From Branchiostoma floridae (taxonomy: Eukaryota; Chordata; Leptocardii; Amphioxiformes; Branchiostomatidae): a stretch of 64,000 nt of DNA. Below are positions 1 through 64,000 of the stretch, piece after piece. A program made the position numbers and the translations under genes. The notes under the pieces are model-generated. The model did no database searches. It saw only the letters and a program-made list of their open reading frames with translations, and had not been told where the DNA came from. Within the stretch, counting starts at the first letter, position 1. Every line of letters starts with the position of its first letter. The DNA lies in contig NC_049982.1 of assembly GCF_000003815.2 (NCBI RefSeq), positions 8,870,717-8,934,716 on the forward strand. Reading direction: 5' to 3'.

Positions 1-350
1 AAAAAATGTAATGTAATGATTAATGTAGACCACAACAACAACTATGTATATCTATTTAAAGAAAACAAAATGGAACGGTTTGGAATCCTAACATACTATA
101 TATATGCTAAATATACTCCAAACTCTTCATCGGTATCCGTCATAATTCATGCTTGCAATATTCTGCTCGCCTTATATATGATGCGGCATCAATTTAAGCT
201 CATTCACTAATTCATTGTTTCTGGTCAGTTCAAAAGATCATTGTTTTGTTGGCATGCCCTTCTGGTGACAATAATTACATAGGCAGAAACGTAATAAGAA
301 CTCGCTGTTTTATTCAGCGGTTGATCGATTATATCCAATTGTACGTACAG

Positions 351-551
351 CGGATTGCTCTGTCAGAACTGACCCACCAGGAGACGAAAGGGGGAACATG
401 TACTGTACTAATTCAGGTCCGCCGTACCCGATTGGCACGGTTTGCACCCACCAGTGCGATAACGAGCAAGGTTTTTTCCTCAACTCTGGGGACGAGAGCA
501 GGACATGCCAATTAGGAGGAACATGGGATGGAGAGGATCTTGTTTGTGCTG
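351..551 (+). CDS. Gene A exon: sushi/CCP-like module
   Basis: Open phase 1-1 exon of 201 bp between an AG and GTAAGT. The peptide has the sushi cysteine pattern: DCS, then YCTN, PIGTVC, HQC, RTC and finally [10 protein letters not shown]. It matches the second CCP type of genes B and E, which share the (P)(Y)P.G.VC...C and G.W.G.D.VC signatures. It is assigned to gene A because it is the next coding module upstream of the EGF array in the same strand and phase. Confidence 0.75.
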
Positions 552-3500
552 GTAAGTGTTAAAAAGTGTGGCAATAAAAATTATTGCCATGGCGACGGTA
601 AAAATCATAACAATCCGTCGACTCCTTCTTGAGTTATTCCCTTTCAAAGTCTGACACCAAACCTGTCCTGCAGTTCCAAAACAAGCCGCTAGGGGGGGGG
701 GGGGACCTATACCACTAACTCACGGCATCAAGAGCTGTCTACCACTTAAAATGCATAGCCGCAGCATGTCCAAAACTCGAGATGTCAAACCAGGAAGTTC
801 CGCTGCAGTAAAGTAACCGGCCGCTAGGGGGCCCAAAATCTAATCGTTTCCAGGTCTCAACAAGGCCTACCCACATTTATATATTTAGAGGCTGTATGAG
901 TTGNNNNNNNNNNNNNNNNNNNNNNNNNNNNNNNNNNNNNNNNNNNNNNNNNNNNNNNNNNNNNNNNNNNNNNNNNNNNNNNNNNNNNNNNNNNNNNNNN
1001 NNNNNNNNNNNNNNNNNNNNNNNNNNNNNNNNNNNNNNNNNNNNNNNNNNNNNNNNNNNNNNNNNNNNNNNNNNNNNNNNNNNNNNNNNNNNNNNNNNNN
1101 NNNNNNNNNNNNNNNNNNNNNNNNNNNNNNNNNNNNNNNNNNNNNNNNNNNNNNNNNNNNNNNNNNNNNNNNNNNNNNNNNNNNNNNNNNNNNNNNNNNN
1201 NNNNNNNNNNNNNNNNNNNNNNNNNNNNNNNNNNNNNNNNNNNNNNNNNNNNNNNNNNNNNNNNNNNNNNNNNNNNNNNNNNNNNNNNNNNNNNNNNNNN
1301 NNNNNNNNNNNNNNNNNNNNNNNNNNNNNNNNNNNNNNNNNNNNNNNNNNNNNNNNNNNNNNNNNNNNNNNNNNNNNNNNNNNNNNNNNNNNNNNNNNNN
1401 NNNNNNNNNNNNNNNNNNNNNNNNNNNNNNNNNNNNNNNNNNNNNNNNNNNNNNNNNNNNNNNNNNNATTCATTTATACCGTATCAATACCATCCATCCA
1501 GGCGTTCTCAAGTTATGGTGGTCTTCTACAAACACACACACACACATACAACGCTCACCCAAAATATAACGTTCTTGGCGAAGGTAACTATCACATCGCT
1601 ATCTCACAAACCTCCACATGTTATACATCATTTAAGCACAAACAATGCTTGTTTCACACATCGGTTTGCATTTTTGAAACAAAGATATCAAGGGTGAAGA
1701 AGGCCACCAAACTTTCCAAGTTTGCACACGTATATCGGCATGTGCCATGCGACTGGAAAGCTTACCCGTGGAGGTAATGGTTCAGTCCAGCATGATGCAA
1801 CTACGCACGCGCGGAATCTACATTCCTGACATTCCTGTGGAAGTTTTGGAATTCTTTGCAAACGGTCCCACACTATACTATTAGGCTCGCCCATCAGGCG
1901 TCGCCAAAAAGAGTATGGATTTGTGGTAAATGGGCCTGTACTTGTCAATAGTAGTCTTATTTGATGTATTTAAGGTCTATGCTGTCTTTTACAACTTTAT
2001 ATCATATGCCTTGATCGTTCCCTAATTATGATAAAAAAAACTGTAGGAAAGCGCCGTAGATAAGAGGTCGTTTCTAATGGAAAAGAAAAAAAACATTTTC
2101 AATGTAATTCAACGTATAAATTACTTGTGTAATTACCAAAAAACGTTATCGAATCTTTTAAAGATATGTATGACATGATATTCTAATGTATCATTGCGTA
2201 TGTTGAGAAAGCCAATATTACGTTTAAGATACGGTCGACTGCGTTGGAGTGGATTGTCAAAATGGCGGAACCTGCGTCGGCGATGTTAACGGTTACTCCT
2301 GCAATTGTGCTCCTGGCTATGAAGGCGATCACTGTGAAACAGGTAAGTTCTCTAAGAACAGTTGAATCCTAAAATCTAAGTCGTTCTTGAAGGAACAATT
2401 ATGATAATGTTGCGTGATATAAAAATATGCCAATAAAGGTCAGGGTGTCAACATTACATAGACGTAGTCTTGTGTTATTAACAGAAAAACGTTATCGAAT
2501 CTTTCAAAGATATGTATGACATGATATTCTAATGTATCATTGGGTATGTTGAGAAAGCCAATATTATGTTTCAGATACGGACGACTGCGTTGGAGAGGAT
2601 TGTCAAAATGGCGGAACCTGCGTCGACAATGTTAACAGTTACTCCTGCAATTGTGCTCCTGGCTATGAAGGCGATCACTGTGAAACAGGTAAGTTCTCTG
2701 AGAACAGTTGAATCCTACAAATTAACAAAGGTGTTTTTGAAGGAACAATTAATATAATGTTGCGTGATATAAAAGGATGTCAATAAAGGTCAGGGTGTCG
2801 ACAGTAAATAGACGTAGTCTTTTGTTGTTAACAAAAAAAAACGCATCGAATCTTCTAAAAATATCTTTGAAATGATATTCTAATGTATCATTGCGTATGC
2901 TGAGAAAGCCAATATTATGTTTCAGATACGGACGACTGCGTTGGAGTGGATTGTCAAAATGGTGGAACCTGCGTCGACGATGTTAACGGTTACTCCTGCA
3001 ATTGTGCTACTGGCTATGAAGGCGATCACTGTGAAACAGGTAGGTTCTCTGAGAACAGTTGAATCCTACGATTTAACAAATTCGTTCTTGAAGGAACAAT
3101 TATGATAATGCTGCGTGATATAAAAGGATGCCAATAAAGGTCAGGGTGTCAACGGTAAATAGACGTAGTCTTGTGTAATTACCAAAAAACGTTATCGAAT
3201 CTTTTAAAGATATGTATGACATGATATTCTAATGTATCATTGGGTATGTTGAGAAAGCCAATATTACGTTTCAGATACGGACGACTGCGTTGGAGTGTAT
3301 TGTCAAAATGGCGGAACCTGCGTCGACAATGTTAACAGTTACTCCTGCAATTGTGCTCCTGGCTATGAAGGCGATCACTGTGAAACAGGTAAGTTCTCTA
3401 AGAACAGTTGAATCCTACAAATTAACAAAGGTGTTTTTGAAGGAACAATTATGATAATGTTGCGTGATATAAAAGGATTGTCAATAAAGGTCAGGGTGTC

Positions 3501-6500
3501 AACAGTACGTAAATAGACGTAGTCTTTTGTTGTTAACAAAAAAAAAACGTCATCGAATCATTTAAAAATATCTTTGAAATGATATTCTAATGTATCATTG
3601 GGTATGTTGAGAAAGCCAATATTACGTTTCAGATATGGACGACTGCGTTGGAGTGGATTGTCAAAATGGCGGAACCTGCGTCGACGATGTTAACGGTTAC
3701 TCCTGCAATTGTGCTCCTGGCTATGAGGGCGATCACTGTGAAACAGGTAAGTTCTCTAAGAACAGTTGAATCCTACAATCTAAGTCGTTCTTGAAGGAAC
3801 AATTATGATAATGTTGCGTGATATAAAAGGATGCCAATAAAGGTCAGGGTGTCAACATTACATAGACGTAGTCTTGTGTAATAAACAGAAAAACGTTATC
3901 TAATCTTTTACAGATATGTATGAAATGATATTCTAATGTATCATTGCGTATGTTGAGAAAGCCAATATTACGTTTCAGATACGGACGACTGCGTTGGAGT
4001 GGATTGTCAAAATGGCGGAACCTGCGTCGACGATATTAACGGTTACTCCTGCAATTGTGCTCCTGGCTATGAAAGCGATCACTGTGAAACAGGTAAGTTC
4101 TCTAAGAACAGTTCATTCCTACGATTTAACAAAGTCGTTCTTGATGGAAAAAATTATGATAATGTTTTGTGATCATGATATAAAAGAGTCAACAAAGGTC
4201 AGAGTGTCAACATTACATAGACGTAGTCTTGTGTAATAAACAAAAAAAAAACGTTATTGAATCTTTTACAGATGTGTATGAAATAATATTCTAATGTATC
4301 ATTGCGTATGCTGAGAAAGCCAATATTACGTTTCAGATACGGATGACTGCGTTGGAGTGGATTGTCAAAATGGCGGAACCTGCGTCGACGATGTTAACGG
4401 TTACTCCTGCAATTGTGCTCCTGGCTATGAAGGCGATCACTGTGAAACAGGTAAGTTCTCTAAGAACAGTTGAATCCTACGATTTAACAAATCGTTCTTG
4501 AAGGAACAATTATGATAATGTTGCGTGATATAAAAGGATGCCAATAAAGGTCAGGGTGTCAACGGTAAATAGACGTAGTCTTGTGTAATTACCAAAAAAC
4601 GTTATCGAATCTTTTAAAGATATGTATGGCATGATATTCTAATGTATCATTGGGTATGTTGAGAAAGCCAATATTACGTTTCAGATACGGACGACTGCGT
4701 TGGAGTGAGTTGTCAAAATGGTGGAACCTGCGTCGACTATGTTAACAGTTACTCCTGCAATTGTGCTCCTGGCTATGAAGACGATCACTGTGAAACAGGT
4801 AAGTTCTCTGAGAACCGTTGAATCCTACGATTTAACAAATCGGTTCTGGAAGGACCAATTATGATAATGTGTCGTGATATAAAAATATGCCAATAAAGGT
4901 CAGGGTGTCAACATTACATAAACGTAGTCTTGTGTTATAACCAGAAAAACGTTATCGAATCTTTTACAGATATGTATGAAATGATATTCTAATGTATCAT
5001 TGCGTATGTTGAGAAAGCCAATATTACGTTTCAGATACGGACGACTGCGTTGGAGTGGATTGTCAAAATGGCGGAATCTGCGTCGACGATATTAACGGTT
5101 ACTCCTGCAATTGTGCTCCTGGCTATGAAGGCGATCACTGTGAAACAGGTAAGTTCTCTGAGAACCGTTGAATCCTACGATTTAACAAATTCGTTCTTGA
5201 AGGAACAATTATGATAATGTTGCGTGATATAAAAGGATGTCAATAAAGGTCAGGGTGTCAACAGTAAATAGACAAAGTCTTGTGTAATTACCAAAAAAAA
5301 CGTTATCGAATCTTTTAAAGATATGTATGACATGATATTCTAATGTATCATTGCGTTTGTTGAGAAAGCCAATATTACGTTTCAGATGCGGACGACTGCG
5401 TTGGAGTGGATTGTCAAAATGGTGGAACCTGCGTCGACGATGTTAACGGTTACTCCTGCAATTGTGCTCTTGGCTATGAAGGCGATCACTGTGAAACAGG
5501 TAAGTTCTCTGAGAACAGTTGAATCCTACAATCTAAGTCGTTCTTGAAGGAACAATTATGATAATGTTGCGTGATATAAAAGGATGCCAATAAAGGTCAG
5601 GGTGTCAACATTACATAGACGTAGTCTTGTGTAATAAACAGAAAAACGTTATCGAATCTTTTACAGATATGTATGAAATGATATTCTAATGTATCATTGC
5701 GTATGTTGAGAAAGCCAATATTACGTTTCAGATACGGACGACTGCGTTGGAGTGGATTGTCAAAATGGCGGAACCTGCGTCGACGATATTAACGGTTACT
5801 CCTGCAATTGTGCTCCTGGCTATGAAAGCGATCACTGTGAAACAGGTAAGTTCTCTAAGAACAGTTCATTCCTACGATTTAACAAAGTCGTTCTTGATGG
5901 AAAAAATTATGATAATGTTTTGTGATCATGATATAAAAGAGTCAACAAAGGTCAGAGTGTCAACATTACATAGACGTAGTCTTGTGTAATAAACAAAAAA
6001 AAAACGTTATTGAATCTTTTACAGATGTGTATGAAATAATATTCTAATGTATCATTGCGTATGCTGAGAAAGCAATATTACGTTTCAGATATGGACGACT
6101 GCGTTGGAGTGGATTGTCAAAATGGCGGAACCTGCGTCGACGATGTTAACGGTTACGCCTGCAATTGTGCTCCTGGCTATGAAGACGATCACTGTGAGAC
6201 AGGTAAGTTCTCTAAGAACAGTTCAATCCTACGATTTAGCAAAGTCGTTCTTGATGGAAAAATTATGATAATGTTTCGTGATATAAAAGGATGCCAACAA
6301 AGGTCAAGGTGTCAACATTACATAGACGTAGTCTCGTGTAATAAACAAAAAAAAAACGTTATTGAATCTTTTACAGATGTGTATGAAATAATATTCTAAT
6401 GTATCATTGCGTATGCTGAGAAAGCCAATATTACGTTTCAGATACGGACGAATGCGTTGGAGTGGATTGTCAAAATGGCGGAACCTGCGTCGACAATATT

Positions 6501-9500
6501 AACGGTTACTCCTGCAATTGTGCTCCTGGCTATGAAGGCGATCACTGTGAAACAGGTAAGTTCTCTGAGAACAGTTCAATCCTACGATTTAACAAATTCG
6601 TTCTTGAAGGAACAATTATGATAATGCTGCGTGATATAAAAGGATGCCAATAAAGGTCAGGGTGTCAACGGTAAATAGACGTAGTCTTGTGTAATTACCA
6701 AAAAACGTTATCGAATCTTTTAAAGATATGTATGACATGATATTCTAATGTATCATTGGGTATGTTGAGAAAGCCAATATTACGTTTCAGATACGGACGA
6801 CTGCGTTGGAGTGGATTGTCAAAATGGCGGAACCTGCGTCGACAATGTTAACAGTTACTCCTGCAATTGTGCTCCTGGCTATGAAGGCGATCACTGTGAA
6901 ACAGGTAAGTTCTCTGAGAACAGTTGAATCCTACAAATTAACAAATGTGTTTTTGAAGGAACAATTATGATAATGTTGCGTGATATAAAAGGATGTCAAT
7001 TAAGGTCAGGGTGTCAACAGTAAATAGACGTAGTCTTTTGTTGTTAACAAAAAAAAAAGTCATCGAATCTTTTAAAAATATCTTTGAAATGATATTCTAA
7101 TGTATCATTGCGTATGCTGAAAAAGCCAATATTATGTTTCAGATACGGACGACTGCGTTGGAGTGGATTGTCAAAATGGTGGAACCTGCGTCGACGATGT
7201 TAACGGTTACTCCTGCAATTGTGCTCCTGGCTATGAAGGCGATCACTGTGAAACAGGTAAGTTCTCTAAGAACAGTTGAATCCTACAATCTAAGTCGTTC
7301 TTGAAGGAACAATTATGATAATGTTGCGTGATATAAAAATATGCCAATAAAGGTCAGGGTGTCAACAGTAAATAGACGTAGTCTTTTGTTATTAACAAAA
7401 AAAAACGTTATCGAATCTTTTAAAGATATCTTTGAAATGATATTTATATTTCAGCCATACATTGTATGGTGAAATATATTGTATTCGTAATGTTTCTTTC
7501 TTCTTTCTTTCTTTCTTTCTCCTGTCAAATCTTCAAAGTGATTCATCTCCGCCATTCCTGGACCGAATGACCTGAAATTTGGCACAAGGGTAGAGTGGGC
7601 CAATACCCAAATGTGTTTTTTTTTCTTTTTTTTTTCTCATATCTGCTCCTTAAAAGATTTTATTAAGGTTTTATTGCAACTTTTGGACCAAAACTGTATA
7701 ATTTGGCCCCCTGTACCATTGTATTACGTCCAGATGACCTGAAATTTCGGACAGATGTGCCTTTGATACTTATTCAAAGGATCCAGGTATAATATTTGGC
7801 ATAAATCACTTCAAAATGGCCCCTTAAGGAGGTTTTTGTGGGAGAGTTTTGGATATGTGAGGTTGAAGTGCCGAGGTCAACGACCTCTAGGTCATTCTGG
7901 TGTGTTAGGGCCACAGGTGTGCCAGGTAGATCCAATTATCTACCTACCTTCCTAGTCAATAGACATCCAGGTGGTTGGGGGACAAGGTAAATCCAATAAA
8001 TGACCAGCCAATGAGCGAGCTGATTTTGCTGGAAGAGTCCATTGTTGGACAGTGGGTGTTTTTTAAAATTTACTTTTAGACTTTGGTGATAATGCCAATG
8101 CTCTTTTTAGCGGAAGTGTTTTTGCACTGAACCAATTGACCAAGAGGTCCTGTGTTCGAAACCTGCCACGTCACCGATCTTGTGCTCTTATGAAAGGTAC
8201 TTGACACAACTTTCCACACTACACTCAGGTAAAATAAGATTAGGGAGCTTCGACTGGAATACCCAGCTTCAGCTGGATACAAATAGAAAGAACACCCAGT
8301 TTCGGCTAGGGCCGTCCCTCGGATAGGAGGTCTGGAGGTTCCGTGTCTGGGAGAGCCACACCTCACGCACGTTAAAGGTCCCACCACACCTTTAAAAAAA
8401 GAATAAGGGCATGCCCCGGTGAGCCATGGGGCAAATCTAGAGTTGGTGATCCACAAATCAGACGGACTCCAGGAAGAATAGTGACTAAGTCAGTCACTAA
8501 TGGAGATCCGTACCAAACCAACCAAATCAAACCAAACCAAACCAAACCAATGGGTCCACCTCCATTATGTCTTGCTCCCAGCAATCACTTTTATTTGGGT
8601 AGTTTCTTTGCCGATTGTAGTCTTAATTTTTTCCTATCAAAAAGTGCTTGTTCAACTCCAGAATTTGTTACATGTTACAAGTTATTGCCTTAAAACGCTA
8701 TCATGCCAAAAGGCCTACAGATTCTAGGCATGGCACACGGAGACATAATTTGTTTCTAGATGCTTGCCTTCAAAAGAGAAAAATAATCAGCCTATTAGAA
8801 AATTAAATTGTTGGATAAGAAATGGTTCTCTTCTTGGTTGCTACTTTTTTTCAGACCATTCATCCAGTTGCTAACCTCGTTCGATATGGTAATTCCTACT
8901 GATTGGTATTAAATTAAAGTTAATAATTTAAGCAATATCTAAGAACTTGCAGTGGTCCACACAAAAATATAGCTACTACTGATCCTATTCATAAGTTTCT
9001 ATGTTTCGACGTTTTCTAAAAAGAATTGAATTTTCAAACCATATTCTTTGAACACATCGACTCCCTTGGTACCTGAATATTTTGCAAACGACTAAAGCTC
9101 CTAAATAATTGAAATCATAATACATTTCAGAGCACTGATTCTCAAAATGGTGAATATCACTAAAAGCGTTCCTTTACGGAAGTTCTTGTTTGTCGTTGCA
9201 GACGTTGACGAATGTGCCTCTAATCCGTGTGCAAATGGCGGAATTTGTGAGGACGAGATCAACCACTTTACATGTACTTGTGCTCCTGGCTATGGAGGAG
9301 ATTATTGTGAAAGGGGTATAGGTACGTTTTCTCATAATAACTTTCTAACCGCACATTGAGATTCTAGACGGATGTATTCAGGTTTTGAAAACAATTGTAG
9401 CCTTAAACTTTGCGAAATACGGACTGAGTAATGTGCTGACGGAATTTGAACAGTTACGCGATTTTCATACTTTATGCGCTGTTTTTGCAGTTGATTATAA

Positions 9501-10650
9501 CTCCAACGTTAAATATTTGTTAAACTGCATTAAGCTTTGAATTTACAATTGTCTCAGGACAATGTTGGAAAGTCACACTTGTAATGTCTTTTGGTAGGCT
9601 TGATTCCCTTCGGAGGAAGGATAGGACCGATCACTGGCGGCCTTGGAGCCAGGCGCAGAAGAAACGCTCCCAATACTCACTGGAGTCGTGTAGGGAATGT
9701 GGCAAACTTAGTCTATGATGCGGACAGTGGTGAAGAGGAGCGGCTGGTGGCTTTTGCCGCTTCAAACTTGGAAGGACTTGCTGAGGAAGATAGTATTCAA
9801 AGTGAGTATCTTCATTCTGTACAACTGTTTTGGACAAATGAATGGTTTGAAAAAAGTAGCAACCAAGAAGAGAACCATTTCTGATTCAACAATTTAATTT
9901 TCTCATAGTCAAGCACATCATGAAAACCATAAAAAGAATTGTATCAGATCATGAGTAAGTTGTAACTATGAAAGAAAAAACGAACGAATGTTTTAATGAT
10001 AATAATGTTTCACTGATGTAGAAAAAGAATCTACCACTGTTTTCTGACACCGTAGGTCCTCTCCAAATTCTTTTGCACGAAATTAAGAAGAAATTAATGT
10101 AGAGACAGATCTTATCTGTATGTATATAACAATTTGGGTGACTAGCTAAAATATTCCTGAAATATATATATAATCTCCATAGATCCTCGCTCTTGATGGT
10201 AACTACCCTGCAACCACAGCCGAGGCGATGTCGTCCATGTTGCAGGATTTCCGTAACATGCAAGCTTCCATTGTAGCAATAATGGCCCTAACTGTAACCG
10301 GACGCTTGACGTCTTGAATTATGAACTCATCCGTAGGTCCTCTTCGAGACCTCACAGAAGATGTGGAGGGGTTTCCTAACAACTACCCTGTTACCACAAC
10401 CGAGGCGATGCCGTCCCTGGTGCAGGATTTCCACAACATGCTCAACGGCTTCAACTGTAGCAACAACGGTCCTAACTGTAACCGGACGCGTGGACAGGAC
10501 GATGTGGTAAAATTAGACAACCATTGGTACATTGTTTACAGGCCAGCAATTGAGTACGACCCAGGAAGTATGAAGAGAGGCATACGCTTCAGGATTCACA
10601 TTGTGGCCTGGCGCGGCTTTAGAATCTTTATTCGATGCTTCATATTTTAA
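351..10650 (+). CDS. Gene A: CCP-EGF(x16)-orphan tail protein, 5' partial
   Basis: Spliced gene assembled from exons 351-551, fifteen EGF exons between 2229 and 7256, 9202-9321, 9598-9801 and 10337-10650; the stop is TAA at 10648-10650. Every internal exon starts after AG, ends before GT and is phase 1-1, so all join in frame: 848 complete codons are visible. The upstream start and any signal peptide lie outside the window, and more exons could sit in the N gap 904-1467. The product should be secreted: a sushi module, 16 EGF modules, then the M and C parts of a tail shared with genes B, C and D. The N exon of that tail is missing; a decayed remnant lies at 9381-9465. Joining the CCP exon to the EGF array across the gap is inference; the rest follows from splice phase. 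The function is unknown; adhesion or matrix is likely from the modules. Confidence 0.75.
560..880. repeat. Dispersed repeat fragment
   Basis: Contains phrases such as AAAATCATAACAATCCGTCG and GCCGCTAGGGGG, with a poly-G run at about 697. The same phrases recur at 54900-55290 and, as reverse complement, at 29700-30290. The element continues beyond the N gap: 1470-1590 ends with a CA microsatellite and CGTTCTTGGCGAAGGTAA, like 55250-55300. Non-coding and intronic in gene A. Confidence 0.55.
904..1467. other. Assembly gap (564 N)
   Basis: Run of N inside an intron of gene A. It could hide extra CCP or EGF exons, so the domain count of gene A is a minimum. Confidence 0.99.
1591..2128. other. Intron sequence, nothing recognised
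   Basis: No exon-like reading frame with splice sites was seen between the repeat end and the first EGF unit. The EGF-unit intron sequence begins at about 2130 (ATTACCAAAAAACGTTATCG). Confidence 0.5.
2130..7442 (+). repeat. Tandem array of 15 EGF exon-intron units (~350 bp)
   Basis: Fifteen head-to-tail units of 346-358 bp; both the 114-bp exon and the intron are conserved. Exon starts: 2229, 2575, 2926, 3275, 3633, 3979, 4337, 4685, 5035, 5386, 5732, 6089, 6442, 6791, 7143; each exon is exactly 114 bp. The intron keeps recognisable blocks such as AGGTCAGGGTGTCAACA and AAAGCCAATATTACGTTTCAG in every unit. The array stops abruptly near 7442, where unrelated sequence begins. Because introns are as conserved as exons, the array arose by recent unequal exchange rather than only by selection on protein. 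Confidence 0.95.
2229..7256 (+). CDS. Gene A: 15 calcium-binding-type EGF exons
   Basis: Each exon encodes 38 residues with six cysteines: D(T/M/A)DDC, then [20 protein letters not shown], then [12 protein letters not shown]. The D.D.C start and the C.D....Y.C.C motif are the calcium-binding EGF and Asp/Asn hydroxylation signatures. CQNGGTC fits the O-fucose consensus C-x4-S/T-C in 14 of 15 copies; the exon at 5035 has Ile instead of Thr. All 15 keep six cysteines and open frames. Variants: the first copy has DTVDC and a weaker TTTAAG acceptor; copies at 3275 and 4685 have VYC and VSC in place of VDC; the copy at 3039 uses GTAGGT as donor. Exons are phase 1-1, so adding or losing units keeps the frame. 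Intact splicing of all copies is inferred. Confidence 0.9.
7443..8075. repeat. Non-coding sequence with TTTC microsatellite
   Basis: Follows the last EGF unit. It has a (TTTC)n run at about 7495-7520 and phrases such as GACCTGAAATTTGGCACAAG, repeated in altered form near 7737. No exon signature was found. It is probably an old dispersed repeat in the intron. Confidence 0.4.
8080..8550. repeat. SINE-like repeat with AACC tail
   Basis: Contains GTTCGAAACCTGCCACGTCAC and AAAGGTACTTGACACAACTT, close to the SINE-like segment at 53740-53880, and a (AACCA)n/(AACC)n tract at 8515-8550. The phrases TTCGGCTAGGGCCGTCCCTC (8303) and CTTCGGTTAGGGACGTCCCT (53647) correspond. This suggests a tRNA-derived SINE family; no internal gene. 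Confidence 0.5.
9202..9321 (+). CDS. Gene A exon: EGF module 16
   Basis: Phase 1 exon after TTGCAG. The peptide starts [10 protein letters not shown] and continues [29 protein letters not shown]: six cysteines and the calcium-binding DxDEC start. It resembles the EGF exons of gene B (19076, 19553) more than the 15-copy array. Two donors give the same phase: after 9315 (GTATAG) or after 9321 (GTACGT); the second matches consensus better. Confidence 0.88.
   Translation, partial: TLTNVPLIRVQMAEFVRTRSTTLHVLVLLAMEEIIVKGV
9381..9465 (+). pseudogene. Decayed N-module exon of the orphan cassette
   Basis: Between the EGF exon and the M exon, where genes B, C and D keep an intact N exon, bases 9419-9465 read [14 protein letters not shown]. 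This matches [14 protein letters not shown] of gene B at about three quarters of bases. The donor is gone (GATTTTCATAC instead of a GT after GAC GTG G), and the conserved CLVRP start cannot be found. Confidence 0.65.
9598..9801 (+). CDS. Gene A exon: orphan cassette module M
   Basis: A 204-bp phase 1-1 exon: [15 protein letters not shown], a basic cluster [27 protein letters not shown], and an acidic end [11 protein letters not shown]. The RRRR cluster is a good furin-type processing site in a secreted protein. Homologous exons lie at 20123, 25039 and 29133. I do not recognise the family. Confidence 0.85.
10183..10305 (+). pseudogene. Truncated duplicate of the C-module exon
   Basis: After an AG at 10181-10182 the sequence reads like the start of the real exon at 10337, with matches including GGTAACTACCCTGCAACCAC, GCCGAGGCGATG and AACTGTAACCGGACGC. 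It has internal deletions, one of which shifts frame at AACATGCAAGC, and it lacks the last half. It lies immediately before the intact copy. Confidence 0.75.
10337..10650 (+). CDS. Gene A last exon: orphan cassette module C
   Basis: Starts after CCGTAG in phase 1: [18 protein letters not shown], then [28 protein letters not shown] (two cysteines, NCS and NRT sequons), then [18 protein letters not shown] and a last hydrophobic, arginine-rich stretch [15 protein letters not shown] before TAA. The tail after KR has five Arg and no acidic residue. It has homologs in genes B (frameshifted), C and D. Confidence 0.85.
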
Positions 10651-10823
10651 GAAAACATTTTACAAATTCACACATTAGTGTAAAATACATTGATTTTTTC
10701 ATCAGTACACTTAGTTGCAATGTTATGTAACATTTTGTGTAAATATCGTATCGTTAGGTAAATATATATATATATATATCCGTTTACAAGGCGTGTTGAT
10801 TATAGCTGTAATAGAAAACGTTA

Positions 10824-12364
10824 AGGTGGGTTTACACCTGCGTATATTTTCAAGTGCGCGTGAGTTCCGAATGAAATTTTGTCAATACGCGGCCGAACGC
10901 CCAACATTTGGACTTTTTTTGGAATAAATTAAATTGAACGTCGAGCCCATCTGGCGTTTGAATTACGACTTCAGCGTTTTCATTTCGCATGAGATGCGTA
11001 TGATTGCAACTGAAATGCGCAACAGAATTTTCAGTACTGCGAATAGATTCGTATGGGGTACGTATGTTGGGCGTAATCCGGACGCACACAACGTCTACCG
11101 ACCGCATGCCTGACGCACCTGGTGCTAACTGCATTACAAACGCATTTCAGGTGTGTCAGAGGAACAGTTTCTGTTACATATACTTTTGTTTGCGAGCATT
11201 GCCAATAGAGTATTTTTGTTAGAGGAACACTTTGTACTACGTATGCTTTTGTTTACAGGCAGTGCAAGTAGAACATTGACAAGTTAACAGTGAAGAGGTT
11301 TTTTTATTCATTTGCGAAGCAGTGAAGCAGTGACACTGTGCTTTTACAGTAATGTGGGCCATCATTTACCTTAAGAAATTATGTGCACTGTTAAGATTGT
11401 GTTTGTTTTCACTTTGTCCTTAATGGTTTTCCCTATCATCTTAGTATTTCAACTACTATAAAAATCACACTCATACACACCACAAAACGTATTCAAGATC
11501 TTTATCAAACACGTAAATTAAACAATTATGAAACATTACGCCCTCTTTCAAAGTTGTAATATGGCTCTATATTGCACCTTTATATCATGTGGTTTTACAC
11601 ACAAAAAAAGTGCCATTATCAGCCAATTACGTCAAATATCTGTTACACAAAATGGCATGTGTGTCACACAAGTTGACCAAGTGCTTGAGCAGGTTCCTCT
11701 ACATCTTCTCGTCCCTGGAGGCTCTGTTGGGACCAGTTACATTCATGGTGTCCTGCAAGTTGTGACCATCTCTCCATGCCCCTGGTACAAATTAGTCAGT
11801 CCTGGCCTGGATCTGACATCTTGAGATGATTTTTTTTTGTCTGGACTCAGATGCACCTTCGTATTTATTCCAAATCTGGAGTGTGCGTCGATCACGCTAT
11901 CAGTACGCGTAGTATGCGCAAAGCGATCGCAGAACGCACGGTACCAAATCGTGATCTATATGTGCATTCGTTATACGGTCGCTCATGGTGCGTTGTGTCT
12001 GCGCTGTAAGAACGCTATGTACTCGCAATACCGCGATATCCGCGTATTACTGCGTATAAAGCGCAAACATGTAGCGTCTTCAAAGCGCAATCGACCGACG
12101 TGGGACCACTGTATTGCGCATCCATAACGTTTTGGCCACCAAACTGCGTACGAACGATAGTTTTGTGCATGTCCAAAACTATCGGGTGTACTGGGCGTAT
12201 ATTTTCGTTTGCCTGCGTTCGTGAAACTTTCTAAAAACGATTCAGATGCGTTTGAGGTGCGACTTGTGCGTGCGGCCGCGTATTGAAGAAATCAGTCAAA
12301 ATGTCGAAAAATGTCAAAACGGAACTCATGCGGCATGAAAATATACGCAGGTGTAAACCCACCT
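10824..12364. mobile_element. Harbinger-like non-autonomous DNA transposon
   Basis: A 1541-bp element with terminal inverted repeats of about 30 bp: AGGTGGGTTTACACCTGCGT at the left and its reverse complement at the right end. TTA flanks both ends (10821-10823 and 12365-12367), the 3-bp target duplication typical of PIF/Harbinger. The inside is rich in CGTATG/GCGTA-like words and has no transposase frame. It lies just downstream of gene A. Confidence 0.8.
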
Positions 12365-12470
12365 TTAGTTACTGTAAGTTCCCCACTCACGCATATGTAT
12401 GAGTGTCCGTAGCCCTTAAACTTTACAAGTGTTGTCCTGCGCGCTTGTCCACAAAGTAGTTCTTATTTAA

Positions 12471-12985
12471 AATTTGTAAATTAAGGGACAACCTCGTATG
12501 TATTGGTTATGGGTGTGTGCAGGGACATTGGCATTAATAACTCATATGCTGTAATATCTGCTATAATGATGTGACGCTGCTTTTAGTAGGTTCACAAAAT
12601 GCTTATTTGATGCACCAACAAGAATTGCTTACGGATGATTATGTCAATCGTCGATGGGTGCAGATCGACCAATTTAAATTGATTATTCTAAGTGACGTAT
12701 TACCTACCATGAATGTTCTGTAATTGCTATCACGGTACTTAAGATAAGCTGTACATGTGTTAATGAAATGAATCAAATGTGTACCTCAAAGTGCAATGTT
12801 TCAGCGATTTTTACAGTTTGGAGAAAGTAGCTTGTATACTATGATGGTCGAATGTCACCTTATACAAAGTAACTTGTACTCGTGCTAGTCAGAGTGTCGC
12901 CCGACAGGTTTTTCTGGCCTCAAAAACAGGCGACGCCCCATATTAAAGGTCACAGCTCGACACGTCACGTCAGGACACCAGCTAC
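12471..12985. repeat. 3' flank duplicated downstream of gene B
   Basis: Matches 21181-21700 over about 500 bp, for example AATCAAATGTGTACCTCAAA (12774 and 21490) and GACATTGGCATT with CATATGCTG. The relation is between gene flanks, so the duplication that made A and B carried flanking DNA. Confidence 0.75.
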
Positions 12986-14789
12986 AGATTGATAAAGTCC
13001 GACAATTGAACTATGGAAAGCTCTTTGCTCTATATCTGTATGCTATTAAAATACTTCACTTCAACGTGATATCTTTTATCGAATATAATTCTGTACCTGC
13101 ATAGAAGCTTAACTCTGTATCAGTTGAACAATATATTCGGGATTGCACTGGTGGATAAAGAAAGAAGTTGAATTCCTCTGTTTAGTAAATACTCTTGCTA
13201 GCTATGGTTGTAAGATGTAGATTCAAAAATAGAAGATTTCGAGAAAGACTCAATCACTTTGTGTGGTTTACTTACACTCAAGATACACCCTCTACTTTTG
13301 TGTGCTGTCGATTGCTGGCTATTAAGAATAGGGAACCTTCGCATAATGCTCACGTCGTTTCTAATCGAAATAAATTCGTCTGGCTCTGCATTGTGACCTT
13401 TTTCAAAAAGATCATAAAAGGTTAAGTTTGGAATCAAAACTGTTGCAGATGGATCACAAGGATGCAGACGATGGGAATGCTAAAAAGAACAGACGCACAC
13501 AGATACACGCGATGTTTGAGCATAGCCATATTCGAGTGGACTTGAATCGAGACATGCTACTAGAAAATTCCATCAATTAAGATAATAAAAAAAAAAGAAA
13601 TCAGAGTATATCTTGCTGATAGGAAATTACGCATGAATTTTAAACAAATGGCAGTTAAAAAAACTCGCAGAGCTAGCAAGGAATCGGCAAACACGTTGAC
13701 GGACCCTGAGCGTTTGTTTTCAACAGTTCTCGCTTCCAGTTCGGCGGTTCTGTCACTGGTGATGATTAATGATTTGTTATGAATGTTTGATAGATCATTG
13801 AAATAAAGCATGACATATGAGGCCTGCAGCTTAACGTAGTGACCATTATCATTAGTATATTATTATTCGTTCTAGAAATAATAATCACCTAAACGTTGTA
13901 ACCCTTACTAACTAACAATATTCCTTGATTGGAACCTTGGGTGTTACTAAGGACACGCCGGATGACATTTTGTTAACTGTTTAATTGAGATTCGCCATAG
14001 AGGTGTGGTCGGCGGATTGTCAATGTTTGTTTTGAAAATGATATCTTAGATTGGTCTCCCACGATCTTAAAACTATGTGTAAGACGTTCCATTTCCATTA
14101 TATCATTGACCTTGCCCGGCAATTGCAAACCATTTTTTAGCATACCTTAAAGTTCAAAGGTTGTATCAAACGTTTATAGGGTTGAGCGCTTGACCTGACA
14201 TTTATCTAGCTGAGTCTTTACCGGAGCTGAACTCTCTAATCATGTGATGTCATAATCCAGTCATCTGGAAACACAGTCACGACGCACGTTTGAGTAAGGA
14301 TCGGATGTTCCACACAGGCACAGACACACAGACACAGACAATGACGACTGACGGTGGCATTCAACGTGACACAGATTGCTTTTATTTTCTAAGGACATTT
14401 TCGAGGAATCAAAAACAAAGCAGTGTGAAGTTGGTAATGTACAACATGATAGAGAGAACCTCGTTTAAAATTGCAAGTTGATCCGTGAAAATCCCGTTGT
14501 TCTTCTTCGAAATGGAATCGTCCAATTTAGTGCGTCAACGTGAATCATCAAATGCATCGCACGTCAGCCACTAGTCGGGTTGTCCTCATGAGTCATGTGG
14601 GGCTACAAACCATACAGAAGTCTGACTAATGAAGGTTCACACAAACGGATCATGTTGAGTTTGTAGAGAAATTTGGAGTCAGCTATTGACAACAGTTTCC
14701 GTTCACACTAACCTGGCCGAGAAATCACTGCACGTTCGGGACGGAAGAGTTGTAAACGACTAAATCGCTGTCCGACATTAAGCGAGGAA
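12986..14789. other. Intergenic between gene A flank and gene B start
   Basis: No exon with splice sites and no domain signature was seen on either strand. Short open frames here have no recognisable motif. A CACAGACACAGACACAG microsatellite lies near 14320. The promoter of gene B must lie in the last part, but I see no clear TATA box. Confidence 0.5.
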
Positions 14790-14794
14790 ATGCG
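14790..14794 (+). CDS. Gene B first coding exon (ATG CG, micro-exon end)
   Basis: ATGCG followed by GTAAGT gives Met plus two bases of Arg. The next exon begins with G GTC ATC ATC, so the phase-2 junction reads M-R-V-I-I. Genes E (ATGAG, GTGAGT at 32951) and F (ATGAG, GTGAGT at 57490) have the same design. The 5' UTR extent is unknown. Confidence 0.6.
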
Positions 14795-17700
14795 GTAAGT
14801 TAAAAACAATCACTCTAGTCTAGAACACGTCTCGTAAATCTATTTCAGCCCTGGGATTCTTCCATCGGTATAACGTTTAAACTACAAATGAATTAGGTCT
14901 GTCTGGAACATATATATCGATAGTGATGACATAGGATTTATGCTTTAAGTTGTCCAGTTTAGGGAAGCCTGTCGGAGACACTATGTGACAAGGTCACAGT
15001 GTAAACATACCACACGGCAATTTAAAGTGTTTCTAGACTTCTTGGATTTCCCGTATCCCGATTTTTCAGTTTGTTGGCTGGAGAAACCCAGACAGCCTTG
15101 TGATCGACCAAGAATGGAAAAAGGACAAATCATGAACCAAGAAGTTATGTCTTAATGCATGTGAACAAAATGTCTAATCTGACGTTGGTGATAGTTTATC
15201 TTCTGTTGATGTCAAGGAAGGTAATGTGAGACGATTTAAGTGGGAACTGTTCAATGTCAAGGTCGGAAACGTTTCCATCATACTGAATACGTCATGCAGT
15301 TTTCTCATGGGAATAAATGTCACCATTCTCTCATTCTGTACCTCTTTAGACTTCAGTGGTTGTCATGAGTTGGCGAGGATACAGATTTCCTGATAAATAG
15401 TGTTTGCGGATAATAATTATAATACATAAAACATATCGTCGGCCCCTGAGGCTAAATGTAGACTGGTATGATGAGTTGGTCAATTAAGGCGAATACCACT
15501 CAACAATAGGGGCAGACAGGTTGACATGTTGGACGAGTTTGCTTTGCTGTGCAGGGCGTCATTATTGATCGATTGGTGACGCAAATATAAACAAAGTGCT
15601 AGGAAGTTTGTTACTGAAGTTACAGAGCGTTTCCGCGATTCAGTTTTTTTTGCAGTTACATGTTCGATTGCCATCATGTCTATCATGATGGATTTTAGAC
15701 AGGAAAAACCGCGGTTAGTTCGATACTGTTTTATCCACTGGATCCAGTGCCCGGCCACCGGTAGATTTACATGGAGATTAGGGGATAGCCACAAAACTTT
15801 TAGTGCTTTTAACTGGGAGTTCCTAGATTTATCAGCAATTAGAAAATGCGAGTCGTCATTTTTATGTGCAGCAGGTACACCATGCTATGCCAACAATACA
15901 GCAGACATTCTTGAACTAGTTGAACTGTAAATTCCAACCCAGAAAATGGACCCACCCAAATTTTCGACTGAACAGCACCAGTCTAGGAATGAACAATCCA
16001 CTGCTGCCGTGACGTCACGTTATGCTGATAGAACATGTGACTCATTGAGCAATGGGTCAAAGGTTGCAGGAAGTCTATGGCGCCCACCGTCTCTGGGTTT
16101 TTGTGTTGGAATTTACAGTTCAACTAGTTCAACATCGACTTCTAACAACACAGATGAACGTTCAAGTTAATGAATGAATGAATGAATGAATGAATGACCT
16201 TTATTGTACACTCACGCCTCGACGGGCTAGGTGCAGGTCATTGATAGCAGACATATGCAGAAAATAATACATCAGCCATAATGTGGTGTCTACTTTTTAT
16301 CTAAATTACTATATTTCCATTATCTTTAGGGTCATCATCGGTATCATGGTTTGTCTCGTCCTTGTGCTGTATGTGCATTCTGTCGGCGGAAGGAGAGTAA
16401 GAAGTACGTATTGGACATTGTTATGTTTGAATATAAGAATATGACACCTACCCGTGCAAACTAGCTAGGGTATCATTTAATGGTGGAGGTCTCCTCCATT
16501 CCTTGTTTAACATACCACCAAAAGTCTTTTGTAATCTGAAATCGCTACTGAAGACTTACGCATGTGTCTACCTTGCAGAAAGGTGTAAGCCGTTGGAGTT
16601 TCCAGACACGACAAGGGATTGCGACCAGGAACCGAATGCAGAAGGCTGGTACCCCGATGGAACCGTCTGCATGTTTGACTGCAGGGAGGGATGTGTGAGG
16701 GACAAAGGAAAGAGCAGAAGAGTTTGCAAGGTCAGGGGCAGGTCAAAATGGTGGACTGGAGGACGCGGACTGCGGTGTACTTGTGAGTGGCCAAATTTCA
16801 GAATCTCCAGAATTGTACGACAAAATTCATATTCCAGCGGTGTATCATAGCTATTATCTCCTTGATTTGTACATGTAATATTTTATTGTGTACCATTTAA
16901 ATGTCACCAGATACATCCCCTTATACCTAGATGATGAATCCAATACTGTAAATAATTTTGAGGAACAAAGGTAAAGTGTACTGTTGTAACAAACGTTACC
17001 TGCCATATAATACATGAACAATGGGTAAAAAAATAAGGTACCGTTTTTTGGCTTTGTTCAAAAGAGAAATGTCCCTAAACAACCAGGTAGGTTTGACTGA
17101 AAAATGATCAGATTTATTTGCCGTACCAAAAATCGCTATTCTGCACATTTCAACGAAAACGAGCCAGATGTGAGTTTTTCATCTACTTTCCGTATGTCCA
17201 GGCAACCCATGCGACCGTGCACCCATCCACCCCCAAGGTTACCCCAGTGATTGTGACCCAGACCAGCCCCCCTACCCAGCGGGACACGTCTGTAACTTCA
17301 CCTGCCCGGCAGGACACGGCAGGACGTCAGGTGATGGGAGGAAACTCTGCAACAACGGCCAGTGGATGGGAGACGATGTTGTGTGTGAAGGTATCTTGGC
17401 CAGGAGGGTTATTACGTTTTCGTAGTACTTGTATAGCAGGGTAACGGTTTAACGGTGTAATATAGCAATATAACTCTAGAAGCTATAAATGGATTGATAT
17501 GAAATTAGGTCTGCCGAAAGGTATTGGCCTATTGAAGAGATTATTGTCCTACGCTTTCGGTGCCGTTTGTTTGTCTGTCTGTGACCAGCGTAACTCCAGG
17601 AGTTGTGACAATATCCATAAGTTTGATGATGGGTCCCCTAGCAGCTTGTAGGAACTGCACTAGAAATTTGCATGATTAATGAGAAAATCCTATAATTCCA

Positions 17701-20700
17701 TAGTGTCAAATGATGGGGATTTCATTCATATGACATTTGGAAGTAATGATGACTAGAAAGGCCGACATTTGCTTAAGAGCAAATGCAGCATATTTCAGCC
17801 ATACCCCTTCCCACGCAACATTGGACTGTTCCAAATCACCCCTGCGCAAAAATGGAACATCCTCTTAACAGTACATTATCCCCCAAAGTGGACTGGTATT
17901 GTGACTTGATTCCAGGTAAAGATAGAGCTTGCTTCTATTTTTCAGAAAATGACAATAATCACACCTTCCATTTAGAAAATTTTCATCATGACTGAAAATT
18001 GTTGAATGACTTCATGTAATGTCATTAACAATTTTCAGTACGATAACTAGGTGTAAGTTTAAAAAAAGTATAAGCTCCTTGTGATGTGGGTACATTTATT
18101 ATTGCAGTGAACTTTTTTTATTCAAGTAGGGCATACGATTTAATAATTATCAAGCAGGTGCAGGTACTGTAGGAGCGTTTGCTTTCTTCAAGCTGTAAAA
18201 CTGTTAAACTGTTTTACTTTGTATGCAATCAGCCATCGAGCCTATTCTTATTTTAGTTTAACAACTCAGTCCTGCCAGACCCGGAAGATACGATTGAACC
18301 TTGTTCGAGGATTTATTTTCGTCTGTCTGGTCAGTCTGTTCATACCCTGGCGCTGAGAGTGTTTTATTGGGCTGAAACTTTGGCAGTTTAAAGTTACTTA
18401 CAATTTAAATGTTCAAAGTTTATGTCAAACAACAACAGCACTAGGAACACATACATTTGCTCTGGAGAAAATACAGCAGTTTTCGCAAGTTCCAGTCCAG
18501 TGATAGAAATGTGACCACTATAGACAGGTGGTCACTATAGAGAAAAATGCTGATCTATTGACTAGGAGCCATACGTTACACATGATTTCAGTACACTGAT
18601 CATTAATCATATAAACATTGCACAGGTAAGCCAATTGTTTAGATGTACAATTAAGTTCAAATAATTCTGAAGAGAAATATTGATGAGAAAATAATCATTC
18701 TCGCCACTGTCTAACTTATAATTACGTATCAAAACTAAACGCAGATTTTCTAACTAACGCACCTTTCGCCGACTTCATCAAAGGACCGCCGGCTATCAAT
18801 CAAACACGGCTGTTGATTAGACATAGAGTTTCAAACAGTCATGTGCTGTGTGCCAGTTGACAGCGAACGTCATGCTACGTGATGTTTTACATTGCTTGGA
18901 CCTTCTTTCCTACAGCGGTGCTTCTACAAAATATTTAGACTGTAACACTGACTCCCACGTGAGTCACGTCACCACATCATTTGGTGACGTGAAGTTATGA
19001 GGTAGCGGAACTCTATTCAGAATTTGGATTTTTGTTGGATAACGCATTTTTGACAGACCTTGTATGTTGTTGCAGAGTTTGACGAATGTACCTCTGTTCC
19101 GTGTCAAAATGGCGGAATTTGCGAGGACGAGGTCAACGCCTACAACTGTAACTGTGCTCCTGGCTATGTAGGCGATAGTTGTGAAACAGGCAAGTTTTCC
19201 CGTTACAGGTGTCTTATTGTAACAACATTAAAACAAGTTTCCAACCATGTTACTTTCGAAGTACAAAATTGTGGAAGTACCCACAACAAGAGCAGAACAC
19301 CTTCACTTGCAACAAGTTAGACTTAGATGTACGTTTTCTATTCATTTTTGACGACGTTATTACACAGTGGTTACCAAGAAAACGCAACAAGGTTCAAGAA
19401 ACCCCTTTGCAAGTAACGACATCCTGGGTATCGGAAGGTTTCTGAACGACGAATCTCCTTAAATGAGATAATCAAGCGTTTCAAAGCGTTTGATTTTCAA
19501 AATGGTGAATAAGACAAGAGGTTTTGACAAAACGTTTTGAATGTTGTTGCAGAAATTGACGAATGTGCCTCTGATCCTTGTCAAAATGGCGGTACTTGCG
19601 TGGACGAAATCAATAGCTACATTTGTACTTGTGCTGAAGGCTATGAAGGAGATAACTGCGAAACGGGTTAGTTCAAATATATATATTATATAGAGAGAGT
19701 TAGATATATATAGCTAACAAATCGTTGATTATAGATTTTATAAGGCAATCCTTAGCTTTGGATCTAACTTAAGGTTATACTAACTAACCGGATAATCTTA
19801 CCACAGCGCCCTGTCTGGTGAGGCCTCTCTACGGTCCGTCGGCAGACGCGAACTACTCCCAAGACTTCTGCGTTAACTACGACGTCCTACTCCCTGAAAT
19901 AACGAACCTGACAAGGTCCTTCAACAGATCCCTTCAGGAACTCGGGCTCAGTAATGTGCGGAAGGACCTTGAAGAGATACGTGACGTGGGTACGTAGATA
20001 TTTCTGAGGGTATTTCATGTGGTAGTTTTCGTCCATTTGTACCGTTTTCACAGTTTATCACCGTTTAAACCTTTAATACCTTCCAAAGTTTAAATGTCAC
20101 ACCTTTTAATGGTTTTTGGTAGGTTTGATTCCCTTCGACGGAGAAATAGGACCTATCACTGGGGATGACCCACCGACGACCGAACCCATGCCAACTGTGA
20201 TGCCGACAGAGGTGCCGACTGGCAGAGTCAGACGCAGAAGACAAGCCAGCAATGGTAATCCCTGGAGCCGGGTAGGGAATGTGACAAGCTTAGTCTATGA
20301 CGCAGACGGTGGTCCCGAGGAGAAATTGATGTCCTTTGGCGCTTCAGATTTAGAAAATCTTGGCGAGGACGACTATCTTCAAGGTAAGTACCTTAAGATC
20401 TATAGATTTCTTTTTGCTTTGGAAAACTAGCGAGCGAGGGGCGAGCATCAAATTAAGTTGTTTGGACTTTCAATGATAACCTAATCTAACCAACATAAGA
20501 ACCTAGTAGACTAAAGGTGCTGAAAAATCCGTAGGCCTTCCTTTTTAAAGCCGTTTACCTAATGTGGGAGGAAGAAGACGTGCCGTAACTGATCGTGTGT
20601 ATCAAATATAAGCAACAAGCTTAACGTCTCGAAATATGAACTCATTCCATAGGTCCTCTCAGAGACCTAACAGAAGATGTGAAGGGGTTTTCTGAGAGGT

Positions 20701-20870
20701 ACAATGAAACCACAGCCGAGGCGACGCCGTCCATAGTGCAGGATTACCGTAACATGCTCGACAGCTTCAACTGTAGCATCAACGGCCCGAACTGTAACCG
20801 GACACGTGGACAGGACGATGTGGTACCGCCTAGACAACCACTGGTACATTGTTTACAGACCAGCAATTGA
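14790..20870 (+). CDS. Gene B: signal-CCP-CCP-EGF-EGF-orphan cassette
   Basis: Exons 14790-14794 (ATGCG), 16330-16403, 16579-16782, 17202-17390, 19076-19189, 19553-19666, 19807-19989, 20123-20383 and 20653-20870; the sum is 1362 nt, 453 residues plus stop. Met-Arg and the hydrophobic second exon ([15 protein letters not shown]) form a signal peptide split by an intron. Two sushi modules, two EGF modules and the N-M-C cassette follow. The M exon is longer than in other copies because of a Thr/Pro-rich insert. In the last exon one extra base, relative to gene A, shifts the frame at about 20824, so the conserved cationic tail is lost and translation stops at 20868-20870. The product should be secreted, with unknown role. 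The first exon rests on phase and its match to genes E and F. Confidence 0.75.
16168..16265 (-). repeat. Possible LINE/SINE 3' end with ATTC tail
   Basis: (GAAT)n at 16170-16198 followed by GACCTTTATTGTACACTCAC; on the minus strand this is AATAAAGGTC followed by (ATTC)n, as in CR1/L2-type 3' tails. A related stretch is at 58410-58490. Assignment is tentative. Confidence 0.35.
16330..16403 (+). CDS. Gene B exon: signal peptide core
   Basis: Starts after TTTAG in phase 2, ends phase 1 before [26 protein letters not shown] is a typical hydrophobic core; GGRRVR follows. Nearly the same sequence is in gene F (59979-60052), and the following intron is also similar (GTGCAAACTAGC..GGGTATCA in both). 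Confidence 0.85.
16579..16782 (+). CDS. Gene B exon: CCP1, sushi-like module
   Basis: A 204-bp phase 1-1 exon: [44 protein letters not shown], then [12 protein letters not shown]. The cysteine spacing is sushi-like, with a distinctive GCVR..G..R.CK.R segment shared by genes E and F. It is almost identical to gene F CCP1 at 60272. Confidence 0.85.
17202..17390 (+). CDS. Gene B exon: CCP2, sushi module
   Basis: Phase 1-1 exon after TGTCCAG; the split codon T+GC makes the first Cys. Peptide landmarks: [47 protein letters not shown]. Six cysteines with the terminal GxWxGxDxVC of this CCP type. Confidence 0.85.
17391..19075. other. Long intron of gene B with repeats
   Basis: Holds dispersed repeat pieces (17520-17720, related to 29700-30290; 18290-18410, related to 53360-53470: ACCCTGGCGCTGAGAG and GGCAGTTTAA). 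A possible CCP fragment lies at 17808-17916. No other exon was recognised. Confidence 0.45.
19076..19189 (+). CDS. Gene B exon: EGF1 (GC donor)
   Basis: A 114-bp phase 1-1 exon: [39 protein letters not shown]. All six cysteines are present. The donor is GCAAGT, not GTAAGT; the rest of the exon aligns exactly with its paralogs, so this is a GC-AG intron rather than a wrong boundary. Confidence 0.88.
19553..19666 (+). CDS. Gene B exon: EGF2
   Basis: Phase 1-1, 114 bp, donor [45 protein letters not shown]. Calcium-binding start, C.D....Y.C.C hydroxylation motif and an O-fucose consensus (CQNGGTC). Confidence 0.88.
19807..19989 (+). CDS. Gene B exon: orphan cassette module N
   Basis: A 183-bp phase 1-1 exon: [28 protein letters not shown], then a likely helix [19 protein letters not shown]. 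Exactly the same length and core as exons 24570 (gene C) and 28605 (gene D). Two conserved cysteines. No known family recognised. Confidence 0.85.
20123..20383 (+). CDS. Gene B exon: orphan cassette module M, long form
   Basis: Begins [14 protein letters not shown] like gene A, then has an insert rich in Pro, Thr and Met ([17 protein letters not shown]), VRRRRQ furin-type cluster, [19 protein letters not shown] and [10 protein letters not shown]. At 261 bp it is the longest of the four copies. Confidence 0.85.
20653..20870 (+). CDS. Gene B last exon: module C, frameshifted
   Basis: Opens [13 protein letters not shown], keeps [19 protein letters not shown] and [15 protein letters not shown], then reads GTGGTACCGCCTAGACAAC where gene A has GTGGTAAAATTAGACAAC: one extra base. 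The frame then runs to TGA at 20868-20870. DNA beyond it to about 20967 still resembles the lost cationic tail, so the change looks recent or is a sequencing error. Confidence 0.75.
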
Positions 20871-20967
20871 GTACGACCCTGGAAGCATGAAAAGGGCAAT
20901 ACGTTGCAGAATTATAATCGTGGCCTGGCGAGGCTTTAGAATCTTCATTCTATGCTTCATACGTTGA

Positions 20968-22990
20968 GAAAAACCATTTGCCAATTCATCTAATATATAA
21001 ATGCTGATGTCCCTTGTCTTCAGCTGCAGGTATGTAGATGGATATGTCCGTTCGTATAGATTTATTTTACTTGGCGTAAAAAACGGTGCTTCCTGTAAAT
21101 GCTTGTAGAACTGTAATAGTGCCGCGTATCTGATGTTACATTTAACAACGTTAGCATTATCGCCAAGTTTACGCGTTAAGATATTTGTGGATTAAGGGAC
21201 AGTCCAGTATGTATTGAGTATGGGCGTATGTAGGCACATTGGCATTGATAACCCATATGCTGCAATATCAATTCATGTTTATTGTCACTAACGCATTCTA
21301 TGATGATATGACTTTGCTTTTATTCAATTTATTGATCGCTTTATTGATAGGAATCGCTTACGGTTGATAATGTAAATCATCCATGGATACATGTCAACCA
21401 ATTTGAATTTTCTAAGTGAGGTATAACCAACCATAAATGTTCTGCAATAGGTGTCCCGGCCGTTGAGATAAGCTATGTTAATGAAATAAATCAAATGTGT
21501 ACCTCAAAGTGCAATGTCTCAGCAATTTTTGCAGTTCGGCGAAAATGGCGTGTATGATGCGCTGGTCGAAGGTCACCAAAGTAACTTGTACTCGTGCCAG
21601 CCAGCGTGTCGCTCGACAGGTTTGTCTGGCCTCAAAAGCAGGCGACGCCCGAAAAGGTCAGAGTTCGACATGTCACATCAGGACGCACAACAAAACTAGT
21701 CAGGACACACGACACAACTCATCCAAATCACACCTTCATCTCTTAGAAGATCCAGGATACAGAATGGGGCAAGTGGGCTTATTTTTATAACTTTGACTAC
21801 GAGAATTGTTACCCGTCCCCGATTTCTAGTCTGGTAGTCCAAATTGCGCCGGTGTCCTTGGAATGATTTCCTTGTGTTTACGAGCTCAAAGCACTAATAC
21901 TTAAAGAAAGATTTGGTGCAAGGCCCTCTTTTTTGTTATTTGTATTAGGCTGAAATTTCACACATGAACATTGTATACATGTAGACCCAAGTCCAAACAG
22001 ATTGTCTTTTATAACTGCCTGTCCTTTCTCTTAGCCTATAGTGATCGAAGGTAATTAGCTATGGTGCAGGAAGTATGAACACGTGAGTCATGTAACTGTC
22101 GCATGACATTGAATCCTCCATAAAGTTATTTACATATACATCGCTACATTTCACATCACGTAACGTATTTATCAACTTTCATAATTCATTTGCCTGCCCA
22201 AAGAGACTACGTGAAATCATCATGGTTGATTTAACGAGATCTAACAGCATACGTAATCCCTAAGGTGCATGAACGCACACTTCAGATATCCAGGTGTTTT
22301 GTAAACATTCTTGAGCCAGTCTTGATAACATTGTTTTGATGCAGTCTCGGGGTGTCCGGTTGAGCTATGAGAGACAACGTTTACCATTTTACGTGATCTA
22401 CTCAGACAGAAAATACGTCAAGCCTACTGAACTAACGAGGTGAAAAATATGAGAGACTGAGTCAGAAATCTAACGACCATTTCTGAGTCAATGGTCGATT
22501 TTGACGACGCCTCAGGGGAGTCGTCAAGTGGTATATATTGCATTCAGTCTGCAAAAATTATAGGAATTGCACAGGCATTTTTCCAAGAATGCTAGTACTC
22601 CACAGTATGCTGGGTATGCAAGTCCCCCCTCCCCCTAAATCTGTTCCAGATGTATCTCTGGTATGCAATGGTGGAATGAAGGTCACACGGGGATAGTACA
22701 TTTCTGGCTGTAGGTTTATGTTACAGGTGGGCTAGTATATTGTGCCAGGGATAGTGCGACAGGGAAGTTCCAGTCTATTTCTGATTTGAGCTGTATTGTT
22801 GTACCCTCAATCGTCGTCATGGCATAAAGACATTTTTATTGCCAGTCTTGTAGGTATTGGTCCCGATTGCACCGGTTCCCGCAGGGGATGTAGCCGTATC
22901 CACACATTTGCCCTGGTGGACTGCCCCGAGAGTGAAAAAACAGCCCGTAAACTGCCCGGCAGGCCCCCTTTTTCAATTGGGACCGTAGCC
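20968..22990. other. Intergenic between genes B and C
   Basis: 21181-21700 is the copy of the gene A 3' flank. ATGAACAC followed by GTGAGT (22075-22082) would fit in phase as a first exon of gene C, but nothing else supports it. Otherwise no exon or domain signature was seen. Confidence 0.45.
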
Positions 22991-23185
22991 TAAGGCTTAG
23001 GTCCCATTTCCAAACCAGGCCCGGCCGGGCAGCTTTTGGGAGCGAAAAGAATTATATAAAAGACAGCAGAATACACAACATGTCAAGATAAGATTCATGG
23101 GCATGATCCGTGTATATTTCAATTTTCAAATACAATTTCATTTTTCGTTTCTTAACCACGGTTCGGAAATGGGACTTATGCCTTA
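22991..23185. mobile_element. MITE with TAAGGC ends
   Basis: A 195-bp element with imperfect terminal inverted repeats TAAGGCTTAGGTCCCATTTC and (reverse complement of the right end) TAAGGCATAAGTCCCATTTC. It contains GGCCCGGCCGGGCAGCTTT; a related copy is at 61186-61393. Confidence 0.7.
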
Positions 23186-23822
23186 CTCGGGCCTCAGGTC
23201 TTTTGTAAGTCTGGGTAACGTTCAAACACATTAAAATATTTGGCAACGTATGATACGGAAAAAAATTAGAGACCTAACTTGAATGTTGGAATACAGTAGA
23301 AGCCGCTTAATTGCACACCCCATTTACCAGTGTATTTCGTGCAATTATCCGAGTGGTGCAATAATGTTATCTTGCTGGACCGCACTTCTTTGGGATTTGG
23401 GGATTCCGTGCAATAGAATTGTGCGGTTAACCGTAGTGCAATTAATTGGCGTCTTCTGTATCTACAAAACATCAGGTTATTTTTATCTGTCAAAAAACAA
23501 CGTGGATGATCAAATTTGAATACACGACAGCTACTCAGCGCCATAGCTATAGCTAGTGTCAGTGTTGATATCCGAAAGGTTTCCATGGTTTCTTGTTAGT
23601 GCCTATTTCGGAGCACGAATATGCACCTTTTGCGACCGTATTTATGTTCCACATTCATTAATTCGGGTAACGAAATTGAGATTAAAACAAAGTGACTGAC
23701 AGAAAGTAAGTGAGAACGCATGTACGCTATAATAGAACATGAGTATATGAGTACCAGGGCGAGAATAGAAGTGTTATTTCGTAATAATCTTATATCTACA
23801 TCATTCTTCTTCCGCTTGACAG

Positions 23823-23893
23823 GTTGCGAGGTTGTCTGCTGTTGATGACCTTTCTTTCCATGAACGATGGGCAGCTTATATTGACTATTGATG
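23823..23893 (+). CDS. Gene C exon: signal peptide
   Basis: A 71-bp exon, phase 2 in and 1 out, after CTTGACAG. LRGCLLLMTFLSM is the hydrophobic core. Same length and phases as gene D 28280-28350 (FRLCLLFMALLPM). Confidence 0.65.
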
Positions 23894-26019
23894 GTAACTT
23901 ATGGCATATTACACTTAATGATTCATACAGAATCGAATTATGCACGTCAGTGTTTCAAGCACCCTTGTCATTCTTTAGCCTCCATAGCAGGCTCTCTGGG
24001 TTTTTTTGCTCATAATACACTTTTGCTGGCCATTTCTATTTTCTGACTGCCAACCCCCAGAAAAGACCAGCAATCAGCGACTAGTACAAATAGAAATGGC
24101 CAGCGAAAGTGTATTATGAGCAAAAAAAAACCCCAGAGAGCCTGCTATGGAGGCTAGTTATTCTTATTAATCGTTAGAAATATGCTAACGTTATCTTCAT
24201 TTTGCAAAAATAGTATTTATTCTCTTTGGAGAAAATGCTCAACACAAAAAGCCTCGGTACCTGTAACCGGGTATGGCAACGCCTTTTTAGATCTATTCTA
24301 TATTTATAAAATATTGAAATAGTTTTTTTACCTTCTCTGTATTCTGCTAATCTCCGATCCAGGCAGTTCCTACAGTAGCATAAAATAGTATCAAAAGCTG
24401 CCAGAGGAGTGAAGCCGGCCTTATTGTGTTTGGCTAACATGGCAAATGTACACCTCTTGGCTGCCTACACTCATTGGCCAGAAGTTTAGTACTATCTTAT
24501 GCCATTGTAGGATCTGATTGGAGATTGTATTCTGCGACATGTACATTTTCCTTGTGCCCCGTGTTCCAGACTCTTGTTTAGTGAGGCCCAAGTACGGCCC
24601 GCCCGGACATGGGCACGCCAGGCGGTCCCCGTGTGTGAACTGTGACGTCTTACGCCCGGAGCTCATCAACCTGAACGATTCCCTCCCACAGTCCGTGGTG
24701 GAACTCGGATTAAGTAACGTGGTAACGGACCTGGAAGAGCTATGTGATTATGGTAGGTAACGTTATACATATGGTGGAGGCATCATGACGTCTCAAACTG
24801 CCCATCGTTTGGCAATAGACAAGTACAACTTGTTATGATAGATTGAAATGCAGTATTTTAAAACATGCATATTGAATATATCGCAAAACCTCGTCCGAAA
24901 AGTACGGACTACATGTTTTAGTTTGTACAGGTCGAAAGGCACAGGCAAGTAGGATAGACAATAAGTGTTGTTGCTTTCTTATGTAATTAACATGAAACTT
25001 TCTTCTACATTTCTACCCCTGAAAACGCTATCTGTTAGATTTGATTCAGTTCAAGGGACGTATCGGACCAATCGGCGCTGGGGGTGGGCGCAGGCGCCGT
25101 AGAGCAGCCACACATTGGAGCCGTGTGGGACGCGGGACTAGTCTGGTCTATAACGTCACCCACGATGTGACAGGCGGGGATGGAGAGCAGTTCTTTGCTT
25201 TTGATTTCCCAGCGTTGGATAGCCTCGACGCTCTTGAAGGTTAGCGGTCATCTCAGATCATTTCAGATCGACAGAAAATTACAATAGTTAGAATAGAATG
25301 TTAGAATTATTAGTAGTACATTTTCATAGGGCTCAGCGTAATGTCGGGGCGTGACCATTCAAGAGCAGGATGCTGTCATCTTACATGTAGTTCAGACGCT
25401 GCGTGCGCCTCCTCCGTCTACGTCATATTCCTATATATAGGAAGTATGCAGAGTGCAGACTATGGACTAGAACTTAGGCTGACTAAAATCGCGCTCCTGG
25501 CGGCCGGCCTTACAGTTGCCACCACTCTCGGGGAGGGGGTCATTAACCCCAGCCGGATTGTGTAAACACAGGCTGGACTAGAACTAAAACCTTAACAGTT
25601 TGTTTATCTCGATCTATCAGTTCATTCGTGTCAATTGAACATTCCTAAACAATAAGCTTAAAGTATTTCAAACTCATTCCGTAGGTCCTCTTCAAAGCCT
25701 TTCACCAGTTGTGTTGGAGTTTAGCGGTAGACCTGAATACGCCGCTACAAACGCGGAGGCGATGCCGTCCCTGGTGGAGGATTTCCAGAGCATGCTCGCC
25801 AGTTTTGACTGTCCTAACGGACCTAACTGTGGCCTGACACGTGGAGAGGAGAGTGTGGTACAGCTTGACGAGTACTGGTCTATTGTTCAAAGGTTGTCCC
25901 TTGAGTACGACCCCGCACCAGGAGGGACGAGGAGGAGGAGAGCTATAAGATTTAGGTTTGTCATCGGCATTCCGGCCTGGCATGGCTTTAGAATCTTTAT
26001 CATCATCAGAATATACTAA
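23823..26019 (+). CDS. Gene C: short secreted orphan N-M-C protein
   Basis: Exons 23823-23893 (signal), 24570-24752 (N), 25039-25239 (M), 25685-26019 (C, TAA stop). With an ATG-plus-2-nt first exon, as in genes B, E and F, the protein would be 264 residues. That first exon was not found; 22075-22082 is a weak candidate. The signal exon (LRGCLLLMTFLSMNDGQ) matches gene D exon for exon. There are no CCP or EGF modules, so this is the bare cassette. Module M has GRRRRRAATHWSR and module C has GGTRRRRAIRF just before the hydrophobic cationic tail: two furin-type sites. Likely a processed secreted precursor, by inference only. An inverted-repeat element sits in its first intron (23976-24156). Confidence 0.72.
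23976..24156. mobile_element. Snap-back MITE in gene C intron 1
   Basis: Arms of about 70 bp are inverted copies: TAGCCTCCATAGCAGGCTCT at the left and its reverse complement at the right, continuing through GCTCATAATACACTTT and GGCCATTTCTATTT. Only a short loop separates them. No coding capacity. Confidence 0.8.
24570..24752 (+). CDS. Gene C exon: module N
   Basis: A 183-bp phase 1-1 exon: DSCLVRPKYGPPGHGHA, PCVNCDVLRPELINL, SVVELGLSNVVTDLEEL. One extra Cys (VNCD for VNYD, and LCDY near the end) compared with gene D. Confidence 0.85.
25039..25239 (+). CDS. Gene C exon: module M
   Basis: A 201-bp phase 1-1 exon: DLIQFKGRIGPIGAGGG, RRRRRAATHWSRVG, LVYNVTHDVTGGDGEQFFAF. The five-Arg cluster is a furin-type site. 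Donor GTTAGC is weaker than in other copies. Confidence 0.82.
25685..26019 (+). CDS. Gene C last exon: module C
   Basis: GPLQSLSPVVLEFSG, EAMPSLVEDFQSMLASFDC, GPNCGLTRG, YWSIVQRLSLEYDP, then GGTRRRRAIRFRFVIG, AWHGFRIFIIIRIY and stop. After RRRR the tail has four Arg, one His and no acidic residue. Confidence 0.85.
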
Positions 26020-26374
26020 CAAAATCAATCTGTATAGATAAAAGATTTACTCTCTCTTTTTGTGATGGTCAAAATGAGCATCTTATTAATTATTTGTATA
26101 ATCAATACCATTTGGTATAGGTATGAGGTATTCTCTTCTCTCTATGAGGTCTTTTGTATTCTATTCTCTTTTGTTCTTATTTTCATTCTTGTTTGTAAAT
26201 AGCATTAATCTAACTGTTGCAGTATTTTATGAATTACATTATTTTACTTCATTTAATTGTACTATCTGTTCATATGACCTTAAGTTTTGATTCATCTTTT
26301 TATTGTATTCCAGTTGACTTTCTGTATTGTTTACTCTCTGTATGTTTATTCGTGGGTTTCAAAGATCCCGAGCG

Positions 26375-26510
26375 TATTATCCAAGCAGAGGTTTCTTCTG
26401 CAGGGGGGTGGGGGTATGTGGATTGTAGTGGCCGGGTTTCGCACGGTTACCTCCCTTCAACCCGATCCGGTCCTCAACTATCGCCCGCGACCGAAACGTC
26501 TGCTTGGAAA
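26375..26510. mobile_element. Imperfect copy of the AAGCAGAGGTT element
   Basis: Left end TTATCCAAGCAGAGGTTTC and right end CGTCTGCTTGGAAAC are inverted relative to each other and relate to the element at 27410-27537. Confidence 0.5.
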
Positions 26511-27120
26511 CTACTAGTACTCAAGTTACGTAAGTTTATCTGATACAACATTATGGCTCTCGTAGTAAATATGATTAAGTGTAACCAATCGTCACTACTA
26601 AGCAAACGGTCCACAATCCCTATATATTAAGCGCCATCTGGCGAACAGAAATGAAACGTCAATATGTTGCGTATGACAACGATGTGGTCATCACTCGATA
26701 CTTTAATTAACATGTGATTTTCATTTCTAAGGGGAAAATAAGGTATTCAAGACCCGGATCAGAGAACATTTTTTGAATGAATTCACGTTAACAATCTCAC
26801 CAGTATAGATATGAGAATATGAGCATCAGTGAGTTCTCCTTTAAGCTCTCCAAAGTCGTTTATAAAGACAGGTGCAGAAGCAACATTACGTTATTCTGAA
26901 ACCCACGATAAGCTACACCTGATTGAATGTGAAGGTATACAAAATTACTCACATTATACTTTATGGCTAAATGTATTTAAGTAGACTGTTCAAGGTTATA
27001 CAGCATTTCTATCTTGTTGTTTGTGGTTGACAGAACGAAAGTCGCTTTACTTTTTGTTGTACGAATAAAGCTTCTATTGTAAGAGTTTTATACTGGGTCT
27101 GCGGCGATCAGAAATTCTGA

Positions 27121-27220
27121 NNNNNNNNNNNNNNNNNNNNNNNNNNNNNNNNNNNNNNNNNNNNNNNNNNNNNNNNNNNNNNNNNNNNNNNNNNNNNNNN
27201 NNNNNNNNNNNNNNNNNNNN
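27121..27220. other. Assembly gap (100 N)
   Basis: Between genes C and D. It could contain the missing first exon of gene D. Confidence 0.99.
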
Positions 27221-27409
27221 ATACTATGTTTAATATGCTACCCTAGGATGTGCTTGGAGATTAAGGAGAGCCACACATTAAGCACGTGCGCACATGCAAG
27301 TTCAATAATCCACCACAGCTACAGAGCAGAGTAGGGTTCATTCCTGGTGTGAGCGGATCAAAAACCATTCAGATCCAGATGGAGTATCCCGAGGAGCCTT
27401 CGTAACCCC

Positions 27410-27537
27410 TATTCTCCAAGCAGAGGTTGAGTCGCGGAGATAAAGTAGTAGTCTGGATTTTTACTGGAGCGCGAGAGTAAATTTCCCGACTACTACTAGT
27501 ATTATATCTCCGCGACACAACCTCTGCTTGGAGAATA
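27410..27537. mobile_element. Snap-back MITE upstream of gene D
   Basis: Left TATTCTCCAAGCAGAGGTTG and right CAACCTCTGCTTGGAGAATA are exact reverse complements; CGCGGAGATA and TATCTCCGCG extend the pairing. Confidence 0.8.
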
Positions 27538-28279
27538 CGCAGCCCCTGCTTCTACTGGGCCAGCTCTTAGTCAGCATGTGAGCTGATATAAACCACGCTG
27601 TTTCTGACTTGGGGAGAAGAAATGCTCCTTCTCGTGTAACCTGCAATAACCTTCAAGTGGCCTTCGGATCTTGTGACCTGCTACATGGCGACCATGGACT
27701 GAGTAAAATCAAGTACGGATAAGCCAAGACTAAAGCAAGATAAGTAATACTAGTACTATAGTAGCTAAGCAACAATTTAGCCATCTACTTTATGATAAAG
27801 CTGATCTCAGGCAAGGCTACTACCAGACTACTACGGACTTCCGAGAAATGACAGTGTGTGCACCTGACGCCTCGGGCGTCCTCCATCGTGACACATAACC
27901 ACAAGTGTAAGTCCTTGTAACGTTTACAAGTGCTTCAGTTGAAGTGTGTAATATTGGCTATAATACATGTCTATATGATCTCACGGAAGATCTTTGTGGC
28001 AATTTTCCCACAACGTTGAAAGACTCTTGTAAGCCTTTGCTCACTGTCGGTCAGAATGGTTTAAACAGTAGTCACTTTGTTATAAGGTACGTTAGCTTTT
28101 AGTCGTGAGAAGAATAGTTGATGACCTACATCATTAGAATTTTCCTCGAACTATTGATCATAAGTGCGATGTATTGCACTTGTTCGGTGATCTTAATGTA
28201 TGAACTTTGTCGTCGTCTTGGGCAACAAACACAACCTTAACAAGTTGGAAATGTTTGAATCCCTCTCTGTCGCTTTCAG

Positions 28280-28350
28280 GTTCCGGCTTTGTCTGCTGTT
28301 TATGGCACTGCTTCCAATGAGCGATGCGCTGCTAAAACTGGTCGTTGATG
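28280..28350 (+). CDS. Gene D exon: signal peptide
   Basis: A 71-bp exon after GCTTTCAG with a good pyrimidine tract, phase 2 in and 1 out, donor GTAAGA. FRLCLLFMALLPMSDALLKL has a clear hydrophobic core and a plausible cleavage after SDA. Confidence 0.7.
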
Positions 28351-30692
28351 GTAAGAACAAAACCGTGCTCCTCTGTGCATGCCACGAACGTTTCAAATTT
28401 AACACCTTTGATCGTCCCTTGTTGTATGCTTTCCCCATAAGATGAACTTGATAGCTCTTTTCTTGAACACTTTGGCTGAAATCTCCAATGCCTAAGTACT
28501 GAGAAACTGACAGAATTTCATCTTCACCTTTATTTTCATTGATTGTATGTACTGCCCTTGACTGTGCGCCTACTGCAGTGTTCCTCCCGCCGCTATTGCT
28601 ACAGATGCCTGCCTGGTGAGGCCGAAGTACGGTCCGCCAGGACACGGGCGCGCCACGCGACCTCCCTGTGTCAACTATGACGTCTTACTACCAGAAGTGA
28701 CAAGCCTCGCCACTAAACTCCCACAGTCCCTTGCGGAACTCGGCCTCAGTGAGGTAGCAAAAGATCTGGAAGAACTTCGCAACGCCGGTAGGAGGAAACA
28801 TTGCTGATCAAATTATTCATTCATATGTGCTCAACATGTAAAACTCTCTTTTTTTTTACCTTAGTACAACTGAAGCTCCCTGGTAAGACAGGGAAACAAA
28901 TGATTCAGTTAAATGTTAAAACTTTTCATGAAAAACGCTTTTGAATATTGTGTCACAAAACAGTACAATTTAGACCACTCAAACTAGTCAGGCTCTTGAA
29001 GTCCTTGAAGTTTCATCAGCACATGTACATGCTGAAAGATATATACAATTAATGTAGCCTGTAATGTTTTATTTGCCTTTATAATCTTGATGTTAGCAAA
29101 TTCACTGTACATTTTGTAACGGTTGTTACTAGATCTAATTCAGTTCAAGGGGCCGATCGGACCAATCGATGGCGTTGGCGGCAGACGCAGGCGCCGTAGA
29201 GCAGCCACACATTGGAGTCGGGTAGGACGTGTGACCAACCTGGTCTACAACGCGACCCACAATGTGACCAACGGGGATGGGGAGCAGTTCTTTGCTTTCG
29301 CTTCTCCTCAGTTCGATAGTCTGTTAGAAAACGACACTCTTGAGGGTAAGTAGCTACCTTCTTGTAGGAACTGTTGACCAAAAGGAATTTAAAAGAAAGC
29401 ATGCAAACTATTATTTCTAGATAAAGGTGAACGATATAGAATGTGAAAGTATTGTTCAGGCTACAATTAGAAATTGGAAATAGTACTAAGGTATATTCCT
29501 TTTTATAACAATTGGAAAATGTCTACATTTCCTAAAATCTTTATTTCTCAAACAAGAACATATGTGACGTTTTCACGGTGCATCTATTGTCGTACACAAA
29601 GATTGACACCATTCAGATGATGTTCTGATTGACATTTCCTAGTATTAATACATTGAAACAGTAACAGCCATCTTATGATGGTAGTTACCTCCATGAAATG
29701 TCATGGAGGTTATATTTTACCCTGCGTTTGTGTGTCTGTCTGTCTGTCTGTCAACAAGATAACAGAACGGCTGGGTGGATTGGTTTCATACTTGGTGTGT
29801 TGGTAGGGTGTGACGAAAGCTGGAAGTGATTAGATTTTGGGCCCCCTAGCGGCTTCCCTGCAGTGCAACTCCGGTTTTGCTATCTCGTGTTCTGAACAAG
29901 CTACGGTCACGATTTATGGGTGTTAGATAGCTCTTGTGCTCAGGAAGAAGTGACATAAGTTTATGCCCCCTAGCGACTAGGTTTGGGATAGCAGGGGCAT
30001 TTTTGTCAAAAACTTCTTAAGTGGATAACTCAAGAAGGGAACAACGATTCATGATAGGCGGAACATAAGCGGATGCCAAATATGCAAATGAGGAACTGAT
30101 TTGCATAATATATGTACATATTGCAAAATCACCTAATGACTAATGATGGGAATTTTATACTTGTGATATGTGTAAGTTAGTCAATGATGAACATCACCAT
30201 GCATAAATCATGTAAATGTATCATTTGCATAGAATTTACAAAAGCTCTAAATTTTCATGGAGGTATGAGGTCGCTGAGCTCTAGTTTCTTTATGTCTCTC
30301 CTGAAACTCATATAAGCAAGTTATATGCATGTACTGAACTAGTAAATGGCATTGTTTTCCGACAATTCTGTTCCGTAGGTCCTGTTCAAAGCATGCTGGA
30401 AGATGTGGAGGGGTTTCCTAACAACTACCCAGCTACCACAGCCGAGGCGATGCCGTCCCTGGTGCAGGATTTCCGCAACATGCTCGACAGCTTCAACTGT
30501 AGCAACAACGGTCCGAACTGCAATCTGCCCCGTGGTACTGACAGCATAGTACAGTTAGATGAGAACTGGTCTATTGTCCAAAGGTACGCCCTCGAGTACG
30601 CGCCCGGAGGTATGAGGAGAGCCATACGTTTTAATATTCTCATTGTGGCCTGGCGCGGCTTTAGAGTCGTTATTCAACTCTTCATCTACTGA
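28280..30692 (+). CDS. Gene D: short secreted orphan N-M-C protein
   Basis: Exons 28280-28350 (signal), 28605-28787 (N), 29133-29345 (M), 30379-30692 (C, TGA stop). With a 5-nt first exon the product is 261 residues. No such exon was found; it may lie in the gap at 27121-27220. Alternatively the signal exon could start at an in-frame ATG at 28251 without splicing. MRFRLCLLFMALLPMSDA would be a good signal peptide with the micro-exon. Same order and phases as gene C. Module M has GRRRRRRAATHWSR; module C has GGMRRAIRF before the cationic tail. It has no CCP or EGF. The function is unknown. Confidence 0.72.
28605..28787 (+). CDS. Gene D exon: module N
   Basis: [51 protein letters not shown]; 183 bp, phase 1-1, donor GTAGGA. 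Confidence 0.85.
29133..29345 (+). CDS. Gene D exon: module M
   Basis: DLIQFKGPIGPIDGVGG, RRRRRRAATHWSRVGRV, LVYNATHNVTNGDGEQFFAF, LLENDTLEG; 213 bp, phase 1-1, donor GTAAGT. Two NxT sequons (NAT, NVT). Confidence 0.85.
29690..30290 (-). repeat. Dispersed repeat in gene D intron 3
   Basis: Begins CATGGAGGTTATATTTTACC with a (TGTC)n run near 29735-29755, contains GCCCCCTAGCGGCTTCCCTG, and ends near TTTTCATGGAGGTATGAGG. It is the reverse complement of phrases at 54960-55290 (GCCGCTAGGGGGC). Confidence 0.6.
30379..30692 (+). CDS. Gene D last exon: module C
   Basis: [82 protein letters not shown] and VVIQLFIY before TGA. It is closest to gene A in this exon. Confidence 0.88.
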
Positions 30693-32945
30693 GAAACCAT
30701 ATCGTAGGAATAGAGGTGTGAGAATCTAACATACTTTGCTTTATTTTAGCAAGAGCAACAAATACAATACATATAACAGCATCAAGAATACAATTATCAT
30801 AGGAACAGTAGAATTAAGGGTTGGATATCTTGAATATTATTATCAGATTGCCTGCTGTAGTTGCCACTTATGCTGTTCTTATGTTATATCAATTAATCAT
30901 ACCATTAATTGTTTGATTAACGTTTTCGCATTGTTATCATTTACCATGTATTTCTTTATTTATTGTGAACTCAAAGCAATTGTTATCTGATTATCCTTAT
31001 TACATCGTTATCATTTTCTACGTAATACTTAACCTTACTACTTATTGTTAATTCAAATTACTTGGTTTACCTATTACATTGATTATCACATTGTATAATT
31101 CTTTTCTATGTATTACTTTGCTTTAGTACTTCAATTATTATCAATTTTGTTTAGTTTAGAGGAGGGGGCCTTATATAAGCTTCCCACGCTTCTCCCCTCC
31201 TCCTGCACATGTTTTACCCATTGTTCTTCTAATGTGTATCGTGTAATATTTTGTGCAAATAAATCAGTAAAATCAAGTCAAACAAATCATTACTTTACAT
31301 GAATGTTTGTCACAATTTAGAAATAATCCGGCACTTTGTACTACGTGCATCATACGCAGTTGTCATGGTTTACGTGCGCAACATGATTATGACAATGTGT
31401 ACTTTATTAAATGCTTTCGAGTATGATATGGAATCACCCTGTCCTCCTCAAGGCGAAGATGTAGTATTGGATATAACGTTAATGCTTTAATCACCCTGTT
31501 GAATAGCGATGTACATTTGTATTATACATACATATAACGTTACGCAGCAGGCGCACTTTATTTCGTAACTAGATTTTTGACGGGAACAAATTCTACTGCT
31601 ATCGCTAACTCAATGCACATAAATCATTCCCCGATGCATACATGTCTGTTAACTCCCATTTTGTGGCATGCCGGCAGTGTCAATGACCCTCATACTAATG
31701 CTTTAATGGCAGTGGTTAGACTGAAAATGCTTCAGAAAACTCCAAACAACATTCCACCATTGAACGAATCTCACCACCTGTAGGGTGGAAGCCTGGAATG
31801 CGAGACACGCACGTTGATGATGCAAACTACATTGTCCAGAAATACTTCTTCTGAGGACGTCTTCTCTGAGAATATTTTCTTTCTCAAAAACGGAGTGGAA
31901 GAGGTCGGAGGTCGAGCAAAATCATAGTAAATCAGAATTCTGTGACTATACAGGAAGTTAGACCGAAGAACATGGTCACATTCGCCATACTGTCGTTACA
32001 CGATCGCAAACTGATCGCATTCTTGGAGTAGTCTGGCCTGTGTCCTGCAAAACTTTGATTTTGCTGTCTTGCAAAAGGCTGCCTTACATTTTTGTGGGAA
32101 GTTGATCCAGACCAAATTTCGCGGGACTTTCACGTCACATATGACAGTGGCGGACATTTGCAGTGTCCTGTCCCTTTGTGTACTATACTATGCGCTACTA
32201 TTAGAAAAATCCATGGTATCATCTCGTCGCGCAAGTTTTAACAAAGGCTCGCAGGTTACACCCATGTTAGGCACCCGCCCCGTGACGATTAGTTATTATC
32301 ACAGACGCACATCTGTGTTCACTAATCCTTGGAGTACAGTGATATCTGTAATTATCACCATTCCCTATAATCATTAGCGATTTGGGCTGACGTTTAAGAC
32401 GTTATTTAGTAATTTTGAGAGAAAGAACAAATATCAAGCACGTAACCCTGGTTCTGTCTTATCATTGTGTACATGGACAGCAAGGGGACTTCTATTCAGA
32501 ACTCGTGTAAAGAAGAAAGGTTATCTTTCTAAAATCACAGCGTTGTCGTAGGTCATGATCTCTAGCCCTATTTGTATCATATCTACAAAAATGTTTTCTC
32601 TGAGATAAATACGGCTACTAATTAGGGTTCCTGGAACAAACCTGGAGCTTCTACGTTTTGCGGAGAAGAGGGATTATTATTTATTATACTACGGCACGCT
32701 AAGACGACTTACTGTCAGCTCTGAGGAAGTCACATAATCCTAGAAAGATGGTCGGCAAAACCTACACACAATAGTAGGTGAAATGAGCTTGACGTCACTA
32801 AAGGTGAATGCATACGTCCCTGAAGGTCATCCTATTTTTATCGAGCATTAAATAGAACACACCCTGTGCCGACGACAGTTACGACAGAACACTTCGTCTG
32901 AGACGCGTCGGTTGGTTCGTGGCTCCGATCCGCCAGTGTGCAACC
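30693..32945. other. Intergenic between genes D and E
   Basis: 30740-31300 is AT-rich with no exon signature and may be partly 3' UTR of gene D (AATAAA at 31258). 31971-32103 is a direct repeat of 33613-33750 (GATCGCAAACTGAT and TTTTGCTGTCTTG shared). No TATA box is evident near 32946; TTAAATAG at 32849 is the nearest AT-rich word. Confidence 0.4.
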
Positions 32946-35900
32946 ATGAGGTGAGTAAGAAATGTGCTACAACGCTTAAACAATTGTTGATAGGACAAAT
33001 GACCTCAGCTTTGTGGCATTGAGTTACCTTTACCCCATGCTGATCATTTGTATTTCGTGGGAGGTACCGCAGGGCTGTTAGTTCGCACAAACAGCTGTGA
33101 GTGTTTTGAACAGTGGGTAGTTCTAAGTGTTCTAACTTAGCTTGTTAAAGAGTTCAGAGTCTTTGGTTGAATCTGATGTGCAGCTCACATGTTAATCGTA
33201 TACTTTGAGTCTTTTTAAAATTGTGCTGGTTTCTGTGAATGCGATTATCCCTATTTTTTCGTATCCTTTGTTACCCATTCGTTTCGACAGGCGTAGTTGG
33301 TACACCAAACATCCTCTAGAAATGTCTCTAATGTTTCTTCTTGTTTATCATACTGTCCTATCATGTTATCTTCAGATGAACGTCGCGTTAATCTAACTAA
33401 ATTTAGTCGATTTCAATCAGTATTTACACATCAAGACAAATCTTCAAATGCCTGTTCATCAACCTTGTCCTTCTTTCATCGTCTTTTGTTTTCAAGTTTC
33501 ATGTTGTCCCGTTGATTAACAAGGCCCGCTATTATAATTCGTATGATATATTTTGTTAATAAGAAGATGGAATTCTCTAACTAGACAGAGCCGGCCCAGG
33601 GAGTTAGACAATAGGTCACATTCGCCGTACTGTCGCCGCTCGATCGCAAACTGATAGCATTCTTGAGGGAGTCTTGCCCGTGTCCTGTGAAACTTTAATT
33701 TTGCTGTCTTGTCACGGAAAAGGCTAACTAAAATTTTTGTGGGCTGTTGGTTCTGTCACAGTGGCTTAACAGTCGTTCGACGACATATAAGAAATATGAA
33801 GGCGGCCGTACCGTGGCAATGCTCCTGTCATAGCCTGGAGTCCAGCCTTGTTCGCTTTGTTCCGCTCCCGAAGATCGCTACTTATTGGCGAGTAGCGATC
33901 TTCGGGAGAGGAACCAAGCTAACAAGGCTGGACTCCAGGCTACTTCTGTCACACAGCAGGCGACGAGCCTGCGAGCTCTGAATTACATTGTCAGTAGCAA
34001 TATGTCTGGTTTTCTCCCTTTTTTTAAAGGTCGACCGATGGTTACCAATGTCTTTTGACCCCGTCTGTCAGTAAACAAATACGGTCGAAGCTCGTCGATT
34101 GTCTGTCAGGGGGGCTTAATGGCCTGGATGATATTTAACTGGAGTCAGCAGTGCCCCACGTCCCGGGTCTCGCCCTCGGCTCTCTTCGTTCCCAACTTGC
34201 GTACAACTGGTGCATTTCAGGGATCAATTGGAGACGAAGTTTACCTCACCGTCGGTCCCGCGCCTTGATAGATAGGCCCACACCCAAATTTTATCACGAT
34301 TACCATTTTTGAAAGGCTGTAATTTTTAATTTTGACATCTATATGTCGGTTTGTATAGTATAGTATAAGTACTGAAAATTTCACCTTTCTACAATATCGT
34401 GAAGGTAAAAAAATTGGTTCTCAAACATGCTTCCGAGAGCGTTTTCCCCATAGTTAAGCACTGAATTCTCAGTGACCCCTGCCCTGAGAGGGATAAAGAT
34501 AATAGTGAAGATTACGTTGATAGTACGTGTACGTTCCTGTCCGTGTGATCCGCCAGTCAAAGTCTTGGGAACACAGCCGGCATATCCCTTTCTCTACCTT
34601 TGGGCCTTGCTGTTAGATAAGCCTGCCGCTGTGATTGATATAAAAAAAGCGGTGGAATACTACCAATCAACAATATAAAAAAGGTATCGCTATGAGACCA
34701 CAAAAAACACAAAAAACACCATGAGAATCAAGACGTGAAAATTATAGTTTCCACGTCAGCAGTTGACAATTATCCAAATCGTTTCATGACAACGCCCCAG
34801 GAGAAGACCAATTTACGCCTCAACGTAAGCTGTTTGATACTTAAATTATACACTTTGTCCTAATCACTGTCTTGGTGAAGCAACCCAACCGTGTTTGGTA
34901 CAAAAGCTGAAATTAGGGATAAGGAACGTGGTGTTTATATGTCTTCATTCAGTCTACATTAAAAGGTTTTAGTAATTATCTGTTCGAACTCTTGATTTTG
35001 TGGTCACTTCGTCTTTCTCACGCAATACTCCACCGTTTGGTTTGCGGTGTGGGTAATGCTGCAGCGGTAGGCTACTCGATCCTGCGATGTTCTGTATTGG
35101 ACTTCTCTTACGTACTCTAAGCTTAAGTACACTAGCCTGGTATCCAGCCGTATTATAGCTCCCGAGTCTCTTCTGCCCTCTTGGCAAATGGTAAAGAGGA
35201 CAGAAGAGACTCGGGAGCTATAATACGACTGGATACCAGGGTATGAGTACACAACACAACACAACGCAACCACATTTCAGCTGCTACATGACAGAGAACA
35301 TGTCGTTGACTTTTTTTCGCTATTTTGTTCGAAGTTGGTGTAACGTACTCTAGTTTCTTTAGACGCTTACCAAACATTACATAACATGAGCAGCAATCGA
35401 GCCCAAATAGGCTTTGTTATGCACATGCAGACGCCATTGTTGTTGACATACACTGCCTGTATACGTTGCGATGTAATCTTTGTCATCAACACATTATCTA
35501 GTGCCACGTCGTTATCTTTGAAATTTCCTCGTAAGCGCAGTCATTCAGCTCAACTCTGTGTCATATTATGGGATTGTTGTCATGCTTTCACGTAATATGG
35601 ATGGCAATCTTCCAATAGATCTTCTGGGGTGTGGCTTTTAAGGTGCGCTGCAACCGCACCGTGTCAAGCTTGCGTCACTGCGGGGTTCGTTCACTGCGTC
35701 ACTGTTTTGTTATTCTCTCCGACGTTTTATAATTAAGATATGGCATAATACGTAAAAGTACGACAAAATACACAAAAAGAAAGAAAATGTATCTCTGAAA
35801 TTCGTTGAGTATCTTTCGAACCCCGCAGTGACGCAAGCTTGACACAAGTGATTCTGCAGAGTCTGCCGTTAAAACGTTTAGCCAGGAACATCAGAATTCT

Positions 35901-38900
35901 GAAAAAAGGTGTTTTGTTTGTTTTCAGGGTCACGAACATCTTCGCTCTGTTGTCTATTGCCATGATGCTCCATGCGACTGCTGTCAGCGGAGCACGTACG
36001 TTATTCAACTTACTCTATTCGCATTACAATTAATTCATTAAAATATCAGAGTGCGCTACGTATGGGCGTGAACCATCTGCATGAGGCACAGAGAGGGCGA
36101 AGAACATCTCCAGGCAGATTTACCGGCGGCATAAGATAGTAAAGGCTGGTTGATGGTTACTCCTTTGGTCAGCTACACTCCTTGGCCAACGGTAAATCTG
36201 CCTGGAGCTGAGAAGGACAGAGAAGGACTGATTATGAATATTACAGAGGTTACCCTTATACATGCGAGACAGCTTTTATAAACGGAAAGCCTATTCTCTG
36301 ATTGGCTGACAGCTAATTTTTTTGGGGGGGGGACGTCCACAAGAACTAAGAGTGACGGGTAAAAGGTACATCTAGACAGACAGTTTTGCTGTTGGATGTC
36401 CCTGCGTAGGAGGATGCTAAAGTCCCCGACCCTCTAGTTGAAGATGGTACTACGTGTTGGTGAACTGGGTTTAGGGGCGTCGAATAGTCGTACCCTATAG
36501 CGTTTACCATCCACATTTCAATTGAAATATGTGTACGAGTATGTTACCGTTTTGGCACTATAGCTAGTACTGTTTCTACTTCGCACAATCTGCTATCATG
36601 TTGCAATGTTACACATAACTACCCGGGTTAAAATTTTTCAAAAAAATTACAAAAATCAACTGACCTGACGTATCATAGTAAAAGCCTGCCGACCTGAACT
36701 GTTTTTATTCAACCGCTGGCATTTTTTGGCTGGCAATGATGTTTTCGTGTATCTTTCGAGGGGGGGGGGGTCTTTGGGTGGTTACAAGTATTTATGGGCG
36801 GTTACACGTATTTTTATGGGCGGTTACATGTATGATTTTGGGAAGTTGCATGTTTGTGGCCGGTTACGTGAATCTCCACACACTGTCACTATCTGCAAGC
36901 ACGGTTTCATGTATCTTTAATGTACATGTGTTTACATTATGAGCTGTTACATGTGTTTTTATCAACCGATACGTATATAGCTGTTAATATCTTAATGTAA
37001 CGTTATCGAAATTTTGTGTATTTTTACAGGACGGTTTCATGTATTTTCTAGGCGGTTAGTGAAATCTGTATGGACTGTGTCATGTTCCTTTATACATCAC
37101 ATGTGTCATTAACTATGATTACATATGTTTTGCTTGCTATGGCCAACCGGTAATGTACTCATGAAGCAAACATTTTGTTGTTGTTTTTACAGCCAGATGT
37201 CCGGGTCTGACTCTACTAGACACAACATCTTCGTGCAGCACAACACCAAACACTGCCGGGGAGTACTCCAAAGGCACCATCTGCAACTTTGAATGCAGGT
37301 CGGGCTGCGTTAGGGAGGAAGGGTCAAAAGTGAGAGAATGTAAAATCCGGCCTATACGGTGGGCGGGAGGACGTGGTCTCAAATGCACATGTGAGTACAC
37401 AACATTTAAGCATATTTCTTCCACATAGTTTTTCATTTGTATTCTTTCGTGTAAACTGCACGATAACGTGCACTTCTAAGATACTAGTATTTCAGCTCTA
37501 TTCGTGGTCCATATAAGTAGATTAGCAAAGGTGCGGTAACTTTTGTACCGTCAACTAAAACAACAAAATAGACGGGGAAAATTGTAAATACTAAACAGCG
37601 AAAAATTAGTTAATCTGTAATACTACATTTATGTTAGCTAATTGTGAGATTCAGTTACTGTAGCTTTTTTAAGAACGAATCAATCTTTGACAAAAGGTAG
37701 CCATGTGCCAGAAATATTGACAATGAATGACTTTCGAAAGAAATCCCTTTAGATCTACTTAGACTACATATAATGTCTACAAGTATTTAGATAGAGATCT
37801 ACATATGCTACCTTTATCGTCCATTCCCTGTGATGAGAATTGATTTACAATTGTGCAACTTTCTAATGGTGTTGGTGGAAAATGATGCTTGGTACTTTGT
37901 ATTATCCCTCTAAAGTCTGTTAACTTTATGGTTGCTGTGGTACATAGCATTTGGCGTACATTAACTGGAAATTTCGGAGCTGAAAGACAACCAGTCACTA
38001 TGAAGAATAGATAAGAATATTACCTAAACTTTATCATGATAACATTGAATGCAGGAAAACGATGCTACCTTACGTATACGAGACTGTTGACGAGAATATT
38101 ACAAAAATTAGATGCACGCATAGTGTGCTATGCAAGGTTTTGTCAATGATGATTTATTTATTTGATTCCTATCCTAGGCACCGCATGCAGCACCAACGCC
38201 GCCCACCCAGAGGGCTACACCAGCGATTGCGATTCTACCCGAGCTTCATTCCCAGCCGGTCACGTCTGCAACTTCACATGTCCGGAGAATCACTACCAGA
38301 CTGGCGGGGATTCGGGGATACTGTGCGAGAATGGAGCCTGGGCGGGGGAGGACCTAGTGTGTGAATGTGAGTTGTTCCGCAATGTGTCTCCTATACAGAC
38401 TGCTAACCTTCTTAAGAACCAAGTATATTTTCAAAAAGAACGAAACGAATTGATTTTGGGGGTGGAGAGGAGAGCAACAGACTTTGATTTTGGTATTGCT
38501 GTGCAACGAGCGGAAACCATTTTTTTTTATTAAAACACAAAAAGACAGATTCTAAAGCCTGGTGTATAATAAATGTCTTTGCTGCCATTGTACTCCCTAC
38601 ATATATCTATTCAATTATATACACTGGCGCTGATTTAGTGATCAGAAAAGAGGTTTAACTATAAACAGGTGTCAGACGATAAGACATCACAGAAAAAAAA
38701 AGATTTAACTTTCTCCCAACAGACTCACCAAATTTGCGACCCATTCCTTGGTCTTCCCGGGATAAGGTAGCAGAACACAGTTTTCGGCCTATGGGGATTT
38801 CTATAGTTAAGGACCACAAGGTGACTGACATCGACGTTGATAAAATCATAGCAGGGTGCAGTTTTTAAGCACGACAAACTAATATGTTGAAGTCGAGGGT

Positions 38901-41900
38901 ATAAGCTACCAAAATAATTGAAAAACAGAAAAAGCTGTCGTTTTCAATTTTTGTAAAGACTTCATTTAAATGGGGTCATGCGGGGTCATGCGGAACTGCA
39001 GCCGACTCACAAGGGCAGGCAGCTGTAAAGGTCACGCGCATTCATACACCAAATGGACAAACATCAAAATCTTACACATACCACCTGAAAGTCGACTTCT
39101 TATACTACCATATAGCAAAGCTCATCCCCCGCTGTCTTTCACGTTACGGTGTTTACAGGCGCTTCCAGATTTCGGCCGCACTACTTTCTTACCCCTACGT
39201 AGTCGCGGATAAATACTGTGGGCTGCGACCATAACTGGGGACCCGAACACCACCCGAAAGTGTGACGTGACACGGGGTCAAAGGTGATTGAAAGTTGGTC
39301 CAGGCTCCTGTCTCGGCTTAATGAGGGCTAGATCGTTTTTCTGTAACAGAATCTACCAACACAGATAACCTGTCATTATAACATATATCGACTCTTTTTC
39401 TTCTCCAGTTGACGACTGTTATTCCGCTCCGTGCGAGAACGGCGGGACCTGTATTGACGGCGTGGATAGCTACAGCTGTAACTGCACGGCAGGATGGAGC
39501 GGGGACAACTGTACAGTAGGTACGTTTGATCGCGCGCAAGTTATCGCAGTTCTCTATACAGAAGGCTGTCATCTTATACACAAGGATTTATCTCAATGGA
39601 CCTGAAGTACAAATTCAAATGCATCATGACATGTGGCAATCCCTGTGTGGCAGATATAGGAAAATATATCAAAGAAGTTTTAGACATTAGAAATTCCTCA
39701 AATGATTGCAGGAGCCTCGAATTATTGAAAGAAACTTATCCCTTACTAGTTATGTAGATGCCATACTTTGTACCTCGTACAATCGTTGTGCAATAAAGTT
39801 ATGTATCTTGTACTGATGATGGCACTGACGGGAATGTGTGATAGCATGCCACATAAAGTCTGCACTACCCTAACTGGCTCTACCTGACTTGCTGATGTTG
39901 TACGTTGTGGAATATAAGCTTATCTATCTACACGTGTATAGTCTCTCCATGAGTGTGAGTGTCCAAAAACCAACACTTTGCTAGTAGCATGCAGCACGAT
40001 CCCACGATGCCAACATCTGACAAACACACATATCACTATACATGTACACTGTCTTAAGCATAGATTAAATTTTCCAGATGTCAACGAATGTGAAACCAAC
40101 AACGGTGGATGTGAGCACACCTGTACCAACAATGAAGGCAGTTTTGAATGCTCATGTGATGCCGGCTATGTCTTGAATGGCGACGGCTTGAACTGTGATG
40201 GCAAGTTGCATTTCGCTTTTTAGGGTTAACATTCGCAGTCAATGAAGAGGCTCTTAGATGTTTATGTTTTAATTAATTAATTATATGTATACATAACCAC
40301 ATATCATATATAAATGAATACATTACTGGATAATAACTAACATGTCTTTTTAAAAGATGCACTGGTTTTCTTTCTTCAGTAATCTGTAATCCGAAAACAG
40401 TGCAGCATGATTTCAAGTCCGACTTTTTTTCAGATATCAACGAATGTGACGATAACAATGGTGGCTGTGAGCAGATCTGCATAAACAACAATGGCAGTTT
40501 TGAATGCTCCTGTCATACCGGCTGGATGCTGCACAGCAATGGCTGGGCCTGTGCCGGTGAGTCCATTTGTTTACAGAGGGTTACCGTTCGCCTAGCTCAC
40601 TAGTGGTATTGTCACTGCTTGACTGTGGGGCAATGCGTTACATATAGACAACACAAGTCACATGCATACAGTCACATTGTAATTGTATACATCAAAATGC
40701 AACAATAGTTACTAGCCATAATACAATCTAGGTGTCACTGTCCTTCGACTTGATATCCCTAAATACGCTGTTTAAAAACAGTTATGTGTTACCCCGCGGA
40801 TAGATTTAAACTAGCGTTACAAGTGAAAAGGGTCACTGTAGTTTGCCATGATGCTCGCCCGTTCAGTGAACCATTTAGGCTGGAATGTGTATCTAGTACG
40901 GCCATGGATAATACGGAAATGGACTCTACATATCAAATAGATAAATACCATATGATATCGAAAGACAACCTGTCATTTAAAAAGTGTATAAAGATTTCTT
41001 TCCTCACAGAGAACAACGAGGAGCGTGAAATGATTTAAAGCATGGATGTCATTTTTTCAGATGTCGACGAATGTTCTCCCTTCAATGCTGGCTGTGAGCA
41101 GATCTGTCATGACTTGGATGGTACTTTCGAATGCCTGTGCGAATCTGGCTACGTCTTGAATGACGACGGCTTCTCGTGTGATGGTAAGAGGCATTGCTTC
41201 TGGATACGAGTCAAGTAATGTTCAGCCATACTAATGTTCCTCATTGTTAGTAAACAATTTGATTATATGTTGAAAATGATAAAATACAAGTTTATACTAG
41301 TACAGGGCATGACAAAATCGACCTACGTGTTTTTTTTCAGATATCGACGAATGTGCAACCGAGAATGGTGGCTGTGAGCAGACCTGTACAAACAACGATG
41401 GCAGTTTTGACTGCTCTTGTGATGCCGGTTATACCTTGAATGGCAACGCCTTCGACTGTGACGGTGAGTAGCGGTTGTTTGTCAAAGAAGTTTGTCCAAA
41501 AGTCAAAGGAGTGTCCGTGCAATGTCAACCACGCTTTCAGAAATCCCACCTGTATACCCAATAGTCATAATAGGCATACTTTTAATCGTAACAAAAAGAC
41601 ACAATTCTGGTAGAAGACCCGTCATTTTTAAGGCTATTCATTAAACGCTGTCTACACTGTCTTTCCTTCCCAGGAAATTATAGCACAGGGCGAGAAAATG
41701 GTTTAAGCATGGTGTTCCTTTTTCAGACATTAATGAATGTGACACTGAGAACGGAGGATGTGCGCAGACATGTACAAACAATGTCGGCAGTTTCCAATGC
41801 TCTTGTGATGCCGGATATACCTTGAATGGCGACGGCTTTGCTTGTGATGGTGAGTCGCGTTTGTTCAGAATATGGGTCAAAGAATGTTTTTGCATGCTGC

Positions 41901-44900
41901 CATCCCTTAGGGAACTGATCTGGACCAGACGATGGCACCCTCCTCTTGTATCGTAATTCATGAATCAACAAAAATACTTCTTAAAACGTTACTCACAGGT
42001 GCACTTATATTTTCCTGTTATCAGGAAAATAGTACAAATCATAAAGAAATTAAGTATGGCTTCTATTTTCAGATATCAACGAATGTGACACCGGCAACGG
42101 TGGATGTGAGCAGACCTGTACCAACAATGTTGGCAGTTTTGAATGCTCTTGTGATGCCGGCTATGACTTGAATGACGATGGCTTGAACTGTGATGGTGAG
42201 TAGCATCTTTTGATGAGTACCAGCCGACATGGTGTTTTGCCAAGCTGATTACACTTCTCGATAGCAATGTAGGGTGATAATTACATCGATGCCGGCTTTC
42301 GCATTGCAATACATCTAGTAGGAATGAATGTTCAGAGAAGGATAGTTTTTTCCTTTCTCCGCACAGTGATAAAGAGCTCTTGTTTTTTGAATTCATTAAC
42401 GAATATGCTAGTGACATCGGTGATGACACGACTTGCTCTTTCATGTGTAATTGTCAGTAACGTCTTAAATGAATGACAAAGAATTAAATACTACTTTATA
42501 TCTTTTTCAGATGTTGATGAATGTGCAACCAATAACGGTGGATGTGACAACACCTGTACAAACAATGATGGCAGTTTCGACTGTACCTGTGATGTAGGCT
42601 ACGTCCTCAATGGCGACGGCTTGACCTGTGACGGTGAGTCGCATTTGTTTTTCCACGCTATACACACTTTTAGAAAAATGATTTCTATCCATCGATGATA
42701 TGCTAGTAACACGCAGTTACATTTAGATAAAGAATAAATGCGTTAATAAAAAGAAATCTTAATCAAGACAAAAGATGACTTACTAATTTTTCTTCCGTTC
42801 ACAAGACAATAACACAGAGCTAATTCTTTTCAGATGTCAACGAATGTGAAACGGGCAATGGTGGATGCGCACAGACCTGTACGAACAGTGACGGTAGTTT
42901 CGAGTGCACCTGTAATGACGGGTATACCTTAAATGGTGACGGCCTCGCCTGTGACGGTGAGTTGAATTTGGTTACACGGATACGTCTGATAACTGTGTTG
43001 CTATACTACTGACGCAAACTATACTCAATCTGCCACAAATATGTATTCAAATAAGTTGCTTTATCAGAGTACAAATAATTTAGATAGAGGAGATACCCTA
43101 TAAAATTTACATGAATACCTAAATGCTGAAAACTAAATTTGCTCCTGTTCTTACAGTTTGATACAGATGTTGCATTTTTCAGATATCAACGAGTGTAACA
43201 CCAACAATGGTGGATGCGAGGGCACCTGCACCAACAATGATGGCAGCTTTGAATGCTCTTGTCCTGTCGGCTATGCCTTGAACGGCGACGGCTTGAACTG
43301 TGATGGTGAGTGGCATTCATTTTGCCATGCTTATCACGTTTTCAGCAAATTACCTTGTATCCAAAGACATCATTTTTGGTACTGAATTGTGATAGAAAAT
43401 TGAATAATATTGTTATTGGTAGAAAACATGTAATCATGTGTGTAAATCAACGTAACAGATGCTTTTGAAACGTGCCATACATGTAATGAGTATGACCATA
43501 GCATCAGAAAACGAGCCATCAAAACTGGACGTCTTACTGCAGTACCATTTGCAAATGGCTCAGTGCACTGTGAAAAAAGCAATTCACACACCCTCACGAA
43601 GTATGGGGAAGTGAGGTTGGGCGACATGTATAGATGGCTCACCACAAAAGACCCACCATTTTTTGGCAGTGAAGTCCAGAAATATACAGGGGCAGACAGT
43701 AGGGTAGGCTTAGTACCTGCTTTTATGGTGGCAATAATCCAAATCTACTATGCAGAAAAATGTTACATGCATTCGTATAAGTGAAAGAATCAAATAGATG
43801 TTTGAAAATGGTTCTACGTATATTTTTTGCACATTAGCCACATTCAAAATGTTTCCAATCTATTAAAATGAATTCCAATTAATAGAAATTATCATTAATT
43901 GTTTCTAATTTAGTTGCGACTTAGATATATTAGAATACTGTATAAAAAATACTATCTTAGTGAGCACAGGCACACACCGACACATTGCCAAGAAAGCATG
44001 GCTTTCTTGGCGAAGATACAATATGGTAATGAAAGAGTTTTAAGTACGGTATTTAATTTTCAGATATCGACGAGTGTGCAACCAATAACGGTGGATGTGA
44101 TGACACCTGTACAAACACCGATGGCAGTTTTGACTGTACCTGTGATGTCGGTTACACCTTGAATGTTGACGGCTCGTCTTGTGATGGTCAGTCGCATTTA
44201 CGTTTCATTTCAGTCAAAGAGAGCTTGGCCATGCTACTATCGCTTTCAGTGAAGTAATTCGAGTCAACCAAAAAAATCTTCTTGTTTTATTGAAAGTAAT
44301 CGGGAAGTGCAAATTATTGACAATGTCTTTTTTTATAGCCATATCGTGTTTTTTCCAGGACAATGGTACAGATGATAATATGATTTCAAAACGGATTTCA
44401 TTTTTCAGATATCGACGAATGTGCAACGGGCAATGGTGGCTGTGAGCAGACCTGTACAAACAACGATGGCAGTTTTGACTGTTCTTGTGATGCCGGCTAT
44501 ACCTTGAATGGCAACGGCTTCGACTGTGACGGTGAGTCTCGGTTGTTTGTCAAAGAAGTTTGTCCAAAAGTCAGAGAAGTGTCCGTGCAATGTCAGCCAT
44601 GCTTTCAGAAATCCCACCTGTACCCAATAGTGATAATAGGCATACCTTGTATCGTAACAGATACTCAATACTGGTAGAAAACCCGGCATCTTCAAGGCTA
44701 TACATTGAACGCTGTCTACACTTTGTATTTACTTCCCAGGAAAATATAGCACAGGGCGAGAAATGGCTTAAGCATGGTTTTCCTTTTTTTCAGACATTAA
44801 TGAATGTGACACAGGAAACGGAGGATGTGAACAGACATGTACCAACAATGTCGGCAGTTTTGAATGCTCCTGTGATGGCGGCTATACATTGAACGGCGAT

Positions 44901-47900
44901 GGCTTGAACTGTGATGGTGAGCATGAAACATATCTTTATGTTTAAAAAGTGTAAATGGTTCTTCAAGGCTTAAGGGAATTGATCTGTACCAGACGATGGC
45001 ACGCTCCTCTTGTATGAATCGTAATTTATGAATCAACAAAAATACTTCTTAAAACGTCACTCACGTCACGCATATTAAATAGTACAAAGCATAAAGAAAT
45101 GTCTTCTATTTTCAGATATCAACGAATGTGACACCGGCAACGGTGGATGTGAGCAGACCTGTACCAACAATGTTGGCAGTTTTGAATGCTCATGTGATGC
45201 CGGCTATGTCTTGAATGACGATGGCTTGAACTGTGATGGTGAGTAGCATCTTTTGATGAGTACCAGCCAACATGGTGTTTTGCCAAGCTGATTACACTTC
45301 TCGAAAGCAATGCGGGGTGATAATTACATCGATGCCAGCTTTCTTATTGCAATACATCTAGTAGGAACAACTAACTAAAAGATTAAATATCAGAGAAGGA
45401 TAGTTTTTTCCGTTCTCAGCAGTGATAACGAGCTCTTGTTTTTTGAGATATTAACGAATGTGCTAGTGGCATTGGAGATGACACAACTTGTACTTTTATG
45501 TATGATTGTCATCTTAAATAAATGACAAAGAACTTAATACTAGTTTATATCTTTTTCAGATGTTGATGAATGTGCAACCAATAACGGAGGATGTGACGAC
45601 ACCTGTACAAACAATGATGGCAGTTTCGACTGTACCTGTGATGTAGGCTACGTCCTCAATGTCGACGGCTTGACCTGTGACGGTGAGTCGCATTTGTTTT
45701 GCCAAGCTATACACACTTTTAGAAAAATGATTTCTATCCATCGATGATATGCTAGTAAAACGCAGTTACATTGAAATAAAGAATAAATGCGTTACTAAAA
45801 GGAAATCTTAATCAAGACAAAAGATGACTTACTAATTTTTCTTCCGTTCACAAGACAATAACACAGAGCTAATTCTTTTCAGATGTCAACGAATGTGAAA
45901 CGGGCAATGGTGGATGCGCACAGACCTGTACAAACAGTGACGGTAGTTTCGAGTGCACCTGTAATGACGGGTATGCCTTAAATGGCGACGGCCTCGCCTG
46001 TGACGGTAAGTTGAATTTGGTTACACGGATACGCCTGATAACTGTGTTGCTATACTACCGACGCAAACTATACTCAATCTGCCACAAATATGTATTCAAA
46101 TGAGTTACTTTATCAGAGTACAAATAATTTAGATAGAGGAGATATACCCTATAACATTTACATGAATGCCTAAATGCTGAAAAGTAAATTTGCTCCTGTT
46201 CTTACAGTTTGATACAGATGTTTCATTTTTCAGATATCAACGAATGTAACACCGGCAATGGTGGATGCGAGGACACCTGTACCAACAATGATGGCAGTTT
46301 TCAATGCTCATGTGATGCCGGCTATACATTGAACGGCGACGGCTTGAACTGTGATGGTGAGTCACATTTCATTTTGTCATGCTTATCACGTTTTTAGCAA
46401 ACTATACAAGTTTGTATACAAAAATATTTTACTTGGTACTTAAATGTAATTGATAAATGGATAATATCGTTATTGAAAGAAAACATGGGTACAAATCAAC
46501 GTAACAGTTGCTTTTGAGGCATGCCATACATGTAATTAGTATGGCCACAGCATAAAAACCGGACGTCTTCCTGTAGTACCATGAAAAACTGCCAGGTGAC
46601 CACAAAATACCGACCATTTTCCAGCAGTGAAATTCAGAAATATACAGGGGCAGACAGTAGGGTAGGCTTAGTACCTGCTTTTATGTGGGCAATAATCCAA
46701 ATCTACTATGTAAGAAAATGTTGCATGCATTTGTAAATATTCCTACAAGTGAAAGAATCAAATAGATGCTTGAACATGGTTCTACGTATATTTTTTGCAC
46801 ATTAGCCACATTCAAAATGTTTCCAAACTGTTAAAATGAATTCCAATTAATTGAAGTTATCATTAATTTTTTCTAATTTAAAATTATTGCGACTCTGATA
46901 TATTAGAATACTGTATACATGTAAAAACCCTCTTAGTGAGCCCAGGCACACACCGACACATTGCCACGAAAGCATAGCTTTCTTGGCGAAGGTACGATAT
47001 GGTAATGAAAGAGTTTTAAGTACGGTATTCAATTTTCAGAAACAATTTGATAATAAATGGAAATACATTGTCAAGTTTATACTAGTACAGGACATGACAA
47101 AATCGACCTATGTTTTTCAGATATCGACGAATGTGCAACCGAGAATGGTGGATGTGAGCAGACCTGTACAAACAACGAAGGCAGTTTTGAATGCTCTTGT
47201 GATGCCGGCTATACCTTGAATGGCAACGCCTTCGACTGTGACGGTGAGTAGCGGTTGTTTGTCAAAGAAGTTTGTCCAAAAGTCAAAGGAGTGTCCGTGC
47301 AATGTCAACCACGCTTTCAGAAATCCCACCTGTATACCCAATAGTCATAATAGGCATACTTTTAATCGTAACAAAAAGACACAATTCTGGTAGAAGACCC
47401 GTCATTTTTAAGGCTATTCATTAAACGCTGTCTACACTGTCTTTCCTTCCCAGGAAATTATAGCACAGGGCGAGAAAATGGTTTAAGCATGGTGTTCCTT
47501 TTTCAGACATTAATGAATGTGACACTGAGAACGGAGGATGTGCGCAGACATGTACAAACAATGTCGGCAGTTTCCAATGCTCTTGTGATGCCGGATATAC
47601 CTTGAATGGCGACGGCTTTGCTTGTGATGGTGAGTCGCGTTTGTTCAGAATATGGGTCAAAGAATGTTTTTGCATGCTGCCATCCCTTTCAGTATGTTAC
47701 ACATGGAAATGTAAAACATCTACTTTCACCTCCATGAAACGCAGGTTTTGTAATTACTTTTTATTGCTGTAATTGCGATAATTCTAAGATTGTATTACTA
47801 AAATAACGTTGTACTTGTGAACATATATGTTGCAGAGAAATGTAAAAATATCAGAAGTAGTATGAGTTTTCTTTTTCAGATGTCGACGAATGTGCAACTC

Positions 47901-50900
47901 TCAACGGTGGCTGTGAGCAGACCTGTACCAACAATGACGGCAGCTTTGAATGCTCCTGTGTTGACGGCTATACCTTGAATGTCGATGACTTAAACTGTGA
48001 CGGTGAGTCACTTTTGTCAATAATGATATCGATCAAATTACTGTTTTGTCATATTTATTACTTTTGATTCTTGAAGCCAACAAAGTTATATCCAATGTAA
48101 TAAGATTCTTTTTCGTTCCTTTCAGATGTAACAAAGGAAGAAACAAACACATGGATAAATACATGAATAAGTTATTGTCGTTTCAAGGCTTAAGAATGCA
48201 ATCCCTATCTTTAGAAAAAAAATACAGGACAGGAAGGATTCTAAAAATGGCCTACATTTCTAGGTGTCATAGAATGTGCCACTGAAGGTCGCAGTGGATG
48301 TGATCACTAATGTTTCTTTTTTTTTTCTTGAGCAGTTAAATATGACAGCATTAAGAAACCTATAACACGAGCTTTATATTTTTCAGAGATTGACGAATGG
48401 GCAAAAAAGGTGTGTGTGACGTGGACTGTACAGACCGAAGGCTGTTTCCAATTAATTTTTTTACAAAGGATTCATTTTTAAGATATCGACGAATGTGCAA
48501 CCAATGATGGCGGATGTGACCTGGACTGTACACATACAAACACTCAAGACAGTTTCCAATAAATTCAAAGCAAGTTTTTTTATTTATCAGATATCGACGA
48601 ATGTGCAACCAATGATGGCGGCTGCGAGGACACTTGTACGAATAATGATGGCAGTTTTGAATGCTCTTGTGGTGTCGGTTATACCCTGAATGGCGATGGC
48701 TTCACCTGCGATGGTGAGTTCATCTATTATAGGCGTAATTTATGATATTGTATTTTCATGTATGTACTTTTCGTATTCGAGGACGATTGGTGCGACAAAA
48801 GTAGAAGTATACATCAGTTTCGCAATGCTGCCAACGCTTTCGACAATATACTCGATTGGTATGGTAGTAGGCCAAACATTCAAGCATATATCTATGGGCT
48901 TGTCTGTTTGAACGAGTACTGTTTCTTTCGTTCTCACGAAAAGATGATAAAGAGCATCAAAGACATTTGATTNNNNNNNNNNNNNNNNNNNNNNNNNNNN
49001 NNNNNNNNNNNNNNNNNNNNNNNNNNNNNNNNNNNNNNNNNNNNNNNNNNNNNNNNNNNNNNNNNNNNNNNNCACAATGGTGACTGTGAGCAGACCTGTA
49101 CCAACAATGACGGCAGTTTTGAATGCTCTTGTGATGCCGGCTATATATTGAACGGCGACGGCTTGAACTGTGATGGTGAGACGTATTATTTATGTTTAAA
49201 AACTAAAATTGGTTCTTGAAATATCACACAATGCTTAAGGGAACTGATCTGTATCATCTGATAATGCCACACTCCTCTTGTATCGTAATCTATGAATCAA
49301 CAATACTTCTTAAAATCTCACTCACTGGCGCACTTATATTTTCCTGTTACAATAGTACAAAACATGTACATGAACAAAAATTACGGCTTCTATTTTCAGA
49401 TATCAACGAATGCGACACCGCCAACGGTGGATGTGAAGACATTTGTACAAACAATGTCGGCAGTTTTGAATGCTCTTGTAATCCTGGCTATACCTTGAAT
49501 GGCGATGGCTTGAACTGTGATGGTGAGTAGCATTTGTTTAAACCTCATTCCACTAGGGAAGTAATCTCGCTGCGACGAGTGATTCGAAATAATCCATAAA
49601 ATTCCATAGGTAACAAACGAATATTTTTACGACTACACTTTGTGTGTTTTGTTGTCTTTTCAGTCATTAATTTCAATATTGCATGGCATTTCAATGATGA
49701 AGTAAAAGGTAACACAACTACAATTCATGGGGGCATCATTCAAAAAGGTGTGCTAAACACAACCCGGTAAAACACTGATGACAGTTTAGGCTGATGCTGA
49801 CTATGTCTTTTAAGACATTTAAAAATGAACTGAGATAGTGAAGCTCATTTGGGTTTCAACCATTGCATTCATTAACTTTCAATGAACTGATTTGTGTCAA
49901 AGAGGACGAATTGAAATGAATGATAACTATATAGATACATACAGAGATATATCATGCTTACGTGTTTTGTCATGCCAGTAATGCTTTTAGTTAACAAAAC
50001 GTGTATTTACTGAGGATGAGCTCGTTCCTATAGCTGTAACGAAAGAAATTCAATGCCTTTATGAAGATATGATTGCTTTTCTGTCTTTCTCGGTAAAGAT
50101 ATACAGAGCAAGCAAGATAGAGCTTTAAGTTTGGTGTTCTTTTTTTTCCAGATGTAAACGAATGTGACACCGCCAATGGTGGATGTGACCAGACATGCAC
50201 AAACTCTGAGGGAAGCTTTACCTGTTCGTGCACGGATCCGGATTATTACCTGAATACCGACGGCTTAGCCTGCGATCGTAAGTTGCTCATATATTGTTTT
50301 GTAATCCTCATGTTTGAAAACTATGCAAAACTATACTGTATTCTTCTATGTTTTACACTTCTCTCCAATCGTCAGCAAATCTTCGGCTCTTTGCTGATAA
50401 ATAAGATTCCCATCACAGAAGATCAAGTTTTTGTTCGTCATCTTTCCCTGACATGTGACTACGACTTTTCTGCCATGACAAGTCTTTTGTTACAGTAATG
50501 ATCGTTATTGCTGAAGTACACATAATAACTTATAATTGTCGTTCCTTTACAGGTGATGGACAATGGTCAGCCTGGAACGGATGGTCAGCGTGCAGTGAAA
50601 CATGCGGCGACGGGACACAAACGCGGAGCCGCAGCTGTGATAACCCTGAGCCAGTCAATGACGGTGCCGACTGTGTGGGACATGGAGACGAGACCCAGTC
50701 TTGCAACGAAGGGGACTGTCCAGGTACAGTAGTCCGCGACAGAAGTCAAATCAGTCTGTGTTTGCTGTCTGAAACAAAGTAGCGCCAACAGTATTTAAGT
50801 AACATATATGGACAGGAATGATGCGTCATGTCATCAACATAGACACCGTCTCTATATACAAAACTTAGGATGTTTGCCAGATGTTGTTTGATAATACGAA

Positions 50901-51787
50901 GTTTTTTTTCGTTGCTTTGCCTTGTCTTCGTACAGTTGCGGGGCAGTGGTCCACGTGGCTGTCCTGGTCCAGCTGTAGTTCCCCGTGCGGAGATGGTACA
51001 CAAATTCGCGCACGCTACTGTGATAACCCTTGGCCTGCAAACGGAGGGGCGGACTGTGATGGGGACGCGGAGGAGTCGCAACCATGCAACGACGGAGATT
51101 GTCCAGGTATTGCTTACTGATGTCACATCTATGACATAGACTAGGATTTACATCGGAAAAGTACGTGATAATCAGTTCACATAGGCAACCGTATCAGTCC
51201 CAGACATGCAACGACGGAGATTGTCCGGGTAACGTTTACGGATGTCACATCTATGACATAGACTACGATTTACATCGGAAAAGTACATGATAATCAGTTC
51301 ACATAGGCAGAATCGATTGTCCAGGTAACCTTAACGATGTAAAATCTATGGCTTTGGGTACTATTTAGATCGTAACATTATAAGATGATTAGATGTAAAG
51401 GTGGCATGCTAACATACCGGTTCTAACTAATGTATCCATTCATTCATTCATTCATTCATTCAATACCCATTTGTCAGCAAAGCTCACTACTAGTATGTTG
51501 ACTGGTAACCGGAGAGAAACTTAACTCTGACAGCCAACTAAAAGTCAAACTCGTTTGGACATGGTTTGCTATATTTTCAGCTGGGCTGATTTTGGTGATG
51601 CTGTTTTTGTTTGTTTTTACTTTGCCTTTCTACAGATAACGGACAATGGTCTACATGGGGTAGCTGGTCCGGTTGCAGTGTGGACGGTGTGCAGAGCCGA
51701 ACACGCACCTGTGACGAGCCCGCCCCCTCGGGTGGAGGCCTCGACTGTGTCGGTCACGACACTGAAGAACAGCAATGTGACGTTTAA
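32946..51787 (+). CDS. Gene E: signal-CCP2-EGF-cbEGF(x23)-TSP1(x3)
   Basis: First exon ATGAG (32946-32950), signal exon 35928-35995, CCP 37193-37390 and 38178-38366, EGF 39409-39519, 23 calcium-binding EGF exons from 40078 to 50277, TSP1 exons 50553-50723, 50936-51106 and 51636-51787 (TAA at 51785). If the exon broken by the gap is normal, the coding sum is 3897 nt, 1298 residues. [20 protein letters not shown] is a signal peptide interrupted by an intron after two codons. A large secreted or matrix protein is expected; the calcium-binding EGF run should form a rod, with TSP1 modules at the C end. The last TSP1 lacks two cysteines. No named ortholog is assigned: CCP-EGF-TSP1 in this order is not one I can name. 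Several decayed EGF exons lie in its introns. Confidence 0.8.
33831..33942. mobile_element. Snap-back MITE in gene E intron 1
   Basis: TAGCCTGGAGTCCAGCCTTG at the left is the reverse complement of CAAGGCTGGACTCCAGGCTA at the right; GAAGATCGCTACT pairs with AGTAGCGATCTTC at the centre. Confidence 0.8.
35137..35240. mobile_element. Snap-back MITE in gene E intron 1
   Basis: CCTGGTATCCAGCCGTATTA and TAATACGACTGGATACCAGG are inverted copies with one mismatch; CTCCCGAGTCTCTTCTG pairs with CAGAAGAGACTCGGGAG. Confidence 0.8.
35661..35845. mobile_element. MITE with 29-bp perfect inverted ends
   Basis: Left GTGTCAAGCTTGCGTCACTG followed by CGGGGTTCG; the right end is its exact reverse complement. 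It sits about 80 bp upstream of the signal exon of gene E. No coding capacity. Confidence 0.8.
35928..35995 (+). CDS. Gene E exon: signal peptide
   Basis: A 68-bp exon after TTTTCAG, phase 2 in and 1 out. With the ATGAG exon it reads [20 protein letters not shown] then VSGA, a classic signal peptide with cleavage likely after VSG or SGA. Confidence 0.85.
36108..36207. mobile_element. Small inverted-repeat element
   Basis: CTCCAGGCAGATTTACCG and CGGTAAATCTGCCTGGAG enclose about 64 bp in the intron after the signal exon of gene E. Confidence 0.7.
36757..37090. repeat. Degenerate minisatellite of GGGCGGTTACATGTATTT
   Basis: Starts with a poly-G run (about 36760), then GTGGTTACAAGTATTTATGG, GCGGTTACACGTATTTTTAT, GCGGTTACATGTAT, and weaker copies to CGGTTTCATGTATTTT near 37030. 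Intronic in gene E. Confidence 0.6.
37193..37390 (+). CDS. Gene E exon: CCP1
   Basis: Phase 1-1, 198 bp: [56 protein letters not shown]. It has the GCVR.EGS..REC signature of CCP1 in genes B and F but is more diverged. Confidence 0.85.
38178..38366 (+). CDS. Gene E exon: CCP2
   Basis: Phase 1-1, 189 bp, the same length as gene B CCP2: [47 protein letters not shown]. Confidence 0.87.
39409..39519 (+). CDS. Gene E exon: EGF module
   Basis: Phase 1-1, 111 bp: [36 protein letters not shown]. Six cysteines, calcium-type EGF with O-fucose consensus (CENGGTC). Confidence 0.88.
40078..50277 (+). CDS. Gene E: array of 23 calcium-binding EGF exons
   Basis: Exon starts (123 bp each, phase 1-1, unless noted): 40078, 40434, 41061, 41341, 41727, 42073, 42511, 42834, 43183, 44064, 44409, 44794, 45116, 45560, 45883, 46234, 47121, 47507, 47880, 48591, one truncated by the gap (visible 49073-49175), 49400, and 50152 (126 bp, to 50277). 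The typical peptide is [43 protein letters not shown](I/V)(N/D)EC is the calcium site; C.N....F.C.C is the hydroxylation consensus. This is the matrilin/fibrillin style of cbEGF, different from the array in gene A. All listed exons keep six cysteines. The exon at 40078 uses a GC donor. Confidence 0.92.
42391..42453 (+). pseudogene. Decayed cbEGF exon (block 1)
   Basis: Reads ATTCATTAACGAATATGC then GTGACATCGGTGATGACACG, close to 45448. It lacks an AG acceptor and most of the module. Confidence 0.6.
45448..45511 (+). pseudogene. Decayed cbEGF exon (block 2)
   Basis: After an AG it reads [15 protein letters not shown] then degenerates and meets a stop. It is the partner of 42391 in the duplicated block. 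Confidence 0.65.
48264..48562 (+). pseudogene. Three decayed cbEGF exons in a row
   Basis: 48264: [15 protein letters not shown] then stop. 48387: EIDEWAKK, with Trp in place of the first Cys, then stop. 48483: [16 protein letters not shown] then SFQ and TAA at 48560. Each still follows an AG, but none has an intact module or donor. Confidence 0.75.
48973..49072. other. Assembly gap (100 N)
   Basis: Removes the 5' part of one cbEGF exon of gene E; by length its start would fall at about 49053 if the gap size were real, but 100 N is a conventional gap size. Confidence 0.99.
49768..49820 (+). pseudogene. Decayed cbEGF exon remnant
   Basis: AAACACTGATGACAGTTT and ATGCTGACTATGTCTTT align with AACAATGATGGCAGTTTT and GATGCCGGCTATGTCTTG of intact exons; cysteine codons are lost. 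Confidence 0.5.
50553..50723 (+). CDS. Gene E exon: TSP1 module 1
   Basis: A 171-bp phase 1-1 exon: [47 protein letters not shown]. Six cysteines, the W..W..W stack and the R.R ladder of thrombospondin type 1 repeats. Confidence 0.93.
50936..51106 (+). CDS. Gene E exon: TSP1 module 2
   Basis: A 171-bp phase 1-1 exon: [47 protein letters not shown]. Six cysteines. The end of this exon is copied downstream at 51204 and 51309. Confidence 0.93.
51081..51330 (+). repeat. Tandem copies of the TSP1-2 exon end
   Basis: ACATGCAACGACGGAGATTG at 51202 repeats the exon end at 51083, with about 120 bp of intron (GATGTCACATCTATGACATA, CATCGGAAAAGTAC). A third, shorter copy begins GATTGTCCAGGTAACC at 51314. 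The copies have donors but no acceptor-bounded module. Confidence 0.75.
51636..51787 (+). CDS. Gene E last exon: degenerate TSP1 module 3
   Basis: After [46 protein letters not shown] then DV and TAA. The tryptophans and Arg residues are kept, but cysteines 2 and 6 of the usual six are absent. Confidence 0.82.
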
Positions 51788-53480
51788 CATGGTCATAATT
51801 TTAACCTATCGAGTCCACAAACCCATCAACAATCAAATAATGTCACAACAACCGATTAACAGGCATCTCTGGGTAGCATAGTATTAATAATCATAATCGT
51901 TCATACAATCATTAATAACATGGATGAAGACAATACCAGTCCAGTAACTTTAACATATTGGACATGTAAGTTACGTTTTTTTAAATTCATATTTCATACG
52001 TGTGTACACACAAAAAACATAAGCCAGAGACTAACAGTTTGCAACTTCCAATTAACTTAACAGTGTATAACAAATAGGTTCTCACTTTAGCAAATGTTTT
52101 TCATTTTTCACTTTGTTGTAGTAAGAACGTAGAAGGCCTAAGGAACCTCTCATTGTAGACAGTTTAACGTGTCTACTTCTAAAGATAAATATTTTTGCAA
52201 TAAATGATAGTGTGCTCGTATTACTAGAATGATCTAATGAACCTAATAATATAATTCTAGGTGTAAGCCTGAGTACAATATTCATATACTTCTGGATCCA
52301 ACGTTCCATCTCTTCCCTAAAGACTTAACAAGTACAGAACAATGGCAAAATATATGGATGGGGGTCTCTTCTTCGATATCATAATAAAACATATAGTTTA
52401 CTGTCTGATAAATTCCATTTGTAAAGCTTATTTCTAAGAGCTAGGAAAGTATGTAATAGCTTATATTGAAAAAACCTTAAGTATGTATTAAATTTTCGTG
52501 ATTTTGTAATTTCTCGCAATTGATAATTTACCCTATCTGATACTTTATTCATTTATGCAAAATCTAATAATTAAATCCCTTCGTACTTCACTTAAAAATT
52601 TACTAGTTATTTCTAGAGAATAGTTATGTACTGGTACAGTCATCGTAGTTGATATGTACTACCTTACCACTGTTACATTTTTTAGAAATCTTTGATAGCC
52701 ATAATCTATAATTTGGGTATCACAAAACTTTCCCTGTCTAGCTATATGTGGTATCTCTAATGCGTTTGTGGCCGTTCACTTCTAAGAAAGGAGATCGAGT
52801 AAAGAAGATGTACAAGTAAAAGATACGAAGATCAGCCCAATAGGAGCTTTGTCTACTGCGTACCAAGTTATTGTGTATATATGAATCGTAGAATTCGGCA
52901 AAAGTAGGGTAATTGGCCAGAAGGATTAACATGTACATTTCCCCTCCGGTGACGTCTTGCAAAAACCTATGCTAATTTCAGCCTCCCGGCTACTCCTGTA
53001 GTGACATGCAGTTGTAATTTCTTAATAAAGCATAAGTGCTGGATCCTCTCTTTTCACTGTCTGAAACATGATTGATTACTTTCACTTTGACAGGTTTGTA
53101 AACCTATTAATATCTATCCACCCATAACCTGCCTTTCAACGTGGGATCAAACGTGACGCAAAGGTGTAGCACGCCGCGACAGGACAGGTGGAGTGTGGCT
53201 TTCTGATCAAGATAACTTGATATGTTTCGTCTTTCTTTGATAAACAACTGCCCAAACCGGATATATCCGCCACACCTATACATGGCCTGTGTGTCATGCC
53301 CGGATATATCCGGGATAGCTTATTCTCTCGAAGTAGCAGTTCTGCGCGCGTGTAGCGCACGAATCCTGGAAGTTAGGGACTTCGGCCTTGTTCGGGGGTT
53401 TCTTTTTGGAGGTCAGCGGCCAACCCTGGCACTGATAGCATTTTATAGGGCCGAAACTCTGGCAGTTTAAGGGTCAAAGT
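51788..53480. other. Intergenic between genes E and F, first part
   Basis: AT-rich, no exon signature; 53360-53470 is a dispersed repeat related to 18290-18410 (CCTTGTTCG and GGCAGTTTAA). A GGATATATCC palindrome occurs twice near 53260-53310. Confidence 0.4.
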
Positions 53481-53487
53481 CTACGAC

Positions 53488-53880
53488 GGAGCAATAGCCG
53501 ATGGGTCGCGTAATTTTAAGGTAACGGTAGGGTGTTTGTCTTAAAGACCAAAGGTCCCGGGTTCGAGTCCCTTGGTATGCTCCAAAGCTGACCCTTTTAG
53601 AATAGATACTTTACACAAATTTTACTCAGATGAAAAAGAGTACCTGGCTTCGGTTAGGGACGTCCCTCGCAAGGAATAGGCGTAGTAGCGTCGTGTGTGG
53701 CATAACGTAAACTGGTAGAGCGTTTGGCCCGGAATCTAGAGGTCCTGAGTTCGATAGCAGTCGCGGCTCCCGACGTTGTGTCCTTGGGAAAGGTACTTTA
53801 CACGACCTTCATCACTTCACCCATGTGTAAAATGGGTACCTGACTTCGGTCGGGGAGGTAAAAGACAAGACTTCCTTCAC
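53488..53880 (+). repeat. tRNA-derived SINE-like sequence
   Basis: 53488-53583 is tRNA-like: GGAGCA and TGCTCC ends can pair, with a B-box GGTTCGAGTCC. A second unit has TGGTAGAGCGTTTGG (A-box-like) at 53712 and GAGTTCGATAGC at 53747, then AAAGGTACTTTACACGACC shared with 8190. Too irregular to call a functional tRNA gene. Confidence 0.5.
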
Positions 53881-54089
53881 CTTCTGTCTGTATCGTGTAT
53901 GTGGCACTGTCAACATAAGTTTCTAACTTGAGTGCAGTGCCACATTGTCCTCGTCTGTCAAAAAACAAATAGAAACTAGAGTTCCACGAACACATACCTT
54001 TGCCAAATAAACCAGGTTTGTTATGTAGAATGATGTCTGTAGACAAATGCGTTACTCGTTTCATATATTTTCTAATTATATGCTTGGAG

Positions 54090-55300
54090 TTGGTTTATAA
54101 AATTTTGGCATTGATTATGCAAATTAGATCCCAAGTTACAATTAATTGATATGAAATTGTATCAAGCATTGCTTAAGCTATCAGCATACCAAAAATCATG
54201 ATGATCCTTTGATCCATTCTTGACTTATTCTCTTTCAAAGTCTTTAAATACACCTCTTACTCTCTTCCCTCTTTCTCAGTTACATATGTGACAACTTTGA
54301 AAGTACTATAAAGGGATGCAGTGGATTTATGAACTTGTCCTAATCAATTATGCAAATTAGCTGTTAATTTGCATAATAAATATCACATTATACAAGTCTT
54401 CACTTAGGCTATTTACATGCCAAAAATCAAGACGATCCGTCGACACGTTCATATTTTCTCATTAATTATGCAAATGAGGTCGTCATTTGCATGATGAATA
54501 TGTATTGACATTTCTCTCTACATATGTGACAAGTTTTAAAGTCCTATCATGGAATGTAGTGGATCTATAAATTATCCTCATTAATTAGACGCAAATTAGC
54601 TGTTGATTTGCATAATTGGTATTTCATTATGTAGGTATTCACTTACGCTATCTACATACCAAAAAACATGATGATCCGTCAACATCTTCATATTTTCTCA
54701 TTAATTATGCAAATGAGGTCGCCATTTGCATAATTGATATCTATTGACATTTCCCTCGTTCCCAGCTACATATGTGACAAGTTTCAAAGTCCTATCATGG
54801 AATGCAATGGATTTATAAACTTTCCTCATTAATTATGCAAATTAGCTGTTGATTTGCATAATTGGTATTCCATTATGTAAGTCATCACTCATTCTATCTA
54901 CCTACCAAAAATCATGACGATCCGTCAACACGTTACAGAGTTATTCTTGTCCAAAGTTTGAAAGGAAACCGGTGCCTGCAGTTCTAAAAAAGCCGCTAGG
55001 GGGCCCAAACTCACAGCACTTACTCTCTGCCTCAAGGGCTATCTACCACTCAAAAATCATGACCACAGCATGTCCAGAACACGAGATATAAAAAATTGAG
55101 TTTCCGCTGTAGTACCTTAGCAAGCCGCTAGGGGGCCCATTATCGAACTTGACCTTTGTTTTCCCGACCCCTACCCACCTACCAAATATCATCAGGATCC
55201 ATCCAAGACTTCTTGAGTTATGCTGTTGACAGACACACACACAGACACACACACACACAAACACGCCCAAAACATAACCTTAGCCATTCTGGCAAAGGTA
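54090..55300. repeat. Tandem repeat with ATGCAAAT octamers plus dispersed repeat
   Basis: GCAAATTAGCTGTT recurs at about 54353, 54593 and 54837 (period about 240 bp). Perfect ATGCAAAT or ATTTGCAT words occur about ten times from 54117 to 54858. The 3' part (54900-55300) has GCCGCTAGGGGGCCC twice, a (CA)n tract at 55205-55262 and ends TCTGGCAAAGGTA. Confidence 0.7.
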
Positions 55301-57484
55301 AAAAAGGAATAGGACGTTAAATGGAGGTCCTATTTTTGAAGCGAACCCAGCACACTTATTGAAAAGAGTAAGGGTCCTTCCCGGTAATGACGTAAGCGGA
55401 TCCATTACATTTGTCCGAAAATGTAACATGTGCTCTTTAGTATAAACCTGGTGTATTGCGCCATCAGGCGGTTTACCACATGCAATACAAACAAAATACA
55501 CGTCACGTCCATACAACATAAATCTATAGATGACCACAGCAGGGGAATGACCTTTCGCGTCACCAAAGACGTATACCTAACATCGTCCCAGTGCACACAC
55601 ATATACATTGTTCATATTCTATATTGAACTATTCTTACTGTGTGCATTCAAGTATAATGATAAGAAAACGAATATATCAGCAGAATATGAAGAATCAAAG
55701 AACCGATCATTGGGTCATGTGGGGATAATGCTATTGTTTTCTTTGCCCAATGGGGCAAGGGAGACCGAAGTGTGTCTTTCAAGTTTCACACGCTTGATGT
55801 TATCAGATAATTTGTTATTGTAGTATGATCCACCCGCCAACACTACGGCACCCAAATATGGTTCTCATCTCATTAGGAATATGAATTACGGCTGAATGTC
55901 GATGTATACAGCTGTGTGGAAATTATCATTAACTTGGTTGATTATCAAGTACCCCTTTCTTTGTTCCCGTGTGAACCTGCCTTATTTCCCACTGAGATAA
56001 ACGATCAGAATGACAAGGGTTCAAAGGCTAATTTGTTCAAACTGCCATGTTTAGGTTTACGCCCTTTCAACTGTGCTCAGTCCTTCTTGAAAAACAAAAA
56101 CAAATCCAATGTGATAACTAAGAGGAAAATACTAGTATGAGTAGTAAACGGGAATTCGTCTTACTTTCATATCGAAATTTATTTACATATATGTCCGATC
56201 CATGTATAGTCCTAACTCCTAAGAAACAAATGATTTTAGAAATCTACAGACAATCGTATGTCAATGACCGCTATAAAGGTCATTCTTTTTCACCGGCGCA
56301 AAAATAGACTGTTGACATCTCTCTAGATGTAAATCATGTAGTTTGCTAGAATGGCGGTTTGTGGGCTTAATAGAAGGTTAGGGTGTACGAGAGAGCAGTT
56401 AGTCGTGCACTGTTATACAAAAACAATAACATACCAGAAAGGCAACATTTTCGTGAAAATGCAGAATGTTTTTAGCAATTTTTGTCGGGTGGTGCGGAAG
56501 GGCGAAGATTATCTTTCTCGTTAAACACGTTTGATTTAACGGGATAATTTTCTATTGTGACGCGATTGACTTATGTCTACATCAGTTATACTAAGTCTTG
56601 TGCAACACGTAAATTAGGTTTATTGCACTACTATTCAATTTCGTTGGATGGCAGGCATTTATTTTTGTACCCAAAGTCTGATAGTACTTAGTTAAACTCC
56701 TTTCTTGTTTGTCGCAACCTGCATGTTAAAAATGTGGAATTTGTGATGTCATGATAGTATCTCCTGATTGATGTCACCGCGTACGCAGATGGCCGGATTG
56801 CAGCGCTGATAACAACACCTTCTCTTGTTGTTTTCTGTCAACATGCCAAATATGATGTCACTTTGCATCACTGCGATGAACGTGCGGGTCACCAGGTCAC
56901 TGATACTTGGTGCCAGTCCCAAAACTATTAGCCATGCACCACCGACCTGTGTAACATTTCTTTAATTACTGTGACAAAAAGAAACCGCACTCAACACTTT
57001 CATATTTCAAACCACACAGACTTACCACTATCTGTCCAGTCGTAATTTCACTAAGATTTGAAAACTGGTAACAAAATCTGTACACAATGGCAGGTAGCAT
57101 ATGACGCCGTCCCCGGGTGCACCTGGGCACTGATGACTAATTTCATCCAAGGTCGTTTCCTTATGATAGTCAATATAGCAGGCTTTCGAGGGGTCTTTTT
57201 ACACTGCTATATCTGCTGAATACAGAATGCTTTCCGATTACTGTCGTAGTCATTATTAGTAAACGCAGCCTTTAGAACACGGCGATGATTAAAAATAGGT
57301 CGTCGTCAGACACAAGGCGAGAATATTAGGAGTGCATCAGAAGCCCGTTTCGAGGCTATCCTTAATTAACTTGGCTTCGTGATAGAGCGAAGTTCTTCGA
57401 TAACTATCCACAGACGATCTAGTCTCGCCAAACACCCGGCCAGAGACGGTCGGATATTCGGTAGCTTCTTAAAGAATTGCCACC
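55301..57484. other. Intergenic upstream of gene F
   Basis: No exon or domain signature on either strand. The promoter of gene F must lie near the end, but I cannot point to a clear core element. Confidence 0.4.
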
Positions 57485-60400
57485 ATGAGGTGAGTAGAAA
57501 TGGTTTCTTTTAAAAGGTTCTTACAAATGTTTTACACGGCTTTTAAAAAACAGTCGGTAACGTTGTGAATAAGTTTTGCGGGATATTTGGTCAGCCAGAC
57601 CCATGGTTGGTGACGGGAAAAGTGGGCGGTGAGCTCGCACAGGCGACTGGAGCGCACTGCCTCGGAGTGAGACTGAGAAATAGCAAAATTTTTCTTGTCA
57701 CTTGTCATCACGGATTTTACTACTTACTAATGGCAGAAAGACTCTTATCAGTTATTACCTTGATACTAATCTCAGTTTACGGTGATTCAAGATCAAAGCA
57801 TTTGTTCAGGTAAACTCAGTTTGTTTGCAGACCAAGGTTTAAAAACGTAGCAGTACAAATTATGTGATCATTTGGAGCCACTGTAGAAGGTTCCGCCATT
57901 CTCGAGGAGATTCGGCCGTATTTGTTGATGACCCAAAGATCCCCAAATCTTAAGTCACCAGAGACCTGAACGTATTTTGCACTTAAAATTTGCCCCTCAC
58001 ATTAGACGGGGGCTCGGGGATCTGCGACCAAAATCGCACGATGGCCAAGAGACAAATGACATTAGGAGCTCGGAGACCTGTCGGCCTACCTATTTCCCCG
58101 CTGTGTGCCAGGGCCTATGCCTTTTCGGACAAACAAAACGTTCTAGGAGTCCCGAAACTGTTGACGGTCTGCCTCTCTGATAAATTATGCTCTCGAGATC
58201 GATACAAATCAGCGAACCATCTCACATGTAAAATTCAACCGAGAATCAAGCTACTACAATAATTATTATAAGTGAGTTTTTCGCTTGATTATCGGTTGAA
58301 TTTGTGTCAGAGTATATATATGCTTGTGTAGTAGGAGACTTGTGTAACAATGATTTGGTGGCCATCCAGTTCATCAGGAATAGATTTTGGTATCCTGACC
58401 TCATGAAGAATGATTGAAGACCTTTATTGTACATATATACCCACTGGGTTACAGGTCGCAACAAAATAATAGTTGACAGATACATGAACTATATACAATG
58501 TCAACTAACACAGGAATCATATTCTACTAAGTGGATTTGACTTCTTCTCGCTTCTTTGTTATACTGGAAAAGATGTACTTTACAATCAAAGGTTGGTATA
58601 AATTCATTCGATATAATTCGTTCCTGTTACTGAGGTGCATGAAATAGGCAGACTCCCCTGGCCGTATTTGTTCAATTTCTACTATTTCACCACCTATCCG
58701 CGTCGCCTGGTAGAGGCGTAATGATAAACATAGAAGAAGTTTATTTGCAAGTCTGGGCCATTGCTATGCTACGAGTTTATGCATGATTTTGTATTTGACG
58801 TGCTGACAGGGCTTGCCAACTTCTGTGCACAAGTAATGCTTCTATTTTTGCCACGCCTCCATAATGACAGAATAATTGCTACTACGTGACAAACGACACG
58901 TACGTAGATATCAAATCTTCACTCATCGCGCCCGCTGGCTGCAGATATGTGATAGAACACCAGAGGGAGCATTTGGACATGCTGACTGCTTGCTTGACTG
59001 CCCTGACTGTAACTTGTCCGACCGGTCTGTCATATGTACATGTGATTAGGGCTGGGTACCGGTACAGAAAATTCAGGTCCAGGTCCGGTTCAGGTCCAGA
59101 GGATCAGGTCCAGGTCCGGACCTGAACCTGGACCTGATTCAGTATGACTCATACCAATGGTCCATTTCACTACAAAGAAATCTGTTTGGTGGAGTATTAG
59201 ACTTACACTGGCGTTTTAAAATCCTACAACGCTAACTGCACCTGTAGGATTGACTGTAAACCTTGGTAGAAATTACTATAAACTCTACTCTACTTCACTC
59301 TTGTCATTTTCTTCCAACTGCAAGCGCCAAAACGTGTGAATGTCTGATGGAATAATATGTTAATTTTCTAATCGGTCCAACATCCGGTCCACCTAATTTT
59401 TTCAGGTCCGGTTTTTCTGGACCGGTCCAATAAGAAAAACCGGTTTTGTACCAATACCCAGCCCTACGTGTGATATATTGCGTCAGTGACCGTTGGGGGT
59501 GCAGCCCTGGTCGGGCTCTAAAGTCAGACTCTTGTGATAATAATAAAACGTGTCGGCCAGTTATTTCTACAGCTTGTAACGCTGAAGAAGATTGGATTTG
59601 GTCACTCGAAGCGTCCTGAAGTACATCTTCAATGTTTATCCATTTGTAGACATTGCCTTTAAATATTGTTTACATGGATGTTAAACATTCATGAACCTTG
59701 TTAAAATTTTCCTTGTCTGGTGGCTTTCGCTAAAATCCCGACAGCCAGACGTCAGGTGCCCTGGCAGTGTACGGTAATGTACCGGAGGCTGCCTGATAGG
59801 GTATCAACTGCTTTTCACCGCTCGGTCGGGCTGTTGAGTTCCTGTTGCAAACCTCGTGAACTTTATTTACATAATAAATGAGCTACTGGTAAGCAAGACA
59901 TATGAGAAACTTAAAATACTAGTACATGTAATTTCATGTCGTCGTGAGATCTACAAACCCTTGTTCTTTCCATTTTAGGGTCATCATCGGCCTCGTGGTT
60001 TGTCTGACCGTTGTGCTGTATGTGGCTCCTGTCGGCGGAAGGCGAGTGAGAAGTGCGTATTGGAATTGTCATATTTGATCATACACCCACTTGTGCAAAC
60101 TAGCCAGGGTATCAGCTGATGATGAAGGTTTGCTTCATGCACCCTAAGACTTATGTAAAAGACTGAAAGTCTGACTTTTAGTTGAAAATCCGCAATGTTA
60201 CAATTTCATTTAGCTTCATGTATTTTACGTATTGTACTAAAGACAGCCAAACACATGTGTCTACCTTGCAGAAAGGTGTAAGCCGTTGGAGTTTCCAGAC
60301 ACGACAAGGGATTGCGACAAGGCGCCGAATGCAGAAGGCTGGTACCCCGATAAAACCGTCTGCACGTTTGAGTGCAGGGAGGGATGTGTGAGGGACAAAG

Positions 60401-63400
60401 GAAAGAGCAGAAGAGTTTGCAAGGTCAGGGGCAGGTCAAAATGGTGGAAGCCTGCAGGAACCGGACTGAAGTGTCTTTGTGAGTGGCCAACTTTAAATGT
60501 GCATCTCTAGAATAGTATGAACCGTCTGCATGTTTGACTGCAGGGAGGGATGTGTGAGGGGCAAAGGAAAGAGCATGGTGGGTTGGAGGACGCAGACTCC
60601 AGTGTACTTTTTAGTGGTCAAACATTATTCTAGAATTTTATGAGATTGCGGGCGATTNNNNNNNNNNNNNNNNNNNNNNNNNNNNNNNNNNNNNNNNNNN
60701 NNNNNNNNNNNNNNNNNNNNNNNNNNNNNNNNNNNNNNNNNNNNNNNNNNNNNNNNNNNNNNNNNNNNNNNNNNNNNNNNNNNNNNNNNNNNNNNNNNNN
60801 NNNNNNNNNNNNNNNNNNNNNNNNNNNNNNNNNNNNNNNNNNNNNNNNNNNNNNNNNNNNNNNNNNNNNNNNNNNNNNNNNNNNNNNNNNNNNNNNNNNN
60901 NNNNNNNNNNNNNNNNNNNNNNNNNNNNNNNNNNNNNNNNNNNNNNNNNNNNNNNNNNNNNNNNNNNNNNNNNNNNNNNNNNNNNNNNNNNNNNNNNNNN
61001 NNNNNNNNNNNNNNNNNNNNNNNNNNNNNNNNNNNNNNNNNNNNNNNNNTGTAAAAAAGATGAGATTTTCATGACCAGGTGAATACGTTGTCAGTACGTA
61101 GAGTGACAGGATGTCAGTGAGGGAGAAGATGCCATACGTGTCGGAGTGGCATGCAAGTAGAGGTCGGAGGTGGTCGAACTTGCCCTTAGGCCTGGCTCAC
61201 AATTCCCGACCCGGGGCCCGGCCGGGTAGCTTTCGGGAATGAAAAATATGATAAGAAATGCAACAAAAGACACAAAACATGGAAAAAATAGTCAGGGGCA
61301 TAATTTGTGTATATTCCTGGGTAGATATTTTTATTTTTCGTTTTTACAAACAGCCCGGCCGGATCCCGGTTGGGAATTGTGACCTAAGCCTTAATCAGAC
61401 ATGACAGTACATCGACAATACAGATGTTTCGTTGGTTACTCCAGGCCGTACCTGTTACCGCCCCCCACCAGCGGTGACGAACACGACCGGCCCCTGTAAG
61501 TATGGGGACTACGCGGCAGGGGTAACCTGCACCTACCAGTGCGCCGATGGGTACGTCAAGGTCGGCGGAGACCACAGCAAGTTGTGTAACAATGGGAAAT
61601 GGACCGGAGCTGACCTTATATGTGGTTAGTACCATTAACATCATTACTGTTTTCGAATCTCCAAGTAGCTCAGACATATTGGTTGGTTAGTCGGTATCCA
61701 CGGGCCTAAACAGTATCCATGGCATGGTTGGCAGATTAATGTATACCGTCTTGCCAACCGAAAGATCTGCTTACTGCTATCAATAGGAAATAGCAACGCT
61801 CTGACACGAAAGGAAAAAAAAGAGTTGCGCCATCATGTTAATATTGCTTAGTACGTACATCTAAGATGTGATATTTTTTACCAAATTGGTCATATGCGTT
61901 TTTCTACCAATCAAGAAGCGGAGCCTGACGTCGACGGAAACTGGGCAACGTGGGGATCCTGGGCAAGCTGTGACGTCACGTGTGGGGGCGGAGTCCAGAC
62001 CAGAACCCGGACCTGTACCAACCCTGAACCGTCCGGGGGAGGGGCTGACTGTGTGGGCAACCCTTCCCAGACCAGGGAGTGTAATGGCTGGCAATGCCCT
62101 GGTAACTTATCTCGAACGTACCTTCTGCACATAAGTGTGGCAAAAACTACTATAAAACTATACAAGTCATGAAAGTCTTGATTAACAAAGAATGCTGTAG
62201 CGATTCATCCTCAACTATGCCAATGAGGTCCTGATTTGCATGATTTATGTTCGTATGTATTCCTTAACTCTCGCATGCCATGAAATCCCCCTTTTTACCG
62301 TATATGCAATTCTCATTCATTATGTACATGATGTCTTCATTAGCATATCAAATATTTGATTTTCCTCGGCCTCTCATCGACATAAGTAACACGAATAGGC
62401 CAATCATAGTACATTGTGGATTTGTAAAATCTTCACCTTTTTTTATTTTTGTCGTACATTATGAACATGTTTTAAATGAGTCAATTACTATGTTCACCAC
62501 CACCACTCTACCCACCGACAGACTGCTCGCGTGTATGTGACGTGGGGACGCTGAACGCCGCCTGTGACGCCTGCACCTGCGACGGACACGTGCTCACCGG
62601 GCACGTCATGGACACCAGGCGTGTTCCGCTCAGTGACGCTGACATCTTCTACGCCGAGAGGCCAGACGAAAGCGTGGCCTCTACCGACGCGATGGGGAAC
62701 TTCGGGTTGACCGGCGCCTGCGCACAAGGAGTAGAGATCATCGTCAAAAGGAGGGGGTACTTTGACGCTCGTGCAAACTCCGAGCAAGTAGATGCTACGA
62801 CGTCATCTGTACGAGTAAACATGTCCGCCATAGGTAAATATTCATCCAACGGAGGCGTATCTTTTCCCGGTTATTGTGAAAGTTGACCATCACAAAGATG
62901 TTCCTCACTCTGTTCCACCATGAGATTTTACAGATTTTCTTTTATTTTTACAGTACCGCCAGTCATAGATCAACATCCACAGTCCAAGAAGCGAATCGCG
63001 GGCCAAGACGTGACGTTCTGCTGCGCTGCACATGGCAACCCGCCGATCTCCTCATACGAATGGTAAGTGCAGCAGTGCTGGACAATCGTTTCTTCCAATA
63101 TTATGCGAGAGACAGGTTATGCTTCCATCTTTAGTTTCCTTTTTGCCTTGATTCCACTTTCACGCCAAAGGTAAGGGTGTCGTTTTATTGGGCAATGTTG
63201 TGTTTTCCAAGTCCATATAGCGCCACCGCAATATGACGAAAATTGTCATCTTGAAATTGCCTCTAAAAAGTTTATGAAATTAGCCAGTTTGTCTTCCAAC
63301 TGTTTCTGCCGCAAGATGTGAACGCTTCCTTCCGATATTTTTGGCTGTAAACTGGGGCCTCCATTCTACCATACATAACATAAAGCAGGGACGCAAGCTA

Positions 63401-63691
63401 GAAGGGCGAGCTCAAGAAGACACAATGTTTCACAGTATAGACAAAACACGATGTTTTGGGCGTATTTGGACATTCGCAGGCCGGTTTGTCTTATCTGGAG
63501 ACTTACAATCCCCTGTTATGTACACACCTCCAGGTTCAAGGACGGCCTCGTGTTGGATGAGGCTGTCTACAACTACGACGAGACGCTCACCATCACCGCC
63601 CTGACCGTGGGTGACTCCGGAAACTACCGATGCCGAGCCAACAGCGATGCAGGGGCCAAGTATTCAGATGAGGCAACCCTTAATGTCGAGG
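57485..63691 (+). CDS. Gene F: CILP-like protein with N-terminal CCPs, 3' partial
   Basis: Exons 57485-57489 (ATGAG), 59979-60052 (signal), 60272-60478 (CCP1), 61445-61624 (CCP2), 61916-62101 (TSP1), 62522-62833 (CILP-like beta-sandwich), 62954-63062 plus 63534-63691 (Ig); phases agree throughout and 410 codons are visible. TSP1, carboxypeptidase-regulatory-like and Ig domains together are the hallmark of cartilage intermediate layer proteins (CILP), secreted matrix glycoproteins. Two sushi modules in front, from the cassette shared with genes B and E, are not part of vertebrate CILP as I know it. A 392-bp gap lies between CCP1 and CCP2, so an exon could be hidden. The gene continues past the window. 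Confidence 0.8.
57490..59978. other. Intron 1 of gene F
   Basis: No exon seen. Contains a possible retroelement 3' end (58405-58490, GACCTTTATTGTACATATAT) and the hAT-like MITE at 59047-59466. Confidence 0.5.
59047..59466. mobile_element. hAT-like MITE
   Basis: A 420-bp element: left TAGGGCTGGGTACCGGTAC, right GTACCAATACCCAGCCCTA. Flanks CATGTGAT (59039-59046) and CGTGTGAT (59467-59474) are an 8-bp target duplication with one mismatch, the hAT length. The inside is full of CAGGTCC/GGACCTG words and has no frame. Confidence 0.75.
59979..60052 (+). CDS. Gene F exon: signal peptide core
   Basis: A 74-bp exon, phase 2 in and 1 out: VIIGLVVCLTVVLYVAPVGG then RRVR. It differs from gene B by a few residues and has the same length. 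Confidence 0.87.
60272..60478 (+). CDS. Gene F exon: CCP1
   Basis: A 207-bp phase 1-1 exon: [55 protein letters not shown]. It is nearly identical to gene B CCP1, so B and F share a recent 5' duplication. Confidence 0.87.
60519..60617 (+). pseudogene. Truncated extra CCP1 exon
   Basis: ACCGTCTGCATGTTTGACTG and GGGAGGGATGTGTGAGG match the middle of CCP1, and GGAGGACGCAGACTCCAGTG matches its end. It is closer to gene B (ATGTTTGAC) than to its neighbour (ACGTTTGAG). The 5' third is missing and the donor is TTTTAGTGG instead of TTGTGAGTGG. Confidence 0.75.
60658..61049. other. Assembly gap (392 N)
   Basis: In the intron between CCP1 and CCP2 of gene F. Confidence 0.99.
61186..61393. mobile_element. 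MITE related to 22991-23185
   Basis: TTAGGCCTGGCTCACAATTC at the left pairs imperfectly with GAATTGTGACCTAAGCCTTA at the right. The inside has GGGCCCGGCCGGGTAGCTTT like the other copy. It ends 51 bp before the CCP2 exon. Confidence 0.7.
61445..61624 (+). CDS. Gene F exon: CCP2
   Basis: A 180-bp phase 1-1 exon after CTCCAG: RTCYRPPPAVTNTTGPC, YAAGVTCTYQCADGYVKVG, SKLCNNGKWTGADLICG. The terminal NNGKWTGADLIC matches CCP2 of genes B and E. Confidence 0.87.
61916..62101 (+). CDS. Gene F exon: TSP1 module
   Basis: GNWATWGSWASCDVTCG, GVQTRTRTC, GADCVGNPSQTRECN, GWQCPG; six cysteines. Two AGs in the same phase could be the acceptor (exon start 61916 or 61919), one residue apart. Donor GTAACT. Confidence 0.88.
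62522..62833 (+). CDS. Gene F exon: CILP-like regulatory beta-sandwich
   Basis: A 312-bp phase 1-1 exon after ACCGACAG. It starts with a cysteine knot, DCSRVCDVGTLNAACDACTC, then GHVLTGHVMDTRRVPLSDAD, STDAMGNFGLTG and IIVKRRGYFDAR: the strand pattern of carboxypeptidase-regulatory-like domains (G.V.D....P...A.....T...G.F.L). In CILP this region sits beside TSP1 and Ig, as here. Confidence 0.82.
62954..63691 (+). CDS. Gene F exons: Ig-like domain split by a phase-2 intron
   Basis: Exon 62954-63062 gives PPVIDQHPQSKKRIAGQDVT, FCCAAHGNPPISSYEW; the Trp codon TG/G is split. Exon 63534-63691 gives FKDGLVLDEAVYNYDE, TLTITALTVGDSGNYRC, RANSDAGAKYSDEATLNVE. Cys...W...L.I..L...D.G.Y.C is the I-set Ig signature. 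Confidence 0.9.
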
Positions 63692-64000
63692 GTAAGCACA
63701 TAATATGATGAAAACATGTCCCCCTTACATATAATGTAAAAGATGTGGGAACTGTGTAGAAAACATAAATCTATCTCTTCCAAGTCATGATGAGCATGCA
63801 ATTCGTTGGTATGTCCGGAAGGCTGTCTGGCTCACAATATATCTGCTAACCCGAGGAATAGTAGAGAGAAACATGAAGTACTTCTGTTTCTTGTAGTCCT
63901 CCCCCTGGGTCTATTTCCCTTTGGATCAATAATTCTAGAATCATAGAACCTACCTAGTAAGTGCCTAGGCCAAGAAGTGGTTATGTGCGCCTTGTATTGT

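What the first reader, a model, noticed from the sequence alone, without database searches (positions are those of the whole stretch)
9381..30692. An unrecognised three-exon secreted cassette (N-M-C), alone or fused to CCP/EGF modules
The sequence shows four copies with conserved exon phases: N (CLVRP..YGP...[10 protein letters not shown]...ELGLS.V..DLEE), M (LI.F.G.IGPI...RRRR...HWSRVG....LVY), C ([18 protein letters not shown]...AIRF...AW.GFR.FI). Genes C and D are essentially signal peptide plus cassette; genes A and B carry it at the C end of CCP/EGF proteins. I know no family with these motifs. I infer a lineage-specific family spread by tandem duplication and exon joining.
Basis: partly seen in the sequence, partly recalled or inferred. 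Interest (0 to 1): 0.8.

Follow-up and report, generated by a model that had tools for sequence, protein, structure and literature searches.

The report
Unnamed three-exon secreted protein cassette
A lancelet-like animal genome carries an unnamed protein cassette, built from three matching exons, that has been copied about a dozen times, sits alone or at the end of different secreted proteins, and matches no protein family or structure we could search.

Summary
The window has M exons in four genes (A-D), intact N exons in three (B, C, D) and C exons in four; gene A keeps only the last third of a local N exon, and gene B's C exon has a 1-nt frameshift. N and M exons and the carrier exons tested are phase 1-1 and multiples of three (9, 25). 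dN/dS is below 1 in every computable pair (19, 109).

The window's own 513-Mb genome holds 13 C-exon places (part-copies not counted), 12 M and 11 N exons, in two subfamilies plus one distant member. N-M-C order is kept wherever more than one was found, except upstream of gene A. Carriers differ: alone, CCP/EGF, four CCPs, TIL, EGF. One N exon is fused in frame to an EGF inside one exon (79, 114).

Pfam, NCBIfam and PDB sequence searches found no relative. AlphaFold failed (pLDDT 33, 43). Five of 12 M exons carry RRRR. My reading: a C-terminal extracellular module, furin-processed in one branch, spread by phase-1 exon duplication, shuffling and gene conversion. Function, fold and lineage restriction are untested.

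The parts
351..551 (+). Gene A: CCP-like exon (phase 1-1), first module inside the window
   Evidence: cysteine pattern; no Pfam Sushi match; similar modules continue upstream of the window
2229..7256 (+). Gene A: 15 EGF exons in a 349-bp exon-plus-intron tandem array
   Evidence: Pfam EGF on two of these 15
9202..9315 (+). Gene A: last EGF exon
9414..9465 (+). Gene A: decayed 3' third of an N exon (pseudo-exon); the similarity runs on through the intron to 9598
   Evidence: score 64 against shuffle maximum 32.5 with gene B's N exon and intron; against gene D's N exon alone the score, 22, was below the shuffle maximum of 26
9598..9801 (+). Gene A: M exon (with RRRR)
10201..10308 (+). Gene A: broken part-copy of the C exon in the M-C intron
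   Evidence: score 147 against shuffle maximum 33
10337..10650 (+). Gene A: C exon, ends in an in-frame stop
16330..16403 (+). Gene B: signal-peptide exon (first ATG at 16346; enters in phase 2)
   Evidence: similar to 59979-60052 of a downstream gene, which lacks this ATG
16579..16782 (+). Gene B: CCP-like exon 1 (no Pfam match)
17202..17390 (+). Gene B: CCP-like exon 2 (no Pfam match)
   Evidence: its homologue 11 kb upstream of the window scores Sushi E=0.002, just under Pfam's cut-off
19076..19189 (+). Gene B: EGF exon 1 (GC donor)
19553..19666 (+). Gene B: EGF exon 2
19807..19989 (+). Gene B: N exon
20123..20383 (+). Gene B: M exon (RRRR, with an extra P/T-rich stretch before it)
20653..20970 (+). 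Gene B: C exon with a 1-nt insertion near 20825-20832 that shifts the frame
23823..23893 (+). Gene C: exon resembling D's signal-peptide exon; start codon not located
   Evidence: no ATG-led candidate was found upstream of gene C
24570..24752 (+). Gene C: N exon
25039..25239 (+). Gene C: M exon (five R)
25685..26019 (+). Gene C: C exon, ends in an in-frame stop
28251..28350 (+). Gene D: signal-peptide exon (ATG at 28251 if unspliced; an acceptor precedes 28280, so the true first exon may lie upstream)
28605..28787 (+). Gene D: N exon
29133..29345 (+). Gene D: M exon (six R)
30379..30692 (+). Gene D: C exon, ends in an in-frame stop; part of its 5' half is unusually close to gene A's (gene conversion)

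Best explanation
The cassette is one extracellular protein module encoded by three exons (N and M in phase 1-1, C entering in phase 1 and ending in the stop). It is used as the C-terminal part of secreted proteins, either right after a signal peptide or behind CCP, EGF or TIL modules. SHOWN: the exons, phases and frames; selection on the protein; 13 C-exon places in this genome; no match in Pfam, NCBIfam or PDB sequences; duplication, an N-EGF join inside one exon, and a gene-conversion tract. INFERRED: splicing, secretion, and that the upstream modules belong to the same transcripts. In the branch that holds the window genes a furin-type protease would cut at RRRR in a loop of M, leaving an N-terminal piece (N plus the start of M) and a C-terminal piece (rest of M plus C). 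The hydrophobic C part would act as the assembly or ligand-binding end of matrix, mucus or humoral proteins, with the carrier modules giving spacing or targeting.
For: Exon borders, phases and open joined frames. Substitutions 255:216:386 on codon positions 1:2:3 over 12 window exon pairs; dN/dS 0.14-0.58 in 12 of 12 window pairs and 0.22-0.62 in the 28 of 36 genome C-exon pairs that could be computed, 8 being saturated. Genome copies in N-M-C order, with the most distant member finding seven others. Two subfamilies separate with 100% ultrafast-bootstrap support in nine sequences. Carriers: CCP-CCP-EGF-EGF, four CCP of which two were scanned by Pfam, TIL E=1.6e-9, EGF fragment, alone (D; and C362 with a similar signal-peptide exon, likeness judged by eye). 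N-EGF fused exon. Gene conversion A-D: 16-site identical run, permutation p=6e-4. RRRR in 5 of 12 M exons just before the W block. No family match.
Against: No RNA, protein or localisation data. RRRR is missing in 7 of 12 M exons, so cleavage cannot be essential to the family. Both AlphaFold models are poor (pLDDT 32.9 and 42.6), so it is unproven that N, M and C form one domain. N also occurs before an EGF, without M beside it, upstream of gene A, and for the C7 copy no N or M was found within about 17 kb upstream, part of it a 100-base gap, so the three exons are not always together. Three of 13 C exons are frame-broken. The first exons of genes B, C and D were not located.
Confidence: 0.62

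Rival explanations
1. N-M-C is a highly diverged copy of a known extracellular fold (for example SEA or the Notch heterodimerisation domain, which also has a furin-cut loop, or a cystatin-like fold), so only the sequence family is unnamed.
For: EGF carriers, RRRR in M, helix followed by strands in both low-confidence models. The likeness to Notch, SEA and cystatin is recalled, not computed.
Against: No Pfam model matched the window cassettes at E up to 10, though HMMER's filters drop most matches above 0.1; weak hits in other copies were to unrelated families, below cut-off. Foldseek gave nothing below E=0.48, but on a low-confidence model.
Confidence: 0.35
2. The cassette is a precursor that releases a short C-terminal cationic-hydrophobic peptide at the basic site before the tail.
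For: The R before the tail is invariant in 10 of 10 aligned copies, and KR or RR precedes the tail in 11 of 13 C exons (read by eye). Gene C and both C13 copies there have R-x-K/R-R, the furin-type motif (recalled).
Against: The tail looks like two beta strands of the C domain in both low-confidence models. Two of 13 C exons have GR instead, and 10 of 13 lack the furin-type motif (by eye).
Confidence: 0.12
3. Many copies are decaying or unexpressed relics; the standalone genes C and D are exon fragments of a once larger gene.
For: Frameshifts in 3 of 13 C exons, a lost N exon and a part-copy in gene A, a part-copy array in a C13 copy, unlocated first exons.
Against: dN/dS below 1 in every computable pair and open frames in 10 of 13 C exons.
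Confidence: 0.15

Closest known systems
Class 1-1 extracellular shuffling modules (EGF, CCP/Sushi, TIL, TSP1)
   Same: Phase-1 exon borders, secreted multi-domain carriers, duplication and recombination
   Different: Three-exon cassette that ends the protein, no Pfam match; other animals were not searchable, so its range is unknown
Notch heterodimerisation domain / SEA domains (recalled)
   Same: EGF carriers and a basic cleavage-type motif
   Different: No Pfam match; the motif is in 5 of 12 M exons only; LNR modules and membrane anchoring were not looked for specifically
Lancelet exon shuffling as described in PMC4284660 (passages seen)
   Same: Frequent exon rearrangement with a bias to 1-1 phased exons
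   Different: Its domain-combination analysis uses Pfam-A domains, so a module without a Pfam model would not be counted there

Membership tests
Known Pfam / NCBIfam family | Match at or above the curated cut-off | tested here: not met
   Pfam: window cassettes: 0 families; five further members, all weak hits below cut-off: GBS104-like Ig 0.02, EF3 HEAT 0.35. NCBIfam: (two sequences; RimP 0.062, below cut-off)
Family with a solved structure | Significant sequence or profile match to a PDB chain | tested here: not met
   none; eL29 at E=1.3; (N profile): AMPK at E=0.12, both judged chance
Class 1-1 shuffled extracellular module | Symmetric phase-1 exon borders | tested here: met
   N and M: (C enters in phase 1 and ends in the stop, so it cannot be symmetric)
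Class 1-1 shuffled extracellular module | Found with different partner domains | tested here: met
   CCP/EGF, four CCP, TIL, EGF, alone; that these exons join the cassette in one transcript is inferred from order, spacing and phase
SEA / Notch NOD-NODP | Pfam match or common fold | tested here: inconclusive
   no Pfam match; models too poor for a fold test
Furin substrate | R-x-K/R-R in the secreted chain | tested here: met
   in 5 of 12 M exons, four of them the window genes; motif recalled; cutting itself not testable
Lineage-restricted (lancelet) family | Absent from other animals | not testable with these tools
   only prokaryote, viral and own-genome sequence was searchable; the viral contigs and prokaryote genome-contig scans, which start from two short patterns each, confirmed no relative

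The most novel reading that the evidence does not exclude
N-M-C is a new extracellular domain fold that arose within one lineage and became a mobile C-terminal assembly domain. It is furin-primed in one branch and has been joined repeatedly to CCP, EGF and TIL modules, with gene conversion between copies, giving a close-up record of how a new shuffling module starts.
Probability: 0.25. Interest if true: 0.75.

Novelty: new variant of a known kind. Interest (0 to 1): 0.5.

Why it matters
New extracellular modules are rarely caught young. Here one genome holds standalone copies, copies behind several kinds of carrier module, an N-EGF join inside a single exon, decayed part-copies and a gene-conversion tract, so the steps of module birth and shuffling can be read from sequence. 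No Pfam model matched it, so domain-combination surveys based on Pfam would not count it.

Tried and rejected
Rejected: chance similarity (E-values; reciprocal genome searches). No viral or bacterial relative was found (51 and 78 pattern matches, none confirmed; both scans start from short patterns of a four-sequence alignment, so they reach close relatives only). Rejected as chance: RimP, eL29, AMPK, GBS104-like Ig and EF3, and Foldseek hits with E of 0.48 or worse on a low-confidence model. Considered: C part-copies as tandem repeat exons; in the C13b copy the unit tested is 86 nt, not a multiple of three, so it was left unresolved. Considered: a swap of the whole C exon between A and D; only part of the exon is shared, so gene conversion is the better reading. 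Six pairs were tested without correction; besides A-D (p=6e-4), B-D had p=0.018. Literature: four searches listed nothing on this cassette, judged from titles and abstract starts; of PMC4284660 passages were seen. Failed: AlphaFold on four window cassettes and on window C exons. Rfam found nothing in the window.

Rows dropped: alignment A2 leaves out the three frame-broken C exons (B, C4:8.12, C362); one search leaves out L039; one search leaves out L039 and the three broken ones. One search includes B's broken exon as DNA. Pfam was given only part of the window's other ORFs: 4 besides genes A and B, 10. For gene A only 3 of its 16 EGFs were scanned; of the four CCPs of the 8.46-Mb copy, two (104). 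Phase-2 entry of the signal-peptide exons, the dibasic count and the likeness of the C362 signal-peptide exon were judged by eye. The species is not given; 'lancelet-like' is recalled from genome size and module style.
Full report
Observation. The exons sit at N 19807-19989, 24570-24752, 28605-28787; M 9598-9801, 20123-20383, 25039-25239, 29133-29345; C 10337-10650, 20653-20970, 25685-26019, 30379-30692. N and M exons are multiples of three with AG before and GT after, in phase 1-1; C enters in phase 1 and ends in a stop. Gene B assembles as signal peptide, CCP, CCP, EGF, EGF, N, M, C, and gene A as CCP, 16 EGF, M, C inside the window. EGF is confirmed by Pfam; the CCP-like exons of A and B carry the cysteine pattern but gave no Sushi match. 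A homologue of B's second one, and one in a downstream gene, score just under the Sushi cut-off.

Corrections. Gene A has only the 3' third of a local N exon (9414-9465; alignment score 64 against a shuffle maximum of 32.5, exon plus intron, with gene B; against gene D's exon alone the test fails, 22 against 26) and a broken part-copy of the C exon at 10201-10308 (147 against 33). Gene B's C exon carries one extra base, so its frame ends early.

Coding. Over 12 window exon pairs, substitutions fall 255:216:386 on codon positions 1:2:3, and Nei-Gojobori dN/dS is 0.14-0.58. Among nine intact genome C exons it is 0.22-0.62 for the 28 of 36 pairs where it could be computed; 8 pairs were saturated. 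The proteins look to be under purifying selection.

Genome-wide family. The window is G000:C4:8870717-8934716 of a 513,431,437-base assembly. Single-protein searches find 13 C-exon places, part-copies not counted: window A, B, C, D; C4 at 8.12, 8.46, 8.50 and 8.51 Mb; C7; C2; two on C13; C362. N exons number 11 and M exons 12 (the most distant one by local tblastn, E=7e-5). The tool calls its counts lower bounds. N, M and C occur in that order in 10 places; gene A and the 8.51-Mb copy have M and C; for C7 only C was found within about 17 kb upstream; one N exon stands upstream of gene A before an EGF. Subfamily I (window, C4:8.12, C2, C7, C362) has a Cys pair in C. Subfamily II (C13 twice, C4:8.46, C4:8.50) lacks it, has a short N, and has M starting VPxC. 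The two split with 100% ultrafast-bootstrap support in a nine-sequence tree. The distant 8.51-Mb copy finds seven other family places on its own.

Carriers. Apart from A and B, the 8.46-Mb copy has four CCP exons upstream of N (two scanned: Sushi E=4.6e-11 and 3.9e-5), the 8.50-Mb copy a TIL domain (E=1.6e-9), and the 8.12-Mb copy an EGF fragment just before N. In gene D and the C362 copy a signal-peptide-like exon comes before N; the C362 one resembles D's by eye. In a further 10 kb upstream of the C7, C2, two C13 and 8.50-Mb copies a tblastn with seven module queries found nothing at E 0.01. Eleven kb upstream of the window an N exon runs without an intron into an EGF. The joined exon is 86% identical to gene B's N over its first 181 bases and 79-89% identical to four EGF exons over the rest; with three of the four the two similarities overlap by 11-12 bases at the join. 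With a GC donor, as in gene B's first EGF, it is 97 codons and phase 1-1 (read by eye). EGF arrays continue from there towards gene A, so gene A may be a very large gene with N far from M-C; that is an inference, as no transcript was seen and the region holds assembly gaps.

Recombination. DNA similarity links A and B beyond the exons (the intron before M, and a 3' flank of about 0.5 kb), while C and D match mainly over exons. Quartet site patterns favour AB|CD in both M (30:3:3) and C (19:3:3). Yet over part of the 5' half of the C exon A and D are 92-95% identical where A and B are 76-85%, with a run of 16 identical variable sites (permutation p=6e-4, six pairs tested without correction; B-D had p=0.018). 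I read this as a gene-conversion tract. These traits fit the frequent, 1-1-biased exon shuffling described for lancelets (PMC4284660; passages seen), if the source is a lancelet, which is recalled and not tested.

Identity. No Pfam family at E up to 10 for the window cassettes; nothing at cut-off for five further members; nothing at cut-off in NCBIfam for two sequences. PDB sequence and profile searches gave nothing credible. No relatives were confirmed in viral contigs or prokaryote genomes. AlphaFold with the four window sequences gave pLDDT 32.9; the C exon alone gave 42.6 with a helix followed by four strands, and Foldseek found nothing below E 0.48. These models cannot prove or exclude a known fold.

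How it may work. Each of the 10 intact C exons ends in an in-frame stop, signal-peptide-like exons precede two standalone forms, and the carriers are extracellular modules: the cassette is most likely the C-terminal module of secreted proteins (inferred). RRRR stands before the conserved W block in 5 of 12 M exons, in gene B after an extra P/T-rich stretch, as expected for an exposed protease loop (motif recalled). Cleavage would divide the cassette into an N-terminal and a C-terminal piece. Since 7 of 12 M exons lack it, cleavage would be a property of one branch.

Verdict. The kind of evolution is known; the domain is not. What it does, its fold and its taxonomic range remain open.

Noticed in passing
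2229-7256: Fifteen EGF exons with their introns in a 349-bp tandem array, 90% matches: recent amplification of an exon plus its intron.
   Followed up: partly
59979-60052 and 60272-60478: The signal-peptide and CCP exons of a downstream gene lie in stretches 77% and 90% identical in DNA to gene B's. Further exons there match TSP1 and, weakly, carboxypeptidase-regulatory-like and Ig domains, so the start of one gene appears to have been copied onto a different partner; the direction is unknown.
   Followed up: partly
37165-51120: Probably another multi-domain gene: CCP-like exons, EGF, many calcium-binding EGF exons in duplicated blocks (2.2 kb at 87%, 0.66 kb at 96.5%) and two TSP1 exons (only some exons scanned).
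   Followed up: partly
20825-20832 and the matching site in L036 and L035: Three of 12 aligned C exons have frame-changing indels (+1, -1, -10) within about ten bases of each other; the chance of three random points within 12 of 315 nt is 0.005, with the span chosen afterwards. It may be a tolerated truncation before the tail, a hotspot or assembly error.
   Followed up: partly
L034 7461-8667: A 142-bp tandem array (8.5 copies, 96% matches) of the first third of a C exon with its acceptor, running up to the full C exon; a part-copy also occurs in L033 and in gene A.
   Followed up: partly
L038 550-942: A stretch that by eye looks like part of a non-LTR reverse transcriptase, upstream of the CCP exons (recalled resemblance).
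   Followed up: no
L036 1494-1592 (reverse-complement orientation): A short collagen-like stretch (below Pfam's cut-off) about 6 kb upstream of a cassette copy; possibly another gene.
   Followed up: no
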